DNA of 50,002 nucleotides from a virus. Under the pieces are notes generated by a model. That model saw only the letters and a program-made list of their open reading frames with translations. It searched no databases and was not told the origin of the DNA. Every line of letters starts with the position of its first letter. Positions within the stretch are counted from its first letter, which is position 1. A program made the translations under genes and the position numbers. The DNA lies in the IMG/VR virus record IMGVR_UViG_3300030104_005742, positions 371 through 50,372 of that record; one strand, given 5' to 3'. This document shows positions 1 through 50,002 of the stretch, one piece after another.

Positions 1-186
1 AGTATAGATTCTCTTAGATGGATTACAGAAAGAAGTTCAGTAGCCGATAGTAGTGGTAATTTTTACAACACATTAACTCCTGTATATCCGATGCGAGGTC
101 ATGATGGAGATGGTAGTTTTATGTGGTTATGGTGGTCTATAGAGGGAACTGTTATAGACTCACAAGAAATATTTTTAATGGATTAA
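1..186 (+). CDS. C-terminal end of an unidentified protein (partial)
   Basis: An open frame runs from the first base to TAA at 184-186 and gives the last 61 residues of a protein whose start lies outside the window. The piece is rich in Ser, Trp and Gly (it contains MWLWWSIEGT) and ends in FLMD. I do not recognise the family. A promoter-like element follows immediately, so this gene probably ends a transcription unit ahead of the replisome block. Confidence 0.6.
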   Translation, partial: SIDSLRWITERSSVADSSGNFYNTLTPVYPMRGHDGDGSFMWLWWSIEGTVIDSQEIFLMD

Positions 187-192
187 AAAAGC

Positions 193-222
193 TTGACTTA
201 TATCAGGTTTTATTGTTATATT
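193..222 (+). promoter_or_regulatory. Promoter P1, TTGACT-N18-TATATT
   Basis: TTGACT (193-198) and TATATT (217-222) are separated by 18 bases and preceded by GC, matching at least five other sites in the window. It sits about 30 bases ahead of the DNA polymerase start. It looks like a host sigma-70-type promoter used early in infection; the timing is inferred. Confidence 0.7.
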
Positions 223-254
223 TACATATCGAAAATGGGGATTTTACAATCTAA

Positions 255-2765
255 ATGTACCAAAACATATTTTACGACAGAAGATTAAATAATATGCATG
301 TGTGGGATGACAAATTCGGTCATCAAACATTTCGTTATAAGAAGTACGCTTACACTAAGAGTAATATTGGTACTTATATATCTTTATATGGAGATAGATT
401 AAAAAGAATTACTAAGTGGGAAAAAGAACAACAAGATTTATTTGAGTCTGATGTTAATCCTGAAATAAGAGTTCTAGTAGATAACTATACTGATTCAGAC
501 GATGTTTCTACAGGTCATAGAACAATGATATTTGATATCGAGGTAGAGGTTACTGATGGATTTCCTGATGTAGCCAAAGCTAAAAATACAATAACTTCAA
601 TCGCTTTTAACGATCCTAGAACAGATGAGTATTTTTGTTATGTGTTAGATGTGACTGATAAATTAGGATTGGGTGACTCTAAGAAAAGTAATAAAGACGA
701 AACAATAATATCATTTAAAGACGAATATGATTTATTGAATGGATTCTTTATGAAGTATTTAGAAATAAAACCAACTATATTAACTGGTTGGAATGTAGAG
801 TTTTTTGATGTACCGTATCTATATAATAGGGCTAGTAATGTAGTCGGTCAAAATATTGCGAATTGTTTATCTCCAATTCAAAATGTTCAATGGAGTGATT
901 TCAAAAAAAGATATAAAATAGCTGGTGTCAGTATCTTAGATTATCTACCATTATATAAACTATTCACATTCTCACAAAGAGTTTCATATAGATTAGACGC
1001 CATCGGTGAACTTGAGGTTGGTGAAAAGAAAGTAGAATATGAAGGAACACTCAATGACTTGTATGAAAATGATTTGGAGAAGTTCGTTCAGTATAACTTA
1101 CAAGACGTAAAATTAGTTAAGAAGTTGGATGACAAGTTAGATTTCATAGAGATTGCTCGTGGTATAGCTCATCTAGGTCATTGTCCTTACGAGGATGTAT
1201 TTATGAGTTCTAGATATCTTGAAGGAGCTATTTTAGTTTATTTAAAGAAACAAGGTATTGTAGCTCCTAACAAACCTAAACGACCAAAGGTATTTTCAAA
1301 TGAAAAGTTTGTTGGGGCTTACGTTCAAGATCCACAAAAAGGTAAACATAATTGGGTGTATGATTTGGATATTACTTCAATGTATCCATCATGTATTATG
1401 TCTTTGAATATATCACCAGAGACAAAGATAGGTAAAATTATCGGATGGAATCCACAAGAGTTTATAGATAAGTCTAACAAAAAAACTTATACCATAGAAC
1501 AGAATGAGAAAGAGATGGGTAAGTTTACAGAGACAGAATTGAGTAACTTTTTAGATGGTCGTAATGTTGGTGTCGCTTCCAATGGTGTAATGTATAGAAC
1601 TGATAAAGATGGATTACTACCAGCTCTACTTAGAAAATGGTTTGATGAAAGGGTTGAGTATAGAAAGTTATCAAAGAAGTTTCATGAACAAGGTGACAAA
1701 GAAAAATCAGATTACTTTGATAGAAGACAATACTTACAGAAGATTTTATTGAACTCTTTGTATGGTGTGTTAGGACTACCAGTATTTAGATTCTATGACT
1801 TAGATAATGCTGAAGCAGTTACATATACAGGTCAGGCCTTAATTAAGTTTACCAAGAAGATTGCTAATAACTTTTACAACAAAGAACTTGGTGACCAAAA
1901 AGATTATTGTATTTATATTGATACAGACTCTGTATTCTATTCTGCTACACCAATAGTACAGAAAAGACATCCTAACTTTGATATCAGAGATGAGGATAAG
2001 ATGTCTAAAGAAATATTAAAGATAGCTAGTGAGGTACAAGATTATCTTAACAATGGATATAATTATTTTGCTAAGAGGTTCTGTAACATAGACAAACATA
2101 GATTTGATATTAAACAAGAGGTTATCGCTAAGAGTGGTTTGTTTGTTACTAAGAAAAGATATGGTCTAAAAATTATTAATGACAATGGTAAAAAAGTTAA
2201 CAAGATGATGGTTAAAGGACTAGATACAGTAAGGTCTAGTTTCCCCACTGCTATGAGAGATATGTTAAGTAAACTATTAGAAGATATTCTGATGGATGTA
2301 CCAAAAGATAAACTAGATAAGTTTATTATTAATTTTAAAAATAGTATGAAATTAATGGATGTTGATAAAATATCAATACCGATTGGAGTTAAGAACATTT
2401 ATAAGTATATTGGTAGGAAGAATGGTCAGTTTTCTGGTCATAAAAAAGGTGCACCAGTTCATGTTAAAGCTGCCATAGCTTATAATGATTTACTTAAATA
2501 TTATAAACAAGATAAAAGATATGAAAAGATATCTAATGGTAGTAAGATTAAATGGTTGTATCTAAAGAATAATCCATTTGGATTAAATATTGTGGCGTAT
2601 AAAGGATATGAAGATCCACCAGAGATTATGAAGTTTATTAAAGACTTTATTAATCCGAGTAAACTATACAAACAGGCTTTGGAAAAAAAGATAATGATGT
2701 TTTACGAAGCTTTGGGTTGGGATGAACCAACAGATGCAACTAAAACAATGGAAAGATTTTTTTGA
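255..2765 (+). CDS. 43: DNA polymerase, family B (T4 gp43-like)
   Basis: Replicative DNA polymerase with 3'-5' proofreading exonuclease. All family B landmarks are visible: Exo I FDIEVE (D94, E96), Exo II TGWNVEFFDVPYLYNR (around 177-192), Exo III YNLQDVK (around 280-286), motif A DLDITSMYPS (370-379), motif B with K497 and NSLYG (500-504), motif C YIDTDS (554-559). At 836 residues it is slightly shorter than T4 gp43 (898). The C-terminus ends in an aromatic-rich peptide (TMERFF) that may be the clamp-binding tail, as known for T4/RB69 polymerases. It is first in a block with clamp and clamp-loader genes and lies behind promoter P1. The ATG at 255 has only a distant GGGGA upstream; a start at Met14 (294) is less likely because it lacks a ribosome site. 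Confidence 0.97.
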   Translation: MYQNIFYDRRLNNMHVWDDKFGHQTFRYKKYAYTKSNIGTYISLYGDRLKRITKWEKEQQDLFESDVNPEIRVLVDNYTDSDDVSTGHRTMIFDIEVEVTDGFPDVAKAKNTITSIAFNDPRTDEYFCYVLDVTDKLGLGDSKKSNKDETIISFKDEYDLLNGFFMKYLEIKPTILTGWNVEFFDVPYLYNRASNVVGQNIANCLSPIQNVQWSDFKKRYKIAGVSILDYLPLYKLFTFSQRVSYRLDAIGELEVGEKKVEYEGTLNDLYENDLEKFVQYNLQDVKLVKKLDDKLDFIEIARGIAHLGHCPYEDVFMSSRYLEGAILVYLKKQGIVAPNKPKRPKVFSNEKFVGAYVQDPQKGKHNWVYDLDITSMYPSCIMSLNISPETKIGKIIGWNPQEFIDKSNKKTYTIEQNEKEMGKFTETELSNFLDGRNVGVASNGVMYRTDKDGLLPALLRKWFDERVEYRKLSKKFHEQGDKEKSDYFDRRQYLQKILLNSLYGVLGLPVFRFYDLDNAEAVTYTGQALIKFTKKIANNFYNKELGDQKDYCIYIDTDSVFYSATPIVQKRHPNFDIRDEDKMSKEILKIASEVQDYLNNGYNYFAKRFCNIDKHRFDIKQEVIAKSGLFVTKKRYGLKIINDNGKKVNKMMVKGLDTVRSSFPTAMRDMLSKLLEDILMDVPKDKLDKFIINFKNSMKLMDVDKISIPIGVKNIYKYIGRKNGQFSGHKKGAPVHVKAAIAYNDLLKYYKQDKRYEKISNGSKIKWLYLKNNPFGLNIVAYKGYEDPPEIMKFIKDFINPSKLYKQALEKKIMMFYEALGWDEPTDATKTMERFF

Positions 2766-2786
2766 TTTTAAGAAAACAAACTACTA

Positions 2787-2800
2787 TATATATGTATATA
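2787..2800. repeat. 14-base AT element shared with 8721-8734
   Basis: The sequence TATATATGTATATA occurs in the gap ahead of the clamp gene and again, identical, in the gap ahead of the small gene at 8748. It is an imperfect palindrome in AT-rich DNA. It could be a regulatory site or chance. Confidence 0.3.
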
Positions 2801-2822
2801 TGGTTATAAATAAGGAGTTATA

Positions 2823-3542
2823 ATGAATAAACAAAGACTAACTAGATTCATTCAAAAATACTATTTGAACGGTACAGTTAATTCTGTTGTACTAAACAGT
2901 AGTTCAGATAAACTATCAGCTAGGTTTATATCAGGTGATAAAACATTACTAGGTGAATTAAGTATGGATAAATCACAAATAGAAGATTGTGAGATAGGTG
3001 TCTATAATACTGAACAACTATCTAAACTACTATCAGTATTAGATGATGATATCAATGTCTCAATAAATAAAGCGGGTGAGAAGGCGATATCGTTAAAAGT
3101 ATCGGATGCACATTCATCAGTAAACTATATGTTGAGTGATGTATCTGTTATCAATAAACCACCACAATTAAAACAAATACCAGAATTTACTTTAGAGGTA
3201 GATGTTACACCACAATTTATTAATAAATTTATTGCTGGTAAGGGTGCTCTGTCAGATACAGATAACTTCACGGTAATCACAGATGGTACAGATACAAAAT
3301 TAGTTATAGGTCATTCATCAGTTAACACTAATAGAGTTACTATACCAGTAACGACATCTAAGTCTAGTGATATTGAGAATGTATCTTTTAATGCTAATAT
3401 ATTCAAAGAAGTATTAAGTGCTAATAAAGAGTGTGAAAGTGCTAAATTTGAAGTTAGTGGAGATGGTTTATCTCGTATTACATTTAAAGTGGATGATTAC
3501 ACATCTACATATTATCTAGTTTCAGTGCAAGACGTGGATTAA
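2823..3542 (+). CDS. 45: DNA polymerase sliding clamp (T4 gp45-like)
   Basis: Processivity clamp that tethers the polymerase to DNA; in T4 it also activates late transcription. It is recognised from its length (239 residues; T4 gp45 has 228), the N-terminal helix followed by repeating beta-strand units, and its position between polymerase and clamp-loader genes. A strong ribosome site (AAGGAG, 2812-2817) lies 5 bases before the ATG. The stop TAA abuts the next gene's ATG with no gap, which suggests translational coupling. Clamp sequences diverge strongly, so the call rests on overall pattern and context. Confidence 0.88.
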   Translation: MNKQRLTRFIQKYYLNGTVNSVVLNSSSDKLSARFISGDKTLLGELSMDKSQIEDCEIGVYNTEQLSKLLSVLDDDINVSINKAGEKAISLKVSDAHSSVNYMLSDVSVINKPPQLKQIPEFTLEVDVTPQFINKFIAGKGALSDTDNFTVITDGTDTKLVIGHSSVNTNRVTIPVTTSKSSDIENVSFNANIFKEVLSANKECESAKFEVSGDGLSRITFKVDDYTSTYYLVSVQDVD

Positions 3543-4769
3543 ATGTATCTATCTTATTTTGATAAGTTCTATGATATGGAGCCTTATCTTTCGATAGATG
3601 AAAAAGAGTGGGAACACATAAAGAACACCTTTGATAAAGAGGACGTAAAAGAAAGTTTAGCCAAAGTGGCCATGACTTATGAAATTCCATACGCTGAAAT
3701 ATCTAAGAAAGATGCTCATCGTGATTATCTAAAATTAAAGGGTATGAAACATACTGATATTTTAGTTAATGGTGAATGGTTTGCTCGTGAGGGAACTGAG
3801 TATACTTACAACTTAAACTTTCAAGGTAAACAACAATACTTCAGAAGATTGAATGCTGGTAATAGTTCTAGTAATTATTTCCAACAGAAAAACAGATGGT
3901 CAGTAGATGGTTCAGTTTCACCAGGTCCTCAAAGAACTTGGGAGAACGAAAAGTTCATGACAAGTCTAATGGGTTCAGCATATTCATTGAAAATGCCAAA
4001 GATAAATCGTAACGTACTGAGGACAATGATTGGTTTAAGAAAGTACATTTGTGCTCAATTTAAACCAAATGTATCTAAGGTATTATATGATAAGTTGAGA
4101 AGTAAGAACGTATTAGATTTTAGTGCTGGGTGGGGAGATAGGTTAGCTGGATTTTACGCAAGTGAAACGGCAGAGTATTATGTTGGTATCGATCCTCGTA
4201 AAGAAAATCATCCAATATATAATGAACAATCAGAGTTCTATGATACACATAAGTCAATGTTTGAACCCAAGAAAAAAGTAGAATTTATTTGTAGTCCAGC
4301 TGAAGATGTAGATTTTACAAAGTATAATGACACGTTTGATACTGTATTTACATCACCACCATACTTTAATGTTGAAAGATACAGTTATGATGATACCCAA
4401 AGTTGGGTAAAGTATAAAGAGATTAATGAATGGAATGAACATTTCTTACAAAGAACTTTGAAAAATTTATGGTGTTCTGTGAAAAGTGGTGGATACTTAT
4501 TAGTAAACATATCAGATGTTTATACTAATTCTAAGTGGAGCACTGAAAGAGGTTGGTTAGAAATTTGTAATCCAATGAACAATTTCTTATCAACATTTAG
4601 TGATTCAGAATATCAAGGTTGTATTGGAATGGAACTGGCAAAAAGACCGAATAGTGGTGGAGCTGGTACAGCCAAATCAAAAGATTATACAGAAGAAGCT
4701 TTAAAGAAAACAGAAGAAACAAAAGACAAAACATTTTGTGAACCAATTTGGATTTGGAAAAAATTATGA
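3543..4769 (+). CDS. DNA methyltransferase with SPPY motif
   Basis: S-adenosylmethionine-dependent DNA methyltransferase of 408 residues. The SAM-binding motif I is VLDFSAGWGDRLAGF (around 190-204), an acidic residue at the end of the next strand is in GIDPRK (215-220), and the catalytic motif IV is TSPPYFNVERYS (270-281). SPPY is typical of amino-methyltransferases, most often N4-cytosine, though some N6-adenine enzymes are similar. The first about 150 residues may hold a target-recognition or DNA-binding region. No restriction partner is visible. Sitting between clamp and clamp loader, it is probably expressed with the replisome and may protect phage DNA. Confidence 0.85.
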   Translation: MYLSYFDKFYDMEPYLSIDEKEWEHIKNTFDKEDVKESLAKVAMTYEIPYAEISKKDAHRDYLKLKGMKHTDILVNGEWFAREGTEYTYNLNFQGKQQYFRRLNAGNSSSNYFQQKNRWSVDGSVSPGPQRTWENEKFMTSLMGSAYSLKMPKINRNVLRTMIGLRKYICAQFKPNVSKVLYDKLRSKNVLDFSAGWGDRLAGFYASETAEYYVGIDPRKENHPIYNEQSEFYDTHKSMFEPKKKVEFICSPAEDVDFTKYNDTFDTVFTSPPYFNVERYSYDDTQSWVKYKEINEWNEHFLQRTLKNLWCSVKSGGYLLVNISDVYTNSKWSTERGWLEICNPMNNFLSTFSDSEYQGCIGMELAKRPNSGGAGTAKSKDYTEEALKKTEETKDKTFCEPIWIWKKL

Positions 4770-5680
4770 GTAATACACTATGGGTAGAAAAGTATCGGCC
4801 TAGTAATCTAGATACTTACATTGGGAACGACCATCTCAAGGATAAGGTATCTGTTTATCTAGAGAGTGGAGACTTACCTCACCTTTTATTATATGGTAAG
4901 GCTGGTACTGGTAAGACCACTCTCGCTAAAATACTTGTCAAGAATATAGAATGTGATTATCTATACATTAATGCTTCTGATGAGAACAATGTAGAAACTG
5001 TTAGAACTAAGGTTAAGAACTTTGCTTCTACGATGGGTTTTAAGGATTATAAGATAATTATATTAGATGAGTGTGATTACATTACACCAAACGCACAAGC
5101 AGCTCTTCGTAATCTTATGGAGACATTCTCTAAACATTGTAGATTCATTCTAACTTGTAATTTTGTGGAAAGAATAATTGACCCGATACAGTCTCGTTGT
5201 CAGTCGTTTCAGATAATACCACCATCAAAAAAAGAAGTGGCGAAACATATACACAACATACTGTTGAAAGAGAATGTAATGTCTGATATGAAAGATTTGA
5301 AAGTTTTAATTGATAGTGGTTATCCTGATATTCGTAGAGTTATCAATTCTGCTCAAAGAAATGTAGTTAAGGATAAGTTAAAGTTAGATACCACAAGTAT
5401 TATACAGAACGACTATAAGTTAAAGTTGTTAAAGATTTTAAAAACACAAGATAAGAAAACTGCATTCAAGGATATAAGACAATTATTGTTAGACAACAAG
5501 ATTACAGACTTTGCTGACCTATTCAGATTATTATATGATGAGGTAGATGATTGGGGTAAAGGTCATGTCGCAGAGTGTATTTTGATTATAGCTAGATATG
5601 AATTGTCAGATGGACAAGTACCAGATAAGGAAATAAATGCTATGGCAATGTTAATAGAATTATTAGGAGTAATAAAATGA
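4766..5680 (+). CDS. 44: Clamp loader large subunit, AAA+ ATPase (T4 gp44-like)
   Basis: ATPase that opens and loads the sliding clamp together with gp62. Walker A is GKAGTGKT (44-51), Walker B IIILDECD (97-104), and an SRC motif (QSRCQSF) supplies the arginine finger, as in RFC small subunits. I chose the ATG at 4766, which overlaps the upstream TGA as ATGA and gives the usual MSNTLWVEKYRP start (304 residues). An in-frame TTG at 4748 would add six residues but has no ribosome site. T4 gp44 is 319 residues. Confidence 0.96.
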   Translation: MSNTLWVEKYRPSNLDTYIGNDHLKDKVSVYLESGDLPHLLLYGKAGTGKTTLAKILVKNIECDYLYINASDENNVETVRTKVKNFASTMGFKDYKIIILDECDYITPNAQAALRNLMETFSKHCRFILTCNFVERIIDPIQSRCQSFQIIPPSKKEVAKHIHNILLKENVMSDMKDLKVLIDSGYPDIRRVINSAQRNVVKDKLKLDTTSIIQNDYKLKLLKILKTQDKKTAFKDIRQLLLDNKITDFADLFRLLYDEVDDWGKGHVAECILIIARYELSDGQVPDKEINAMAMLIELLGVIK

Positions 5681-5916
5681 GTACGAAACCAATGAAACCA
5701 ATAAAGACACCACCGAAAAAATTAAATATTAAAGACACCGAATCATTAAAGTGTGATGCTTGTGGTAATTATTCTTTTATAAAATCTTACTTTATAAGAA
5801 GAGTATCACCTTTAATGTCACCAACAGGCCAAGAGGCTCTGATACCAATTGAAGTATTTGCTTGTGGTAATTGTGGTAAAGTTCCAGATAAAATGATACC
5901 AAAGGGTGATGAGTAA
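5677..5916 (+). CDS. Small zinc-ribbon protein
   Basis: A 79-residue protein with two CxxC knuckles (CDACG around residue 26 and CGNCG around 63), the pattern of a single zinc ribbon. The N-terminus is rich in Lys and Pro. It overlaps the clamp-loader gene by ATGA and so is probably co-translated with it. Small zinc-ribbon proteins of unknown function often accompany replication genes in T4-like marine phages; binding to nucleic acid or to the replisome is a guess. Confidence 0.75.
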   Translation: MSTKPMKPIKTPPKKLNIKDTESLKCDACGNYSFIKSYFIRRVSPLMSPTGQEALIPIEVFACGNCGKVPDKMIPKGDE

Positions 5917-6058
5917 AGATACGGGTGCTGGTAAAGGTGACAAATTACGGAGAGGTATAACTCAAGATGAGTGGGAAGAGAAGTGGAAAAAAATCTTCGA
6001 TAAAAAGAAAAAGTCTGTTCGACCACATAAATCAGATAACAAAGATTCAAAATCCTAA
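5909..6058 (+). CDS. Small charged protein (49 aa)
   Basis: ATG at 5909 overlaps the end of the zinc-ribbon gene and runs 49 codons to TAA at 6056-6058. The product starts MSKDTGAGKGDKLRRG and has an EWEEKWKKIF block. This resembles a small conserved phage protein with GKGDKxR and a Trp-rich helix, of unknown function. Its last 90 or so bases overlap, in another frame, the start assigned to gp62. Confidence 0.6.
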   Translation: MSKDTGAGKGDKLRRGITQDEWEEKWKKIFDKKKKSVRPHKSDNKDSKS

Positions 6059-6473
6059 TTATTGGGAACAGATTTCAGAAGAAGATAAAAAAACTTGGTC
6101 TAACTATATGGTTAATAGATTCTTATCTATGAAACCAGAGTGGATTGAATTAGTAAATGAATTACAAAAATATAACTTAGAACCAAAAGAGTTATATAAA
6201 CTATATACCAATGTTTTACCAAAGAGTAAGCAGTGGTTAAAATACATAAAAGGGAGAAATGATATGAATCATCCTGAATGGTTAATTAATATTATGAGAA
6301 ACAGCGACGAGTCTAGTAGAAAAGAAGCTATAGAAGCTATAGATATGTTGATGCTCACAGAAGGTGGTATGATGGAATTAGGCGAGTTAGGTAGAAAATG
6401 GGGAATAGAAGAAAAACGAATTAAAGAAGCAGGACTCAATGTTGTTGGTAGTATTAATGACGGAAATTTATAA
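5967..6473 (+). CDS. 62: Clamp loader small subunit (T4 gp62-like)
   Basis: Non-ATPase partner of gp44 in the clamp-loading complex. Identification rests on the segment from LFDHINQIT through WSNYMVNRFLSM to WLKYIKGRN, which matches the style of gp62 proteins of marine T4-like phages, and on position just after gp44. Length is 168 residues (T4 gp62 has 187). The first about 16 residues are unusually rich in Ser, Lys and Arg and overlap the previous gene in another frame. The ATG at 5967 is the only good start codon before the conserved region, and AGAGG near 5950 may serve it. Confidence 0.75.
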   Translation: MSGKRSGKKSSIKRKSLFDHINQITKIQNPNYWEQISEEDKKTWSNYMVNRFLSMKPEWIELVNELQKYNLEPKELYKLYTNVLPKSKQWLKYIKGRNDMNHPEWLINIMRNSDESSRKEAIEAIDMLMLTEGGMMELGELGRKWGIEEKRIKEAGLNVVGSINDGNL

Positions 6474-6481
6474 AAAAAGTC

Positions 6482-6511
6482 TTGACTTGTATACGCTTTT
6501 CTGTGTATATT
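6482..6511 (+). promoter_or_regulatory. Promoter P2, TTGACT-N18-TATATT
   Basis: TTGACT at 6482-6487 and TATATT at 6506-6511 with an 18-base spacer; preceded by TC rather than GC. It lies between gp62 and the Nmad1-like gene. Confidence 0.7.
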
Positions 6512-6533
6512 TAACTGTAAATTGGAGAGATAT

Positions 6534-6941
6534 ATGAAGGTTATAAAAGAGAAGTCCTCTTATGAGAGTATCACAGGAGAATATTCGCCACAAGAACCTA
6601 CTAAAACTGTTGTACAACAAATGGAACGTGAGTGGCCAGAAATGACTAAAGAGTTCAAAAGGTTACAACGAGAACAATATGAATTGTTCCTACACAAACA
6701 ACACGATTATGGTCCTGGCAATATATCGGTTGGTTCACCACTAAAAACAGAAGAGGATATTAAATTATCTCTTACTGGTTTATGGTTTAGGATGAACGAT
6801 AAGATACAGAGATTGAAAACTCTATTGATGAGTGGTAGGGTAAATGCTGTAAAAGACGAACCAATGGAAGATGCCTTTTTAGATGTATCTAACTATGGTA
6901 TTATGGCTACAATTGTAAAGAATGGTAAGTGGGGTAAGTAA
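6534..6941 (+). CDS. Nucleotide-modification-associated domain 1 protein (DUF1599-like)
   Basis: A 135-residue protein whose second half (KQHDYGPGNIS, LSLTGLWFRMNDKIQRLKTL, DEPMEDAFLDVSNYGIMA) matches the Nmad1/DUF1599 family. That family was linked by genomic context to systems that make modified DNA bases; its reaction is not established. I start at the ATG at 6534, six bases after GGAGA; an upstream in-frame TTG at 6522 precedes the ribosome site and is rejected. It is the first gene behind promoter P2. Confidence 0.8.
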   Translation: MKVIKEKSSYESITGEYSPQEPTKTVVQQMEREWPEMTKEFKRLQREQYELFLHKQHDYGPGNISVGSPLKTEEDIKLSLTGLWFRMNDKIQRLKTLLMSGRVNAVKDEPMEDAFLDVSNYGIMATIVKNGKWGK

Positions 6942-7039
6942 TGAATACGTTATGGATAATGATAGCTATCTGTTTGTTAGCAGTATCTACAGATATAATT
7001 GATTGGGTAATAGATAATTGGTTTAACTATAAAAAATGA
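6941..7039 (+). CDS. Micro membrane protein (32 aa)
   Basis: ATG at 6941 shares a base with the previous stop (taATG), and TGA at 7037-7039 overlaps the next ATG. The 32-residue product is one hydrophobic helix (LWIMIAICLLAVSTDII) with a short polar tail. The tight coupling on both sides argues that it is real. Function unknown. Confidence 0.6.
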   Translation: MNTLWIMIAICLLAVSTDIIDWVIDNWFNYKK

Positions 7040-7899
7040 AGAGAATAAGTTATAGTCAATATAGTCAATGGGATGTATGTCCATTTAAATGGAAATTAAA
7101 TTACATTGATAAATTAGGTGAATATACAGATAGTATTCACACTATGTTTGGAACTTCAATGCACGAAGTGCTTCAGACATATCTTACTGTAATGTATAAT
7201 GATACTGTTAAGATGGCAGATGCATTACCCCTAGAAAAAATGTTGTTAACGAGAATGAAACGTAATTATCAACAAATAATGGAGCGTAATGGTGGTGAAG
7301 TATTTTGTGAACAGAGTGATATGGAAGAGTTCTATAAACATGGTTTACTTATATTAGAATGGTTTAAAAAGAAACGAGGTAATTATTTCAGTAAGAAAGG
7401 TTATGAGTTAGTCGGTATAGAAGTTCCTATTAATTATGACTTACCAAATGATATTAAATTTATTGGTTATATTGATGTGTTGTTGTATGATAAACTAAGA
7501 GACAGATATAAAATTATAGATATAAAGACTTCTACTATGGGTTGGAACAAATATATGAAGGCTGATAAGAATAAGACAGACCAACTATTATTGTACAAAC
7601 AATTCTATGGTGCACAACATGACATACCATTGGACAAGATTGATGTTGAATATTTTATTGTTAAGAGAAAACTATATGAAAAGGTAGATTTTCCACAAAG
7701 GAGAGTTCAAACCTTTAGCCCAGCAAATGGTAAACCTAGTATAAATAAAGTGATTAATAATCTTAATCAGTTTTTAGAAGAGTCTTTTATTAATGGTGAA
7801 TATAATATGGAACATACTTATATAAAAAGACCATCAAAAAAGAATTGTAGATTTTGTGAATTTAATCAAACAGAACATTGTGACGCAGGAGTAAAATAA
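7036..7899 (+). CDS. PD-(D/E)XK exonuclease with Cas4/AddB-type cysteine cluster
   Basis: RecB-family nuclease of 287 residues. Active-site residues are visible: H43 in GTSMHE, D147 in GYIDV, D162 and K164 in IIDIKTS, and Q183 in TDQLLLYKQF. Four cysteines (C15 near the N-terminus; C271, C274 and C282 at the C-terminus) are placed as in Cas4 and AddB proteins, where they hold a 4Fe-4S cluster that pins the nuclease domain. It probably processes DNA ends in recombination or host DNA degradation. It starts inside the TGA of the preceding micro gene. Confidence 0.88.
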   Translation: MKRISYSQYSQWDVCPFKWKLNYIDKLGEYTDSIHTMFGTSMHEVLQTYLTVMYNDTVKMADALPLEKMLLTRMKRNYQQIMERNGGEVFCEQSDMEEFYKHGLLILEWFKKKRGNYFSKKGYELVGIEVPINYDLPNDIKFIGYIDVLLYDKLRDRYKIIDIKTSTMGWNKYMKADKNKTDQLLLYKQFYGAQHDIPLDKIDVEYFIVKRKLYEKVDFPQRRVQTFSPANGKPSINKVINNLNQFLEESFINGEYNMEHTYIKRPSKKNCRFCEFNQTEHCDAGVK

Positions 7900-8315
7900 T
7901 GAAATTAAGCTTACGAATGGATTTATCAGATTTTATTAATCAACCTTATGAAAAAGATATAATATCTAAATTAGAAAACATACACAAAGATGATATAAAA
8001 TATTATACTACTTTATGGTATAGAGATGGTGCAGTATCATCTGATGATATACAAAAGTTTTTAGTTAAATATGAAAAGAATTTACATTTAAAAACTAAAA
8101 TAGTAGTTGATAATAAATTACATAAAAATGATTTTATTTGGTTTGACATTACCAGAAGAGATGATGTAAATCATAAACAACAAATTAGATTTCAGTATGT
8201 TTATGATAAGAAAGAACAAATATTTGAGGGACTAAAACAGTTTCATAGCACTGCTAAATTTTGTTTATCAGATAAACCAACAAAAAAACAAAAGAGAAAT
8301 GACTACGAGGATTAA
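7899..8315 (+). CDS. Hypothetical protein (138 aa)
   Basis: A soluble, Lys- and Asp-rich protein of 138 residues that I do not recognise. It starts at taATG after the nuclease gene and overlaps the following SLOG gene by 17 bases, so it is part of the same operon. No transmembrane segment or cysteine motif is visible. Confidence 0.7.
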   Translation: MKLSLRMDLSDFINQPYEKDIISKLENIHKDDIKYYTTLWYRDGAVSSDDIQKFLVKYEKNLHLKTKIVVDNKLHKNDFIWFDITRRDDVNHKQQIRFQYVYDKKEQIFEGLKQFHSTAKFCLSDKPTKKQKRNDYED

Positions 8316-8712
8316 AATAGGAATAGTTGGTAGTAGAAGTTACACCGATAAAAAGAAAATAAAAGATTTAATATTTGAGATAAAAGAAAAATACGGAGAC
8401 GAGGTAGAGATAGTGAGTGGTGGACAAAAAGATGGAGCTGATGGACTGGCAAAAAAATATGCTTTAGAGTTTGATATGAAATATGTAGAGTTTCCACCGT
8501 CACATTATAATCATAATATGCATTGTATTAGACCAAGAGGAGAATATAATAAACCATATTATGTTTCAAATTATTTTAAAAGAAATAAACAGATAGCAGA
8601 GTATTCAAACATCATAGTGGCTTTTATACCAGATGGTGTTGAATCTAGAGGAACTATGGATACTGTAGGACATGCTGAGAAGTTAAAAAAGTTGATTAAA
8701 ATAATTAATTAG
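8299..8712 (+). CDS. SLOG-family nucleotide-binding protein (DUF2493/YspA-like)
   Basis: A 137-residue Rossmann-like protein with GIVGSRSYTD at the N-terminus and VSGGQKDGADGLAKKYA in the middle, the two glycine-rich loops of the SLOG superfamily (related to DprA, LOG and TIR-linked sensors). A third conserved segment is NKQIAEYSNIIVAFIPDG followed by SRGTMDT. Members bind or process nucleotides or nucleotide-derived signals. In phages this class is common and its role is open; DNA processing or countering nucleotide-based defence are both possible. Confidence 0.82.
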   Translation: MTTRIKIGIVGSRSYTDKKKIKDLIFEIKEKYGDEVEIVSGGQKDGADGLAKKYALEFDMKYVEFPPSHYNHNMHCIRPRGEYNKPYYVSNYFKRNKQIAEYSNIIVAFIPDGVESRGTMDTVGHAEKLKKLIKIIN

Positions 8713-8720
8713 TATATATT

Positions 8721-8734
8721 TATATATGTATATA
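8721..8734. repeat. Second copy of the 14-base AT element
   Basis: Identical to 2787-2800. It lies 13 bases before the ATG at 8748 and overlaps the space expected for an untranslated leader. Confidence 0.3.
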
Positions 8735-8747
8735 CAAGAGGTTTTAT

Positions 8748-8939
8748 ATGAAATACAAACTAACATCGGTAAAATTATTAGAGGACTTATATAAAAAGTT
8801 TAAGTATAGTGCTTTGTCTGATGAATTTACCTTACAAAAACTAGTGAATAGGTCTATGGATTTATATCTTATAGATAATGATTTTAAAACACAAATACAC
8901 GATTGGAAAAATCTTAAGCCAAGTGGGAGTCGATTATGA
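8748..8939 (+). CDS. Ribbon-helix-helix-like small protein
   Basis: A 63-residue protein starting MKYKLTSVKLLEDLYKKFK and continuing LSDEFTLQKLVNRSMDLYL. The short beta strand followed by two helices resembles Arc/MetJ ribbon-helix-helix DNA binders. It could be a phage transcription regulator. The ribosome site AAGAGG lies 9 bases upstream. Confidence 0.6.
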   Translation: MKYKLTSVKLLEDLYKKFKYSALSDEFTLQKLVNRSMDLYLIDNDFKTQIHDWKNLKPSGSRL

Positions 8940-9067
8940 TGGCAGGTAAAAGTAAAGAACGTGTACTTAATCAGATACTTGATGTATTATTACGTATGGA
9001 AGAGAGATTACAAGTTATAGAGTCAAAGTTAAATACAGAAGAAAAGAGAGAGGTTTTACATGGCTAA
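8936..9067 (+). CDS. Small coiled-coil protein (43 aa)
   Basis: ATGATG at 8936 overlaps the previous TGA; the frame ends at TAA 9065-9067, overlapping the first glycosyltransferase start. The 43-residue product has a heptad-like helix (ILDVLLRMEERLQVIESKL), suggesting a small oligomer. Function unknown. Confidence 0.6.
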   Translation: MMAGKSKERVLNQILDVLLRMEERLQVIESKLNTEEKREVLHG

Positions 9068-10448
9068 AAAAAAGATTTTATTATTGTCAGATGATTTAAG
9101 AATGAACTCTGGTGTCGGTACAATGTCTAAGGAGTTTGTTCTTGGAACATTACACCACTACGATTGGGTTCAAGTAGGTGGTGCTATTAAACATCCTGAT
9201 GAAGGAAAAATAATTAATATGGATGAATCTATCCGTAAGGAAACAGGAATAGAGGATGGAAAATTAACTATTTATCCGATTAGTGGATACGGAAGTCAAG
9301 AGTTAATTAGAGAATTATTAGGTAGAGAAAATCCAGATGCAATTTTACACTACACAGATCCTAGATTTTGGGGTTGGTTATATGATATGGAACATGAGAT
9401 AAGACAGAACATTCCAATATATTATTACAATATTTGGGATGATTGGCCAGCACCACAATACAATGAAAATTTTTATGAGTCTTGTGATTTGATTATGAAC
9501 ATATCAAAACAGACAGTTGCTATAGTTAAAGAGGTGGCGAAGAAAAAACCAAGAACAGATTGGGATTGTACTTACGTACCACACGGTATAAATGAAAAGC
9601 TTTTTTATCCAATAGATAAGTTTGGTGATGAGTATAAAAATGTTGAGGCAATGAGAAAACAACTAACAGATGATAATGTTGAGTTTATTGTATTTTATAA
9701 TAACAGAAATATCAGACGTAAATTACCTGGTGATATTATCATGGCCTTTAAACATTTCTGTGACCAACTTTCAAAAGAGGAAGCGGATAAGTGTTGTCTG
9801 TTGATGCACACACAACCTCGTGATGAGAATGGCACAGACTTACCAGTTGTTGCGAAAACAATGGCACCAGATTATAAGGTTTACTTTAGTGACCAAAAGT
9901 TATCAACACAACAATTAAATTATTTATACAATATGTCAGACTTAACTATTAACATGGCTTCAAATGAGGGTTTTGGATTAGGAACGTGTGAATCTCTAAT
10001 GGCTGGAACACCAATCATTGTTAATGTTACAGGTGGATTACAAGACCAATGTGGATTTAAATTAAACGGTGAGTTCGTCACTTATAAAGATTACGATGAA
10101 ATTAAATCGTTTCATGATGACAGAAAATGGAAAGATAATCCTGATTTAACTTGGGGTAATTGGGTTAAACCAATTTGGCCATCCAATCGTTCTCTTCAAG
10201 GTTCAATACCAACACCATATATTTTTGATGATAGATGTAGATGGGATGATGCAGGTGATGCTATAAGGGCATGGTATGATGAGAGTCAAGATAAAAGAGA
10301 AGAGTATGGAATGGAAGGTCATAAATTTGTAATGAGCGATGAATCGATGCAAAGTGCAACATCAATGTGTCAAAATTTTATAGACCACATGGATACGGCA
10401 TTTGATAAATGGAAACCAAGAAAACGTTATAGTATTTATAAAGCATAG
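9060..10448 (+). CDS. Glycosyltransferase, GT-B fold (GT4-like)
   Basis: A 462-residue glycosyltransferase that opens the glycan block. The N-terminal Rossmann domain has SDDLRMNSGVGTMSKEFV, as in acceptor-binding domains. The C-terminal nucleotide-sugar domain has NIRRKLPGDIIMAF and the signature ASNEGFGLGTCESLMAGTPI with the two glutamates of the retaining GT4 EX7E motif. Donor and acceptor cannot be told from sequence. Ribosome site AGAGG precedes the ATG. Confidence 0.85.
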   Translation: MAKKKILLLSDDLRMNSGVGTMSKEFVLGTLHHYDWVQVGGAIKHPDEGKIINMDESIRKETGIEDGKLTIYPISGYGSQELIRELLGRENPDAILHYTDPRFWGWLYDMEHEIRQNIPIYYYNIWDDWPAPQYNENFYESCDLIMNISKQTVAIVKEVAKKKPRTDWDCTYVPHGINEKLFYPIDKFGDEYKNVEAMRKQLTDDNVEFIVFYNNRNIRRKLPGDIIMAFKHFCDQLSKEEADKCCLLMHTQPRDENGTDLPVVAKTMAPDYKVYFSDQKLSTQQLNYLYNMSDLTINMASNEGFGLGTCESLMAGTPIIVNVTGGLQDQCGFKLNGEFVTYKDYDEIKSFHDDRKWKDNPDLTWGNWVKPIWPSNRSLQGSIPTPYIFDDRCRWDDAGDAIRAWYDESQDKREEYGMEGHKFVMSDESMQSATSMCQNFIDHMDTAFDKWKPRKRYSIYKA

Positions 10449-10456
10449 GAGTGATT

Positions 10457-10591
10457 ATGGCTACAAGAAACAAAACAAAAAGAACATATAGAAGAAAAAA
10501 TATAGACGGAAACTTCAGAGGTTCAGAAGATATTTTTTTTAAAAAAGTTAGAGATGGATTTATAGAATTTTTAAGAAGCCCATTTAAGTAA
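10457..10591 (+). CDS. Small basic protein (44 aa)
   Basis: A 44-codon frame between two glycosyltransferase genes. It begins MATRNKTKRTYRRKN and ends in a helix FFKKVRDGFIEFLRSPFK. AGGAG precedes the ATG by 6 bases. The high Lys/Arg content suggests nucleic-acid or membrane binding. No family recognised. Confidence 0.6.
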   Translation: MATRNKTKRTYRRKNIDGNFRGSEDIFFKKVRDGFIEFLRSPFK

Positions 10592-10600
10592 GAGGAAAAT

Positions 10601-11929
10601 ATGAGTAAACCAGTATGTTTAGTTACGGCACCAGTTGCTACGAGAAGTGGTTATGGAGCTCACAGTAGAGATATTTGTAGAGCCCTAATCAAGTTAGATA
10701 AATATGATGTAAAGATATGGCCAGTAAGATGGGGTAATACACCAATGAACGCTTTACACGATGATGATGAAAATGATATACCTATTATTGAGAGATTATT
10801 ATTAGAACCAAATCTACCAAAACAACCAGAGATACATATTCATATTGTGATACCAAATGAATTTCAACCATTGGCAAAATATAATATTGGAATTACAGCT
10901 GGATTGGAAACTACAGCGTGTCCACCAGAGTGGATTCAAGGTATTAATAGAATGAATTTAAATATTGTACCAGCTACTTTTGTTAAAGATATTTTAAATA
11001 GAGTTAAATATGATGTACAAAATGAGCAAACACAACAAAAAGAAGGGGAATTAAAAGTTGATAAACCGATTGAAGTTTTGTTTGAAGGTGCAGATACTAA
11101 CATTTATAAAAAAACAAATGAATTTACTCAAGAGTTTGTAGATGAGATGGGTAAGATAGAAGAAGATTTTTGTTTTCTTTATGTAGGTCATTGGTTACAA
11201 GGTGGTTTGGGACAAGATAGAAAAGATACAGGTATGCTAATCAAAGTATTTTGTGAGACATTTAAGAATATGAAAAAACAACCAGCACTCATTATGAAAA
11301 CTAGTTCAGCCAGTTTTTCTGTAATTGATAGAGAAAATATGTTGAATAAAATAAATGAGATTAAATCACAAGTAAAAGGGAAGTGTCCAAATGTGTATTT
11401 AGTCCACGGAGATTTTACTGATGATGAGATGAATGGATTATATAATCATCCAAAGGTAAAGGCTCATGTTTCATTCACACATGGAGAGGGATTTGGTCGT
11501 CCCTTACTTGAGGCTAGTTTGTCTGAAAAACCTGTGATAGCTCCAAGTTGGAGTGGGCATACAGACTTTTTAGATTCTAAATATGCTGTAATGTTAGACG
11601 GTAATATGCAAAAAGTACAGAAAGGTTCTTTTCCAGACCAATTTTTTGTAGATGGTTCAGAATGGTTTACGGTAAATTATCAAAAAGCACAACAAACTTT
11701 TAGAAAAGTATATCGTAGTTATAAAAAGTATACTGCTAACGCTAAAAAGTTGTCAATACAAAATTCAAAAAACTTCTCATTGGATGCGATGACTAAGAAG
11801 TTAGGTGAAATATTAGATAAAAATATTCCTGATTTTCCAAAAGAAGTTAAATTACAATTACCAAAGTTAAAAAAACTAGGTGGTTCTGAACCAAAGAAAG
11901 TTAAACTACCAAAATTAAAGAAGGTATAA
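10601..11929 (+). CDS. Glycosyltransferase, GT-B fold, with Lys/Pro-rich tail
   Basis: A 442-residue glycosyltransferase, related in layout to the one at 9060. An N-terminal loop TRSGYGAHSRDICRAL matches the acceptor domain of GT4 enzymes. The donor-binding domain has FTHGEGFGRPLLEASLSEKPVIAP with the paired glutamates. The last about 30 residues repeat the unit LPKLKK, an unusual basic tail that could bind DNA, membrane or a partner. Confidence 0.83.
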   Translation: MSKPVCLVTAPVATRSGYGAHSRDICRALIKLDKYDVKIWPVRWGNTPMNALHDDDENDIPIIERLLLEPNLPKQPEIHIHIVIPNEFQPLAKYNIGITAGLETTACPPEWIQGINRMNLNIVPATFVKDILNRVKYDVQNEQTQQKEGELKVDKPIEVLFEGADTNIYKKTNEFTQEFVDEMGKIEEDFCFLYVGHWLQGGLGQDRKDTGMLIKVFCETFKNMKKQPALIMKTSSASFSVIDRENMLNKINEIKSQVKGKCPNVYLVHGDFTDDEMNGLYNHPKVKAHVSFTHGEGFGRPLLEASLSEKPVIAPSWSGHTDFLDSKYAVMLDGNMQKVQKGSFPDQFFVDGSEWFTVNYQKAQQTFRKVYRSYKKYTANAKKLSIQNSKNFSLDAMTKKLGEILDKNIPDFPKEVKLQLPKLKKLGGSEPKKVKLPKLKKV

Positions 11930-11930
11930 C

Positions 11931-12377
11931 ATGGAGAGAGTAATAACGTGTCCACATTGTTTAGATACGAATAATTGTTTTGAAGAAATACAAGAAACTT
12001 TTAGTTCTTATTTATGCTTTTCTTGTGGTTTTATGAGTGATTCTAGGTACGAGATTGGTAATTTACAGTTGATTGAGAATATGAAAAATTCACCACAACT
12101 TGTGAGAGAATCACAATTTGAAGATAAAGATAGAGGTATAATTTGGTTTCCATCTGTAATTAATATGGGTAAACTAGGTATGATTTTTCCAGAAGGAACT
12201 AAAGATAAATACGTTTGGAAGTACGCTAAAGTTGTAGATATTCCTGAAGAAGAACGAGTTAATTATGATAATTATAGTCAGAGACTTGATGTAGAAAACG
12301 CTAAAACATTCCAACAGAATGATTTTATGGGGGCTTGTAAAGAAATGGGAATAACTCAAAGATTAAATAATGCCTAA
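11931..12377 (+). CDS. Zinc-ribbon protein of unknown function
   Basis: A 148-residue protein with an N-terminal zinc ribbon (CPHC at 7-10 and CFSCG around 29-33) followed by about 100 residues without a recognised domain. It overlaps the next gene by 8 bases. Similar proteins sit among DNA-related genes of marine T4-like phages, but I cannot assign a function. Confidence 0.7.
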   Translation: MERVITCPHCLDTNNCFEEIQETFSSYLCFSCGFMSDSRYEIGNLQLIENMKNSPQLVRESQFEDKDRGIIWFPSVINMGKLGMIFPEGTKDKYVWKYAKVVDIPEEERVNYDNYSQRLDVENAKTFQQNDFMGACKEMGITQRLNNA

Positions 12378-12834
12378 AAAAATATATAATTGGGCAAAAG
12401 TAAAAGCTGGTGATATCATATCTTTTAGATATAAGGGTAAAAAACCAACTGGTACTCTAACTACCCTATTAGTGTTTAATCCAAAAATACCATACACTAG
12501 AAAAGATGGAAGTAAAACATTTCATTTAGTTGGACTAAAACTAGAGGATAGAGGAACTATTCCTATAATTAAAAACAAACCATTGTTAGTTCAGTTATTA
12601 GAAAGGGTGGGTGAAATAAAAGTTGTTAGTGGAGATGACCAAATATATAGAGTTGTTATAGAAAATGTTGGTAATCGTGGTGTTAGACAACAGACATACA
12701 ATAAGTTAAAAAAATATATAGAAAGATATAGTGTGTATAGAACATACAGTTACAATGAAGCTAGAAGGTCACAAGTATTTCTTGAACCAATAGTTCTACC
12801 AATAGAATTTAGAGAGGTACTTATTGAAAATTAG
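12370..12834 (+). CDS. Hypothetical basic protein (154 aa)
   Basis: A soluble, basic 154-residue protein with beta-rich character at the start (KAGDIISFRYKGKK) resembling a small SH3-like barrel. Function unrecognised. It lies inside the glycan block and overlaps the following glycosyltransferase by 11 bases. Confidence 0.68.
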   Translation: MPKKIYNWAKVKAGDIISFRYKGKKPTGTLTTLLVFNPKIPYTRKDGSKTFHLVGLKLEDRGTIPIIKNKPLLVQLLERVGEIKVVSGDDQIYRVVIENVGNRGVRQQTYNKLKKYIERYSVYRTYSYNEARRSQVFLEPIVLPIEFREVLIEN

Positions 12835-13468
12835 TTATGGTATAACAGTTCACAATGAAGCTGAAGAACTGCAAAAGTTATTAGAAGTATTAAATAAGAA
12901 TATAGATAAAGAAGATGAGATAGTTGTTTGTGTAGATGGTGATGATGAAAAGGTAGAAGCTGTTTTGGGTGAATCATTAGCTAGTTGGCATACTGATATA
13001 GTTTATAAAAGAAAACTAGATGGTAATTTTGCAGACCAAAAAAATTCGGTTATAGAAAAATCAAGTGGTGATTACATTTTTCACATAGATGCTGATGAAT
13101 ATCCAAATAAAATATTATTACAACAATTAAAACATATACTAGAGATGAATGATGTTGATTTGGTATGGATACCTAGAGTAAATACTGTTGATGGATTTAC
13201 ACAGGAGGATGTACAAAAATGGGGTTGGAGAGTTAATGAAAAAGGTTGGGTAAATTATCCAGATTATCAAGCAAGAGTGTTTAGAAACAGAGAAGATATT
13301 AGATGGACAAGACCACTTCACGAATATATTACAGGTTGTAAAACATATTCACATTTACCACCACATGAAGAGTTGAGTTTATATCATCCAAAAACTATGG
13401 AAAAACAAGAAAAACAAAATATGTTTTATATGGAAAATTTTAGTAAAGATTTATTGGTAAGAAGATGA
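12824..13468 (+). CDS. Glycosyltransferase family 2-like, TTG start
   Basis: GT-A-fold enzyme of 214 residues. The nucleotide-binding start is KISYGITVHNEAEELQKLL, VCVDGDDE follows, and the metal-binding DxD is in IFHIDADEYP. The start is TTG at 12824: GAGAGG lies 6 bases upstream, no in-frame ATG exists near it, and the conserved domain begins at once. This is the short WaaE-like form of GT2. Confidence 0.85.
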   Translation: MKISYGITVHNEAEELQKLLEVLNKNIDKEDEIVVCVDGDDEKVEAVLGESLASWHTDIVYKRKLDGNFADQKNSVIEKSSGDYIFHIDADEYPNKILLQQLKHILEMNDVDLVWIPRVNTVDGFTQEDVQKWGWRVNEKGWVNYPDYQARVFRNREDIRWTRPLHEYITGCKTYSHLPPHEELSLYHPKTMEKQEKQNMFYMENFSKDLLVRR

Positions 13469-14481
13469 TAAAAATTAAGTTATATGAATCTGAAATACAT
13501 CGTAATGAAACGACCTTTAGACCATTTTTAAAGGCGATAAATTTATTTAGAGATGTTGGTATAGAGTTTACAAATTCAGATGATTATGATTATGCCTTTG
13601 TTGGTCAGGCGAGTATAATAGATAAAAAGAAATCATTAAAAGAGTCAGTAGAAAAGGGACTAGAGTTTGTATCTAAAATAACAGGTGACTATATGATTGT
13701 GGATGGTCAAGACGCTACAACACTAATAGGAACGATAGATGTATTTAGAGAGTCAAATGCTTTTTTGTATTTAAAAAATACATATTTAAAAGATTTTGAT
13801 TTATATAAACAAGGTTGGGCAAACGGTAGATATTATTGGGGTGAAGGTAATTATTCTGTTCCTGATATTGATGACTTAAAACCAAAAATGAAACTAACGG
13901 GATGTAATTGGTTACATACCATACAACCTAATTGGTTAGATTATGGTTCTGAGAAACCATATGATATATCTTGTATGTTTGGATATCCAACAAAAACTCC
14001 TGTATATGAACATGATGTTTGTCAAACAGATTATTACGATCCTCACAGAAAAAAATTAATGGATATTCTTGAAGGTAAGTATAAAATAGCAGGTCTTGTA
14101 AATGGAGACAGGATACCAATAGAAAAGTATTACCAAAAAATGTATGAGTCTAAAATAATCATGGCACCACTTGGTTACGGTGAGATGGCACCTCGTGATT
14201 TAGAATCTGCTATGTTTGGTGGTGTTTTAGTAAAACCAGATATGAGTTATATAAGTTCAGAACCATTTATATATGAAGATAATGAAACTTATATCGCAGT
14301 TAATTATGATTGGTCTAACCTCGAAGAAAAGATTGATTATATATTATCAGATTATAATAATATTAGAGATAGATTAGTTGGTAATATGAGAAAACAATAT
14401 GAGGAGAAATATGATTTAAGAAACTTAGTTTTACATTTTTATAATATTCTTAAAAGTTTAGACGGAGTTGAGACACAATGA
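13465..14481 (+). CDS. Glycosyltransferase-like, GT-B (CgeB/exostosin-like)
   Basis: A 338-residue protein. The C-terminal half has KYYQKMYESKIIMAPLGYGEMAPRDLESAMFGGVLVKPD, the donor-domain pattern of GT1/CgeB-like enzymes where the catalytic acidic residue precedes a small Gly-rich turn. The N-terminal half is divergent. It overlaps both neighbours by 4 bases, as part of a run of four glycosyltransferase-like genes. Confidence 0.7.
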   Translation: MIKIKLYESEIHRNETTFRPFLKAINLFRDVGIEFTNSDDYDYAFVGQASIIDKKKSLKESVEKGLEFVSKITGDYMIVDGQDATTLIGTIDVFRESNAFLYLKNTYLKDFDLYKQGWANGRYYWGEGNYSVPDIDDLKPKMKLTGCNWLHTIQPNWLDYGSEKPYDISCMFGYPTKTPVYEHDVCQTDYYDPHRKKLMDILEGKYKIAGLVNGDRIPIEKYYQKMYESKIIMAPLGYGEMAPRDLESAMFGGVLVKPDMSYISSEPFIYEDNETYIAVNYDWSNLEEKIDYILSDYNNIRDRLVGNMRKQYEEKYDLRNLVLHFYNILKSLDGVETQ

Positions 14482-15485
14482 GATTTTTACTAATAGAGGA
14501 TTCAGTAGCTATAAAATCATATTACATAAAAGATAAATCAGCGTATGGTTACCATGATAACAAACCATATTCGTATCATCACGGATTTTCTCCTGAGTGT
14601 TTTTTAGCGATGCATAATCTTCCCTTTATTTTTGATTTTGGTGCACATATAAATTGGATAGATTGGAATGATTTACCTGATATGGATATAGATTTTATTG
14701 TATATGACAAAGGTAAAATTGGTTTGGATGACGATAAATATGATAGATATCACACAGATATTTTAAGAAAAAAATATCCAAACGCTAAAATATTGGGGTG
14801 GGTTAAAGAAGTTAATGTTGCGAACGATATGAGATTAAGAAATAGAGTTCGATTTCTAAATGAATGTGATGCTGTAATAACTTCTGGTATATCTGAGAAG
14901 TTTAAAAATATAGATATGTTTAAGTATCTTAGGTCAGTTGTTGATAAAAAGTTTTATTTCATTTCTCAACCAGTAAACATTGATTATCTTTTTGATAACT
15001 TTTATAACGAGGAAAAGGATTTATCTATATGGGCTTATCTTCCCAATCCATTATATAGGAGAGGTAAAACTTATGAATTTGCTGATTATATTGGTAATAA
15101 GTATGACGTACCAGTACGAAAAAAGCCATTACAAAATAATCAAAAGTTTGATTATATAGGACAAAGAGAATTTATAGAAATGTGGTCTAAGTCAGCATTT
15201 CATTTTAATCTCGATCCATCAGACATACATCCTGGTAATCAAATAATGCAAACGGCAGCTGTTGGTTGTATAAATATTGGTGGTTTGAATGAGTCTCATA
15301 GTATAATGTATCCTAACTCTGCAACATGCGATGAAAAAATTCTTGAAGAGGTTTTTGTGGAATACTTGAAAGATGATAATAAAAGATTTGAAGCCATTTC
15401 TTTTGCGTGGGAAAAATTAAATGAAATTTATAGTTTTAAATCAGTTAAAGAACAGATATACAAAATAGATGAAGAGTTATCATGA
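14478..15485 (+). CDS. Putative glycosyltransferase, GT-B-like
   Basis: A 335-residue protein with a Rossmann-like start (MRFLLIEDSVAIKSYY), a KILGWVKEVN strand, and a C-terminal region FIEMWSKSAFHFNLDPSDIHPGNQIMQTAAVGCINIGG. That last region resembles the donor domain of GT-B enzymes that sit next to CgeB-like proteins. The call relies on this and on the tight gene order. Confidence 0.55.
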   Translation: MRFLLIEDSVAIKSYYIKDKSAYGYHDNKPYSYHHGFSPECFLAMHNLPFIFDFGAHINWIDWNDLPDMDIDFIVYDKGKIGLDDDKYDRYHTDILRKKYPNAKILGWVKEVNVANDMRLRNRVRFLNECDAVITSGISEKFKNIDMFKYLRSVVDKKFYFISQPVNIDYLFDNFYNEEKDLSIWAYLPNPLYRRGKTYEFADYIGNKYDVPVRKKPLQNNQKFDYIGQREFIEMWSKSAFHFNLDPSDIHPGNQIMQTAAVGCINIGGLNESHSIMYPNSATCDEKILEEVFVEYLKDDNKRFEAISFAWEKLNEIYSFKSVKEQIYKIDEELS

Positions 15486-16264
15486 AAATTAGTATAATGT
15501 GGATGACTAGAAAAAGGTCACATGAACTAATTTATTCTATGTGTTCTTTTATTAATAAAGCTACTAATAATCAAGACATTGAATATATTGTGGCATTAGA
15601 TCCTGATGATAATGAGACGATACATGGTTTAGAAAAAGTTTATATGATGAGTCAGGTAGAGGATGCAAATATATCTTATTGTGTGACCGATAAAAAATAT
15701 GGATATGAAGAATTAGAACAATATCAAAATTTAGTAGGTGATTTATTTACTGGTGATTGTTTATTAATTATGAATGATGATATTGTTTGTTTAACGAAGG
15801 GGTGGGATGATTCTGTTAGAGACGTATTACGAAATAATTTAGACTCACCTAATTGGATTGGTATGACAGGTATCAACGAGAAGTATAAAAACACTATGAC
15901 TTTCGTTGGTATCAATAGAAAGTGGTACGAGGTTACTAATAGAGTTTCTGGTAATAGAGCCACAGATGGTTACATACGAGACTTAGGAAAAGCTTTGAAA
16001 TTATCACCATTAGAACCTAAATTAGATATAATACATTTACAGAGGGGTAAAGGTGAAATACAATATGAATGGAATAATAAAAAATATGTTGTTCATGGTT
16101 TACCTGATGATGGTGCAGGTGGATACCCAACAAAAAATCCTAAACCACCTAAATATTTTCATGACCCGAATGAGTTTGATAATCCTAAAACAAATTTTAT
16201 TGAGGGAAAACAAAGATTTGATGAAGATTTTAATAACTTAAAAAATTGGATAGATAATGAATAA
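15482..16264 (+). CDS. Glycosyltransferase family 2-like, GT-A
   Basis: A 260-residue GT-A enzyme. It starts MKISIMWMTRKRSHEL and carries the metal-binding motif LLIMNDDIV, equivalent to DxD. The last 60 residues are rich in Pro, Gly and Asp. It overlaps both neighbours by 4 to 8 bases. Confidence 0.75.
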   Translation: MKISIMWMTRKRSHELIYSMCSFINKATNNQDIEYIVALDPDDNETIHGLEKVYMMSQVEDANISYCVTDKKYGYEELEQYQNLVGDLFTGDCLLIMNDDIVCLTKGWDDSVRDVLRNNLDSPNWIGMTGINEKYKNTMTFVGINRKWYEVTNRVSGNRATDGYIRDLGKALKLSPLEPKLDIIHLQRGKGEIQYEWNNKKYVVHGLPDDGAGGYPTKNPKPPKYFHDPNEFDNPKTNFIEGKQRFDEDFNNLKNWIDNE

Positions 16265-16748
16265 AAACATTTTTGATGATGTTCAAGTATTTCAACCTGA
16301 GGCATATGAAGACTGTCGTGGTGAACTTTGGACAACATATAAAAAAGATGAGTTTCCAATTCCATTAGACTTTAATCATGATAAGGTTTCTACATCTAGA
16401 AAAAATGTCATTAGAGGTATTCATGGTGATAATAAGTCTTGGAAGTTAGTTACTTGTTTGTATGGTGATATGTATTTTGTTGTGGTGGATAATAGAAAAG
16501 ATTCAGATACATACTTACAATGGGATTGGATAATACTAAATGATAAAAATAAAAAAATGGTTTTATTACCACCTAACTTTGGAAATTCTTTTTGTGTTTT
16601 GAGTAATTACTCTATATTTATGTATAAGTGGTCTTATGATGGAGAGTATGCTGACGTAGAAGAACAATTTTCTTTTAAGTGGAACGATCCAAATATTAAT
16701 ATAAATTGGCCAATTGAGAATCCTATATTATCAGAGAGGGATAAATGA
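16257..16748 (+). CDS. RmlC-like sugar 3,5-epimerase (cupin)
   Basis: A 163-residue cupin related to dTDP-4-dehydrorhamnose 3,5-epimerase. It has the family landmarks DCRGELWTTY, VIRGIHGD with the catalytic His, LPPNFGNSFCVLS in place of the usual PxGxAHGF, and YKWSYDGEY near the C-terminus. The usual His after PxGxA is missing, so it may act on another 4-keto sugar or only as a 3-epimerase. It sits ahead of the split TPP enzyme and the 3-dehydrase, and probably works in the same sugar pathway. Confidence 0.75.
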   Translation: MNKNIFDDVQVFQPEAYEDCRGELWTTYKKDEFPIPLDFNHDKVSTSRKNVIRGIHGDNKSWKLVTCLYGDMYFVVVDNRKDSDTYLQWDWIILNDKNKKMVLLPPNFGNSFCVLSNYSIFMYKWSYDGEYADVEEQFSFKWNDPNININWPIENPILSERDK

Positions 16749-17377
16749 TGTTACAAATTCCAAATAGATTAACAAAACAAAAAGATGTTACAATTACAAA
16801 AGAAGAAATGATATCTTTTGAAACTAACATAAAACAAAAATATGAAGATGGTGATATACCATCACCAATACACTTAGCAAAAGATAATGAAGATGAGTTG
16901 ATTGAGATATTTCAATACATACATCCTGAAGATTGGGTGTTTTCGGCTTGGAGAAATCATTATCATGCATTACTACATGGATTTGATAGAGATGAATTAG
17001 AGGCGAGTATTGTTGAGGGTAGAAGTATGGCCACTAGTAGTAGTAAAAACAAATTTTACTCTTCAGCTATAGTTGGTGGTATAATACCAATAGCACTTGG
17101 TGCAGCGATGGGGTTAAAGAGAAGTGGTTCTGATAGAAAGGTTTGGTGTTTTATCGGAGACATGACTTTTGAAACTGGTGTTTTTCATGAGTCCTATAAA
17201 TATTCTAAGAACTTTAATTTACCGTTGGAGTTTGTAGTTGAAGACAATAATCTAAGTGTACATACTCCAACAGATGCCGCTTGGGGAGTAAGACAAGATG
17301 TACCAAAAGATATAATTTATTATAAATATGAAAATGGATACCCACACCACGGAACTGGTGCTTGGGTTAACTTTTAG
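16745..17377 (+). CDS. TPP-dependent enzyme, E1-alpha-like subunit (PP domain)
   Basis: Resembles the alpha subunit of 2-oxoacid dehydrogenase E1 or the first half of transketolase. A FSAWRNHYHALLHG block (67-79) is E1-alpha-like, and the thiamine diphosphate site is IGDMTFETGVFHE (GD at 138-139) with the matching NN at 168-169. At 210 residues it is far shorter than bacterial E1-alpha (about 360). Its partner is the next gene. The context of a 4,6-dehydratase, a 3-dehydrase and an epimerase suggests transfer of a small acyl or ketol unit to a sugar nucleotide, not central metabolism. MM at 16745/16748 leaves the exact start open. Confidence 0.8.
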   Translation: MMLQIPNRLTKQKDVTITKEEMISFETNIKQKYEDGDIPSPIHLAKDNEDELIEIFQYIHPEDWVFSAWRNHYHALLHGFDRDELEASIVEGRSMATSSSKNKFYSSAIVGGIIPIALGAAMGLKRSGSDRKVWCFIGDMTFETGVFHESYKYSKNFNLPLEFVVEDNNLSVHTPTDAAWGVRQDVPKDIIYYKYENGYPHHGTGAWVNF

Positions 17378-17385
17378 AGGTTATT

Positions 17386-17916
17386 ATGAAATATAAAGAA
17401 GAATTAATTAAATCAATGAAATGGCTTGGTGAGAAAGAAAACACTTTGTTTCTTGGTCAAGCTACATTGTTTAGTGGACACGCTATCTCAGGAACTTTAA
17501 CAGAAGTACCAAAGGAAAAGTTGATTGAATTACCAGTAATGGAAGAAGTACAAATGGGTATGTGTGCTGGTCTTTCTTTAGAGGGATATGTTCCCATATC
17601 AATTTATCCTAGATTTAATTTTATGATGTTGTCAATAAATCAGTTGGTTAATCATATTGATACGATGAGAGAAATGAGTAAAGGAGAATTAGTTCCTAGA
17701 GTTATAGTTAGGGTTGCAGTTGGTGCTAAAAAACCTCTTGATGGTGGTTCACAACACACCCAAGATTTTACCGAGTCAATAAAAAATATGTTAAATGATA
17801 CGGTGGTCGTTGAACTAAAAGAACCAGAACAAATATTTCAATCTTTCAAAGATGCATATAATAGAAACGGATCTACAGTATTAATTGAGTGGGGAGACTA
17901 TTATGCCGAAAAATAA
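17386..17916 (+). CDS. TPP-dependent enzyme, E1-beta-like subunit (Pyr domain only)
   Basis: Pairs with the preceding subunit. The pyrimidine-binding domain is recognisable from ELPVMEEVQMGMCAGLSLEGYVPI (around 68-91), where the conserved Glu activates the cofactor, and from QHTQDFTE. It is 176 residues; E1-beta proteins are about 325 because they add a transketolase C-terminal domain, which is missing. AGAGG lies 6 bases before the ATG. Together the pair forms a minimal PP+Pyr enzyme. Confidence 0.8.
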   Translation: MKYKEELIKSMKWLGEKENTLFLGQATLFSGHAISGTLTEVPKEKLIELPVMEEVQMGMCAGLSLEGYVPISIYPRFNFMMLSINQLVNHIDTMREMSKGELVPRVIVRVAVGAKKPLDGGSQHTQDFTESIKNMLNDTVVVELKEPEQIFQSFKDAYNRNGSTVLIEWGDYYAEK

Positions 17917-19075
17917 ATTTAAATGGCAGTTAATTAACGATAGTATAACAGAGGATGATAAAAAAGCTTGGACTGATTTTATTAATACACCGAATCAAAG
18001 GTTTACTCAAGGTAAAAAAGTAAAAGAGTTTGAAAAGGCTTGGTCTGATTGGTTAGGAGTAAAGTACTCTGTATTTGTAAATTCAGGAGCTTCTGCAAAT
18101 TACATAATGACCTCGATAATGAAAGAGACACATGGAGTGGGAGAAGTTATTGTATCACCACTTGGTTGGGTTTCAGATGTATCTCCACTTGTTAATTTAG
18201 GTTTTACACCCGTATTTGTTGATATTAGTATGGAAAATATGTCTATCACACTCGATAATATAAAAGCTGCCGTTACTGATAAAACAGTAGGTGTTTGTTT
18301 AGTTCATGTTCTAGGATTCAATGCTATAAATGAGGAGTTGGTTAATTTTTGTAAAGAGAAAGATTTATTTCTAATGGAAGATTGTTGTGAGTCTCACGGT
18401 GCTACACATAATGGAAAGAAAGTTGGTACTTTTGGTGATGTGTCTAACTTTTCTTTTTATTTTGGACATCACATAACAACAATTGAAGGTGGTGTGGTTT
18501 GTACTGATAATGAAATAATATATGATTATGCAAGATTATTTAGGTCACATGGTATGACTAGAGAAGCATCTCCCACGGTACAAAAGTCTTTTGAGACTAG
18601 GTTTCCAGATTTAAATCCATTGTTTACATTTGCAGTGCCTGGTTATAATATGAGAAATCAAGAGATGAATGCCATATTAGGTATATCACAGTTAAAAAGA
18701 TTAGACTATAATTCTGAAAAAAGAAGTATAAATTTTGAGGCTTGGGTAAATAGTTTAGATTCATCAAAGTATTATGTTAGTTTTGAACATAATGGTAATA
18801 GTAACTTTTCATTACCACTCATAGTATTAGATAGTGATAAAGATTTATTTAAAAGAGTTTGTACTTATTTAGATTCAGAAGATGTTGAGTATAGAATAGG
18901 TACGGCTGGTGGTGGTAATCAAGCGAGACAACCATATCTAAAAAAATATGAAATCATAAAACATGATTTGACAAATGTAGATTATATTCATGATTATGGT
19001 TTATATATAGGTAATCATCCAGAGTTGGTGGTAGAAGATATAGTTAAATTATGTGAGGGTTTAAATTCATTATGA
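17903..19075 (+). CDS. DegT-family PLP sugar 3-dehydrase, ColD/RfbH-like (His in place of Lys)
   Basis: A 390-residue protein of the DegT/DnrJ/EryC1/StrS fold. At the position of the PLP-binding lysine it has SFYFGHHITTIEGG (184-197) with His189, the hallmark of 3-dehydrases such as GDP-4-keto-6-deoxymannose-3-dehydrase ColD and RfbH, not aminotransferases. Its length matches ColD (about 388), and the cysteine pattern of the 2Fe-2S enzyme RfbH is not evident. The predicted reaction is removal of the C3 hydroxyl of a 4-keto-6-deoxy sugar nucleotide. I chose the ATG at 17903 after GGGGAG; the upstream TTG (17885) is rejected. It overlaps the E1-beta gene. Confidence 0.88.
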   Translation: MPKNKFKWQLINDSITEDDKKAWTDFINTPNQRFTQGKKVKEFEKAWSDWLGVKYSVFVNSGASANYIMTSIMKETHGVGEVIVSPLGWVSDVSPLVNLGFTPVFVDISMENMSITLDNIKAAVTDKTVGVCLVHVLGFNAINEELVNFCKEKDLFLMEDCCESHGATHNGKKVGTFGDVSNFSFYFGHHITTIEGGVVCTDNEIIYDYARLFRSHGMTREASPTVQKSFETRFPDLNPLFTFAVPGYNMRNQEMNAILGISQLKRLDYNSEKRSINFEAWVNSLDSSKYYVSFEHNGNSNFSLPLIVLDSDKDLFKRVCTYLDSEDVEYRIGTAGGGNQARQPYLKKYEIIKHDLTNVDYIHDYGLYIGNHPELVVEDIVKLCEGLNSL

Positions 19076-19974
19076 GTTTTAAAGATAAAAATATATTAGT
19101 TACTGGTGCTAATGGTATGATAGGAAGAGCGTTAGTAAAACTATTAGAAAAAGAATCACCTAAAAATATAACAACTGCTGATTTACCAGAATATGATTTA
19201 AGGAGTAGAACTGATTGTAGCTTTTTATGTCATGGTCAAGATTATGTATTTCATTTGGCTGGTATAAAAGGTTCACCACAGAGATGTATGGAATCACCTG
19301 CGTCATTTAGTGTCCCCATGATTCAGTTTAATGCTAACATGATAGAAGCTGCTTATGAAGAAAACGTAGAGTGGTTTCTATATACAAGTTCTGTCGGTGT
19401 TTACCATCCTGCAGAGGTATTCATTGAAGATGATGTTTGGTCTACATTTCCAAGTGAAAATGATTGGTACGCTGGTTGGGCAAAAAGAATTGGTGAAATG
19501 AATGTAGAAGCATACATGAAAGAGTATAAATGGGACAAGTGTTCTGTTGTAAGACCAGCAAATGTTTATGGACCTAATGATAATTTTGGTAAATGGTCTA
19601 TGGTTGTTCCGTCATTAATTAAGAAAGCGATGGAAAACGAAGTTTTGTCAGTATGGGGTGATGGTTCACCAATAAGAGATTTGATTTACGCAGATGATGT
19701 TGCACGTGGAATGATTCATATGGTAAAAAATAAAGTAACTGAACCAGTTAATCTTGGTAGTGGAACGGGTGTAACGATAAAACAAATAGCTGATATTGTG
19801 GCTAATTATTTTAATATTGACATAGAGTGGGATATCACTAAACCTATGGGAGATATGAAAAGATTGATGAGTACAGAGAGAGCCGAGAGTTATGGGTTTA
19901 GTCCTAAAGTCAGTTTAGAAAATGGTATAATAAAAACAATACAATGGTATAAGGAGTACAATAGTGTTTTATAA
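19072..19974 (+). CDS. NAD-dependent sugar-nucleotide epimerase/reductase (extended SDR)
   Basis: A 300-residue extended SDR with VTGANGMIG at 10-18, FHLAGIKGSP, LYTSSVGVY and RPANVYGPND. GDP-fucose synthase (Fcl) or ColC-type enzymes are the nearest in feel (AGIKG block). The usual YxxxK is not present: the motif reads DWYAGWAKR, with Tyr133 five residues before Lys138. It may epimerise or reduce the 4-keto product of the preceding 3-dehydrase. Confidence 0.8.
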   Translation: MSFKDKNILVTGANGMIGRALVKLLEKESPKNITTADLPEYDLRSRTDCSFLCHGQDYVFHLAGIKGSPQRCMESPASFSVPMIQFNANMIEAAYEENVEWFLYTSSVGVYHPAEVFIEDDVWSTFPSENDWYAGWAKRIGEMNVEAYMKEYKWDKCSVVRPANVYGPNDNFGKWSMVVPSLIKKAMENEVLSVWGDGSPIRDLIYADDVARGMIHMVKNKVTEPVNLGSGTGVTIKQIADIVANYFNIDIEWDITKPMGDMKRLMSTERAESYGFSPKVSLENGIIKTIQWYKEYNSVL

Positions 19975-20911
19975 GAATAAAAAAGTTTTAGTTACAGGTG
20001 CAGGTGGTTTAGTAGGTTCACAGGTCGCAAAAATGTTACATGAACAAGGAGCAATAGTTAGAGCTAGTTACAGAGGTAGAAAAGTACCAAGTTGGGTTGG
20101 TGATGTTGAGACAGTTAAAGCTGATTTTATGAATATTGAAGATGTTAAAAAATGTGTGGAAGGTATGGACATAGTTTTTGTGTGTTCAGCAAATACATCA
20201 GGTGCTGGAGTAATGGCACACGATCCTTTACAACACGTCACACCAAACTTAATTATGAACTCAACATTAATGGAACAATCCTATAGAGCTGGGGTAGAGA
20301 GATTCTTTTTTGTAAGTAGTGCTACAACTTATCCACCAGCTGATTACCCTATTAAGGAAGAAGAGATGATGTCGGGTGATCCGTATACGACTTATTTTGG
20401 TGTTGGTTGGATGAAACGATACACAGAAATATTAGCACAATTCTATCAAAGAAATGAAATGATGAAAATAGCTATCGTTAGACCTGCTAATATATACGGA
20501 ATACAAGGTGATTTTACTGATGAGACTGGTCATGTATTACCAGCCCTTATTCGTAGGGCTCTAGAAAAACAAACACCTTATGTGGTTTGGGGTAATCCTG
20601 ATGTTGTTAGAGATTTTACTCATTCGGTTGATATGGCTAGGGCTTGTTTAGATGTGGTAGAAAAACACGCAGTATGTGACCCGATAAACATAGCTTCAGG
20701 TAATCTTGTTACCATCGGTGAGAGTGTTGATTTAATATTAAAGTATGCTGGTCATGATATTGAACCAGAGTATGATGAAAGTAAACCAGTCACTATTCAA
20801 TATAGAGCTTTAGATACTAGTAAAGCTAATGATGTTATAGGGTATAAACCAACGATATCGTTTGAAGACGGTATTAAAGAAACTGTAGAATGGATTAGAG
20901 AGAATATGTAA
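19964..20911 (+). CDS. NAD-dependent epimerase/dehydratase (extended SDR), GTG start
   Basis: A 315-residue extended SDR, a distant paralog of its upstream neighbour. Motifs are VTGAGGLVG (10-18), FFVSSATTYPP and RPANIYGIQG. The active-site region reads YFGVGWMKR: Lys151 is present, but the residue four before it is Val147, so the canonical Tyr is displaced (Tyr144 is nearest). It begins at GTG (19964) 7 bases after AAGGAG; no ATG alternative precedes the Rossmann motif. Confidence 0.78.
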   Translation: MFYKNKKVLVTGAGGLVGSQVAKMLHEQGAIVRASYRGRKVPSWVGDVETVKADFMNIEDVKKCVEGMDIVFVCSANTSGAGVMAHDPLQHVTPNLIMNSTLMEQSYRAGVERFFFVSSATTYPPADYPIKEEEMMSGDPYTTYFGVGWMKRYTEILAQFYQRNEMMKIAIVRPANIYGIQGDFTDETGHVLPALIRRALEKQTPYVVWGNPDVVRDFTHSVDMARACLDVVEKHAVCDPINIASGNLVTIGESVDLILKYAGHDIEPEYDESKPVTIQYRALDTSKANDVIGYKPTISFEDGIKETVEWIRENM

Positions 20912-22593
20912 TGTGGCCTCCACGTCATAAAACACAACTTGAAGTCACGGTTAATATAGCTCACAAAGGTTGTGCAGTTGCCTGTATTGTTTGTCCACAA
21001 GATAAATTATCTAAGACATACAATTTATATCCTGAAAAAGAATTAATTAGAGATTTATCTTTTGAGGATTTTAAAACAGTCATAGACAAAGTTCCTTTAA
21101 CCACTAGAATAGATTTTTCAGGTTATACAGAGCCTTTCTTAAATAAAGATTGTGCCAAGATGATTAAATATGTTCACGACAGAGGACATACTGTTTCAGT
21201 TTATACTACATTAGTGGGAGCAAAGAAGTCTGATATTGATTTATTAATTGAAATATGTAAACACCCCACAAGACCATTTTCTGCCTTTGACCAAGAAAAT
21301 CCACTTTGTATACATCTACCAGATGAGGGTGGGGTGATGCCTGTAAAGATAACACCAAAGTATAAAAATGTGTTAAAGTATTTATTATCTGAAGCACAAA
21401 AAAACAACTTAGGATTGGGTTCTCATATTAGATTTATGACAATGGATAAAAAAGGTTTACTAAGTAAGGAGATACTTGATGTATTTCCTACAAATCAAAT
21501 ACCTTTTGAGTTTAAAGCCATATCAAGAGCATCAAATTTAAATGATACAGAGGTTATGAAACAAGCTCCATCGATGACTAACTACGAGGGTGGAGTTGGG
21601 TATAAATCAGGTAATATAATTTGTAAGAGTAATAGTTTAACCAGTAACGTTCTTATACCTAACGGTGATATACAATTATGTTGTATGGATTATGGTCTTG
21701 AAGCAAAAATAGGTAATCTATTAGAAGATGATTATGAAACTCTTCATAATGGTGATGGTATGAAATACATAACAGACCGTATGACAGATGACACTTTGGA
21801 TGGTGAAATTATATGTAGGAGATGTGAGAACGCTGGATATGAATTTAGTGGAGAATTTGAAATGAAAACAAAAGATATACAAGAAACATTAAATTATTTA
21901 TATGAAAAACTTGGAAGTGAAAAACAAGTTTTTTACAGTCGTTTTGGAGACGGTGATTTTGAAATAATGAAAGGTAAAAGAGAATTATTACATAAATACT
22001 CACCCGAACTACAACAGGAATTAAAAGACTCTTTTGAGATTTTAGATGATAATTATATTCGTGGGGTGATGTTTAATGAACCTACTTACAATGGTAGAGA
22101 GTTAGTTCATCAACCACCAGAAACTTATAATGAATTAGCTGGTTTTATACAAAATAATTTTAAGGAACATAAACAATTTAAGTTTTATTCTCACGTCTTG
22201 TTAACTTATATAATAATTCATGAGCAAGAAATTTTTCAAGATTTTATGAACAATTTTATTAGACCAAAGAAAAAACTTTTTATAGGTTCAGTAAAAAAGT
22301 CATCAATTGAAAGACTCGTTGGTAAGGTTGATTATTATGTAGAGACACCATCAAAAGATGCTTACTATCACATAGATGAGTGGTGGCCAAAAGTTTTAGA
22401 TTTTGTTGATGAGGTGGATTTAGTATTACCAGCAGTGGGGATGGCTGGTAGGGTTATTCAAAAAAGATTGTGGAAACTAAATAAAAAAGTACATAGTATT
22501 GAATTGGGTTCAATGGTAGATACTGTGGATGATTTAAAAACTCGTAGTTGGATGGTAGATAAAAAAGATATAATTAATAAAGTTTTAATTTAA
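20911..22593 (+). CDS. Radical SAM/SPASM - GT-D glycosyltransferase fusion
   Basis: A 560-residue two-domain protein. Residues 1-310 are a radical SAM domain with CX3CX2C (C21, C25, C28) and a SPASM-like tail (C238, CCMD at 257-258, CRRC at 302-305) that would hold extra iron-sulfur clusters. Residues about 325-560 match the GT-D glycosyltransferase fold (DUF1792): FYSRFGDGDFEIMKGK (341-356) carries the family's RxGDGE-like site, and LFIGSVKKSSI and LVLPAVGMAG follow. The frame is continuous across the junction. Such a fusion would couple radical chemistry on a peptide or sugar with glycosyl transfer. Substrates unknown. Confidence 0.82.
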   Translation: MWPPRHKTQLEVTVNIAHKGCAVACIVCPQDKLSKTYNLYPEKELIRDLSFEDFKTVIDKVPLTTRIDFSGYTEPFLNKDCAKMIKYVHDRGHTVSVYTTLVGAKKSDIDLLIEICKHPTRPFSAFDQENPLCIHLPDEGGVMPVKITPKYKNVLKYLLSEAQKNNLGLGSHIRFMTMDKKGLLSKEILDVFPTNQIPFEFKAISRASNLNDTEVMKQAPSMTNYEGGVGYKSGNIICKSNSLTSNVLIPNGDIQLCCMDYGLEAKIGNLLEDDYETLHNGDGMKYITDRMTDDTLDGEIICRRCENAGYEFSGEFEMKTKDIQETLNYLYEKLGSEKQVFYSRFGDGDFEIMKGKRELLHKYSPELQQELKDSFEILDDNYIRGVMFNEPTYNGRELVHQPPETYNELAGFIQNNFKEHKQFKFYSHVLLTYIIIHEQEIFQDFMNNFIRPKKKLFIGSVKKSSIERLVGKVDYYVETPSKDAYYHIDEWWPKVLDFVDEVDLVLPAVGMAGRVIQKRLWKLNKKVHSIELGSMVDTVDDLKTRSWMVDKKDIINKVLI

Positions 22594-22605
22594 AAAGGTT
22601 ATACT

Positions 22606-23574
22606 ATGAATATATTAATAACAGGTGGAACAGGTTTCGTTGGTAGTCATATGATTGATTACATATTAGACAACGAAACTGATGTAAAAATATACGCCAC
22701 TAAACGATGGATGGAAGATACTAAAAATGTAGACCATATTAATGATGATAGGTTTCAGTTTATTGATTGTGATTTACTTGATGGTATGTCAGTAAAAAGA
22801 GCGGTTGAGATATCCAAACCAGATAAAGTGTTTCATTTTGCGGCTCAAAGTTTTCCTGAAGTAAGTTTTAAAATACCAGTTGTTACTCTACAAACTAATG
22901 TTATTGGAACTACTCATTTGTTAGAGTCAATAAAGGATTCAGATTACGATCCTGTGGTGGTGAGTATCTCATCGTCAGAAGTTTATGGTAATCCATCAGA
23001 GGATGAAATACCAATAAAAGAAACTAATCCAATAAGACCAGCCAATCCATATTCAATATCAAAAGTTGGACACGATTTAATGTCTCAATATTATTATAAA
23101 GCTTATGGTGTTAAAGTAATAGTCACTCGTATGTTTAGTCATGAGGGTGCTCGTAGAGGTAAACAATTTGCTCTTTCTTCATTTTCATATCAGATAGTTC
23201 AGAATGAAAAACTAATAAAAAATGACTGTGGGATTAGACATGGTAACCTAGAATCTGTCAGAACATATAATCACATAGAGGATGCTATAATTGCTTATTG
23301 GTTATGTTCAGAGAGTGATAGATATGGAGAAGTTTATAATATTGGTGGTGATTACACTTGTACTGTTGGAGATGCTTTAGATATGTTAATATCAAAGTCA
23401 GAGATATCTGATGCACTAAACAAAGTATTAGATCCTAAAAGAGTAAGACCAACAGATATAACTTTACAGATACCAAGTAGTGATAAGTTTAGAGAACATT
23501 TTAATTGGAAACCAAAAAAAGATTTAACTCATATTTGTGATGATTTACTAAATTATTGGAGAGAGGTTTTATGA
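22606..23574 (+). CDS. gmd: GDP-mannose 4,6-dehydratase-like SDR
   Basis: A 322-residue extended SDR. It has GGTGFVG (7-13), FHFAAQSFPEVSF, the dehydratase-type SSSEVYG (E125) and YSISK (Y149, K153). The segment FSHEGARRG (178-185) closely resembles the FNHESPRRG block of GDP-mannose 4,6-dehydratase, though QFALSSFSYQI is also reminiscent of the related reductase Rmd. The predicted product, GDP-4-keto-6-deoxymannose, is exactly the substrate of ColD-type 3-dehydrases, one of which is encoded 4.7 kb upstream. RmlB-type dehydratases are the alternative. Confidence 0.8.
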   Translation: MNILITGGTGFVGSHMIDYILDNETDVKIYATKRWMEDTKNVDHINDDRFQFIDCDLLDGMSVKRAVEISKPDKVFHFAAQSFPEVSFKIPVVTLQTNVIGTTHLLESIKDSDYDPVVVSISSSEVYGNPSEDEIPIKETNPIRPANPYSISKVGHDLMSQYYYKAYGVKVIVTRMFSHEGARRGKQFALSSFSYQIVQNEKLIKNDCGIRHGNLESVRTYNHIEDAIIAYWLCSESDRYGEVYNIGGDYTCTVGDALDMLISKSEISDALNKVLDPKRVRPTDITLQIPSSDKFREHFNWKPKKDLTHICDDLLNYWREVL

Positions 23575-23951
23575 GAAAATATTTACCAACGGTAAGTGAA
23601 TTGATAGATAGACTTTCTATTATTCAGTTAAAAGAAGTTTTTATACCTGAACATAAAGAAGAGTATGCTAAAGAGATAAAAGACATACTACATGATTTGG
23701 AGTCAGAGGGATTGGATAGTGAACTTATTAGAGCTGTAATAGTTACTTCACAAATGAATTTACATATATGGCACAATGAATCTGAGGCTAGAAAAGGAAT
23801 TAATGCTGGAGAAAATCTACAGTTAACTCATGGGTTGAACGGAATCAGAAATACCGCAAAAAATAAAATACAAGAGAGATTCGGTGGTAGAAAAGATTAT
23901 AAAATAGATTGTTTAGCAGCTGAATTTGAAGATTGGGAAATTAGTTGGTAA
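23571..23951 (+). CDS. DUF4254-like protein
   Basis: A 126-residue helical protein. NLHIWHNESEARKG followed by HGLNGIRNTAKNKIQERFGG resembles the DUF4254 pattern of small helical proteins found in LPS or capsule clusters. The ATG at 23571 overlaps the previous TGA, with GAGAGG 4 bases upstream; an in-frame TTG (23556) is rejected. It overlaps the cupin gene as taATG. Confidence 0.6.
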   Translation: MRKYLPTVSELIDRLSIIQLKEVFIPEHKEEYAKEIKDILHDLESEGLDSELIRAVIVTSQMNLHIWHNESEARKGINAGENLQLTHGLNGIRNTAKNKIQERFGGRKDYKIDCLAAEFEDWEISW

Positions 23952-24400
23952 TGTTAAAACATGGTGAAATAAAAACAGATGTTTATATGGAAGAAGCTTG
24001 TTGTATACCAAAAGGTTGGGGTAAAGAAATTATTATAGAAAATAATGAATTGTATTGTGGAAAGATATTGGTGTTTAATAAGGGATGTAAGTTTTCGATG
24101 CACTATCATATGAACAAAGATGAAACTTGGTGGGTAGAAGAAGGTGAGTTTAATTATACATTTATTGATACTGAAACAGCATATCCTACTACAATAAAAT
24201 TGTCACCTGGTTGGGTGGTTAGACAATATCCTGGCCAACCACACCAATTAGAAGCAGTAACTGATGGTAGAATATTTGAGGTATCTACACATCATGAAGA
24301 TTCAGATTCCTATAGAGTATTACCAGGTGATAGTCAGGTAGAAGTTTGGGATAGTATTGAAAAATTTGAAAGAGATAACGGATTAGGAGATAAAAAGTGA
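23951..24400 (+). CDS. Cupin, sugar-phosphate isomerase-like
   Basis: A 149-residue single-domain cupin. Metal ligands are visible: HxH with a following Glu in SMHYHMNKDETWW, and a second His in GQPHQLEA. The sequence resembles mannose-6-phosphate or glucose-6-phosphate isomerase-type cupins. Together with the kinase downstream it may prepare a sugar phosphate for nucleotide activation. The ATG at 23951 is preferred over a TTG two codons earlier. Confidence 0.7.
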   Translation: MLKHGEIKTDVYMEEACCIPKGWGKEIIIENNELYCGKILVFNKGCKFSMHYHMNKDETWWVEEGEFNYTFIDTETAYPTTIKLSPGWVVRQYPGQPHQLEAVTDGRIFEVSTHHEDSDSYRVLPGDSQVEVWDSIEKFERDNGLGDKK

Positions 24401-25161
24401 GAATATTAGTAGTGGGTGATAGTTGTAAAGACGTATTTGTTTACGGTAAAGTCAATAGACTAACACCAGAGGCACCTGTACCAGTATTTAATCCTACTGT
24501 CACAAAAACAAATGATGGTATGGCTAGAAATGTTTCTAATAATGTTGAAGCTCTAGGTGTGAATATTTCAACAATAACAAATCCCAATAGTATTAGAAAA
24601 GTCAGATACGTTGATGATAAATCTAATCAACTTGTATTAAGAGTTGATGAACATGATTATTGTGATAGAATAGAAAATATTTTATTATCCACGATACAAA
24701 ATAATGAGTGTCATATGTCATTGAATGGTAGAACAAGTTTTGATGCTGTAATCATATCTGATTATGATAAGGGGTTTTTACATGAAGATGATATTAAATG
24801 GATATGTAAAAACAATAATAATGTTTTTGTTGATACAAAGAAAAAATTAGGACATTGGATAAATGATGTTGATTTTTTGAAAATAAACGACTTGGAATAT
24901 GAGAGTAATAAAGACTTTTTTGAAAACAATTCTATTATCAATAAAACAATTATCACTAGAGGTAGAGAGGGTTGTTTATTCAAAGGTGATAAATATCCCA
25001 CCGATGACGTACCTGTAAAAGATATATCAGGTGCTGGAGATACATTTTTGGCTGGATTGACTACAGAATATATCAGAAGTAAAGATATTGTTAAAGCGAT
25101 AAAATACGCTCAAGACTGCACTAAAATAGTTGTTCAAAAACACGGAGTTTCTACTGTATGA
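24397..25161 (+). CDS. PfkB-family sugar kinase, HldE/RfaE kinase-domain-like, GTG start
   Basis: A 254-residue kinase of the ribokinase/PfkB fold. The start MRILVVGDSCKDVFVYGKVNRLTPEAPVPVF is the N-terminal pattern of the heptose-7-phosphate kinase domain of HldE, and DISGAGDTFLAGL holds the catalytic Asp and anion hole. The nucleotidyltransferase half of HldE is absent. It is somewhat shorter than that domain (about 315). It may phosphorylate heptose 7-phosphate or a similar sugar. GTG start at 24397 with TAGGAG just upstream, overlapping the cupin stop. Confidence 0.8.
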   Translation: MRILVVGDSCKDVFVYGKVNRLTPEAPVPVFNPTVTKTNDGMARNVSNNVEALGVNISTITNPNSIRKVRYVDDKSNQLVLRVDEHDYCDRIENILLSTIQNNECHMSLNGRTSFDAVIISDYDKGFLHEDDIKWICKNNNNVFVDTKKKLGHWINDVDFLKINDLEYESNKDFFENNSIINKTIITRGREGCLFKGDKYPTDDVPVKDISGAGDTFLAGLTTEYIRSKDIVKAIKYAQDCTKIVVQKHGVSTV

Positions 25162-26525
25162 AAAAGAATGTAATATGGTGGGTGGGTGTAAAAAATCCAC
25201 AGTTGAATGAAAAATATGGTAATTACGAATATTTTGATTATTCTAAAAACACTTGGAAACATTTTTGTGAGAGATATGATTGTGAGTTCGTAGAGTTTTC
25301 AGAACCAGTTGAAGATGATTTATTTAAATTTAGAATTAATTGGCAAAAAGCCATATTCGTATTTGATGAATTAGATAGAAGAGGTATCGAGTATGACCAA
25401 ATAGCTTTGGTTGATAGTAGTTTTATGTATAAATGGGATGCTCCCAATTTCTTTGAATTAACAGACCACAGATTTACAGCTTGGCATGATAAAGATAATA
25501 TGAGATGGATTTATGAAAGTATTCAAGGATATAAATCATTCTTTGATGGATTTGAATTAGACCAATCTAGATATGTTAATTCAGGTTTTATTGTGTTCAA
25601 TGAGAAACACAGAGAGTTTTTTCAGTCATTTAAACAATTATACTATGATAACGTAGACACGTTTGTCGAATTACAAGATAAGATTGTTAATAAAGGAACT
25701 GAACAAACTCCCATGAATTATTGGTTACAGATAAATGATATTGATGTGAATTTAGAGTTACCACTATCCTATAAATTGACACATATGCATCGAAGAGATT
25801 TATTAGGATATAATTGGCAGTTGAATGAAGATACCACACCATTTTTTATTAAGTATGGATATAATTGGTGTTTTAATGGTCTACCTAAAGACCAAAGACC
25901 ACAACTAATGGGACAAACTTGGGATATTGTTAAGGACAACTACGTGATTAATCCATACGATAAAATATTATCTGAGATGTTGCATAAAGATACCGCTAAA
26001 TACACCACATCTAGAAAGTTCAAAAAAGATGTTTTAGAATTTTTTGGAGATGATTTCAAAGATAAAACAATTGTAGAGATAGGTGCATCTCAAGGACAAT
26101 CCACTAGATTGTTAAGTCATATTTTCAAGAAAGTATACGCCGTTGAGATAGATGATTGGAATTTAGAACAGGCTAAAAATAACAATAAAGATAGAGATAA
26201 TGTTGAGTTAGTTAAAATGGATTTATATCATAGTGATTGGAAAGATTATCTACCACAAAATGTTGATGTGGTTTTTATAGATGCTGGTCATGAATATCAT
26301 CATGTCATTAGTGATATAGAAAACTCTTTAAAGTTATGGAAAGATGTTGTTTTTATATTTGATGATTACGGTTTACCGCCTGGTGAGGTGAAAAAAGCCA
26401 TAGATGATAAATTACTTAGTGGTGAGTTGAGAGACATTAAATTTATTGGTGAGAAACCAAGTGATTTAGTATCAGCTTCTGGTACTAAATTTTTCGATAT
26501 GGAAGGATGTATTTGTAATGCGTAA
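25158..26525 (+). CDS. GT-A glycosyltransferase-like - SAM methyltransferase fusion
   Basis: A 455-residue fusion. Residues 1-260 align with the next gene product, a GT-A-type glycosyltransferase, sharing ALVDSSFMYKWDAPNFFELTD (83-103), NSGFIVFNEKHREFF and GTEQTPMNYWL. Here the metal motif DAD of the paralog is DSS (86-88), so glycosyl transfer may be lost or altered. Residues about 285-455 are a class I methyltransferase: IVEIGASQGQSTRL (305-318, motif I), AVEIDDW (328-334) and VVFIDAGHEYHH. It may methylate the sugar the pair handles. Confidence 0.78.
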   Translation: MKKNVIWWVGVKNPQLNEKYGNYEYFDYSKNTWKHFCERYDCEFVEFSEPVEDDLFKFRINWQKAIFVFDELDRRGIEYDQIALVDSSFMYKWDAPNFFELTDHRFTAWHDKDNMRWIYESIQGYKSFFDGFELDQSRYVNSGFIVFNEKHREFFQSFKQLYYDNVDTFVELQDKIVNKGTEQTPMNYWLQINDIDVNLELPLSYKLTHMHRRDLLGYNWQLNEDTTPFFIKYGYNWCFNGLPKDQRPQLMGQTWDIVKDNYVINPYDKILSEMLHKDTAKYTTSRKFKKDVLEFFGDDFKDKTIVEIGASQGQSTRLLSHIFKKVYAVEIDDWNLEQAKNNNKDRDNVELVKMDLYHSDWKDYLPQNVDVVFIDAGHEYHHVISDIENSLKLWKDVVFIFDDYGLPPGEVKKAIDDKLLSGELRDIKFIGEKPSDLVSASGTKFFDMEGCICNA

Positions 26526-27255
26526 TATAGTTTTTATGATAGATTATAAGAAAGATGGTGCCACTAAAAAGGAGTATCAGTATTCAATAGATTCTTGGAA
26601 AAGATTTTGTGATAGACATGAATGTGATTTGATAGTGATGGAAGAACCAGTTTTACCTACAGAGGAAATGCATATAATATGGCAAAGATATTATTTATTT
26701 GATATGTTGGATTCTAATGAAATAGATTATGGTCAAATTTTATTAGTTGATGCCGATACAATAGTTCATCCAACTTGTCCTGATATATTTGATTATACAG
26801 ATAACAAATACTGTTTAGTTCATGATGATGCTAGTTACGATTGGATTATAAGAAGTATAGAGCATTATCAAAAGGCTATTTTTACAGAGGAGTCATTTAA
26901 TTTTTGGGAGTATGGAAATAGTGGATTTCAAATTGTTAATAAGACACACAGACCATTTTTTGATGAGATGCGAAAATTTTATTTTGAATACAAAGAGACT
27001 CTACAATACATACAAAAAACTTATGGAGTGGGCACAGACCAAACACCTTTGAATTATATGTTAAAAAAACATAACATTGGTAGAAAGTTATTACCTTATG
27101 AATTTAATATGAGTTGTATGTTAAAAAAAGAAATATTGGGTGATGATATGTTACATACTAAATTAGGTCACGTATCTCATTACAATGGTTTACCAGAGAA
27201 AGAAAAATCAGTTCCTTATTGGATGGAGAAGACTTACAAATATTTATATGGTTAA
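26518..27255 (+). CDS. GT-A glycosyltransferase with DAD motif
   Basis: A 245-residue enzyme homologous to the first half of the preceding fusion. The metal and nucleotide motif ILLVDADTIVH (75-85) has an intact DxD. NSGFQIVN and GTDQTPLNYML follow in the same order as in the fusion partner. The pair probably arose by duplication, with one copy gaining a methyltransferase. Donor unknown. Confidence 0.78.
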   Translation: MRNIVFMIDYKKDGATKKEYQYSIDSWKRFCDRHECDLIVMEEPVLPTEEMHIIWQRYYLFDMLDSNEIDYGQILLVDADTIVHPTCPDIFDYTDNKYCLVHDDASYDWIIRSIEHYQKAIFTEESFNFWEYGNSGFQIVNKTHRPFFDEMRKFYFEYKETLQYIQKTYGVGTDQTPLNYMLKKHNIGRKLLPYEFNMSCMLKKEILGDDMLHTKLGHVSHYNGLPEKEKSVPYWMEKTYKYLYG

Positions 27256-28942
27256 AGTTTCTATAATAGGAAAAGGTAAATTTGGTTCTAAAATACATCA
27301 ATGTATAAAAGACAACGTTAAGTTTGTAGAACCAAATGACGCCGATTGGATTATAATTTCTACACCTAATGATTTACACTCAGACCAAGTTGAAACTTGG
27401 TTATCAAAAAAGAAAAATGTGTTCTGTGAAAAACCATTGACACTAACAGAATCTACAGCTCGTGGTCTATTTTCACTTGCTGACTTTTTTAACGTAAAAC
27501 TATATGTTGATGATGTATTTTCTTGGTATGATAATATTAAGATAGAAGATGACGTTAATTTTAAATGGTATAAATATGGTTCTTTTAATGCTAACATAAT
27601 AGATAATTTAGCTTATCATCATTTTTATTTATGGACGGATACTACTGATTTTAACATTGATGATGTTATTGTAAATTATCAAGACTCAAACAAATGTTCA
27701 TTTGAAATAACTTTGGATAATGGTAAGGTAGGTAAGTTTGATTATGATATTACATCAGATAATCCACAACACAGCATAGACAAACCAAACAACAATCCGC
27801 TACAAGATATGTTACTATCTGTGTTTGAAAATTCAGTAGATTTTGAAGCTAATAAAAAAAGAACGTTAAACGCTATAAAATTAAGTGAACGAGTTAAAAG
27901 GGCCCTTTTTCCAACAGTCTTAGTTGTTGGTGGTGGTATATTTGGTTGTACCTCGGCTATATCTTTATCAACTAATGGTTATAATGTAACTTTACATGAA
28001 GAATTAGATGATATAATGAAATGTGCATCTAGTATAAACCAATATAGATTACATAAAGGATATCATTATCCTCGTAGTAAAGACACTGCAAGAGAGTGTT
28101 TAAATGGCATAAAGTCCTTTAAAAGAAAATATGAAGAATCTGTGGTAAATGGTGAGATAAATCATCAATATGCCATATCACAGAGAGATTCTTTAGTTTC
28201 TGGTGAGGAGTATGTACAATTTTTAAATGATATGAATTTACCATATAATAGAGTTGATAATTTAAAAGGTACAGAACTAACAGTTGATGTAGATGAAGAA
28301 TTATTTGATAGTGATAAGTTGAGAGAGATAGTTAAAAGAAGAATGGCGACATCTGGTGTTAACATTAATCTTAACAGAAAAACCATTAAGGATGATTTAA
28401 ATGATTATGATTTTATTGTAATATCAACTTATTCAAAAATAAATGAGTTGTTACAATCTCCAAAACAATATCAATTTGAAGTCGTTGAAAAACCAGTTGT
28501 TAAGTTACCAGAGATTTATAAAAATAAAAGCATAGTGGTGATGGACGGTCCTTTCATGTGTTTAGATCCATTTAAAGATGGTTTACACGTTTTAGGTCAC
28601 GTTAAACACGCCATACATTCCACCAACATTGGAGAGTATCCAATAGTCCCTAATAAAGATTTACTAAAGTATTTAAATAGTGGAGTGGTTGAAAATCCTA
28701 AAATTACAAAAATAAATAAATTTAAGGAGGCTGGTTCAGAATTTTTTGATGATTTTGATAAGTTAGAACATATAGGCTCCATGTTTACAATTAGAACTGT
28801 ATTATCATACAGAGATTATGATGATGCAAGACCAACTTTGGTTAATAGAATTAGTGATAATATTTTTACCATATTTTCAGGTAAAATAGGAACTTGTGTT
28901 GAAGCCTCTAATCAGTTGGTTAATATAATTAAAGGTATATAA
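27248..28942 (+). CDS. Gfo/Idh/MocA dehydrogenase - FAD oxidoreductase (DAO-like) fusion
   Basis: A 564-residue two-domain redox protein. Residues 1-220 are a shortened Gfo/Idh/MocA sugar dehydrogenase with an NAD-binding start (SIIGKGKFG), ISTPNDLHSDQ and the family's EKP (61-63). Residues from about 222 are an FAD-binding domain with VVGGGIFGCTSAISL (226-240) and HEELDDI, like D-amino-acid-oxidase-type enzymes; NQYRLHKGYHYPRS resembles UDP-galactopyranose-mutase-like or DAO-type sugar-cluster flavoproteins. I start at the ATG 27248, which overlaps the upstream gene by 8 bases; an earlier TTG would give an unrelated extension. Confidence 0.78.
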   Translation: MVKVSIIGKGKFGSKIHQCIKDNVKFVEPNDADWIIISTPNDLHSDQVETWLSKKKNVFCEKPLTLTESTARGLFSLADFFNVKLYVDDVFSWYDNIKIEDDVNFKWYKYGSFNANIIDNLAYHHFYLWTDTTDFNIDDVIVNYQDSNKCSFEITLDNGKVGKFDYDITSDNPQHSIDKPNNNPLQDMLLSVFENSVDFEANKKRTLNAIKLSERVKRALFPTVLVVGGGIFGCTSAISLSTNGYNVTLHEELDDIMKCASSINQYRLHKGYHYPRSKDTARECLNGIKSFKRKYEESVVNGEINHQYAISQRDSLVSGEEYVQFLNDMNLPYNRVDNLKGTELTVDVDEELFDSDKLREIVKRRMATSGVNINLNRKTIKDDLNDYDFIVISTYSKINELLQSPKQYQFEVVEKPVVKLPEIYKNKSIVVMDGPFMCLDPFKDGLHVLGHVKHAIHSTNIGEYPIVPNKDLLKYLNSGVVENPKITKINKFKEAGSEFFDDFDKLEHIGSMFTIRTVLSYRDYDDARPTLVNRISDNIFTIFSGKIGTCVEASNQLVNIIKGI

Positions 28943-28943
28943 T

Positions 28944-29975
28944 ATGACATTATTTGGAGACATTAAATTAAAAAATAAGTTCGCAATTGGATGTATAGTC
29001 CAATGGTATGAGATTGAAATGGTAGAGGAATATTTACAGAGTGTAAAGAATGCTATCAAACCAATAGAGAACAAGAAAAACGTTATAGTTGATTTGTATC
29101 TCAATGTAGACCAATCATTAGAAAAGATTGACGAGAGTCAGACCACGATAGAAGAGATTGAATATAGGTTTAGTCGTATGATACATCGTGTATTTGCTGG
29201 GCCTGGTTATTATAAAGTGGTTGGTGGTAATAGGACATTGAACAGAGAGAATAAAGACATTTATACCATAGCAGATTATCGTAGAGATTTCAATGAACAT
29301 TATTGTGATAAGGTTGATGTTCTGATGTGGGGTGAGAGTGATTCATTGATACCAAGACAAACATTTCAAATACTAGATAATCTACATAGTCAGGTCAAAC
29401 GTCAAACTCCGAAGTATGTTAGTTTCTTCTCAACTTGTAAAATGTGGGATGACAGTTGGAAGGTCTTGGAACATCCTGAGTTTACTGATAAACCATTTTA
29501 TGATTCACCAGATGATTTCAAACCAGATGAACATTGGTGGAGTCTACGATATACAATGAGTATTGACGAGATGAACTCGTTTAACGATAAGGTTGAAGAG
29601 TTAGACATACGAGTTCTGAATCAACATAAATTCAATGGATGTGGTTTAGTAATATCGTCTGAGGTAATTAAAGCTGGTGTTAATATTCCTCGCTCTGTTT
29701 TCTTTGTTCATGAGGATACATCTTTTATGATTATATTACAAAAATTATTGGGTATGATTCCACAATACGTAATCAAAAATATATTATTAATTCATAATAG
29801 AAATCATCCTAAAAAAAGAATGCATGTAAAAGGTGAAAGAGTAGATGGCACCATGAATGAAAAAAGAAGAAGTAACGATTGGTATACCAAAGCTAATGAG
29901 ATGAGTGAAAAGAATTGTTATAATTTAAATAATCCTAATCATAAAGCTTTTACGTGGGATGACGTATGGAAGTAA
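28944..29975 (+). CDS. Glycosyltransferase-like, GT-A
   Basis: A 343-residue protein with an N-terminal strand FAIGCIVQWYEIEMVEEYLQSV typical of GT-A enzymes, and VDVLMWGESDSLIP where ESD stands in the place of DxD. Base composition is slightly richer in G and C than neighbours, and no sugar specificity can be read. It overlaps the deacetylase gene by 10 bases. Confidence 0.65.
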   Translation: MTLFGDIKLKNKFAIGCIVQWYEIEMVEEYLQSVKNAIKPIENKKNVIVDLYLNVDQSLEKIDESQTTIEEIEYRFSRMIHRVFAGPGYYKVVGGNRTLNRENKDIYTIADYRRDFNEHYCDKVDVLMWGESDSLIPRQTFQILDNLHSQVKRQTPKYVSFFSTCKMWDDSWKVLEHPEFTDKPFYDSPDDFKPDEHWWSLRYTMSIDEMNSFNDKVEELDIRVLNQHKFNGCGLVISSEVIKAGVNIPRSVFFVHEDTSFMIILQKLLGMIPQYVIKNILLIHNRNHPKKRMHVKGERVDGTMNEKRRSNDWYTKANEMSEKNCYNLNNPNHKAFTWDDVWK

Positions 29976-30637
29976 CGATATCAATAGATGATTTACATCC
30001 TGAAAAAGGATGGGGGTGTGAGGGTGATGAGTCTGTAGAATATTTACAGAAACTAAATGATGAGTTTGGTTGTAAGTTTACCTTGTTCACACCAGCTTTT
30101 TATCATAAGAAATACCCTTTATCAAAGAGTAAAGATTGGGTAGATTTTTGGTTAGATAAAAAATGGGTGGAGTTAGCTTCTCATGGTTATTATCATATGT
30201 GTGAAGATTCAAACAGGTTTGGTGAATGTGAGTTTTTTGAAATAAATTCTGTTCAACAAGCAAAAAATACTATTGAACTATGTCTTGAAGAGTGGGATAA
30301 AGTAGGTCACAAACCAGTTGGATGGAGAAATCCAGGTTGGTTAATAAATCCATCAATTAAAGATGTAGTTGACAATGAATTTGATTATGTGGCCTTACAT
30401 ACAGAGCATAATCATGATTTGAAATGGAAGAGTAAAATGTTGTTTGGTCACGATGGTATCAATGAAACTGATTCCATAAACATTTGGAATGAAAATACTT
30501 TTATGTTTCAATCTCACATAGCTGGTGATTGGAATGATAATTGTTGGACAGAGGAAAATTATTTGAATTTTAGAAATGTAATTGAATATTTATCTACACA
30601 ATATGAATTAAGTTTTAAGACATTAAGAGAGTTATAA
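29966..30637 (+). CDS. Polysaccharide deacetylase-like (NodB/CE4 or DUF2334)
   Basis: A 223-residue NodB-fold enzyme. Motif 1 is TISIDDLHPE with the DD pair (8-9), motif 2 is ELASHGYYHM with the metal-binding HxxxH, and motif 3 is GWRNPGW in place of RxPxG. These support metal-dependent removal of an acetyl group from a sugar. With the PIG-L-type deacetylase and formyltransferase downstream, it suggests remodelling of N-acyl groups on amino sugars. Confidence 0.78.
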   Translation: MEVTISIDDLHPEKGWGCEGDESVEYLQKLNDEFGCKFTLFTPAFYHKKYPLSKSKDWVDFWLDKKWVELASHGYYHMCEDSNRFGECEFFEINSVQQAKNTIELCLEEWDKVGHKPVGWRNPGWLINPSIKDVVDNEFDYVALHTEHNHDLKWKSKMLFGHDGINETDSINIWNENTFMFQSHIAGDWNDNCWTEENYLNFRNVIEYLSTQYELSFKTLREL

Positions 30638-31539
30638 TGAAAGTTTTAATCACAGGTGGAACTGGCACAGTAGGTCAGGCCATCATCAAACAAAATGATA
30701 ATGAGTATATCAGTATCAGTAGAAACGAAGAGAATATAGCTAAACTAAAGAGGGAATATCCCGAAGTTAAATGTTACGTTGGTAATATAGAAGATGAAGG
30801 TTTATTACTTAGAGTATTCAAAGAGGTAAAACCTGATGTGGTAGTTCATGCGGCAGCTATGAAACATATTGATTTAATGGAGACAAATCCAATTGCAGGT
30901 TGTAATGTAAATGTAATGGGTAGTTTGAATGTTGTACAGGCTAGTCTTATCAATGATGTTCCTATAACTATTGGTATCAGCACAGATAAAGCTTGTATGG
31001 CTGAAAGTGTTTATGGTGCTTCAAAGTATTTAATGGAGAGAGTCTTTATGAATACTAACACAGATGAAAATAGATTTGCATTGACTAGATTTGCTAATGT
31101 GGCTCATAGTGCTGGTTCAGTATTACCATTTTGGATGAAGTTAAAAGAAGAGGGTAAACCACTTAAACTTACAGACCCGAACATGAACAGATTAATATTC
31201 ACTAAAGAAGATGCTGCTAGTTTAATTAATAGAACAATAGATTTCACTAGAGAAAATGGTGGTGGTTTTGTAAAGTCGTATAAGATGAAATGTGTGAATA
31301 TGTTAGATTTAGCTAAAGTTATTTCTGATGACATAGAGATAGTCGGTAAAAGACCTGGTGAGAAAACAGATGAGGATTTGATATCTGAAAGAGAAATAGC
31401 TCGTACATTTGTTTATGGTGATGATATTCATATTCGTATGGATGAAAATGAAGATGATAATAAATTAGATAGACCATATAACTCTGTTAGTGCAGAACAT
31501 ATGACAGAGGAAGAGATGGAGAAATTAGTTTGGGGTTAA
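30637..31539 (+). CDS. UDP-GlcNAc 4,6-dehydratase-like SDR (PseB/CapD family)
   Basis: A 300-residue SDR. TGGTGTVG opens the fold, AAAMKHIDLMETNP and GISTDKACMAESVYGASKYLMERVF give the PseB-type active site (TDK and YxxxK), and RFANVAHSAGSVLPFW plus GKRPGEKTDEDL are family signatures. PseB inverts C5 of UDP-GlcNAc while dehydrating it, a first step to pseudaminic acid or 6-deoxy amino sugars. A frameshifted homolog lies 2 kb downstream. Confidence 0.87.
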   Translation: MKVLITGGTGTVGQAIIKQNDNEYISISRNEENIAKLKREYPEVKCYVGNIEDEGLLLRVFKEVKPDVVVHAAAMKHIDLMETNPIAGCNVNVMGSLNVVQASLINDVPITIGISTDKACMAESVYGASKYLMERVFMNTNTDENRFALTRFANVAHSAGSVLPFWMKLKEEGKPLKLTDPNMNRLIFTKEDAASLINRTIDFTRENGGGFVKSYKMKCVNMLDLAKVISDDIEIVGKRPGEKTDEDLISEREIARTFVYGDDIHIRMDENEDDNKLDRPYNSVSAEHMTEEEMEKLVWG

Positions 31540-32507
31540 AAGATTATAAGATAGCTTGGTTCACAGAGGGTGGATGGCAAGGTAAGGTTACTTTAGATAA
31601 TCCTAATATGAGGAATGATGTATCTACTATGTATACATTAGGCTCTGAACATTATCCTATATTTCAGATACCACAAGTCTTACAACACTTTGGTGAAAAC
31701 CACTTTGATTTTGGTATTGTAACTCTACCTAAAACAAATACAGAACAATTGTTGAAGTTTGATATGATGGGTGATTTAAAGAAGTTATGTAAGAAAACTA
31801 TTTCAATGCAAGAAGGTCCTCATTGGTTGTTTCAAGACTATACTATGGAACAACAGATTTGGTGGTTCAATGCTCTTACAGAGTTTGATATGTTATTTGC
31901 TCATAATCTAAAAGATGTCAGATACTATAAAGGATTAACAAACAAACCTGTACATAAAATGCCAACACTAATGTTAACTGAAAGATTGGGTATCCAACCA
32001 AGAAGTGAGTGGAGTGATGCTGTAATAATCGGTGGTAATATGGTTAGGTGGTATGGTGGATTTGATTCTTATATGGTTGCTCAAGAGTTTGGTATGCCGA
32101 TAGTTGCTCCATCGATGGGTAGAAAGATTGATAGAGAAGATGAGATGGATATTCAACATCTACCATATATGAGTTGGGTAGAGTGGATGAATAATTTAAG
32201 TCAGTATCATGTTGGTGTTCATTTAATGCCAACACATGCAGCTGGTACATTCGCATTGAATTGTGCATTTCATGGTATACCTTGTATTGGATATGAGGGT
32301 TTAGATACACAAGAAGAATTACATTCACACTTAACTGTTTGGGATGGTGATATGGAAACTGCTAAACAATATGCAAAGGATTTAAAAGATGATGAGGAGT
32401 TCTATGATGATTGTAGTAGGACAGCAAGAGAAAATTATCAGAACTCTTTATACAATGAGAAAAACTTTGTACCATACATAACAAGAATATTGGAGAGTTT
32501 AAAATGA
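31530..32507 (+). CDS. Putative glycosyltransferase, GT-B-like, TTG start
   Basis: A 325-residue protein starting GLKDYKIAWFTEGGW. A C-terminal region YMSWVEWMNNLSQYHVGVHLMPTHAAGTFALNCAFHGIPCIGYEG has the layout of a GT-B donor site. The start is TTG at 31530: GGAG (31518-31521) lies 8 bases upstream and the next ATG is 26 codons in. It overlaps the PseB-like gene by 10 bases. Confidence 0.65.
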   Translation: MGLKDYKIAWFTEGGWQGKVTLDNPNMRNDVSTMYTLGSEHYPIFQIPQVLQHFGENHFDFGIVTLPKTNTEQLLKFDMMGDLKKLCKKTISMQEGPHWLFQDYTMEQQIWWFNALTEFDMLFAHNLKDVRYYKGLTNKPVHKMPTLMLTERLGIQPRSEWSDAVIIGGNMVRWYGGFDSYMVAQEFGMPIVAPSMGRKIDREDEMDIQHLPYMSWVEWMNNLSQYHVGVHLMPTHAAGTFALNCAFHGIPCIGYEGLDTQEELHSHLTVWDGDMETAKQYAKDLKDDEEFYDDCSRTARENYQNSLYNEKNFVPYITRILESLK

Positions 32508-33453
32508 AAAACAAAAAAATAATGATTATTGGTGGTACAGGTGCTTTAGGAAAAACTTTAATAAAAAGATATAATGAAGAAAACAATATATTAGTTTTTT
32601 CAAGAGACGAACACAAACAAGTTAAATTGAAAAACACCTTTGGTGAGATACAATATCAGATTGGTGATGTCAAGGATAAAGATAGTTTACTACAAGCTAT
32701 AAATGAATACGAACCTAATATAGTTATAAACACAGCAGCTTTAAAACACGTTCCAATATGTGAAGAAAATCCATATGAAAGTGTAAAAACAAATATAATC
32801 GGTCATAGAAACTTGATAGTATACAATCAAGTAACCATAAAATAGAGACTTTAATTTTTATATCAACTGATAAGGCTTGTAAACCAATCAATGTATATGG
32901 TATGTGCAAAGCAATATCAGAGAGACTTTACATAGATTATGCCAATAAACAAAAAGATGTAAAAGTAGTTTTATGTAGATATGGTAATGTTTTAGAATCT
33001 ACTGGCTCAGTAATACCATATTTTAAAAAATTATTAGAGAGTGGTGTTAGTTCTTTACCAATTACAGATGAACGAATGACTAGATTCACAATAACTTTGA
33101 AAGAATCGGTAGAGTTGATAGATTGGGCGTACAATCATACTGAATCTCATGGAGCCATAGTTGTACCAAAACTAAAATCAATGTTCATAACAGATTTAGC
33201 AAAAGTTCTCGCAAAAGATTATGGTCATGATGATATAGATTTAAATTTTGTAGGTATAAGACCTGGTGAAAAGCTACATGAAGAAATGGTAAGTTTGGAA
33301 GAGTCTATGAGAGCTAAAGAATATGATAAATATTTTATGATTACTGATAGTATCATAAACGAGGGAGCTTGGTCTTTTTCTTCAGATTCTACCATAATTG
33401 ATGACTATGATGAGATAACAAATTTTTTAATTGAAAAGAAAGTTTTGAAATGA
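32504..33453 (+). pseudogene. Frameshifted PseB/CapD-like SDR
   Basis: The first frame (32504-32845) gives GGTGALGKTLIKRY through TAALKHVPICEENPYESVKTNIIGHRN, then runs into TAG. The same protein resumes in another frame at about 32812 with LDSIQSSNHKIETLIFISTDKACKPINVYGMCKAISERL and continues to 33453 with RYGNVLESTGSVIPYF and GIRPGEKLHEE. The join needs a net loss of one base (or a four-base GATA deletion) near 32810-32820. No slippery heptamer is evident there, so a mutation or sequencing error is likelier than programmed frameshifting. Intact, it would be about 316 residues. Confidence 0.85.
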
Positions 33454-34169
33454 AAGTATTAGTTTTAGGTCATACAGGAATGTTAGGTAATGCCGTATGT
33501 AATTATTTACATGAATTAAATGATGTATCTTTTGTTATAATAAAACATAGATGGCCAACAGATTCATTTAAAAATGATGTTAAAAAGTTTGATGGTGATT
33601 ATATAATAAATTGTATTGGTGCCATTCCACAAAGAACAAATAAGTTTGAGATAAATTATGAGTTACCAATATGGTTGGATGAGAATGTAGATTGTAGGGT
33701 AATTCACCCAGCAACAGATTGTGAAATGGATAGTGATGAGTATGGAAAGTCTAAGTTTAAAGCTGGAAGACACTTATCCATACATGGTACTAAAACAAAA
33801 CAAATTGTGACATCTATAATAGGACATGAGATTGACACTAATTTTAGTTTGTTGGATTGGTTTTTGAATAGTGAAGGTCAAGTATTTGGGTGGAGTGAAC
33901 ATTATTGGAATGGTAACACCACATTAGAGTGGGCTAAACAAGCTTATACGATGATGACAGATTGGGAGAAATATGCAAAACGTACAGTTGTTTCCACTAA
34001 TTGTATATCAAAATACGAATTATTAACCATAATTAAAGAGGTTTATAATAAGGATATTATCATTAATGAAGATGATAGTGTAAAAGCTAATAAGTGTCTA
34101 AATGGTCAAATAAAAACTACACCGATAAAAGAACAACTAAAAGAGTTAAAGGCTTTTTATGATAATTGA
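33450..34169 (+). CDS. RmlD/WbjC-like sugar-nucleotide reductase (SDR)
   Basis: A 239-residue SDR with MKVLVLGHTGMLGNAV at the start, NCIGAIPQR, HPATDCEM and a catalytic YGKSK. It resembles dTDP-4-dehydrorhamnose reductase and the related WbjC/FnlB reductase, which follows a PseB-like enzyme in FucNAc synthesis. Its position right after a PseB-like gene fits that pattern. It is short for RmlD (about 290). Confidence 0.75.
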   Translation: MKVLVLGHTGMLGNAVCNYLHELNDVSFVIIKHRWPTDSFKNDVKKFDGDYIINCIGAIPQRTNKFEINYELPIWLDENVDCRVIHPATDCEMDSDEYGKSKFKAGRHLSIHGTKTKQIVTSIIGHEIDTNFSLLDWFLNSEGQVFGWSEHYWNGNTTLEWAKQAYTMMTDWEKYAKRTVVSTNCISKYELLTIIKEVYNKDIIINEDDSVKANKCLNGQIKTTPIKEQLKELKAFYDN

Positions 34170-35109
34170 TGTAAAACCAGAATTTGGTTATGAGATAGCG
34201 TGTTCGATACCATATGCATATTGGTTACATAAACGTGGAGAGTTAGAAAAAGTAATCACGTGTAAAGGGATGAAACCATTTTATTATTTCTGTGATAATG
34301 TTGAAGAGAAATATGAACAACGCTCGGTGAACAACTCAACTAATGGTGTACAAAATTTACCCAATTGTTGGATACATCATAATACTCACGTTTTTTTCAA
34401 GGACAAAACTTACGGAGATTTAACCGAAGAGGAAAAACAAAAAGTAAACGGAGTGCTCGATTACTCTAAATGGATATCACCACCAATTAAAGAAGAGTAT
34501 AATGATAGCGATTTTAACTTTGGGGATAAGTCAATTATCATATCTAATAAAATATCTATGGATCATGGTCAGAAACCATTATCATTTTTCGATGTAAAAA
34601 CTTTATATGAAATGTTTAATTATCTTTCGGATAAGGGATATACTATAATTTATAAAAGACCACAAATGAACGAATTTATCATAGATGAAAATGAATTAAG
34701 AACTGTTATGAACAAATACACGATATCAGCCGATGTTGATGGTCTAGGAGTAATTAATGATTTTCAGTTAACTAAATATTATGATAATGTTTTATTATTA
34801 GATGACATTGTAAAAAATAATGATAAGTACACCTATAACGAGGTACAACTCAGAGTTTTTTCAAATGTGGACAATTTTATCTCTATAGCGGGTGGTAATA
34901 GTATTTTTTGTAGTTTATTTGGTGGAAAACAAGTCACTTACGTGACAACAAGTAATGAACTTAGACCAGGTTATTATGATGGTGATAGTTACACCAAAAG
35001 ATTGGGGGGAGCAAAAATATATCCTGTTATCGATCCTGAGACGATTATTAATGAGAGAGGGTATAATGATTATGAATCTTTATTATCTAAGGTAAGGGAG
35101 ATATTTTGA
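34159..35109 (+). CDS. Hypothetical protein, possibly a glycosyltransferase
   Basis: A 316-residue protein with an N-terminal EFGYEIACSIPYAYWLHKRGE and a C-terminal NFISIAGGNSIFCSLFGGKQVTYVTT. The latter resembles the donor site of GT-B enzymes such as fucosyltransferase- or GT61-like proteins. The evidence is weak and based mainly on context and this loop. It overlaps both neighbours by 4 to 11 bases. Confidence 0.45.
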   Translation: MIIDVKPEFGYEIACSIPYAYWLHKRGELEKVITCKGMKPFYYFCDNVEEKYEQRSVNNSTNGVQNLPNCWIHHNTHVFFKDKTYGDLTEEEKQKVNGVLDYSKWISPPIKEEYNDSDFNFGDKSIIISNKISMDHGQKPLSFFDVKTLYEMFNYLSDKGYTIIYKRPQMNEFIIDENELRTVMNKYTISADVDGLGVINDFQLTKYYDNVLLLDDIVKNNDKYTYNEVQLRVFSNVDNFISIAGGNSIFCSLFGGKQVTYVTTSNELRPGYYDGDSYTKRLGGAKIYPVIDPETIINERGYNDYESLLSKVREIF

Positions 35110-35720
35110 AGCGTTTAATTATTGCACCTCACGCTGATGATGATGTTCTAGGTTGTGGTGGAATATTAGACCATACATGCCATGTGGTTTATTGTGGTCT
35201 AGATGAGAGTGGTATTGATAATAGACCAGAGATGGATGAAAGAATTTCTGAGATAAATAAAGTTCAGAGTATTACTAATCACACATTTGAAGTTCTTGAT
35301 AATTTGGTTAACAGATATGAAGAGTATAAATTAATAAGTCAAATTGAAAATATAATTAATCATCATAAACCAAATGAAGTCTATGTCTGTCACCCATCAT
35401 ATAATCAAGACCATAAATCAGTTTATAATGCCACCATGATTTCATTAAGACCACATGATACAAATTATTTTGTACCTAAAGTTTTTTTATATGAACAACC
35501 CCAAGTTTACTTTTGGAACACCACAGACCGAGATTTCAACGCCAATTACTTTGTCGAGATAGATATTGATAAAAAAATTAAAGTTTATGAAACTATGAAA
35601 TCACAAGTTAGAAGTTTTAGAAGTTTTGAACATCTAAGGTCTAATGCAAAAATCAGAGGTGGTCAAAGTAATTGTGAATATGCTGAGGCTTTCGAAATAA
35701 TTAGGTGGGTAAATGGATAA
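35106..35720 (+). CDS. PIG-L/LmbE-type N-deacetylase, TTG start
   Basis: A 204-residue zinc-dependent amino-sugar deacetylase. The family motif AHPDDE appears as PHADDD (8-13), and the distal zinc ligand is in HPSYNQDHK. The start is TTG at 35106, 5 bases after GGGAG; no ATG is available before the active-site motif. It would expose an amino group that the formyltransferase encoded next could modify. Confidence 0.83.
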   Translation: MKRLIIAPHADDDVLGCGGILDHTCHVVYCGLDESGIDNRPEMDERISEINKVQSITNHTFEVLDNLVNRYEEYKLISQIENIINHHKPNEVYVCHPSYNQDHKSVYNATMISLRPHDTNYFVPKVFLYEQPQVYFWNTTDRDFNANYFVEIDIDKKIKVYETMKSQVRSFRSFEHLRSNAKIRGGQSNCEYAEAFEIIRWVNG

Positions 35721-36381
35721 TATTTTAATATGTGGTTATAGAGATTGGTCTTTCAAACTATTTTTAGATGTAAAAGAAACCATTATAGATTATTTCTGTG
35801 TTTATGTCGATGATAAAGAATTATTAGATGAAATGATTGATAAGTACAATCCAAAATATATTTTCTTTATTGGTTGGAGTTGGATTGTAAAACAAAGTAT
35901 AGTTGATGACTATAAATGTATTTGTCTTCATCCATCCCCATTACCAAAGTATAGAGGCGGTTCTCCAATCCAACATCAAATAATAAATGGAGAGAGGGAT
36001 AGTGCAGTTTCATTATTTTTGATGGATGATGGTATAGATACAGGAGACATTCTGTTTCAGAAAAAATTTTCACTTAATGGAAATTTAAATGATATTTACA
36101 ATAGAATAATAGACATAGGTGGTGATGGTGTTATAAAAATTTTAGAGGAAGGTTTTAATCAAGTCAAACAAAATGACAATGAATCAACTTATTTTAAAAG
36201 ACGAACACCGAGTATGAGTGAGATTAATACAGAAGATTTCAATCATTACACAGCCGAAGAATTACATGACAAAATTAGGGCGTTACAATCACCATATCCA
36301 AATGCATACATTAAATGTAAAGATGGTACAAAGTTATTTTTATTAGAGTCAAAAGTAGGGAAAAAACATGAAAACAATTAG
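35713..36381 (+). CDS. N-formyltransferase-like (sugar formyltransferase/FMT fold)
   Basis: A 222-residue enzyme of the formyltetrahydrofolate-dependent transferase fold. HPSPLPKYRGGSPIQ (73-87) and DDGIDTGDI (105-113) are clear signatures, with catalytic His73 and Asp112. The usual catalytic Asn two residues before the His is Cys71, which could alter or abolish activity. Known relatives N-formylate amino sugars in surface glycans or methionyl-tRNA; its position after a deacetylase favours a sugar. Confidence 0.8.
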   Translation: MDNILICGYRDWSFKLFLDVKETIIDYFCVYVDDKELLDEMIDKYNPKYIFFIGWSWIVKQSIVDDYKCICLHPSPLPKYRGGSPIQHQIINGERDSAVSLFLMDDGIDTGDILFQKKFSLNGNLNDIYNRIIDIGGDGVIKILEEGFNQVKQNDNESTYFKRRTPSMSEINTEDFNHYTAEELHDKIRALQSPYPNAYIKCKDGTKLFLLESKVGKKHENN

Positions 36382-37588
36382 TTTTATACAACCAAGTAGA
36401 AACAATCTAAAATACTTAAAGTGGTCTTACAATAGTATTCGTAAGAACTTGGGATACAGGCACGAGATATGTATGGCCGATGACGCTTCAGATGATGGAA
36501 CGTGGATGTGGATGAATAAGATTGCAGATAAAGATAAAAATGTAAAGATACATAGAAACAATGGGTATAAGAGATTAGGACACACGATACTTTACGATAC
36601 ACTTATCAACGACTACGCAACTAATGATATCGTTATGATATATCATGCAGATATGTATGCTTGTCCTAAGATGGATGTGGAAGTTTTAAAACATTTGGAG
36701 AGAGGTAAGGTTGTATCTGCGACAAGAATAGAACCACCACTACATCCAGATGGGCCAGAGAAGGTACTAAAAGACTTCGGTATAGAACCTGAAGAGTTTG
36801 ATGAGTTAGGATTGATAGAATTTTTAGATATAGGAATTGATTACACCAAAAAACCGACTGAAGGGATATTCGCACCTTGGGCTATATACAAAGATGACTT
36901 TCAAGCGATAGGTGGACATGACCCGTTGTACGCTCCACAATCAAAAGAGGACTCTGATATCTTCAATAGGTTTCAATTAGCTGGGTATGAGACAATACAG
37001 ACTTGGAGAGGGTTTGTATATCACATGACTTGTAGGGGTAGTAGATTTAAAGACGGTGCGATGAGGAATCCAGCAGGTCAAGTCTTCATGAAGGGTAGAG
37101 AATCCTCAGAGTGGTTGGCTCAAAATCTTAGGTCAACTCGTAACTTCATTCGTAAGTGGGGACATATGGTAAAACATGATGAGTATCTAAAACCGATAGT
37201 GCCACCAAAATATAAAGTGTATTTCAAAGCTTACAATTGTAATCTAAATTTACTTAGAGAGTTAGAACCTTGGTGTGATAAGATATTCTTAGACTATGGT
37301 TCAGTAGGTAAATATTCAGCTCAATATCGAAAAGAAGAGCAACCTGACACTCAGTTTAATTTAGATGAAAAGATATTCATGTATGGTAATAGTGAAATTA
37401 CAGACCAAGATGCTATAGTGGTAGAGTTTGATTGTGATAAACTCACACCAGATAACTTCCAAATATTAGTAAACTTATCAGAAATAGTTCAAGAAAGCGG
37501 TGAACTCGGTGTTATGGAGTTAGAGATATTTAAATTTCATATAAATTCACTAGAAACATATGAAAAGGAGTTAATAAATGTCGTATAA
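36368..37588 (+). CDS. Glycosyltransferase family 2 with C-terminal extension
   Basis: A 406-residue protein that closes the glycan block. The GT-A domain (1-about 260) has FIQPSRNNLKYLKWSYNSIRK, MADDASDDGTW (first Asp pair) and MIYHADMYACP as the DxD equivalent. Residues after about 300 form an extra domain (KYKVYFKAYNCNLNLLRELEPW) without a recognised family. It overlaps the formyltransferase by 14 bases and the next gene by 11. Confidence 0.83.
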   Translation: MKTISFIQPSRNNLKYLKWSYNSIRKNLGYRHEICMADDASDDGTWMWMNKIADKDKNVKIHRNNGYKRLGHTILYDTLINDYATNDIVMIYHADMYACPKMDVEVLKHLERGKVVSATRIEPPLHPDGPEKVLKDFGIEPEEFDELGLIEFLDIGIDYTKKPTEGIFAPWAIYKDDFQAIGGHDPLYAPQSKEDSDIFNRFQLAGYETIQTWRGFVYHMTCRGSRFKDGAMRNPAGQVFMKGRESSEWLAQNLRSTRNFIRKWGHMVKHDEYLKPIVPPKYKVYFKAYNCNLNLLRELEPWCDKIFLDYGSVGKYSAQYRKEEQPDTQFNLDEKIFMYGNSEITDQDAIVVEFDCDKLTPDNFQILVNLSEIVQESGELGVMELEIFKFHINSLETYEKELINVV

Positions 37589-38072
37589 AGATTTTATAAC
37601 AGAGGTTGATAATTTTCCAATAGATGGTGTTAGTTTTAAAGATATATCACCACTATTATCAGATGAAAAGGTATTTAAAAATGTTATACGAGATATGGGT
37701 GAGAGAGTAAGAATACCAGATTATTGGGTTGGTATAGATGCTCGTGGATTTATATTTGCATCTGCACTATCCATATATTATGGTGGTGGAGTTGTAATGT
37801 GTAGGAAAGAAGGTAAATTACCACCACCTACACGCACTTACGGTTATAATACAGAATACAGTAAAGACGTTTTAGAGTTAAAAGAAGGAAGTGGTGAGGT
37901 TGTTATAGTTGATGATGTGTTAGCAACGGGTGGAACTATACAAATAGTCAATAAGTTAGCAGAAAATGCTGGTTACGATGTGGTTGGTAATATAGTTTTA
38001 ATAGATTTAAAGTATGTACCACGAGTGGAAAACTTTGATTTAAACGTGAGGAGTGTCGTACAATATGAGTAG
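37578..38072 (+). CDS. apt: Adenine phosphoribosyltransferase
   Basis: Converts adenine and PRPP to AMP. The 164-residue protein has DFPxxGxxFKDISPLL-type start (NFPIDGVSFKDISPLL), GIDARGFIFASAL, KLPPPT and the PRPP-binding VVIVDDVLATGGT. Length is close to the bacterial enzyme (about 180). It overlaps a nucleosidase gene that would supply adenine. The ATG follows AAGGAG by 7 bases. Confidence 0.93.
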   Translation: MSYKDFITEVDNFPIDGVSFKDISPLLSDEKVFKNVIRDMGERVRIPDYWVGIDARGFIFASALSIYYGGGVVMCRKEGKLPPPTRTYGYNTEYSKDVLELKEGSGEVVIVDDVLATGGTIQIVNKLAENAGYDVVGNIVLIDLKYVPRVENFDLNVRSVVQYE

Positions 38073-38676
38073 CTATGGTGATATCCAAAAGAAAACATTA
38101 ATAGTTTGTGCTCTTCCTATAGAAACACAAGGTCAACTAGAAGATTATGACGTATTATATACTGGTGTTGGTAAAGTAAATGCTACATTCGCACTTACAC
38201 AAAAGTTTGGTAAACTTGGTAGTTATATTCCATATGATTTGGTTATTAACTATGGGACTGCTGGTTCACAGAGTTGGAAATATAAAAAAGGAGACTTAGT
38301 GGATTGCACACGATTTGTTCAGAGAGATATGGATGTTACCGGTCTTGGTTTCAAATTAGGTCAAACACCATTTGAAGAAGATGTTCCAATCATATTACAA
38401 AGTGAATTAGAGTCATGTAAGTTCAATATATTAAAATATGGTAAAAATGCTTTATGTGGTAGTGGTGATTCTTTTGTGGATGGTGACGAACAATTTGGAA
38501 ACATAGTTGATATGGAAGCTTACGCTTTGGCTAAAGTATGTTATAGATATAATGTTCCATTTATATCATTCAAATATATTACAGATGATGCTGACGGAGA
38601 TGCTGGTAGTGATTGGGAAGAGAATGTAGGAAAAGGTATTGTAAAATTTAAAGAAAAAATATTAAGTTTGGTGTAA
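38065..38676 (+). CDS. MTA/SAH nucleosidase-like (purine nucleosidase)
   Basis: A 203-residue nucleosidase. YTGVGKVNATFAL matches GIGKVNAA of MTA/SAH nucleosidase, INYGTAGSQ the phosphate/ribose loop, and VDMEAYALAKVCYRYNVPFISFKYITDDADG the conserved purine-binding segment with the catalytic Asp. It would cleave SAH or MTA to adenine. I chose the ATG at 38065, 11 bases after GAGGAG, over an in-frame GTG at 38053 that overlaps that site. Confidence 0.85.
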   Translation: MSSYGDIQKKTLIVCALPIETQGQLEDYDVLYTGVGKVNATFALTQKFGKLGSYIPYDLVINYGTAGSQSWKYKKGDLVDCTRFVQRDMDVTGLGFKLGQTPFEEDVPIILQSELESCKFNILKYGKNALCGSGDSFVDGDEQFGNIVDMEAYALAKVCYRYNVPFISFKYITDDADGDAGSDWEENVGKGIVKFKEKILSLV

Positions 38677-38918
38677 TGACGTACTATTTATTATTGAAAG
38701 GTGATACTGAAAAGGATGTAATGTTTGAAACAAATGTTTTAGGAGAAGAAAGTTTTGGAGTGTTTTATCCGTCAATTGGTTTTAACATTATGAGTAAGAT
38801 AATCAATGATAGACCTGAATTACTTGAGGACATTAAAATTCTTGATGACCATAAGACGTCACATACTATTACAGAATTTTTAGACAAGCTGGAAAAATGG
38901 AGAATAAAAAAGGCTTGA
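38676..38918 (+). CDS. Conserved hypothetical protein of marine T4-like phages (80 aa)
   Basis: An 80-residue protein with YYLLLKGDTEKDVMFETNVLGEESFG, a sequence I associate with small conserved proteins of T4-like marine phages; function unknown. It overlaps the nucleosidase stop (taATG) and its end overlaps promoter P3. Confidence 0.75.
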   Translation: MTYYLLLKGDTEKDVMFETNVLGEESFGVFYPSIGFNIMSKIINDRPELLEDIKILDDHKTSHTITEFLDKLEKWRIKKA

Positions 38919-38943
38919 CTTGTATTACTTTTTTTCGTAACTT
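38915..38943 (+). promoter_or_regulatory. Promoter P3, TTGACT-N17-TAACTT
   Basis: TTGACT at 38915-38920 preceded by GC as in the other copies. The -10 is weaker (TAACTT, 38938-38943) at a 17-base spacing. It lies inside the stop region of the preceding gene and ahead of a strong ribosome site (GGGAGG) for the next. Confidence 0.6.
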
Positions 38944-38967
38944 TAACTGTGACATTGGGAGGACTTT

Positions 38968-39141
38968 ATGAAGATTAGAGATTGGGAAGATTATGATTCA
39001 CTAGAAGAGGAACTCGCTATAAGGGAGTCTCGTAGTAAAACTTACAATAAAAAAAAGAAAAAAGGTTATGAAAAGAATGAGGAAAAGAAACGTAATAAAA
39101 AAACTGGTAAATTATGGTCTAATAACCCTAGTAGGGTTTAA
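38968..39141 (+). CDS. Small highly charged protein (57 aa)
   Basis: ATG at 38968, preceded by GGGAGG, runs 57 codons to TAA at 39139-39141. The product starts MKIRDWEDYDSLEEELAIRES and is Lys-rich in its second half. It is the first gene behind P3 and overlaps the next gene by 74 bases in another frame. Unknown function. Confidence 0.6.
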   Translation: MKIRDWEDYDSLEEELAIRESRSKTYNKKKKKGYEKNEEKKRNKKTGKLWSNNPSRV

Positions 39142-39613
39142 TTTATTTGTTGGGTGCGTAAAGTTAGTACCCGACTATAGTGAAGATTACACAATAGATT
39201 TTCAAATAAATTTACCATTAGATAATAATGGTTATTACCATTTGACTTTAGATAGAACAGAGTGGCAAACTTTACATAGAGTTTCAGGCGTCGTGACTGA
39301 TGGATATGATAATTTTGTGGAAGGATTTTGGGTTGAGTGGGAATCTGATTTATATTGGTATCTAGGTGATAATAGTTGTTATGTTGTTCATTATGGGTAT
39401 ACAGACCAATGGGTAAAGGTAGCTTTTGACACGACATATATTGTACCTTTTAGTGGTCTAGAAGTACCAACATCAAATACTATTAGTTATAGTAATTATT
39501 ATGGACAAATTAACAATATGATAGCACCAGTGCTTAGTATGGTCGGTGATACATTAACACTTAAATCTGAATGGTTTGATGGTAAAAGGACTTTTAATAT
39601 TGTACTAGATTAA
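39068..39613 (+). CDS. Predicted lipoprotein (181 aa)
   Basis: An N-terminal basic segment, a hydrophobic stretch (LITLVGFNLFVGC) and a lipobox-like LFVGC near residue 30 indicate a lipoprotein signal. The mature part is rich in Tyr, Trp and Asp with many beta-strand-like blocks and no known domain. It may sit on the host outer membrane after infection; phage lipoproteins of this type can block superinfection, which is a possibility here but not shown. The exact start (39068 or 39077) is uncertain. Confidence 0.7.
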   Translation: MKRMRKRNVIKKLVNYGLITLVGFNLFVGCVKLVPDYSEDYTIDFQINLPLDNNGYYHLTLDRTEWQTLHRVSGVVTDGYDNFVEGFWVEWESDLYWYLGDNSCYVVHYGYTDQWVKVAFDTTYIVPFSGLEVPTSNTISYSNYYGQINNMIAPVLSMVGDTLTLKSEWFDGKRTFNIVLD

Positions 39614-39626
39614 GGAGAAATATACT

Positions 39627-39872
39627 ATGGCTTTATATGTATTATTGAACAGCTTTGATGAGGTAGTTGATGAGATAGATTCAATTACACCTGGTGGGGC
39701 TGAATATTATTTTATGAAACGAAAACAGATGTCAGACACAGAATCATTTTATAAGGTATGGAAAATAAAAACTAAAAAAGAACATAAATTAAATCAAGAA
39801 GCATTTAAAAGAAAACCATCAAGTGAGTGGTGGAATGGAGAAGAGGATTATTTAGACATAGATAAACCATAG
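39627..39872 (+). CDS. Hypothetical protein (81 aa)
   Basis: A soluble 81-residue protein with a start ALYVLLNSFDEVVDEI and EYYFMKRKQMSDTESFYKVWKI. It resembles small uncharacterised proteins of T4-like phages. Ribosome site AAGGAG lies 9 bases upstream. Confidence 0.68.
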   Translation: MALYVLLNSFDEVVDEIDSITPGGAEYYFMKRKQMSDTESFYKVWKIKTKKEHKLNQEAFKRKPSSEWWNGEEDYLDIDKP

Positions 39873-39882
39873 GGGAAAAATA

Positions 39883-40053
39883 GTGGACCTTTTATCGTGG
39901 GTAAAAGGGTTATTAAAGAGAGAGAAGAAAGTTACTTACACGCCATTAAGACAAAAAATAAAACAGTATAATAAAAAAGAACATGAGGAACATTTAAAAC
40001 TCGTAAGAAAACGAGCTAGTATAGAAAAGGATTATTGGAAATATTTTAGATGA
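39883..40053 (+). CDS. Small basic protein (56 aa), GTG start
   Basis: GTG at 39883, 7 bases after a GGGG run, gives 56 codons ending at TGA 40051-40053, which overlaps the next ATG. The product begins MDLLSWVKGLLKREKK and is Lys/Arg-rich with a helical tendency. Unknown function. Confidence 0.55.
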   Translation: MDLLSWVKGLLKREKKVTYTPLRQKIKQYNKKEHEEHLKLVRKRASIEKDYWKYFR

Positions 40054-40259
40054 AAACAGAACGTATACCAGAATTAGAAGACTTGATGGTCGAGATGACC
40101 GAAGAAGCCATTAGTGTTAGATTAGATTATGAGACTAGTGGTAGTAATATGGATAGTGGTAGTATTGTGGCAATACACCACAACAGTCCACTATTAGATA
40201 ATGAAAAAGAGCCGTTAACGGATATAGCGGTCAATATAAAGAGGAAAGAAAATGAGTAG
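40050..40259 (+). CDS. Hypothetical acidic protein (69 aa)
   Basis: A 69-residue acidic protein that begins MKTERIPELEDLMVEMTEEAIS. No family recognised. It overlaps the upstream and downstream genes by 4 and 8 bases. Confidence 0.6.
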   Translation: MKTERIPELEDLMVEMTEEAISVRLDYETSGSNMDSGSIVAIHHNSPLLDNEKEPLTDIAVNIKRKENE

Positions 40260-40470
40260 TGAATTAATATTTATCATAGGTTTCTCAATAGGTGCTTTAA
40301 TTGGAGTAGTCTCAATATCATTATTTGTATCAGTTAGGATAACAGACTTACAGGCTGAAATAAGAGATTTGAGGGTACAGAGGGAGTTATTAAAAGTAGA
40401 GTTAGAAAAACCTCGTGGTAAACCTAAACCAAGAAAAAAAAGATATAGGACACAACCTGTAAGGAAATAG
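40252..40470 (+). CDS. Small membrane protein with coiled coil (72 aa)
   Basis: An N-terminal transmembrane helix (LIFIIGFSIGALIGVVSISLFV) is followed by a heptad-rich helix and a strongly basic tail (RGKPKPRKKR). This is the layout of an inner-membrane spanin or scaffold, but no endolysin is visible in this window to support a lysis role. Confidence 0.62.
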   Translation: MSSELIFIIGFSIGALIGVVSISLFVSVRITDLQAEIRDLRVQRELLKVELEKPRGKPKPRKKRYRTQPVRK

Positions 40471-40471
40471 T

Positions 40472-41050
40472 ATGTCAGACTTATCAGATTTACACGAACA
40501 CGAAAATAGACCAAAGAAGAAGAATCCGTTTAGGTCAAAACCAATACCAAAGAGTAGAATAAAGTGGGCAATAGAGTCTACACTATCTATCAGAGCCGCC
40601 GCAAAATATCTTGGTGTGGCTTATAATACATTTAAAAAATATGCTAAGATGTATGATTTATTTGACCAAAACAAGAATCAGTCTGGTGTTGGTATTACTA
40701 CTAAAGGTAATACAGGATGGGGTATAAAGATACAAGACCTATTTGCAGGTAAACATCCTAACTACCCACATTGGAAGATACAAGAGAGGATCGTAAGAGA
40801 CGGTTATATAGCTCAAGAATGTAGTAATTGTGATTATGATGATTACAGAGAGGCTGATATGAGAGGACCTTATATAATTAATTTCTTAGATGGAGACTCT
40901 ACAAACCATTCATTAGATAACATCGCGTTATTATGTTATAATTGTTTCTTTATAATGAAACCAACAGGTCGTATGTTAAACACACCTAAGAATACTAATC
41001 AAATTCGTAAAAAATTAGAACAAGTATGGGAAGAAAACGATGACGAATAA
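40472..41050 (+). CDS. HTH plus HNH-like protein
   Basis: A 192-residue protein. An HTH-like segment SIRAAAKYLGVAYNTFKKY (around 49-67) is followed by an HNH-like finger: a CSNC pair (around 117-120), FLDGDSTNHSLDNIALLCYNC with the second CxxC. The arrangement resembles HNH-type endonucleases or HNH-derived DNA binders of phages; the first catalytic His is not clear, so it may bind rather than cut. Confidence 0.65.
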   Translation: MSDLSDLHEHENRPKKKNPFRSKPIPKSRIKWAIESTLSIRAAAKYLGVAYNTFKKYAKMYDLFDQNKNQSGVGITTKGNTGWGIKIQDLFAGKHPNYPHWKIQERIVRDGYIAQECSNCDYDDYREADMRGPYIINFLDGDSTNHSLDNIALLCYNCFFIMKPTGRMLNTPKNTNQIRKKLEQVWEENDDE

Positions 41051-41083
41051 CTATTTATATGTAACCAAACTAGGAGACACACA

Positions 41084-41146
41084 ATGTGTACTTGCGAAGA
41101 GTGTTTATGTAAACAATGTAATAGTTGTGGATGTTGTTGCGGATAG
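41084..41146 (+). CDS. Cysteine-rich micropeptide (20 aa)
   Basis: ATG at 41084 lies 7 bases after AGGAG, and TAG is at 41144-41146. Nine of the 20 residues are cysteine (positions 2, 4, 7, 9, 12, 15, 17, 18, 19), forming CxC, CxxC and CCC patterns. It is too short for a known domain; the density of thiols suggests metal binding, like a minimal metallothionein. The strong ribosome site supports translation. Confidence 0.55.
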   Translation: MCTCEECLCKQCNSCGCCCG

Positions 41147-41152
41147 TATATT

Positions 41153-41437
41153 ATGAATCAACAAGATAGAAAAGAATTTGAAATAGTTCATCTCAAGATA
41201 GATGACATGAGACAAGATATAGTCGAACTTAGAAAAGAGATGGATATCGCACATAAGAAGAACGATGAGTCTCTTAGTTTTATAAAAGAAAATTTATTTA
41301 ACCCTCACGAAGGCTTGTGGGCGGAAACGAAGCAAAATTCTCAGTTTAGAGAAGATAGCAAAAAATGGAGGTTTCCAATAGGAGTAGGTTTTATTTCATT
41401 GGTTATTAAAAACATTTGGGATTCAATCACAAGTTAA
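41153..41437 (+). CDS. Coiled-coil protein with C-terminal membrane segment (94 aa)
   Basis: Residues 1-50 form a charged heptad-rich helix (FEIVHLKIDDMRQDIVELRKEMD), and FPIGVGFISLVIKNIWDSI near the end is a probable membrane segment. Similar small phage proteins are hypothetical. It starts 7 bases after the micropeptide stop. Confidence 0.65.
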   Translation: MNQQDRKEFEIVHLKIDDMRQDIVELRKEMDIAHKKNDESLSFIKENLFNPHEGLWAETKQNSQFREDSKKWRFPIGVGFISLVIKNIWDSITS

Positions 41438-41509
41438 AAACGAAATATAGAGGGTTTACGAAAATTTTTTTAACAAGAGGTAATCGTCTCTTCGTTAGTT
41501 AGATATGTT

Positions 41510-41537
41510 GGAATCCTCCGAAATCCTAACGGATTCC
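41510..41537. other. Hairpin in a 170-base gene-free stretch
   Basis: GGAATCC (41510-41516) pairs with GGATTCC (41531-41537) around a 14-base loop that contains its own ATCC/GGAT pair. A smaller AAGAG/CTCTT hairpin lies just upstream (around 41475-41492). The region 41438-41607 is richer in C than the surroundings and has no convincing gene; a structured leader for the next gene is possible. Confidence 0.35.
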
Positions 41538-41607
41538 GAAGGTTGAAAGCCCGAAACTCTCAATCCAATCCCACGATATGACGACCACCTCACAGCGGAG
41601 AAGTCAT

Positions 41608-41745
41608 ATGAGACTAAACACATACCTTAAAAAACTACCCAAATGGAGTGAAATTCAAGAAAGTTTATTTCGGTCACACTTAATATTAGACATTCAATTA
41701 GATAACATAGAGCATGAATATTTTCTTAATAGAGAAAAGCGATGA
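41608..41745 (+). CDS. Small protein (45 aa)
   Basis: ATG at 41608 lies 7 bases after GGAG and the frame ends at TGA 41743-41745, overlapping the next ATG. The product is a mixed-charge helix (MRLNTYLKKLPKWSEIQESLF). Unknown function. Confidence 0.5.
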   Translation: MRLNTYLKKLPKWSEIQESLFRSHLILDIQLDNIEHEYFLNREKR

Positions 41746-42023
41746 AGGGATTTATTTTAATTGGTCTATGGATGATAATGTCGTGTGGTACATATACAAT
41801 AAAGAGTACATACGAACCAAAGATATATACACCAATAGTTGATAGTAGTGGAGAAGAACACAATTATAAAACCAATGAGTCATTACAATTAAATAATGAT
41901 TACGCCCTATATTGTATGAAACATCATCGGTGGGAAGTAATCTCAGTTCGTTATACTCCTACATATATGTCTAAATTAAGAAGAGAAGAATACGTGGTTC
42001 GTAGTCATTCTAAAAATAGCTAA
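41742..42023 (+). CDS. Small predicted lipoprotein (93 aa)
   Basis: MKGFILIGLWMIMSC is a short signal ending in a lipobox-like IMSC, with Cys15 as the lipid-anchored residue. The mature part has no recognised domain. A second lipoprotein within 3 kb suggests a set of envelope-modifying genes. Confidence 0.65.
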   Translation: MKGFILIGLWMIMSCGTYTIKSTYEPKIYTPIVDSSGEEHNYKTNESLQLNNDYALYCMKHHRWEVISVRYTPTYMSKLRREEYVVRSHSKNS

Positions 42024-42063
42024 TATTTATTATTGTTAACAATCAAATCAAGAGGAGATAAAA

Positions 42064-42309
42064 ATGAAATCGATTAAATATATCCTTGTTCTTTTAATTC
42101 TTTCATCATCAGTCTATTCAAGATGTTTACTATGTTCAGTTCCCCCAATCAATGAGTGGAATATACATATGGCGTCTAATGAATACAATGATGAGATAAA
42201 GAAGAAAAAGAAAAAAGGAAAGAAACTCAAAGGTAAAGCCGGTAAAGGTAAAAAAGGTTCTGCTTGGGGTAAATGGAAGTCCAAGTGGAAAAAGAAGAAA
42301 GCAGGTTAG
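42064..42309 (+). CDS. Secreted lysine-rich protein (81 aa)
   Basis: A clear signal peptide (MKSIKYILVLLILSSSVYS, cleavage probably after VYS) is followed by RCLLC and a tail in which roughly half the residues are Lys, interspersed with Gly and Trp (KKKKKKGKKLKGKAGKGKKG). The mature protein would be a short polycation in the periplasm or outside, able to bind LPS, DNA or cell wall. AGAGGAG lies 7 bases upstream of the ATG. Confidence 0.68.
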   Translation: MKSIKYILVLLILSSSVYSRCLLCSVPPINEWNIHMASNEYNDEIKKKKKKGKKLKGKAGKGKKGSAWGKWKSKWKKKKAG

Positions 42310-42312
42310 GCT

Positions 42313-42627
42313 ATGGATAATGTATTTACAAGATTCGTAGGGTGGACAATAGATAAAGGTGCACTAGACCATTGGACAGCATACCATATAGCAGCTGGAT
42401 TATTTATTGCTAAGGTAGCTCAATGGTTAGGTTCTTCTGATTTATGGGCTGTTCTTTGGGTTCTGATAATAGGTATCCTATGGGAAATATTCGAGTATTT
42501 CGTAGAAGGTACTGAAGAAACATATGGTACTGTATCTAAGTGGGCATGGAATACGGCTTCTGATATAGTAGTAGAAGTTGGAGCGGCTTGGTGGATGGTT
42601 TTACCAGCTGGTTCTTTAATTGGATAA
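42313..42627 (+). CDS. Membrane protein (104 aa)
   Basis: A 104-residue protein with two or three hydrophobic helices (YHIAAGLFIAKVAQWL, LWAVLWVLIIGILWEIFEYF, VVEVGAAWWMVL). Conserved-looking polar residues (DHWTAYH, WEIFEYFVEG, NTASDIVVE) lie between them, reminiscent of VanZ/DUF2238-like membrane proteins. A holin role is possible but unproven. Confidence 0.6.
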   Translation: MDNVFTRFVGWTIDKGALDHWTAYHIAAGLFIAKVAQWLGSSDLWAVLWVLIIGILWEIFEYFVEGTEETYGTVSKWAWNTASDIVVEVGAAWWMVLPAGSLIG

Positions 42628-42742
42628 TAATCTGATAATTGATGTCCCCCAAATACATGGAAATATAAATTGGCCTGGTCTGATATTGTTTATTATTATA
42701 CTTGGAATAGGAGTATATGTGGTATGGAGAGAGAAACAATGA
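42620..42742 (+). CDS. Possible micro membrane protein (40 aa), TTG start
   Basis: A frame from TTG at 42620 to TGA at 42740-42742 would encode 40 residues with one transmembrane helix (LILFIIILGIGVYVVW) and a basic end. No ribosome site is clear; translation would depend on coupling to the upstream gene, whose stop it overlaps. Confidence 0.35.
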   Translation: MDNNLIIDVPQIHGNINWPGLILFIIILGIGVYVVWREKQ

Positions 42743-42819
42743 CCGAGTTTGTGATATATTTTTTAGCTTTTATATGTATTTTGGGATGGATATCTCACTT
42801 TCATCCTTACAATAGATGA
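42739..42819 (+). CDS. Micro membrane protein (26 aa)
   Basis: ATG at 42739 overlaps the previous stop (ATGA), with GGAGAGAG upstream. The 26 residues are one transmembrane helix (FVIYFLAFICILGWI) with a short tail. It is the last gene before the gene-free region. Confidence 0.45.
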   Translation: MTEFVIYFLAFICILGWISHFHPYNR

Positions 42820-42987
42820 TATACTAAATAAAAAAGTAGTCCCCACGATGGGGAATAATGTAACAGACACTATTTGATACTGTATTCCCCATTCCCCCCT
42901 CATTAACCACTATTACCCACCTTTTGATATATATTCACCCGGAGCATTCCAAAAAATACTATATTTCAATCTTAATTTTATATAGTC

Positions 42988-43012
42988 CGTGTCTGCCGCA
43001 CGATTTTTTTTT
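42988..43012 (+). terminator. Rho-independent terminator
   Basis: CGTGT (42988-42992) pairs with GCACG (42998-43002) around a five-base loop, and a run of nine T follows (43004-43012). It would end plus-strand transcripts coming from the small-protein block. Confidence 0.7.
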
Positions 43013-43154
43013 CCGCCTGACCTTTTGACATATTGAGTACCCAATCCTAACGACATTTTGTCATATTGTGGGGGATAGAGCTCTTATTTTTATTGCTTAA
43101 CCTACCGAATAGACCGAATTACCTAAATTATTTTCCAAAAATAAAATTAATAGC

Positions 43155-43184
43155 TTGACTCGTATAGGCTTTTTGTGTTATATT
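43155..43184 (+). promoter_or_regulatory. Promoter P4, TTGACT-N18-TATATT
   Basis: TTGACT at 43155-43160 and TATATT at 43179-43184. It is one arm of an inverted repeat and faces a minus-strand promoter 80 bases away. A hairpin (GTATATTCG 43187-43195 with CGAATATAC 43220-43228) follows directly. Confidence 0.7.
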
Positions 43185-43236
43185 TAGTATATTCGGAGGA
43201 ACGCTCTTTTTGGTCGTGTCGAATATACATTTCTTG

Positions 43237-43266
43237 AATTTACGAATAAAAGTATATACGAGTCAA
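43237..43266 (-). promoter_or_regulatory. Minus-strand promoter P5, TTGACT-N18-TAAATT
   Basis: Read on the minus strand, TTGACT (43266-43261) and TAAATT (43242-43237) are 18 bases apart. The spacer closely resembles that of P3. No minus-strand gene follows, so the product would be a short antisense RNA overlapping the P4 transcript. Confidence 0.5.
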
Positions 43267-43291
43267 GCTAAAAATTAATTTAAGAAAAGGC

Positions 43292-43321
43292 TTGACTTGT
43301 ATAGGTCGGTGGTGTTATATT
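43292..43321 (+). promoter_or_regulatory. Promoter P6, TTGACT-N18-TATATT
   Basis: TTGACT at 43292-43297 and TATATT at 43316-43321. No start codon with a reasonable gene follows before P7, so the transcript may be noncoding. Confidence 0.7.
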
Positions 43322-43355
43322 TAGGTATGATTAAAGGGAATATATAAATGATATG

Positions 43356-43415
43356 AATTAGGGCTCGTCTATTGTCATAGATACGAATAGGGAAGAGCAT
43401 AGACCTATTCTAATT
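43356..43415 (+). ncRNA. Possible structured small RNA downstream of P6
   Basis: AATTAG (43356-43361) can pair with CTAATT (43410-43415), and inside it GTCTAT (43367-43372) with ATAGAC (43399-43404), separated by a 5 by 5 internal loop. This follows a strong promoter in a gene-free stretch. The pairing is modest and AU-rich, so it is only a candidate. Confidence 0.3.
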
Positions 43416-43431
43416 TAATTGAAAATAAAGC

Positions 43432-43461
43432 TTGACTTGTATAGGTTAGGCGTGTTATATT
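43432..43461 (+). promoter_or_regulatory. Promoter P7, TTGACT-N18-TATATT
   Basis: TTGACT at 43432-43437 and TATATT at 43456-43461, followed by AGGAG and the micro gene at 43487. The stretch from the -35 through TATAGG is shared with P6. Confidence 0.72.
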
Positions 43462-43486
43462 AAGGGGTATTAAAAAGGAGTAAAAT

Positions 43487-43582
43487 ATGTTAAAGAGTAT
43501 ATTGTATGAACTAGGAACTATATTGATGCTTTTCGGAGCTATCACATTTTGGTTATATGCTTTTTTGATGTGGGTTAGCTAA
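43487..43582 (+). CDS. Micro membrane protein (31 aa)
   Basis: ATG at 43487, 6 bases after AGGAG and about 20 bases after the expected P7 start. The 31 residues form one hydrophobic helix (LGTILMLFGAITFWLYAFLMW). Promoter and ribosome site make it one of the better-supported micro genes here. Function unknown. Confidence 0.6.
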   Translation: MLKSILYELGTILMLFGAITFWLYAFLMWVS

Positions 43583-43595
43583 ATAATTTTTTGCT

Positions 43596-43775
43596 ATGCT
43601 AAAACACGATATAGATAAGATAGATTATATACTGATGCGTCATATATGTACAGATATAATAAACGGCACGCTACTCACACAAACCAACAACGAGGAGCTC
43701 CATATGATATTGGAGTGTATGTATGACGATATGTCATCATATGAAGCGATGGGGGTTACGCTAGGAAAAGCTTAA
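43596..43775 (+). CDS. Hypothetical protein (59 aa)
   Basis: A 59-codon frame from ATG 43596 to TAA 43773-43775. The product (start MLKHDIDKIDYILMRHIC) is soluble and helix-like, with two cysteines. No ribosome site is evident, so translation may depend on the gene upstream. Confidence 0.42.
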   Translation: MLKHDIDKIDYILMRHICTDIINGTLLTQTNNEELHMILECMYDDMSSYEAMGVTLGKA

Positions 43776-43914
43776 TAATATGACATTTTGACAAGGGGGT
43801 GGGGCATTAAGTCGTGAATGCGGAAGTCTGTCGTTTTGTCACAGGCGTCGGACTCGTTTATATATCGAGGTCAAATTTTACACCTATAGGATTTAATAAA
43901 GTGAGGTATCACAA

Positions 43915-44139
43915 GTGACAGACAAACAGTACAGACAACACTTAAATAAGCTAGACAAGCTAAAAAAAATTCAGCTATCCATGATTAAGTGGTTAGAGGG
44001 TAAAGGTATAGATAAGACTAAGGAACATAATGATACTTGGCAAAAGCGTTTATCCTATGTGCTTAGTTGTGAGAAAAAAGATTTAGATAAGGATGATATT
44101 AAGATGTTAAATAATATATGGAGAGAATATGGAAGATAA
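43915..44139 (+). CDS. Hypothetical helical protein (74 aa), GTG start
   Basis: A 74-residue Lys-rich helical protein beginning MTDKQYRQHLNKLDKLKK. The GTG start lies 8 bases after GAGG, and the first internal Met is 22 codons in. It overlaps the MazG-like gene by 11 bases. The 139 bases upstream hold a G-run element (43782-43804) but no gene. Confidence 0.6.
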   Translation: MTDKQYRQHLNKLDKLKKIQLSMIKWLEGKGIDKTKEHNDTWQKRLSYVLSCEKKDLDKDDIKMLNNIWREYGR

Positions 44140-44380
44140 GTTACAAGAACTATTAACTATTACTATGGAAGAGTGTGGAGAACTTATACAAGCTTGTTCT
44201 AAAGCTATACGTTGTAATGACTACTATGATAATGATAAATTAATAGAAGAACTAGGTGATGTTAACTATATGATTGAGTTAATACATCAGTATGATTTAA
44301 TATCATTAAAAGATTTAGTTGACCGAGCTAAGATAAAGAAAGATAAACTCAAAAAGTGGAGTAGTCTAATTGAAGATTAA
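44129..44380 (+). CDS. MazG-like nucleotide pyrophosphohydrolase
   Basis: An 83-residue all-alpha protein with EECGELIQACSKAI (14-27) and EELGDVNYMIELI (around 40-52), the paired Glu/Asp metal sites of the MazG/dUTPase-like fold. It would hydrolyse a nucleoside triphosphate; in T4-like marine phages such proteins are proposed to affect (d)NTP pools or ppGpp. It is the short single-domain form. Confidence 0.82.
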   Translation: MEDKLQELLTITMEECGELIQACSKAIRCNDYYDNDKLIEELGDVNYMIELIHQYDLISLKDLVDRAKIKKDKLKKWSSLIED

Positions 44381-44816
44381 AGATATAGAGAAGAGACTAA
44401 AACTATTGGTTAAGTTATGTCACGAAACTGAACCTACCTTAGATGATATAAAACAGATGAGGGAAAATTCAGAAACACTTACTGGAGCTGTAGATGAGTT
44501 ATTTACAGAGGATATGTTAAAGGCTAGGGATTTATATAAAAAAGCACGTGACGGAGATATTGGTGGTAATTGGGAAGCCACCGATTTAATGAGAAGAGCT
44601 AATACTATATGGAAACAACGTAACCACATTAAGAAGGTTGGTTGGAAAGAGTTCTATAGTCTAGAAGGACAAGTAATAGAATTACTCAGACAGAATCAGA
44701 AGATTGCCGCTATTAAGTTATACAGACAAGTTAGAATAGATTCTGGTAAAGAATGTGGTCTGAAAGAAGCCAAGGAACATATAGACAAATTAGCAGATAA
44801 ATTAATTACTAAATAA
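44370..44816 (+). CDS. Protein with L7/L12 C-terminal-like domain, TTG start
   Basis: A 148-residue protein. The C-terminal VIELLRQNQKIAAIKLYRQVRIDSGKECGLKEAKEHIDKL (about 102-141) has the pattern of the ribosomal L7/L12 C-terminal fold, found in other proteins as a docking domain. The N-terminal part is helical. TTG start at 44370, 8 bases after GGAG, overlapping the MazG-like gene. Confidence 0.62.
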   Translation: MKIKDIEKRLKLLVKLCHETEPTLDDIKQMRENSETLTGAVDELFTEDMLKARDLYKKARDGDIGGNWEATDLMRRANTIWKQRNHIKKVGWKEFYSLEGQVIELLRQNQKIAAIKLYRQVRIDSGKECGLKEAKEHIDKLADKLITK

Positions 44817-44830
44817 CAATATTTATAAGT

Positions 44831-44962
44831 ATGATAAAGAACAGTCAACATGAAGATATTATCACCTATATCCTTATTGGAGTAGGAATAGGTGTGCCTA
44901 TCGGTTTTGTTTTGAAGGTCTTTTTGGATACTTATGCATTGATTGAAAGGTTACCACTATGA
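44831..44962 (+). CDS. Micro membrane protein (43 aa)
   Basis: ATG 44831 to TGA 44960-44962. One transmembrane helix (YILIGVGIGVPIGFVLKVFL). It overlaps the start of the thioredoxin-fold gene as ATGA, so the two are probably co-translated. No strong ribosome site. Confidence 0.5.
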   Translation: MIKNSQHEDIITYILIGVGIGVPIGFVLKVFLDTYALIERLPL

Positions 44963-46071
44963 AAACATTAATCAAAAAATTCTTAAAATACTTCCTTATA
45001 TCGTTTGCCGTACTCTCTATGGTTCGTTCCCAAACTTACCAAGTCGGAGACTTCGTAGAAGATTTTTCTTCTCCTATATGTGCAAACGGAAACGACTACT
45101 GGTCTTACGAATCTAATGGTCGTAACAAAGTTATATGGATTAATCTATTCACATCTTGGTGACCATCTTGTACACAGGAGGCTCCTGTTTCAGAATACAT
45201 ATATCAGAATTATATAAACGAACCTGTAGTTGTGTTGGGGATTGGTCACGATTGGAATCAACCATATAGTTGTGAGAGTTGGGCTACAACATTCGGTTTA
45301 ACATATCCTGTTATAGATGATGTTACTAATATCTATGGTTTGTTTGGAACTGGTTATATACCACACAATATTGTAATTGGTGGGGATGGTCAAGTTCTTT
45401 ACTCAGACTCAGGATTTAATGAATCATCTATTATTTACTTTATCAATCAAGCATTAGATAATCTAGACCAAGACTACGATAATGATGGTATAAACGATAA
45501 CTTAGATAATTGTATAGAAAATTATAATCCAGCTCAGTTAGATGACGATTACGATGGTATAGGTAATGTATGTGACCAATGTGATAACAATGTGTTTATT
45601 AGAGCTGATTTGAATGGGGATAGTTATCAAGATATAGTTGATGTATTAATACTGATTGATGTTATATTAGGGTATGACGAAAACTCTTGTTCTGTAGAAG
45701 CTGGTGATATTAACGATGATGGTATTGTCAATGTATTGGATGTGATAATCTATTTACAAGATATACTGAATGGTACTACGACACAAGCTATGAATCATCT
45801 ACAATCAATATTAACAACAGAAGAGTTTAAGATACTAACCGAAGAGTTTTATTATGTAGGAGATAAGTTTCTGTTTGCATGGCCTAATCCATCCAACGAG
45901 TATATGAACATAGCTGGTAATGGTATTGTTAACATCTATGATATGATGGGTAGAGAAATAAATCAGATATATGTAGATGGTACATACAGATGGAACACAA
46001 GTAATCTACCTACAGGTATCTACTATATAGCAAACGGATTTGAAAGGATACAGGTAACATTAGTAAAATGA
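44959..46071 (+). CDS. Secreted thioredoxin-fold protein with in-frame TGA (candidate selenoprotein), dockerin-like and T9SS sorting domains
   Basis: Read through the TGA at 45160-45162, this is one 370-residue protein in a single frame. Residues 1-24 are a signal peptide (cleavage probably at MVRS/QT). About 25-165 are a TlpA/AhpC-like thioredoxin fold: INLFTSW-(TGA)-PSCTQEAP gives WUPSC with residue 68 as the attacking Cys/Sec, and GYIPHNIVIGGDG supplies the cis-Pro loop. About 170-205 are Asp-rich thrombospondin-3-like repeats, 215-260 a dockerin-like pair (DLNGDSYQD, DINDDGIVN), and 305-370 a type IX secretion sorting domain (PNPSNEYMNI, NLPTGIYYI). TGA serves as the normal stop elsewhere, so recoding would be local. 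A nonsense mutation of TGT/TGC is the alternative. Confidence 0.75.
45174..45188 (+). promoter_or_regulatory. SECIS-like hairpin after the in-frame TGA
   Basis: ACAGGA (45174-45179) pairs perfectly with TCCTGT (45183-45188) around a GGC loop, whose first base is 17 bases past the TGA. A short lower stem (TTG with CAG, 45168-45170 and 45191-45193) across a U-containing internal loop is possible. Position and a G at the tip match what is known of bacterial selenocysteine insertion elements. Confidence 0.5.
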
Positions 46072-46196
46072 ACAAATACGACAAATACAAAAAAACAAAA
46101 TGGACTAAACAAGATGAATTTTACGCATACTTCAAAATGGCAATGATAATATTAGCTGGATACTTATACTTTCATTTTATAATAATGGGTTGGTAA
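46068..46196 (+). CDS. Micro membrane protein (42 aa)
   Basis: ATG overlaps the TGA of the thioredoxin-fold gene (ATGA). The 42 residues have a Lys-rich start and one hydrophobic helix (MAMIILAGYLYFHFIIMGW). Function unknown. Confidence 0.5.
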   Translation: MNKYDKYKKTKWTKQDEFYAYFKMAMIILAGYLYFHFIIMGW

Positions 46197-46248
46197 ATAT
46201 TTTTTAATCTATTATTTTTCGTTATATTTATATAAAAGGAAACATACC

Positions 46249-46434
46249 ATGAATAAAGAAAATACAAATATAGATATGATTATAGTTGACTTAATTATGG
46301 ATCATTTTAATATCCAAACTATGGAAGGTAAAAAACAATATTTATCTTCAAGAGATTTTGATAATATATGTGAAATAGCAGAATCTATATATTTAAAGAA
46401 AGTAGTAATACAGGAGAAACCAGCTTTAGCATGA
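46249..46434 (+). CDS. Hypothetical protein (61 aa)
   Basis: A 61-residue acidic helical protein starting MNKENTNIDMIIVDLIMDHF. A TATATT box (46223-46228) lies upstream without a matching -35, and AAAGGA serves as ribosome site. Unknown function. It overlaps the next gene as ATGA. Confidence 0.6.
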   Translation: MNKENTNIDMIIVDLIMDHFNIQTMEGKKQYLSSRDFDNICEIAESIYLKKVVIQEKPALA

Positions 46435-46661
46435 AAGAATTAGTTGCACAAAGAGTACCACCAGGAGATAGGTGGGTACTAGAAGAAGAAGAGAGTGATG
46501 TTATTTATGGCAGTCTTACAGATTGTTTAAATCAAATATTTATGATACATCAAGCTACACAGTTTTTTATAGACGCAAAAAAAGGTGAGGTCTATATTGA
46601 GGATGGTGTAGAGAAACCACAACCAGTTAAGAAATATTCGTTATATGGAGAAGAGATATAA
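46431..46661 (+). CDS. Hypothetical protein (76 aa)
   Basis: A 76-residue acidic protein with RVPPGDRWVLEEEESDVIYGSL. No domain recognised. Coupled to both neighbours by start-stop overlaps. Confidence 0.6.
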   Translation: MKELVAQRVPPGDRWVLEEEESDVIYGSLTDCLNQIFMIHQATQFFIDAKKGEVYIEDGVEKPQPVKKYSLYGEEI

Positions 46662-46738
46662 TGGTACAAAAAATTATAGTAAGTTATTCAACAGAAACAA
46701 CAACACAATTATATAATTATTATTATTGGAGTAGATAA
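46661..46738 (+). CDS. Micro ORF (25 aa), Thr/Tyr-rich
   Basis: ATG 46661 (taATG with the previous stop) to TAA 46736-46738 (taATG with the next start), 25 codons; GGAG precedes the ATG by 9 bases or so. The product ends YNYYYWSR. The perfect coupling on both sides suggests translation; the peptide may matter only as a coupler. Confidence 0.42.
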   Translation: MVQKIIVSYSTETTTQLYNYYYWSR

Positions 46739-46983
46739 TGAAAACAATAAAATATTTTACGGCTACTTGGTGTGGGCCTTGTCAAAGGTTTAAACCAATT
46801 ATGCAAGAAGTAGCTAATGAAGGTCATTCAGTTCAGTTCATAGATATAGATTCTGAGAGGGATACTGCACAACAATATAATGTTCGTTCAGTACCAACAG
46901 TTGTTATTGAGGAAAATGGTTCTGAAGTAAACAGACTTATAGGAGCAACGACTAAACAAATAGTTTTAGAAAACCTTTCCTAG
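46738..46983 (+). CDS. Thioredoxin
   Basis: An 81-residue thioredoxin-fold protein with the classical active site TATWCGPCQRFKP (Cys11 and Cys14) and a cis-Pro in VRSVPTVVIEENG. It is short for thioredoxin (about 105) and close to small phage thioredoxins or glutaredoxins. As a cytosolic redox donor it could reduce phage ribonucleotide reductase. GGAG precedes the ATG. Confidence 0.9.
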   Translation: MKTIKYFTATWCGPCQRFKPIMQEVANEGHSVQFIDIDSERDTAQQYNVRSVPTVVIEENGSEVNRLIGATTKQIVLENLS

Positions 46984-47327
46984 TGAATAAATTAATAATG
47001 GCCTTAGTGATATCCTTTATAGGACATATCATAGCTTGGTATCACATGCAAGGTCAGTTCAAATACGAATGGGCAAAAAGTCTTTGGTGGGTAGTGATTG
47101 GTGGTATACCAATTAGTATTTGTTTTTTCTATGGTACTAGATGGTATTATGAATACTTTAACAATTATTGGTATGTAAGACCGATAGGATTTGGTATGGC
47201 AACATTAGTGTTCGGAATCATGACTTGGTTAGTACTAGGAGAAACTCCTGATATGAGAACTTGGATATCAATAATATTATCTGTTATTATCATTATAATG
47301 CAATTATCACACTTGGTTGTTAAATAA
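46983..47327 (+). CDS. Membrane protein with about four helices (114 aa), GTG start
   Basis: Hydrophobic segments cover about 5-20, 33-50, 68-85 and 92-111. The layout resembles half-size DMT-type transporters or small phage membrane proteins. GTG at 46983 shares a base with the thioredoxin stop TAG. Function unknown. Confidence 0.62.
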   Translation: MNKLIMALVISFIGHIIAWYHMQGQFKYEWAKSLWWVVIGGIPISICFFYGTRWYYEYFNNYWYVRPIGFGMATLVFGIMTWLVLGETPDMRTWISIILSVIIIIMQLSHLVVK

Positions 47328-47563
47328 TGAAAGATGATATAACATATAATCATGCTGATAATAATGTATTTGTTAGAACTAACGGTGACTTAATATACGT
47401 TATATGTAATAAAGAAAACCAACAGAAAAAAGTTATAGAAAAAATGTGTACAGACGATTGTGTACTAGAGGATTATGAACAATGGGATGAAGGTGAAGAT
47501 ACCAAATGGATATTAACATTTAGAGTATTAGATGAGTTTGAAAGAAAAATGGAGTATAATTGA
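47327..47563 (+). CDS. Hypothetical acidic protein (78 aa)
   Basis: A 78-residue soluble protein with two cysteines in MCTDDCVLEDYEQWDEGED. No family recognised. Coupled by taATG to the gene before and by tgATG to phoH. Confidence 0.6.
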   Translation: MKDDITYNHADNNVFVRTNGDLIYVICNKENQQKKVIEKMCTDDCVLEDYEQWDEGEDTKWILTFRVLDEFERKMEYN

Positions 47564-48288
47564 TGGCTAGAAAATACAAATCACAGTTGGGTGCAATACC
47601 TAAGATAGTAAATAACTTTAATCCAAAGACCAGTAACCAAAATATATTCTATAATATAATAGGAGATGTAGATACACAATTGATATTATGTCACGGAATA
47701 GCTGGTACTGGTAAAACTTACGTATCTATCTACAAAGCACTACAAGATGTATTACGAAGAGGAACACCATATAATAAATTAATTATTATTAATCCTACCG
47801 TTGATGTAGGTAACGAAGATAAGTTAGGTTTTCTACCTGGTGAGTTATCAGCTAAGATACAACAATATAACGAATCAACCTTTACCATCTTAGATAAGAT
47901 TATTGGTAAGGATAAAGCTAGTAAGATGATAAACGATGGTAAGTTAGAGATTGGTGTATTGAACTTCTTACGTGGTGTTAACCTAGAAAACTGTTACGTT
48001 ATTCTAGATGAAGCACAGAATGTATCACCAATGCAAATCAAGACTCTTATGACTAGGATATCAGAAGATTGTAAAATGATTATACAAGGTGATATGTCAC
48101 AATGTGATAAGTTTAAAGCTAACGGTGTTACTGCTTATGAGAAGAGTGGATTCTATGATGCTTGGTTTAGATTAAAAGACGTGGAAGGTGTTAATCATAT
48201 GGCCTTCAATAGAGAGGATTGTATCAGACATCCTCTTGTAAAACGTATACTTAAAACATATGAAGATGAACACGAGATACAGTTATGA
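47563..48288 (+). CDS. phoH: PhoH-like ATPase
   Basis: A 241-residue P-loop NTPase of the PhoH family, very common in marine phages. Walker A is GIAGTGKT (45-52), IINPTVDVGNEDKLGFLPG is a family signature, Walker B is VILDEAQNVSP, and IQGDMSQCD follows. PhoH relatives act on RNA; the phage role is unclear. The ATG at 47563 is used, 8 bases after GGAG; the preceding TTG codon is rejected. Confidence 0.93.
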   Translation: MARKYKSQLGAIPKIVNNFNPKTSNQNIFYNIIGDVDTQLILCHGIAGTGKTYVSIYKALQDVLRRGTPYNKLIIINPTVDVGNEDKLGFLPGELSAKIQQYNESTFTILDKIIGKDKASKMINDGKLEIGVLNFLRGVNLENCYVILDEAQNVSPMQIKTLMTRISEDCKMIIQGDMSQCDKFKANGVTAYEKSGFYDAWFRLKDVEGVNHMAFNREDCIRHPLVKRILKTYEDEHEIQL

Positions 48289-48548
48289 GAATTATATTAG
48301 CACAAAGACATTTATTTAATGAATGCAAACCTATGATACAAATTGGTGTAGGAGAAGATTGGGGAAGTTCTGATGAGTGGGTTCAATGGGATGAGTGTGA
48401 TTTAAGTGACTGCCCACCATATAGAGAAAAGGGTAGTATGACATCACATGGTAAGTTTCCAAAATATGATTATGAGGAGTTACCAAAGACATTTAAAGAT
48501 ACAGATGGTAATGAACATAACGTTGATGATATAATATCTATAAGATAG
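48285..48548 (+). CDS. Hypothetical protein (87 aa)
   Basis: An 87-residue acidic protein with ECDLSDCPPYREKG. No domain recognised. It overlaps phoH by ATGA. Confidence 0.6.
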   Translation: MRIILAQRHLFNECKPMIQIGVGEDWGSSDEWVQWDECDLSDCPPYREKGSMTSHGKFPKYDYEELPKTFKDTDGNEHNVDDIISIR

Positions 48549-48559
48549 GAGAACTAACT

Positions 48560-48859
48560 ATGTACCACGAAGACAGTAAATCATTTCTTTTATTTGGTAA
48601 ACAGATGAATCAGATAATAGCTATGTTACAAATGATAAGTGATAGGAATCCAGATATACAGAAACTAAATGAGTTTATTCAGTATTTAAAGGATATGGTG
48701 CCTTATGATGATATGTTAAATAGTTTCATGTTTGGTGACCAAGAGACTATGCCAGATGAACAGAGAACTGTAGGTCGTAAAGATGTTATGACTTTAGATG
48801 AAATGATGGACGACTTACAACTAAAATTTATGGATAAAAGAAACGGAAAAAAAGACTAA
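48560..48859 (+). CDS. Hypothetical helical protein (99 aa)
   Basis: A 99-residue acidic, Met-rich helical protein (LFGKQMNQIIAMLQMISDRN). No family recognised. AGGAG precedes the ATG by 8 bases. Last gene before promoter P8. Confidence 0.6.
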   Translation: MYHEDSKSFLLFGKQMNQIIAMLQMISDRNPDIQKLNEFIQYLKDMVPYDDMLNSFMFGDQETMPDEQRTVGRKDVMTLDEMMDDLQLKFMDKRNGKKD

Positions 48860-48866
48860 AAAGTGC

Positions 48867-48896
48867 TTGACTCATATTATATTTCTTTCGTACATT
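48867..48896 (+). promoter_or_regulatory. Promoter P8, TTGACT-N18-TACATT
   Basis: TTGACT at 48867-48872 and TACATT at 48891-48896, with GC before the -35 as elsewhere. It drives the HAD phosphatase and uvsE. Confidence 0.65.
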
Positions 48897-48918
48897 TCAA
48901 GGTAATATGGAGTTAAAA

Positions 48919-49428
48919 ATGAATAAGAAAACAGTTATATTTGACCTCGATGGAACTCTCGCTGACATTGATATCAGAAGGGACAAATCTCTTAAACCAA
49001 ATGGTAAACTTAATTGGGATATATTTGCTGCTCCTGATTCTATTATGAATTGGGATAAACCAAATCTTCCTGTAATTAAGATGGCTCAGTTGTTTAAAGC
49101 TGATGGATTTAAGATTGTTATCTTTAGTGGTAGGAACGATAGGAGTTTTGTTGCTACTAAACATTGGTTAACAAAGTTTAATGTTCCATTCGACCTCTTA
49201 GTAATGAGGCCCGATAAGTTCAAGGACAACTCATGGCCAATTGCTGATGGAAATCCAGCTACACCTGATATGAGGTTTATGCCAGATGAAATCCTCAAGA
49301 AAAAGATGCTTGATACTTTCGTAGATATCAACGATGTCTTTCTTGTTGTTGACGATAGGGATAAGGTTGTGAAGATGTGGAGAGATTTAGGACTCAATAC
49401 ATTCCAAGTTGCACCAGGTGATTTTTAG
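48919..49428 (+). CDS. HAD phosphatase, polynucleotide-kinase 3'-phosphatase-like
   Basis: A 169-residue HAD hydrolase with motif I FDLDGTLAD, motif II VIFSGRNDR and motif III/IV FLVVDDRDKVVKMW. Order and FKIVIFSGRxDR match the C-terminal phosphatase of T4 Pnk; the kinase half is absent. It would remove 3'-phosphates from nucleic acid ends during repair. I start at 48919, 6 bases after GGAG; the ATG at 48907 would begin only a few bases after the expected transcript start. Confidence 0.85.
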   Translation: MNKKTVIFDLDGTLADIDIRRDKSLKPNGKLNWDIFAAPDSIMNWDKPNLPVIKMAQLFKADGFKIVIFSGRNDRSFVATKHWLTKFNVPFDLLVMRPDKFKDNSWPIADGNPATPDMRFMPDEILKKKMLDTFVDINDVFLVVDDRDKVVKMWRDLGLNTFQVAPGDF

Positions 49429-49529
49429 TGTGGAACAAAATTAAACAACTGTACTTCCTTTGGTGGTACGGTAGACATTTAAAGAAAAGAATAAAGAAAA
49501 ACGATTTTGGAAGGAGACCAGAATATTAA
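49428..49529 (+). CDS. Small basic aromatic protein (33 aa), GTG start
   Basis: GTG at 49428 overlaps the previous TAG, and TAA 49527-49529 overlaps the uvsE ATG. The 33 residues are rich in Trp, Tyr, Arg and Lys (YFLWWYGRHLKKRIKK). Small proteins of this look occur in T4-like marine phages; unknown function. Confidence 0.55.
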   Translation: MWNKIKQLYFLWWYGRHLKKRIKKNDFGRRPEY

Positions 49530-50002
49530 TGAATATAGGTTATGCTTGCATTAACATGCAACTTTCTTACCCACAAAAATATGGTGGTAAAGAGAAAGGT
49601 GTAAAACCAATTACTACAGGTCGTAGTATGATTAAACGAACATTTGAATCTAAAGGAGTAGATTATGCTAGTGAGATTACATTAGCTAACGCTATGGACT
49701 TAGATAAGATTATTGATTGGAACATACTCAATGGTTACAATTTTTTTCGTATCACATCAGGTCTAGCACCTTGGAAGTCAGAGTATGAATGGACAGACTT
49801 AAAAGATTTGAAACAGATACAGATGTATCTACATTCTGCTGGTTTAAAAGCTAAAACACATAAGATTAGGATTACATCACATCCCGGTCCTTTCAATGTT
49901 CTAACTTCACCACATGAACACGTTGTTGATAATTGTGTGGTCGACTTAACAATGCACGGTGATGTGTTTGATATGTTAGGACAGAGTAGGACACATTACA
50001 AC
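49529..50002 (+). CDS. uvsE: UV-damage endonuclease UvsE/UvdE (partial, 3' end outside)
   Basis: The first 158 residues of a TIM-barrel UV endonuclease that nicks DNA 5' to pyrimidine dimers. NIGYACINMQL is the family start, NGYNFFRITSGLAPW and HSAGLKAKTHKIRITSHPGPFNVL carry conserved metal-site residues. The frame is open at the window edge. It fits a phage of sunlit or recently mixed surface water, but UvsE also occurs elsewhere. Confidence 0.9.
   Translation, partial: MNIGYACINMQLSYPQKYGGKEKGVKPITTGRSMIKRTFESKGVDYASEITLANAMDLDKIIDWNILNGYNFFRITSGLAPWKSEYEWTDLKDLKQIQMYLHSAGLKAKTHKIRITSHPGPFNVLTSPHEHVVDNCVVDLTMHGDVFDMLGQSRTHYN

Follow-up and report, generated by a model that had tools for sequence, protein, structure and literature searches.

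Large sets of polysaccharide genes are already known in T4-like phages. The cyanophage P-SSM2 carries 24 LPS genes in two clusters, and similar clusters occur in S-SSM7 and S-SM2 (PMC2984593, PMC3037559); these clusters are found in a minority of the cyanophage genomes, near hli03 or phoH and tRNAs (PMC2984593, PMC3037559), and in P-SSM2 they have been interpreted as phage-borne LPS genes that alter the host surface (PMC2984593). The same reading has been published for the pelagimyophages, marine T4-like phages whose hypervariable host-recognition region includes glycosyltransferases (GTs) and rfaE-type genes, and for which the authors suggest a modification of the host O-chain (PMC7029224). 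The moraphages are T4-related phages of aquatic habitats that are predicted to infect Bacteroidota; four of their core orthogroups are putative GTs, and variable islands are noted, though not studied further, in their description (PMC12619734). In the Flavobacterium phage vB_FspM_immuto (Immutovirus, NC_055915; hereafter immuto), the region gp181-gp169 has at its left two GT4 enzymes, a small protein and a GT2, as in the locus described here, and at its right a homologue (47%) of the GT2 that closes this locus.

In this work we analyzed a window of 50,002 nucleotides from the IMG/VR record IMGVR_UViG_3300030104_005742, in which a block of ~28 kb formed by GTs and sugar-nucleotide enzymes lies within a T4-like phage contig. 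The locus shares with P-SSM2, S-SSM7 and S-SM2 the T4-like backbone and a long uninterrupted run of polysaccharide genes (at least 10). In contrast to the cyanophage clusters, it occupies a fixed place after the gp43-45-44-62 replication region in every metagenomic relative examined, it has fixed edges and a swapped interior, and it is not close to hli03 or to phoH and tRNAs, given that phoH is located 10 kb to the right of the block and the window has no tRNA genes. The pelagimyophage GTs lie among tail-fibre genes or are dispersed in twos and threes, whereas here they form a dedicated operon away from the fibres. Immuto differs in its 11 kb interior with other genes, in the annotation of a family-A DNA polymerase, and in the presence of a 7-deazaguanine DNA pathway. 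The moraphages were compared by description only, and the available part of that description includes no such locus (PMC12619734).

Organization of the block

The block (window positions 9060-37588; genes are named w plus their start coordinate) is a single compact operon of 33 ORFs on the plus strand, as are the flanking features given below with coordinates; 26 of the 32 ORF junctions overlap, 10 of these by 4 nt. The left flank is T4-like: it includes a gp43-type DNA polymerase (255..2765; phrog_262, E 7e-184), which was used as backbone marker and is 88% to 54% identical in the relatives, together with PHROG matches to gp44 (E 4e-84), gp45 and gp62. The original prediction of a one-strand, overlapping operon at this position of a T4-like genome was therefore correct. 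The largest non-coding or small-ORF gap ahead of the block (8713..9059) contains the stretch TATATATTTATATATGTATATA, a possible promoter; similar AT-rich words are enriched upstream of genes in the relative G032, and the T4 late-promoter word TATAAATA is absent from this gap.

The left edge is formed by the GT4 enzyme w9060 (9060..10448; PF00534 E 2e-8, phrog_2170 E 7e-20), the GT4-like w10601 (10601..11929; PF00534 E 0.002, sub-threshold) and the GT2 w12824 (12824..13468; PF00535 E 1.6e-13), each present in 19 of the 19 blocks compared. Between them are two conserved small proteins without PHROG match, one with an N-terminal CxxC pair (11931..12377; 15 of 19 blocks) and the other with a low-confidence structure model (12370..12834; 14 of 19). 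The right edge includes a PseB/FnlA-like NDP-HexNAc 4,6-dehydratase (30637..31539; PF02719 E 2e-59; PseB 179 bits, below the equivalog cut-off), with close copies in most relatives (79-90% identical; 63% in G006); the GT-B enzyme w31530 (31530..32507; 17 blocks), assigned by predicted fold only; and the GT2 w36368 (36368..37588; 406 aa; PF00535 E 4e-10; 16 blocks), which also gives a weak GtrB-like match. The model of w31530 (pLDDT 87.5) matches GT-B enzymes in Foldseek with probability 1.00, and also T4 alpha-glucosyltransferase and Gtf3/GtfA.

The interior begins with two proteins that lack Pfam, PHROG and PDB profile matches, w13465 (13465..14481; 338 aa, GT-like by eye only; 6 blocks) and w14478 (14478..15485; 335 aa; 4 blocks), followed by the putative GT w15482 (15482..16264; phrog_14945 E 6.5e-6) and an RmlC-type sugar-nucleotide 3,5-epimerase (16257..16748; PF00908 E 2e-40; rmlC 122 bits, below the equivalog cut-off). 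A two-gene TPP enzyme, overlooked in the original prediction, consists of the E1-alpha-like half w16745 (16745..17377; PF00676 E 4e-14; PDH E1 alpha) and the E1-beta/transketolase pyrimidine-domain half w17386 (17386..17916; PF02779 E 3e-7). The next gene encodes a ColD/RfbH-type sugar 3-dehydrase (17885..19075; PF01041 E 1e-67), whose best solved relatives are the PMP-dependent WbdK/ColD (E 1.7e-54) and a CDP-4-keto-6-deoxyhexose 3-dehydrase, and in which a His-His pair can be read within the motif SFYFGHHITTIEGG. Two SDR epimerases/reductases follow, one GDP-fucose-synthase-like (19072..19974; PF01370 E 6e-41; GDPFucSynFcl 175 bits, below cut-off) and one of the sugar-nucleotide type (19964..20911; PF01370 E 7e-41). 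The gene w20911 (20911..22593), also overlooked previously, encodes a fusion of a radical SAM domain (CAVACIVC), SPASM (PF13186; spiro-SPASM) and a GT-D glycosyltransferase (PF08759 above cut-off; SP_1767 GT); in a scan of virus contigs such a fusion was found in one other, G008.

Downstream are a sugar-nucleotide 4,6-dehydratase (22606..23574; PF16363 E 7e-70; dTDP-glucose 4,6-dehydratase 156 bits, below cut-off), a small protein (23556..23951; 4 blocks) with PF10073 (E 6e-4) as its sole, sub-threshold Pfam match, a sugar isomerase/epimerase-like cupin (23945..24400; PF07883 E 4.5e-7) and a PfkB kinase of the RfaE/HldE domain-I type, heptose-7-phosphate kinase-like (24397..25161; PF00294 E 4.5e-18; rfaE_dom_I 126 bits, below the equivalog cut-off). 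A GT8-like domain fused to a methyltransferase, w25158 (25158..26525; PF13578 E 6e-11), is a paralogue of the GT8-like w26518 (26518..27255; PF01501 E 3e-4, sub-threshold), both in one protein cluster found in 17 genomes. They are followed by a Gfo/Idh/MocA-FAD (DAO) oxidoreductase fusion (27185..28942; PF01408 E 1e-10, PF01266 E 4e-9), by w28944 (28944..29975; 343 aa; 6 blocks), without PDB or PHROG match and with a single, unrelated and sub-threshold Pfam match, and by a polysaccharide-deacetylase-like protein (DUF2334; 29966..30637; PF10096 E 1.5e-11). Between w31530 and w36368 lie a second Polysacc_synt_2 dehydratase, a short SDR/RmlD-like protein (33450..34169; PF01370 E 8e-4, sub-threshold), w34159 (34159..35109; 316 aa; no Pfam, PHROG or PDB profile match), a PIG-L/LmbE-type deacetylase (35106..35720; PF02585 E 9e-9) and a formyltransferase of the Fmt/ArnA-type fold (35713..36381; PF00551 E 7e-17), which possibly N-formylates an amino sugar. 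The second dehydratase (32504..33453) is one gene that a frameshift breaks into 32504-32845 and 32902-33453, which match PF02719 positions 1-112 and 141-291; this break had not been noticed before.

The claim of at least ten well-supported GTs was overstated. Four exceed the Pfam cut-offs (w9060, w12824, the C-terminus of w20911, and w36368), for five more (w10601, w15482, w25158, w26518 and w31530) the support is weaker or structural, and four large proteins (w13465, w14478, w28944 and w34159) gave no match to a GT family of Pfam or PHROGs or to a PDB profile. The remaining enzymes of the original prediction were recovered by profile matches: the epimerase, three sugar-nucleotide dehydratase genes, the 3-dehydrase, two deacetylase-fold proteins, the formyltransferase, the kinase and the redox fusion.

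The predicted absence of flippase, polymerase and polyprenyl-phosphate transferase also held: an HMM search found no PF01943, PF04932 or PF02397 (PF00953 was left out for the relatives), and in a family-independent test each of the 589 block proteins of 19 genomes has at most one hydrophobic segment, whereas the positive control from the same window, w46983_47327, has four. The block consequently lacks the initiating polyprenyl-P transferase, Wzx and Wzy that typify O-antigen or capsule clusters, as well as the multi-TM GtrA and GtrC-type proteins of gtr serotype-conversion cassettes. Given that an initiating transferase and a membrane protein are lacking, the block is probably not the self-contained system that had been proposed, and would need an acceptor of host or virion origin.

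Conserved edges, exchanged interior and purifying selection

The window was compared with 18 relatives, including the cultured phages immuto and Mel-JY01. The same GT set opens the glycan block in all 18, and in the metagenomic relatives the block is at the same genome position. The edges (two GT4s and the GT2 at the left; the PseB/FnlA-like dehydratase, the GT-B and the large GT2 at the right) persist throughout the lineage; what divergent phages exchange is the interior. For instance, G012 and G013, whose polymerases are 79% identical, have no common interior gene (Jaccard 0.00), whereas G001 and G004, with polymerases only 57% identical, have 15 common interior genes at 76% identity. As to the question of exchange as a unit, the interior is swapped between the fixed edges, sometimes nearly whole and sometimes piecemeal.

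The entire block is under purifying selection. Against G008, pN and pS of the interior are 0.11 and 0.62, close to those of the replication flank (0.076/0.60); wherever dN/dS could be measured for a block gene, it is well below 0.5, and mostly below 0.15. From these results we conclude that a lineage of T4-like phages very probably carries the block as a resident island, functional in glycan assembly. The host is inferred: the lineage most likely infects Bacteroidota, and immuto was cultured on Flavobacterium, but Mel-JY01 is recorded on Microcystis. In G032 the terL, gp20, MCP, sheath and tube proteins are ~50% identical to those of immuto, and the immuto record annotates gp20 and gp23 as T4-like.

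Chromosomal homologues of the flanking GT2s

Chromosomal homologues of w36368 and w12824 directly adjoin each other in 12 of 12 distinct Bacteroidota loci (Spirosoma, Chryseobacterium, Mucilaginibacter, a Spirosomataceae MAG, a Weeksellaceae MAG and one further genome), and in five of five whole genomes the neighbour of the w36368 homologue is the best match of w12824. This adjacency, read from sequence comparison, appears to be a new observation. The pair is formed by overlapping or adjacent genes inside GT clusters, in reversed order with respect to the phage edges; in the window, 23 kb of exchanged interior separate the two GT2s. Identity to the chromosomal GT2s is 39-44% for w12824 and 27-32% for w36368. 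The chromosomal loci also include GT9 heptosyltransferases (Mucilaginibacter) and, in three loci, an ABC exporter similar to MsbA, an assignment made by similarity only, given that other ABC exporters score equally or better. No other protein with at least 3 TM segments, and no Wzx/Wzy-like multi-TM protein, was found inside the chromosomal GT clusters. Since the relatives retain both ends while the middle is exchanged, and since the end enzymes resemble a bacterial surface-glycan gene pair, the phage probably does not carry stray bacterial DNA but remodels some of the glycans on the host surface, or decorates its own virions; the homology tilts the target towards the host lipid A-core/LOS.

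Candidate acceptors of the glycan

We tentatively favour, at somewhat less than an even chance, that the soluble block enzymes extend the lipid A-core of the host. In this model the enzymes would work in the cytosol of the infected cell and use an acceptor that the host itself makes, most likely nascent lipid A-core (LOS or rough LPS) at the inner leaflet; the edge GTs would build a conserved short stem, to which the interior enzymes would supply and add lineage-specific sugars (deoxygenated, possibly C-branched, N-formylated, methylated). The host's own exporter would then flip the extended lipid A-core, and the infected cell would display a phage-specified oligosaccharide that could hide receptors from competing phages or stop the progeny from sticking to debris. 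This is supported by the RfaE/HldE-type kinase, as for the ADP-heptose of the LPS core, by the GT9 heptosyltransferases and MsbA-like exporter of the chromosomal loci together with the lack of membrane-assembly genes in the block, and by a lipoprotein-like gene (39068..39613; a single, N-terminal hydrophobic segment at 13-31, and a Cys) that tblastn finds conserved directly to the right of the block in relatives. It is weakened by the low identity, reversed order and putative role of the chromosomal pair, and by the resemblance of the GT-D domain and w31530 to protein-glycosylating GTs (SP_1767 family, Gtf3/GtfA).

This resemblance, to enzymes of serine-rich adhesin O-glycosylation, speaks for the main rival, namely that virion proteins (capsid, tail or fibres) are glycosylated in the cytosol, which we consider possible but somewhat doubtful. 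Soluble GTs that act in a chain, on sugars supplied by the block itself, can do without a membrane carrier, in agreement with the absence of multi-TM block proteins across the 19 genomes; through the swapped interior each type of phage would acquire a distinct coat, and PMC12619734 cites virion glycans on the capsid and tail tube of mycobacteriophages. Nevertheless, the homologues of the edge GT pair sit in surface-glycan loci and not beside a secreted-protein target, no initiating protein O-GT was found among the block genes, and the block adjoins replication genes and not the head/tail module (135-161 kb versus 58-105 kb in G032). Synthesis of a small glycoside that stays free or is secreted, or modification of another host acceptor (S-layer, capsule or polyprenol O-antigen precursor) through host membrane enzymes, is rather unlikely: enzyme families are visible in the sequence and acceptors are not, and PseB/FnlA-like dehydratases are frequent in O-antigen and capsule pathways too, but the block has no initiating transferase, flippase or polymerase, and the chromosomal clusters contain no Wzx/Wzy-like protein.

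It is decidedly unlikely that the GTs decorate the phage DNA in the T-even manner, with a sugar of unusual length or variability, despite the T4-like backbone, the match of w31530 to T4 alpha-glucosyltransferase by fold, and the DNA glucosylation that the authors of PMC12619734 name as a possible role of the core GTs. The thymidylate-synthase/hydroxymethylase family (dCMP/dUMP hydroxymethylase) was absent from Mel-JY01 and from 42 related virus records, most of them fragments (the largest of 165 kb), so that this absence is not proof; relatives of the FolE, QueD, QueE, QueC and DpdA of immuto were not found in G032 or G034, the two largest records searched; and a mono- or disaccharide attached to a base would not call for so many enzymes of sugar diversification. 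Among the three targets originally offered, DNA is hence disfavoured and the host surface is favoured over virion proteins. Non-functional stuffer DNA, an idea raised for the cyanophage LPS clusters (PMC3037559) and to which the frameshifted dehydratase would conform, a recent capture of host genes, or a chimeric assembly with a host chromosome have a negligible probability, and for the block as a whole they are refuted by the purifying selection and by the presence of the locus in 18 other genomes, including complete cultured-phage records; the dehydratase itself is intact and constrained in G008.

The end of the block is overlapped by a phosphoribosyltransferase and nucleoside phosphorylase pair (37578..38676; PF00156 E 1.5e-10, PF01048 E 2e-17) that may take part in the salvage of adenine or SAM by-products.

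Organization of the glycan block and its enzymes

The IMG/VR virus record is a linear sequence of 50,372 bases, most of which is covered by the window. The left flank carries T4-like replication genes (the gp43 polymerase, the sliding clamp, the large and small subunits of the clamp loader, and an exonuclease), and the glycan block (9060-37588) includes 33 ORFs, all on the plus strand. Overlaps occur at 26 of its 32 ORF junctions, 10 of them by exactly 4 nt, and only two gaps exceed 20 nt (152 and 56 nt). The 56-nt gap is not a true gene boundary, because the ORFs that flank it (32504-32845 and 32902-33453) are the halves of a single Polysacc_synt_2 dehydratase, which is one intact frame in the related virus contig G008; from a single contig a real frameshift and an assembly error are indistinguishable. 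The T4 late-promoter word TATAAATA is absent upstream of the block, and it is not enriched in the related contigs G032 and G034. A phosphoribosyltransferase and a nucleoside phosphorylase (37578-38676) overlap the end of the block and could recycle adenine by-products from its SAM enzymes. Directly to the right of the block, a lipoprotein-like gene (39068-39613), present in most of the relatives that reach that far, is a candidate surface or superinfection factor.

Four glycosyltransferases (GTs), encoded by the ORFs starting at 9060, 12824, 20911 and 36368, score above the curated Pfam cut-offs, and four others (10601, 15482, 25158 and 26518) are weaker. The product of 31530 is a GT-B enzyme by its predicted fold (model pLDDT 87.5; Foldseek matches GT-B enzymes, BshA among them, with probability 1.00, E 4e-10). 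PDB profile searches with four proteins of 316-343 aa (13465, 14478, 28944 and 34159) and with the family of 10601 gave no match, and the predicted fold of 12370 was of low confidence and unusable. The count of supported GTs is thus nine, with thirteen as the possible maximum, and the original prediction of at least ten well-supported GTs was too strong.

The sugar-nucleotide chemistry of the block is well supported. By family assignment it includes an RmlC-type epimerase, a 4,6-dehydratase of the GMD/RmlB type, a PseB/FnlA-like dehydratase, two SDRs, a cupin, an RfaE/HldE domain-I kinase, a formyltransferase, PIG-L and DUF2334 deacetylase folds, a Gfo/Idh-DAO fusion, a methyltransferase, and a DegT-family protein most similar, among solved structures, to the 3-dehydrase WbdK/ColD and the CDP-4-keto-6-deoxyhexose 3-dehydrase. 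Given that these sugar enzymes do not reach the NCBIfam equivalog cut-offs, the family is supported in each case and the exact substrate is not. A two-gene TPP enzyme, with E1 alpha- and beta-like halves, adjoins the 3-dehydrase, so that, by analogy with branched-sugar pathways, a deoxysugar bearing a two-carbon branch may be made. In addition, a 560-aa protein (20911-22593) combines a GT-D domain with a SPASM domain and a radical SAM motif (CAVACIVC); beyond the window, the scan found this fusion only in the virus contig G008.

Conserved edges and exchange of the interior

Relatives were reached via the polymerase and a right-edge dehydratase, and were read as contigs. In the metagenomic relatives the block comes after the same replication genes as in the window; the same two GT4s and GT2 (9060, 10601 and 12824) open it in 19 of 19 genomes, the window included, the same large GT2 (homologous to 36368) closes 16 of the 19 blocks, and the GT-B 31530 is present in 17. 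An 11-kb version of the block occurs in the cultured Flavobacterium phage vB_FspM_immuto (laboratory host Flavobacterium sp. LMO8), where gp178 and gp169 correspond to 12824 and 36368, and a 6-kb version in the Microcystis phage Mel-JY01. In G032 (164.8 kb) the block lies at 135-161 kb, and the head and tail genes are approximately 50% identical to those of immuto; this contig also carries a tmRNA (locus L273, 9378-9797; Rfam RF00023, 85.7 bits; tag VNDEPTYAYAA) and a tRNA-Gly. Neither a megablast search of phage genomes with the block nor a tblastn search of phage records with 31530 gave a match. The original prediction had left room for a chimera with a host chromosome; since the relatives, cultured phages included, share the start of the block, and the metagenomic ones also its place and junctions, we rejected an assembly chimera or host contamination.

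Pairwise comparison of the interior, the genes between the fixed edges, in 15 genomes gave shared-gene counts at odds with polymerase identity. The window has 19 interior genes in common with G008 (polymerase 88% identical) and none with G013 (79%), G013 and G007 have 19 in common (65%), and G001 and G004 have 15, with a mean identity of 76% (polymerase 57%). The interior content therefore does not track the replication backbone. The right-edge proteins are also mobile: the window and G004/G010 share them at 80-88% identity, with polymerase identity at only 54%. The comparison of related genomes proposed earlier, on whether the block is exchanged as a unit, thus confirmed the exchange but not its strict unity: the interior is swapped in large pieces or almost whole. 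Sugar enzymes found in other islands include NeuB, cytidylyltransferases, C-methyltransferases and sulfotransferases. Outside the block, PhoH (47560-48288) shares 93% identity with its G010 counterpart, versus 54% for the two polymerases, a sign of gene exchange there.

Phage LPS genes have been known for two decades, and whether they are functional or stuffer was left open. Stuffer DNA was raised as a possibility for cyanophage LPS clusters (PMC3037559). When the window was compared with G008, pN/pS was 0.110/0.62 for the interior, 0.108/0.63 for the left edge, 0.090/0.58 for the right edge and 0.076/0.60 for the replication flank; all measurable omega values are far below 1, and they are rough, given that synonymous sites are near saturation. 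These low values across the block argue against stuffer DNA, which we rejected, and for a function under selection; the retention of the block throughout the lineage and the exchange of its interior point to function as well.

The acceptor of the island's sugars

The initiating transferase, Wzx and Wzy families are absent from the block, and a hydrophobic-segment scan of the 589 block proteins of 19 genomes found no protein with two segments, while the same kind of scan finds four in the product of 46983 in the window. The predicted lack of a flippase, polymerase or initiating transferase is thus upheld. The island alone cannot make and export a polymer, and the acceptor for its sugars must come from the host or the phage particle, so that the system is probably not self-contained, contrary to the original prediction.

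When bacterial genomes were scanned with the 36368 family, Chryseobacterium, Spirosoma and Mucilaginibacter yielded chromosomal homologues (27-32% identity). A homologue of 12824 (39-44% identical) is the next gene in 12 of 12 distinct loci; in L186, which is truncated, just the start of this gene is present. In a thirteenth locus (L271), which is weaker and, at 3.6 kb, shorter, 12824 has no match. For five whole genomes the neighbour of the 36368 homologue is the best match to 12824. The 36368 family is present in only 3 genomes of a 296-genome sample of the phylum, the centre genome included, so the chromosomal pair is uncommon. Around it there are GT4s, GT2s and, in Mucilaginibacter, GT9 heptosyltransferases; an ABC exporter similar to MsbA occurs in three loci, and no other protein with three or more TM segments lies inside these clusters. 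With this gene content, the chromosomal locus would seem to be an LPS-core region and not one of the Wzx/Wzy kind. The pair is adjacent in bacteria, whereas its phage counterparts stand at opposite ends of a variable interior.

The host lipid A-core is, tentatively, the most likely acceptor. Cytosolic soluble or peripheral GTs would extend it, a polyprenol carrier, flippase and polymerase of the island's own would be unnecessary, an ADP-heptose-type kinase resembling that of the block would be employed, and the host would export the modified lipid A-core. Glycosylation of virion proteins, the main rival, likewise requires no membrane protein, and we regard it as rather unlikely. DNA, also named in the original prediction, is a very improbable target, because the thymidylate-synthase family is absent from 42 related virus records (mostly fragments) and from Mel-JY01, and relatives of the 7-deazaguanine genes of immuto were not found in G032 or G034. 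In the immutovirus (L163/L164) these DNA modification genes are FolE, QueD, QueE, QueC, QueF and DpdA.

A possible reading, put forward with some doubt, is that a whole T4-like phage lineage of Bacteroidota carries a dedicated "phage serotype" locus, in which the fixed GT ends have their kin in a gene pair for host surface glycans and the interchangeable interior would set the terminal sugars on infected cells (or virions), passing between phages as O-antigen cassettes do between bacteria.

Comparison with known systems, and the probable host

Several T4-like phages are rich in LPS genes, among them P-SSM2 with 24 (PMC2984593), and S-SSM7 and S-SM2 (PMC3037559); pelagimyophages are rich in GTs (PMC7029224). 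A 2025 paper on the aquatic, Bacteroidota-linked moraphages lists four putative GTs among the core orthogroups and mentions variable islands that it leaves unexplored (PMC12619734). Within this partial coverage of the literature, the architecture of fixed edges and exchanged interior at a single locus, the retention of this architecture throughout the lineage and its selection, and the chromosomal edge pair appear to be new. If the product is placed on host LOS, these phages would be switching infected aquatic Bacteroidota in a serotype-like manner; if on virions, it would be among the more elaborate bacteriophage glycan systems. With immuto, a relative in culture, the acceptor can be tested directly.

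MAG-binned phage contigs (L167-L176) were left out of host inference, as their bins disagree (Flavobacteriales, Pelagibacter, archaea). A 279-aa protein (45232-46071), with no relative among 11 large contigs and a weak TSP3-like repeat match, carries a Bacteroidota type IX secretion C-terminal sorting domain (PF18962, E 3e-8), which supports a Bacteroidota host.
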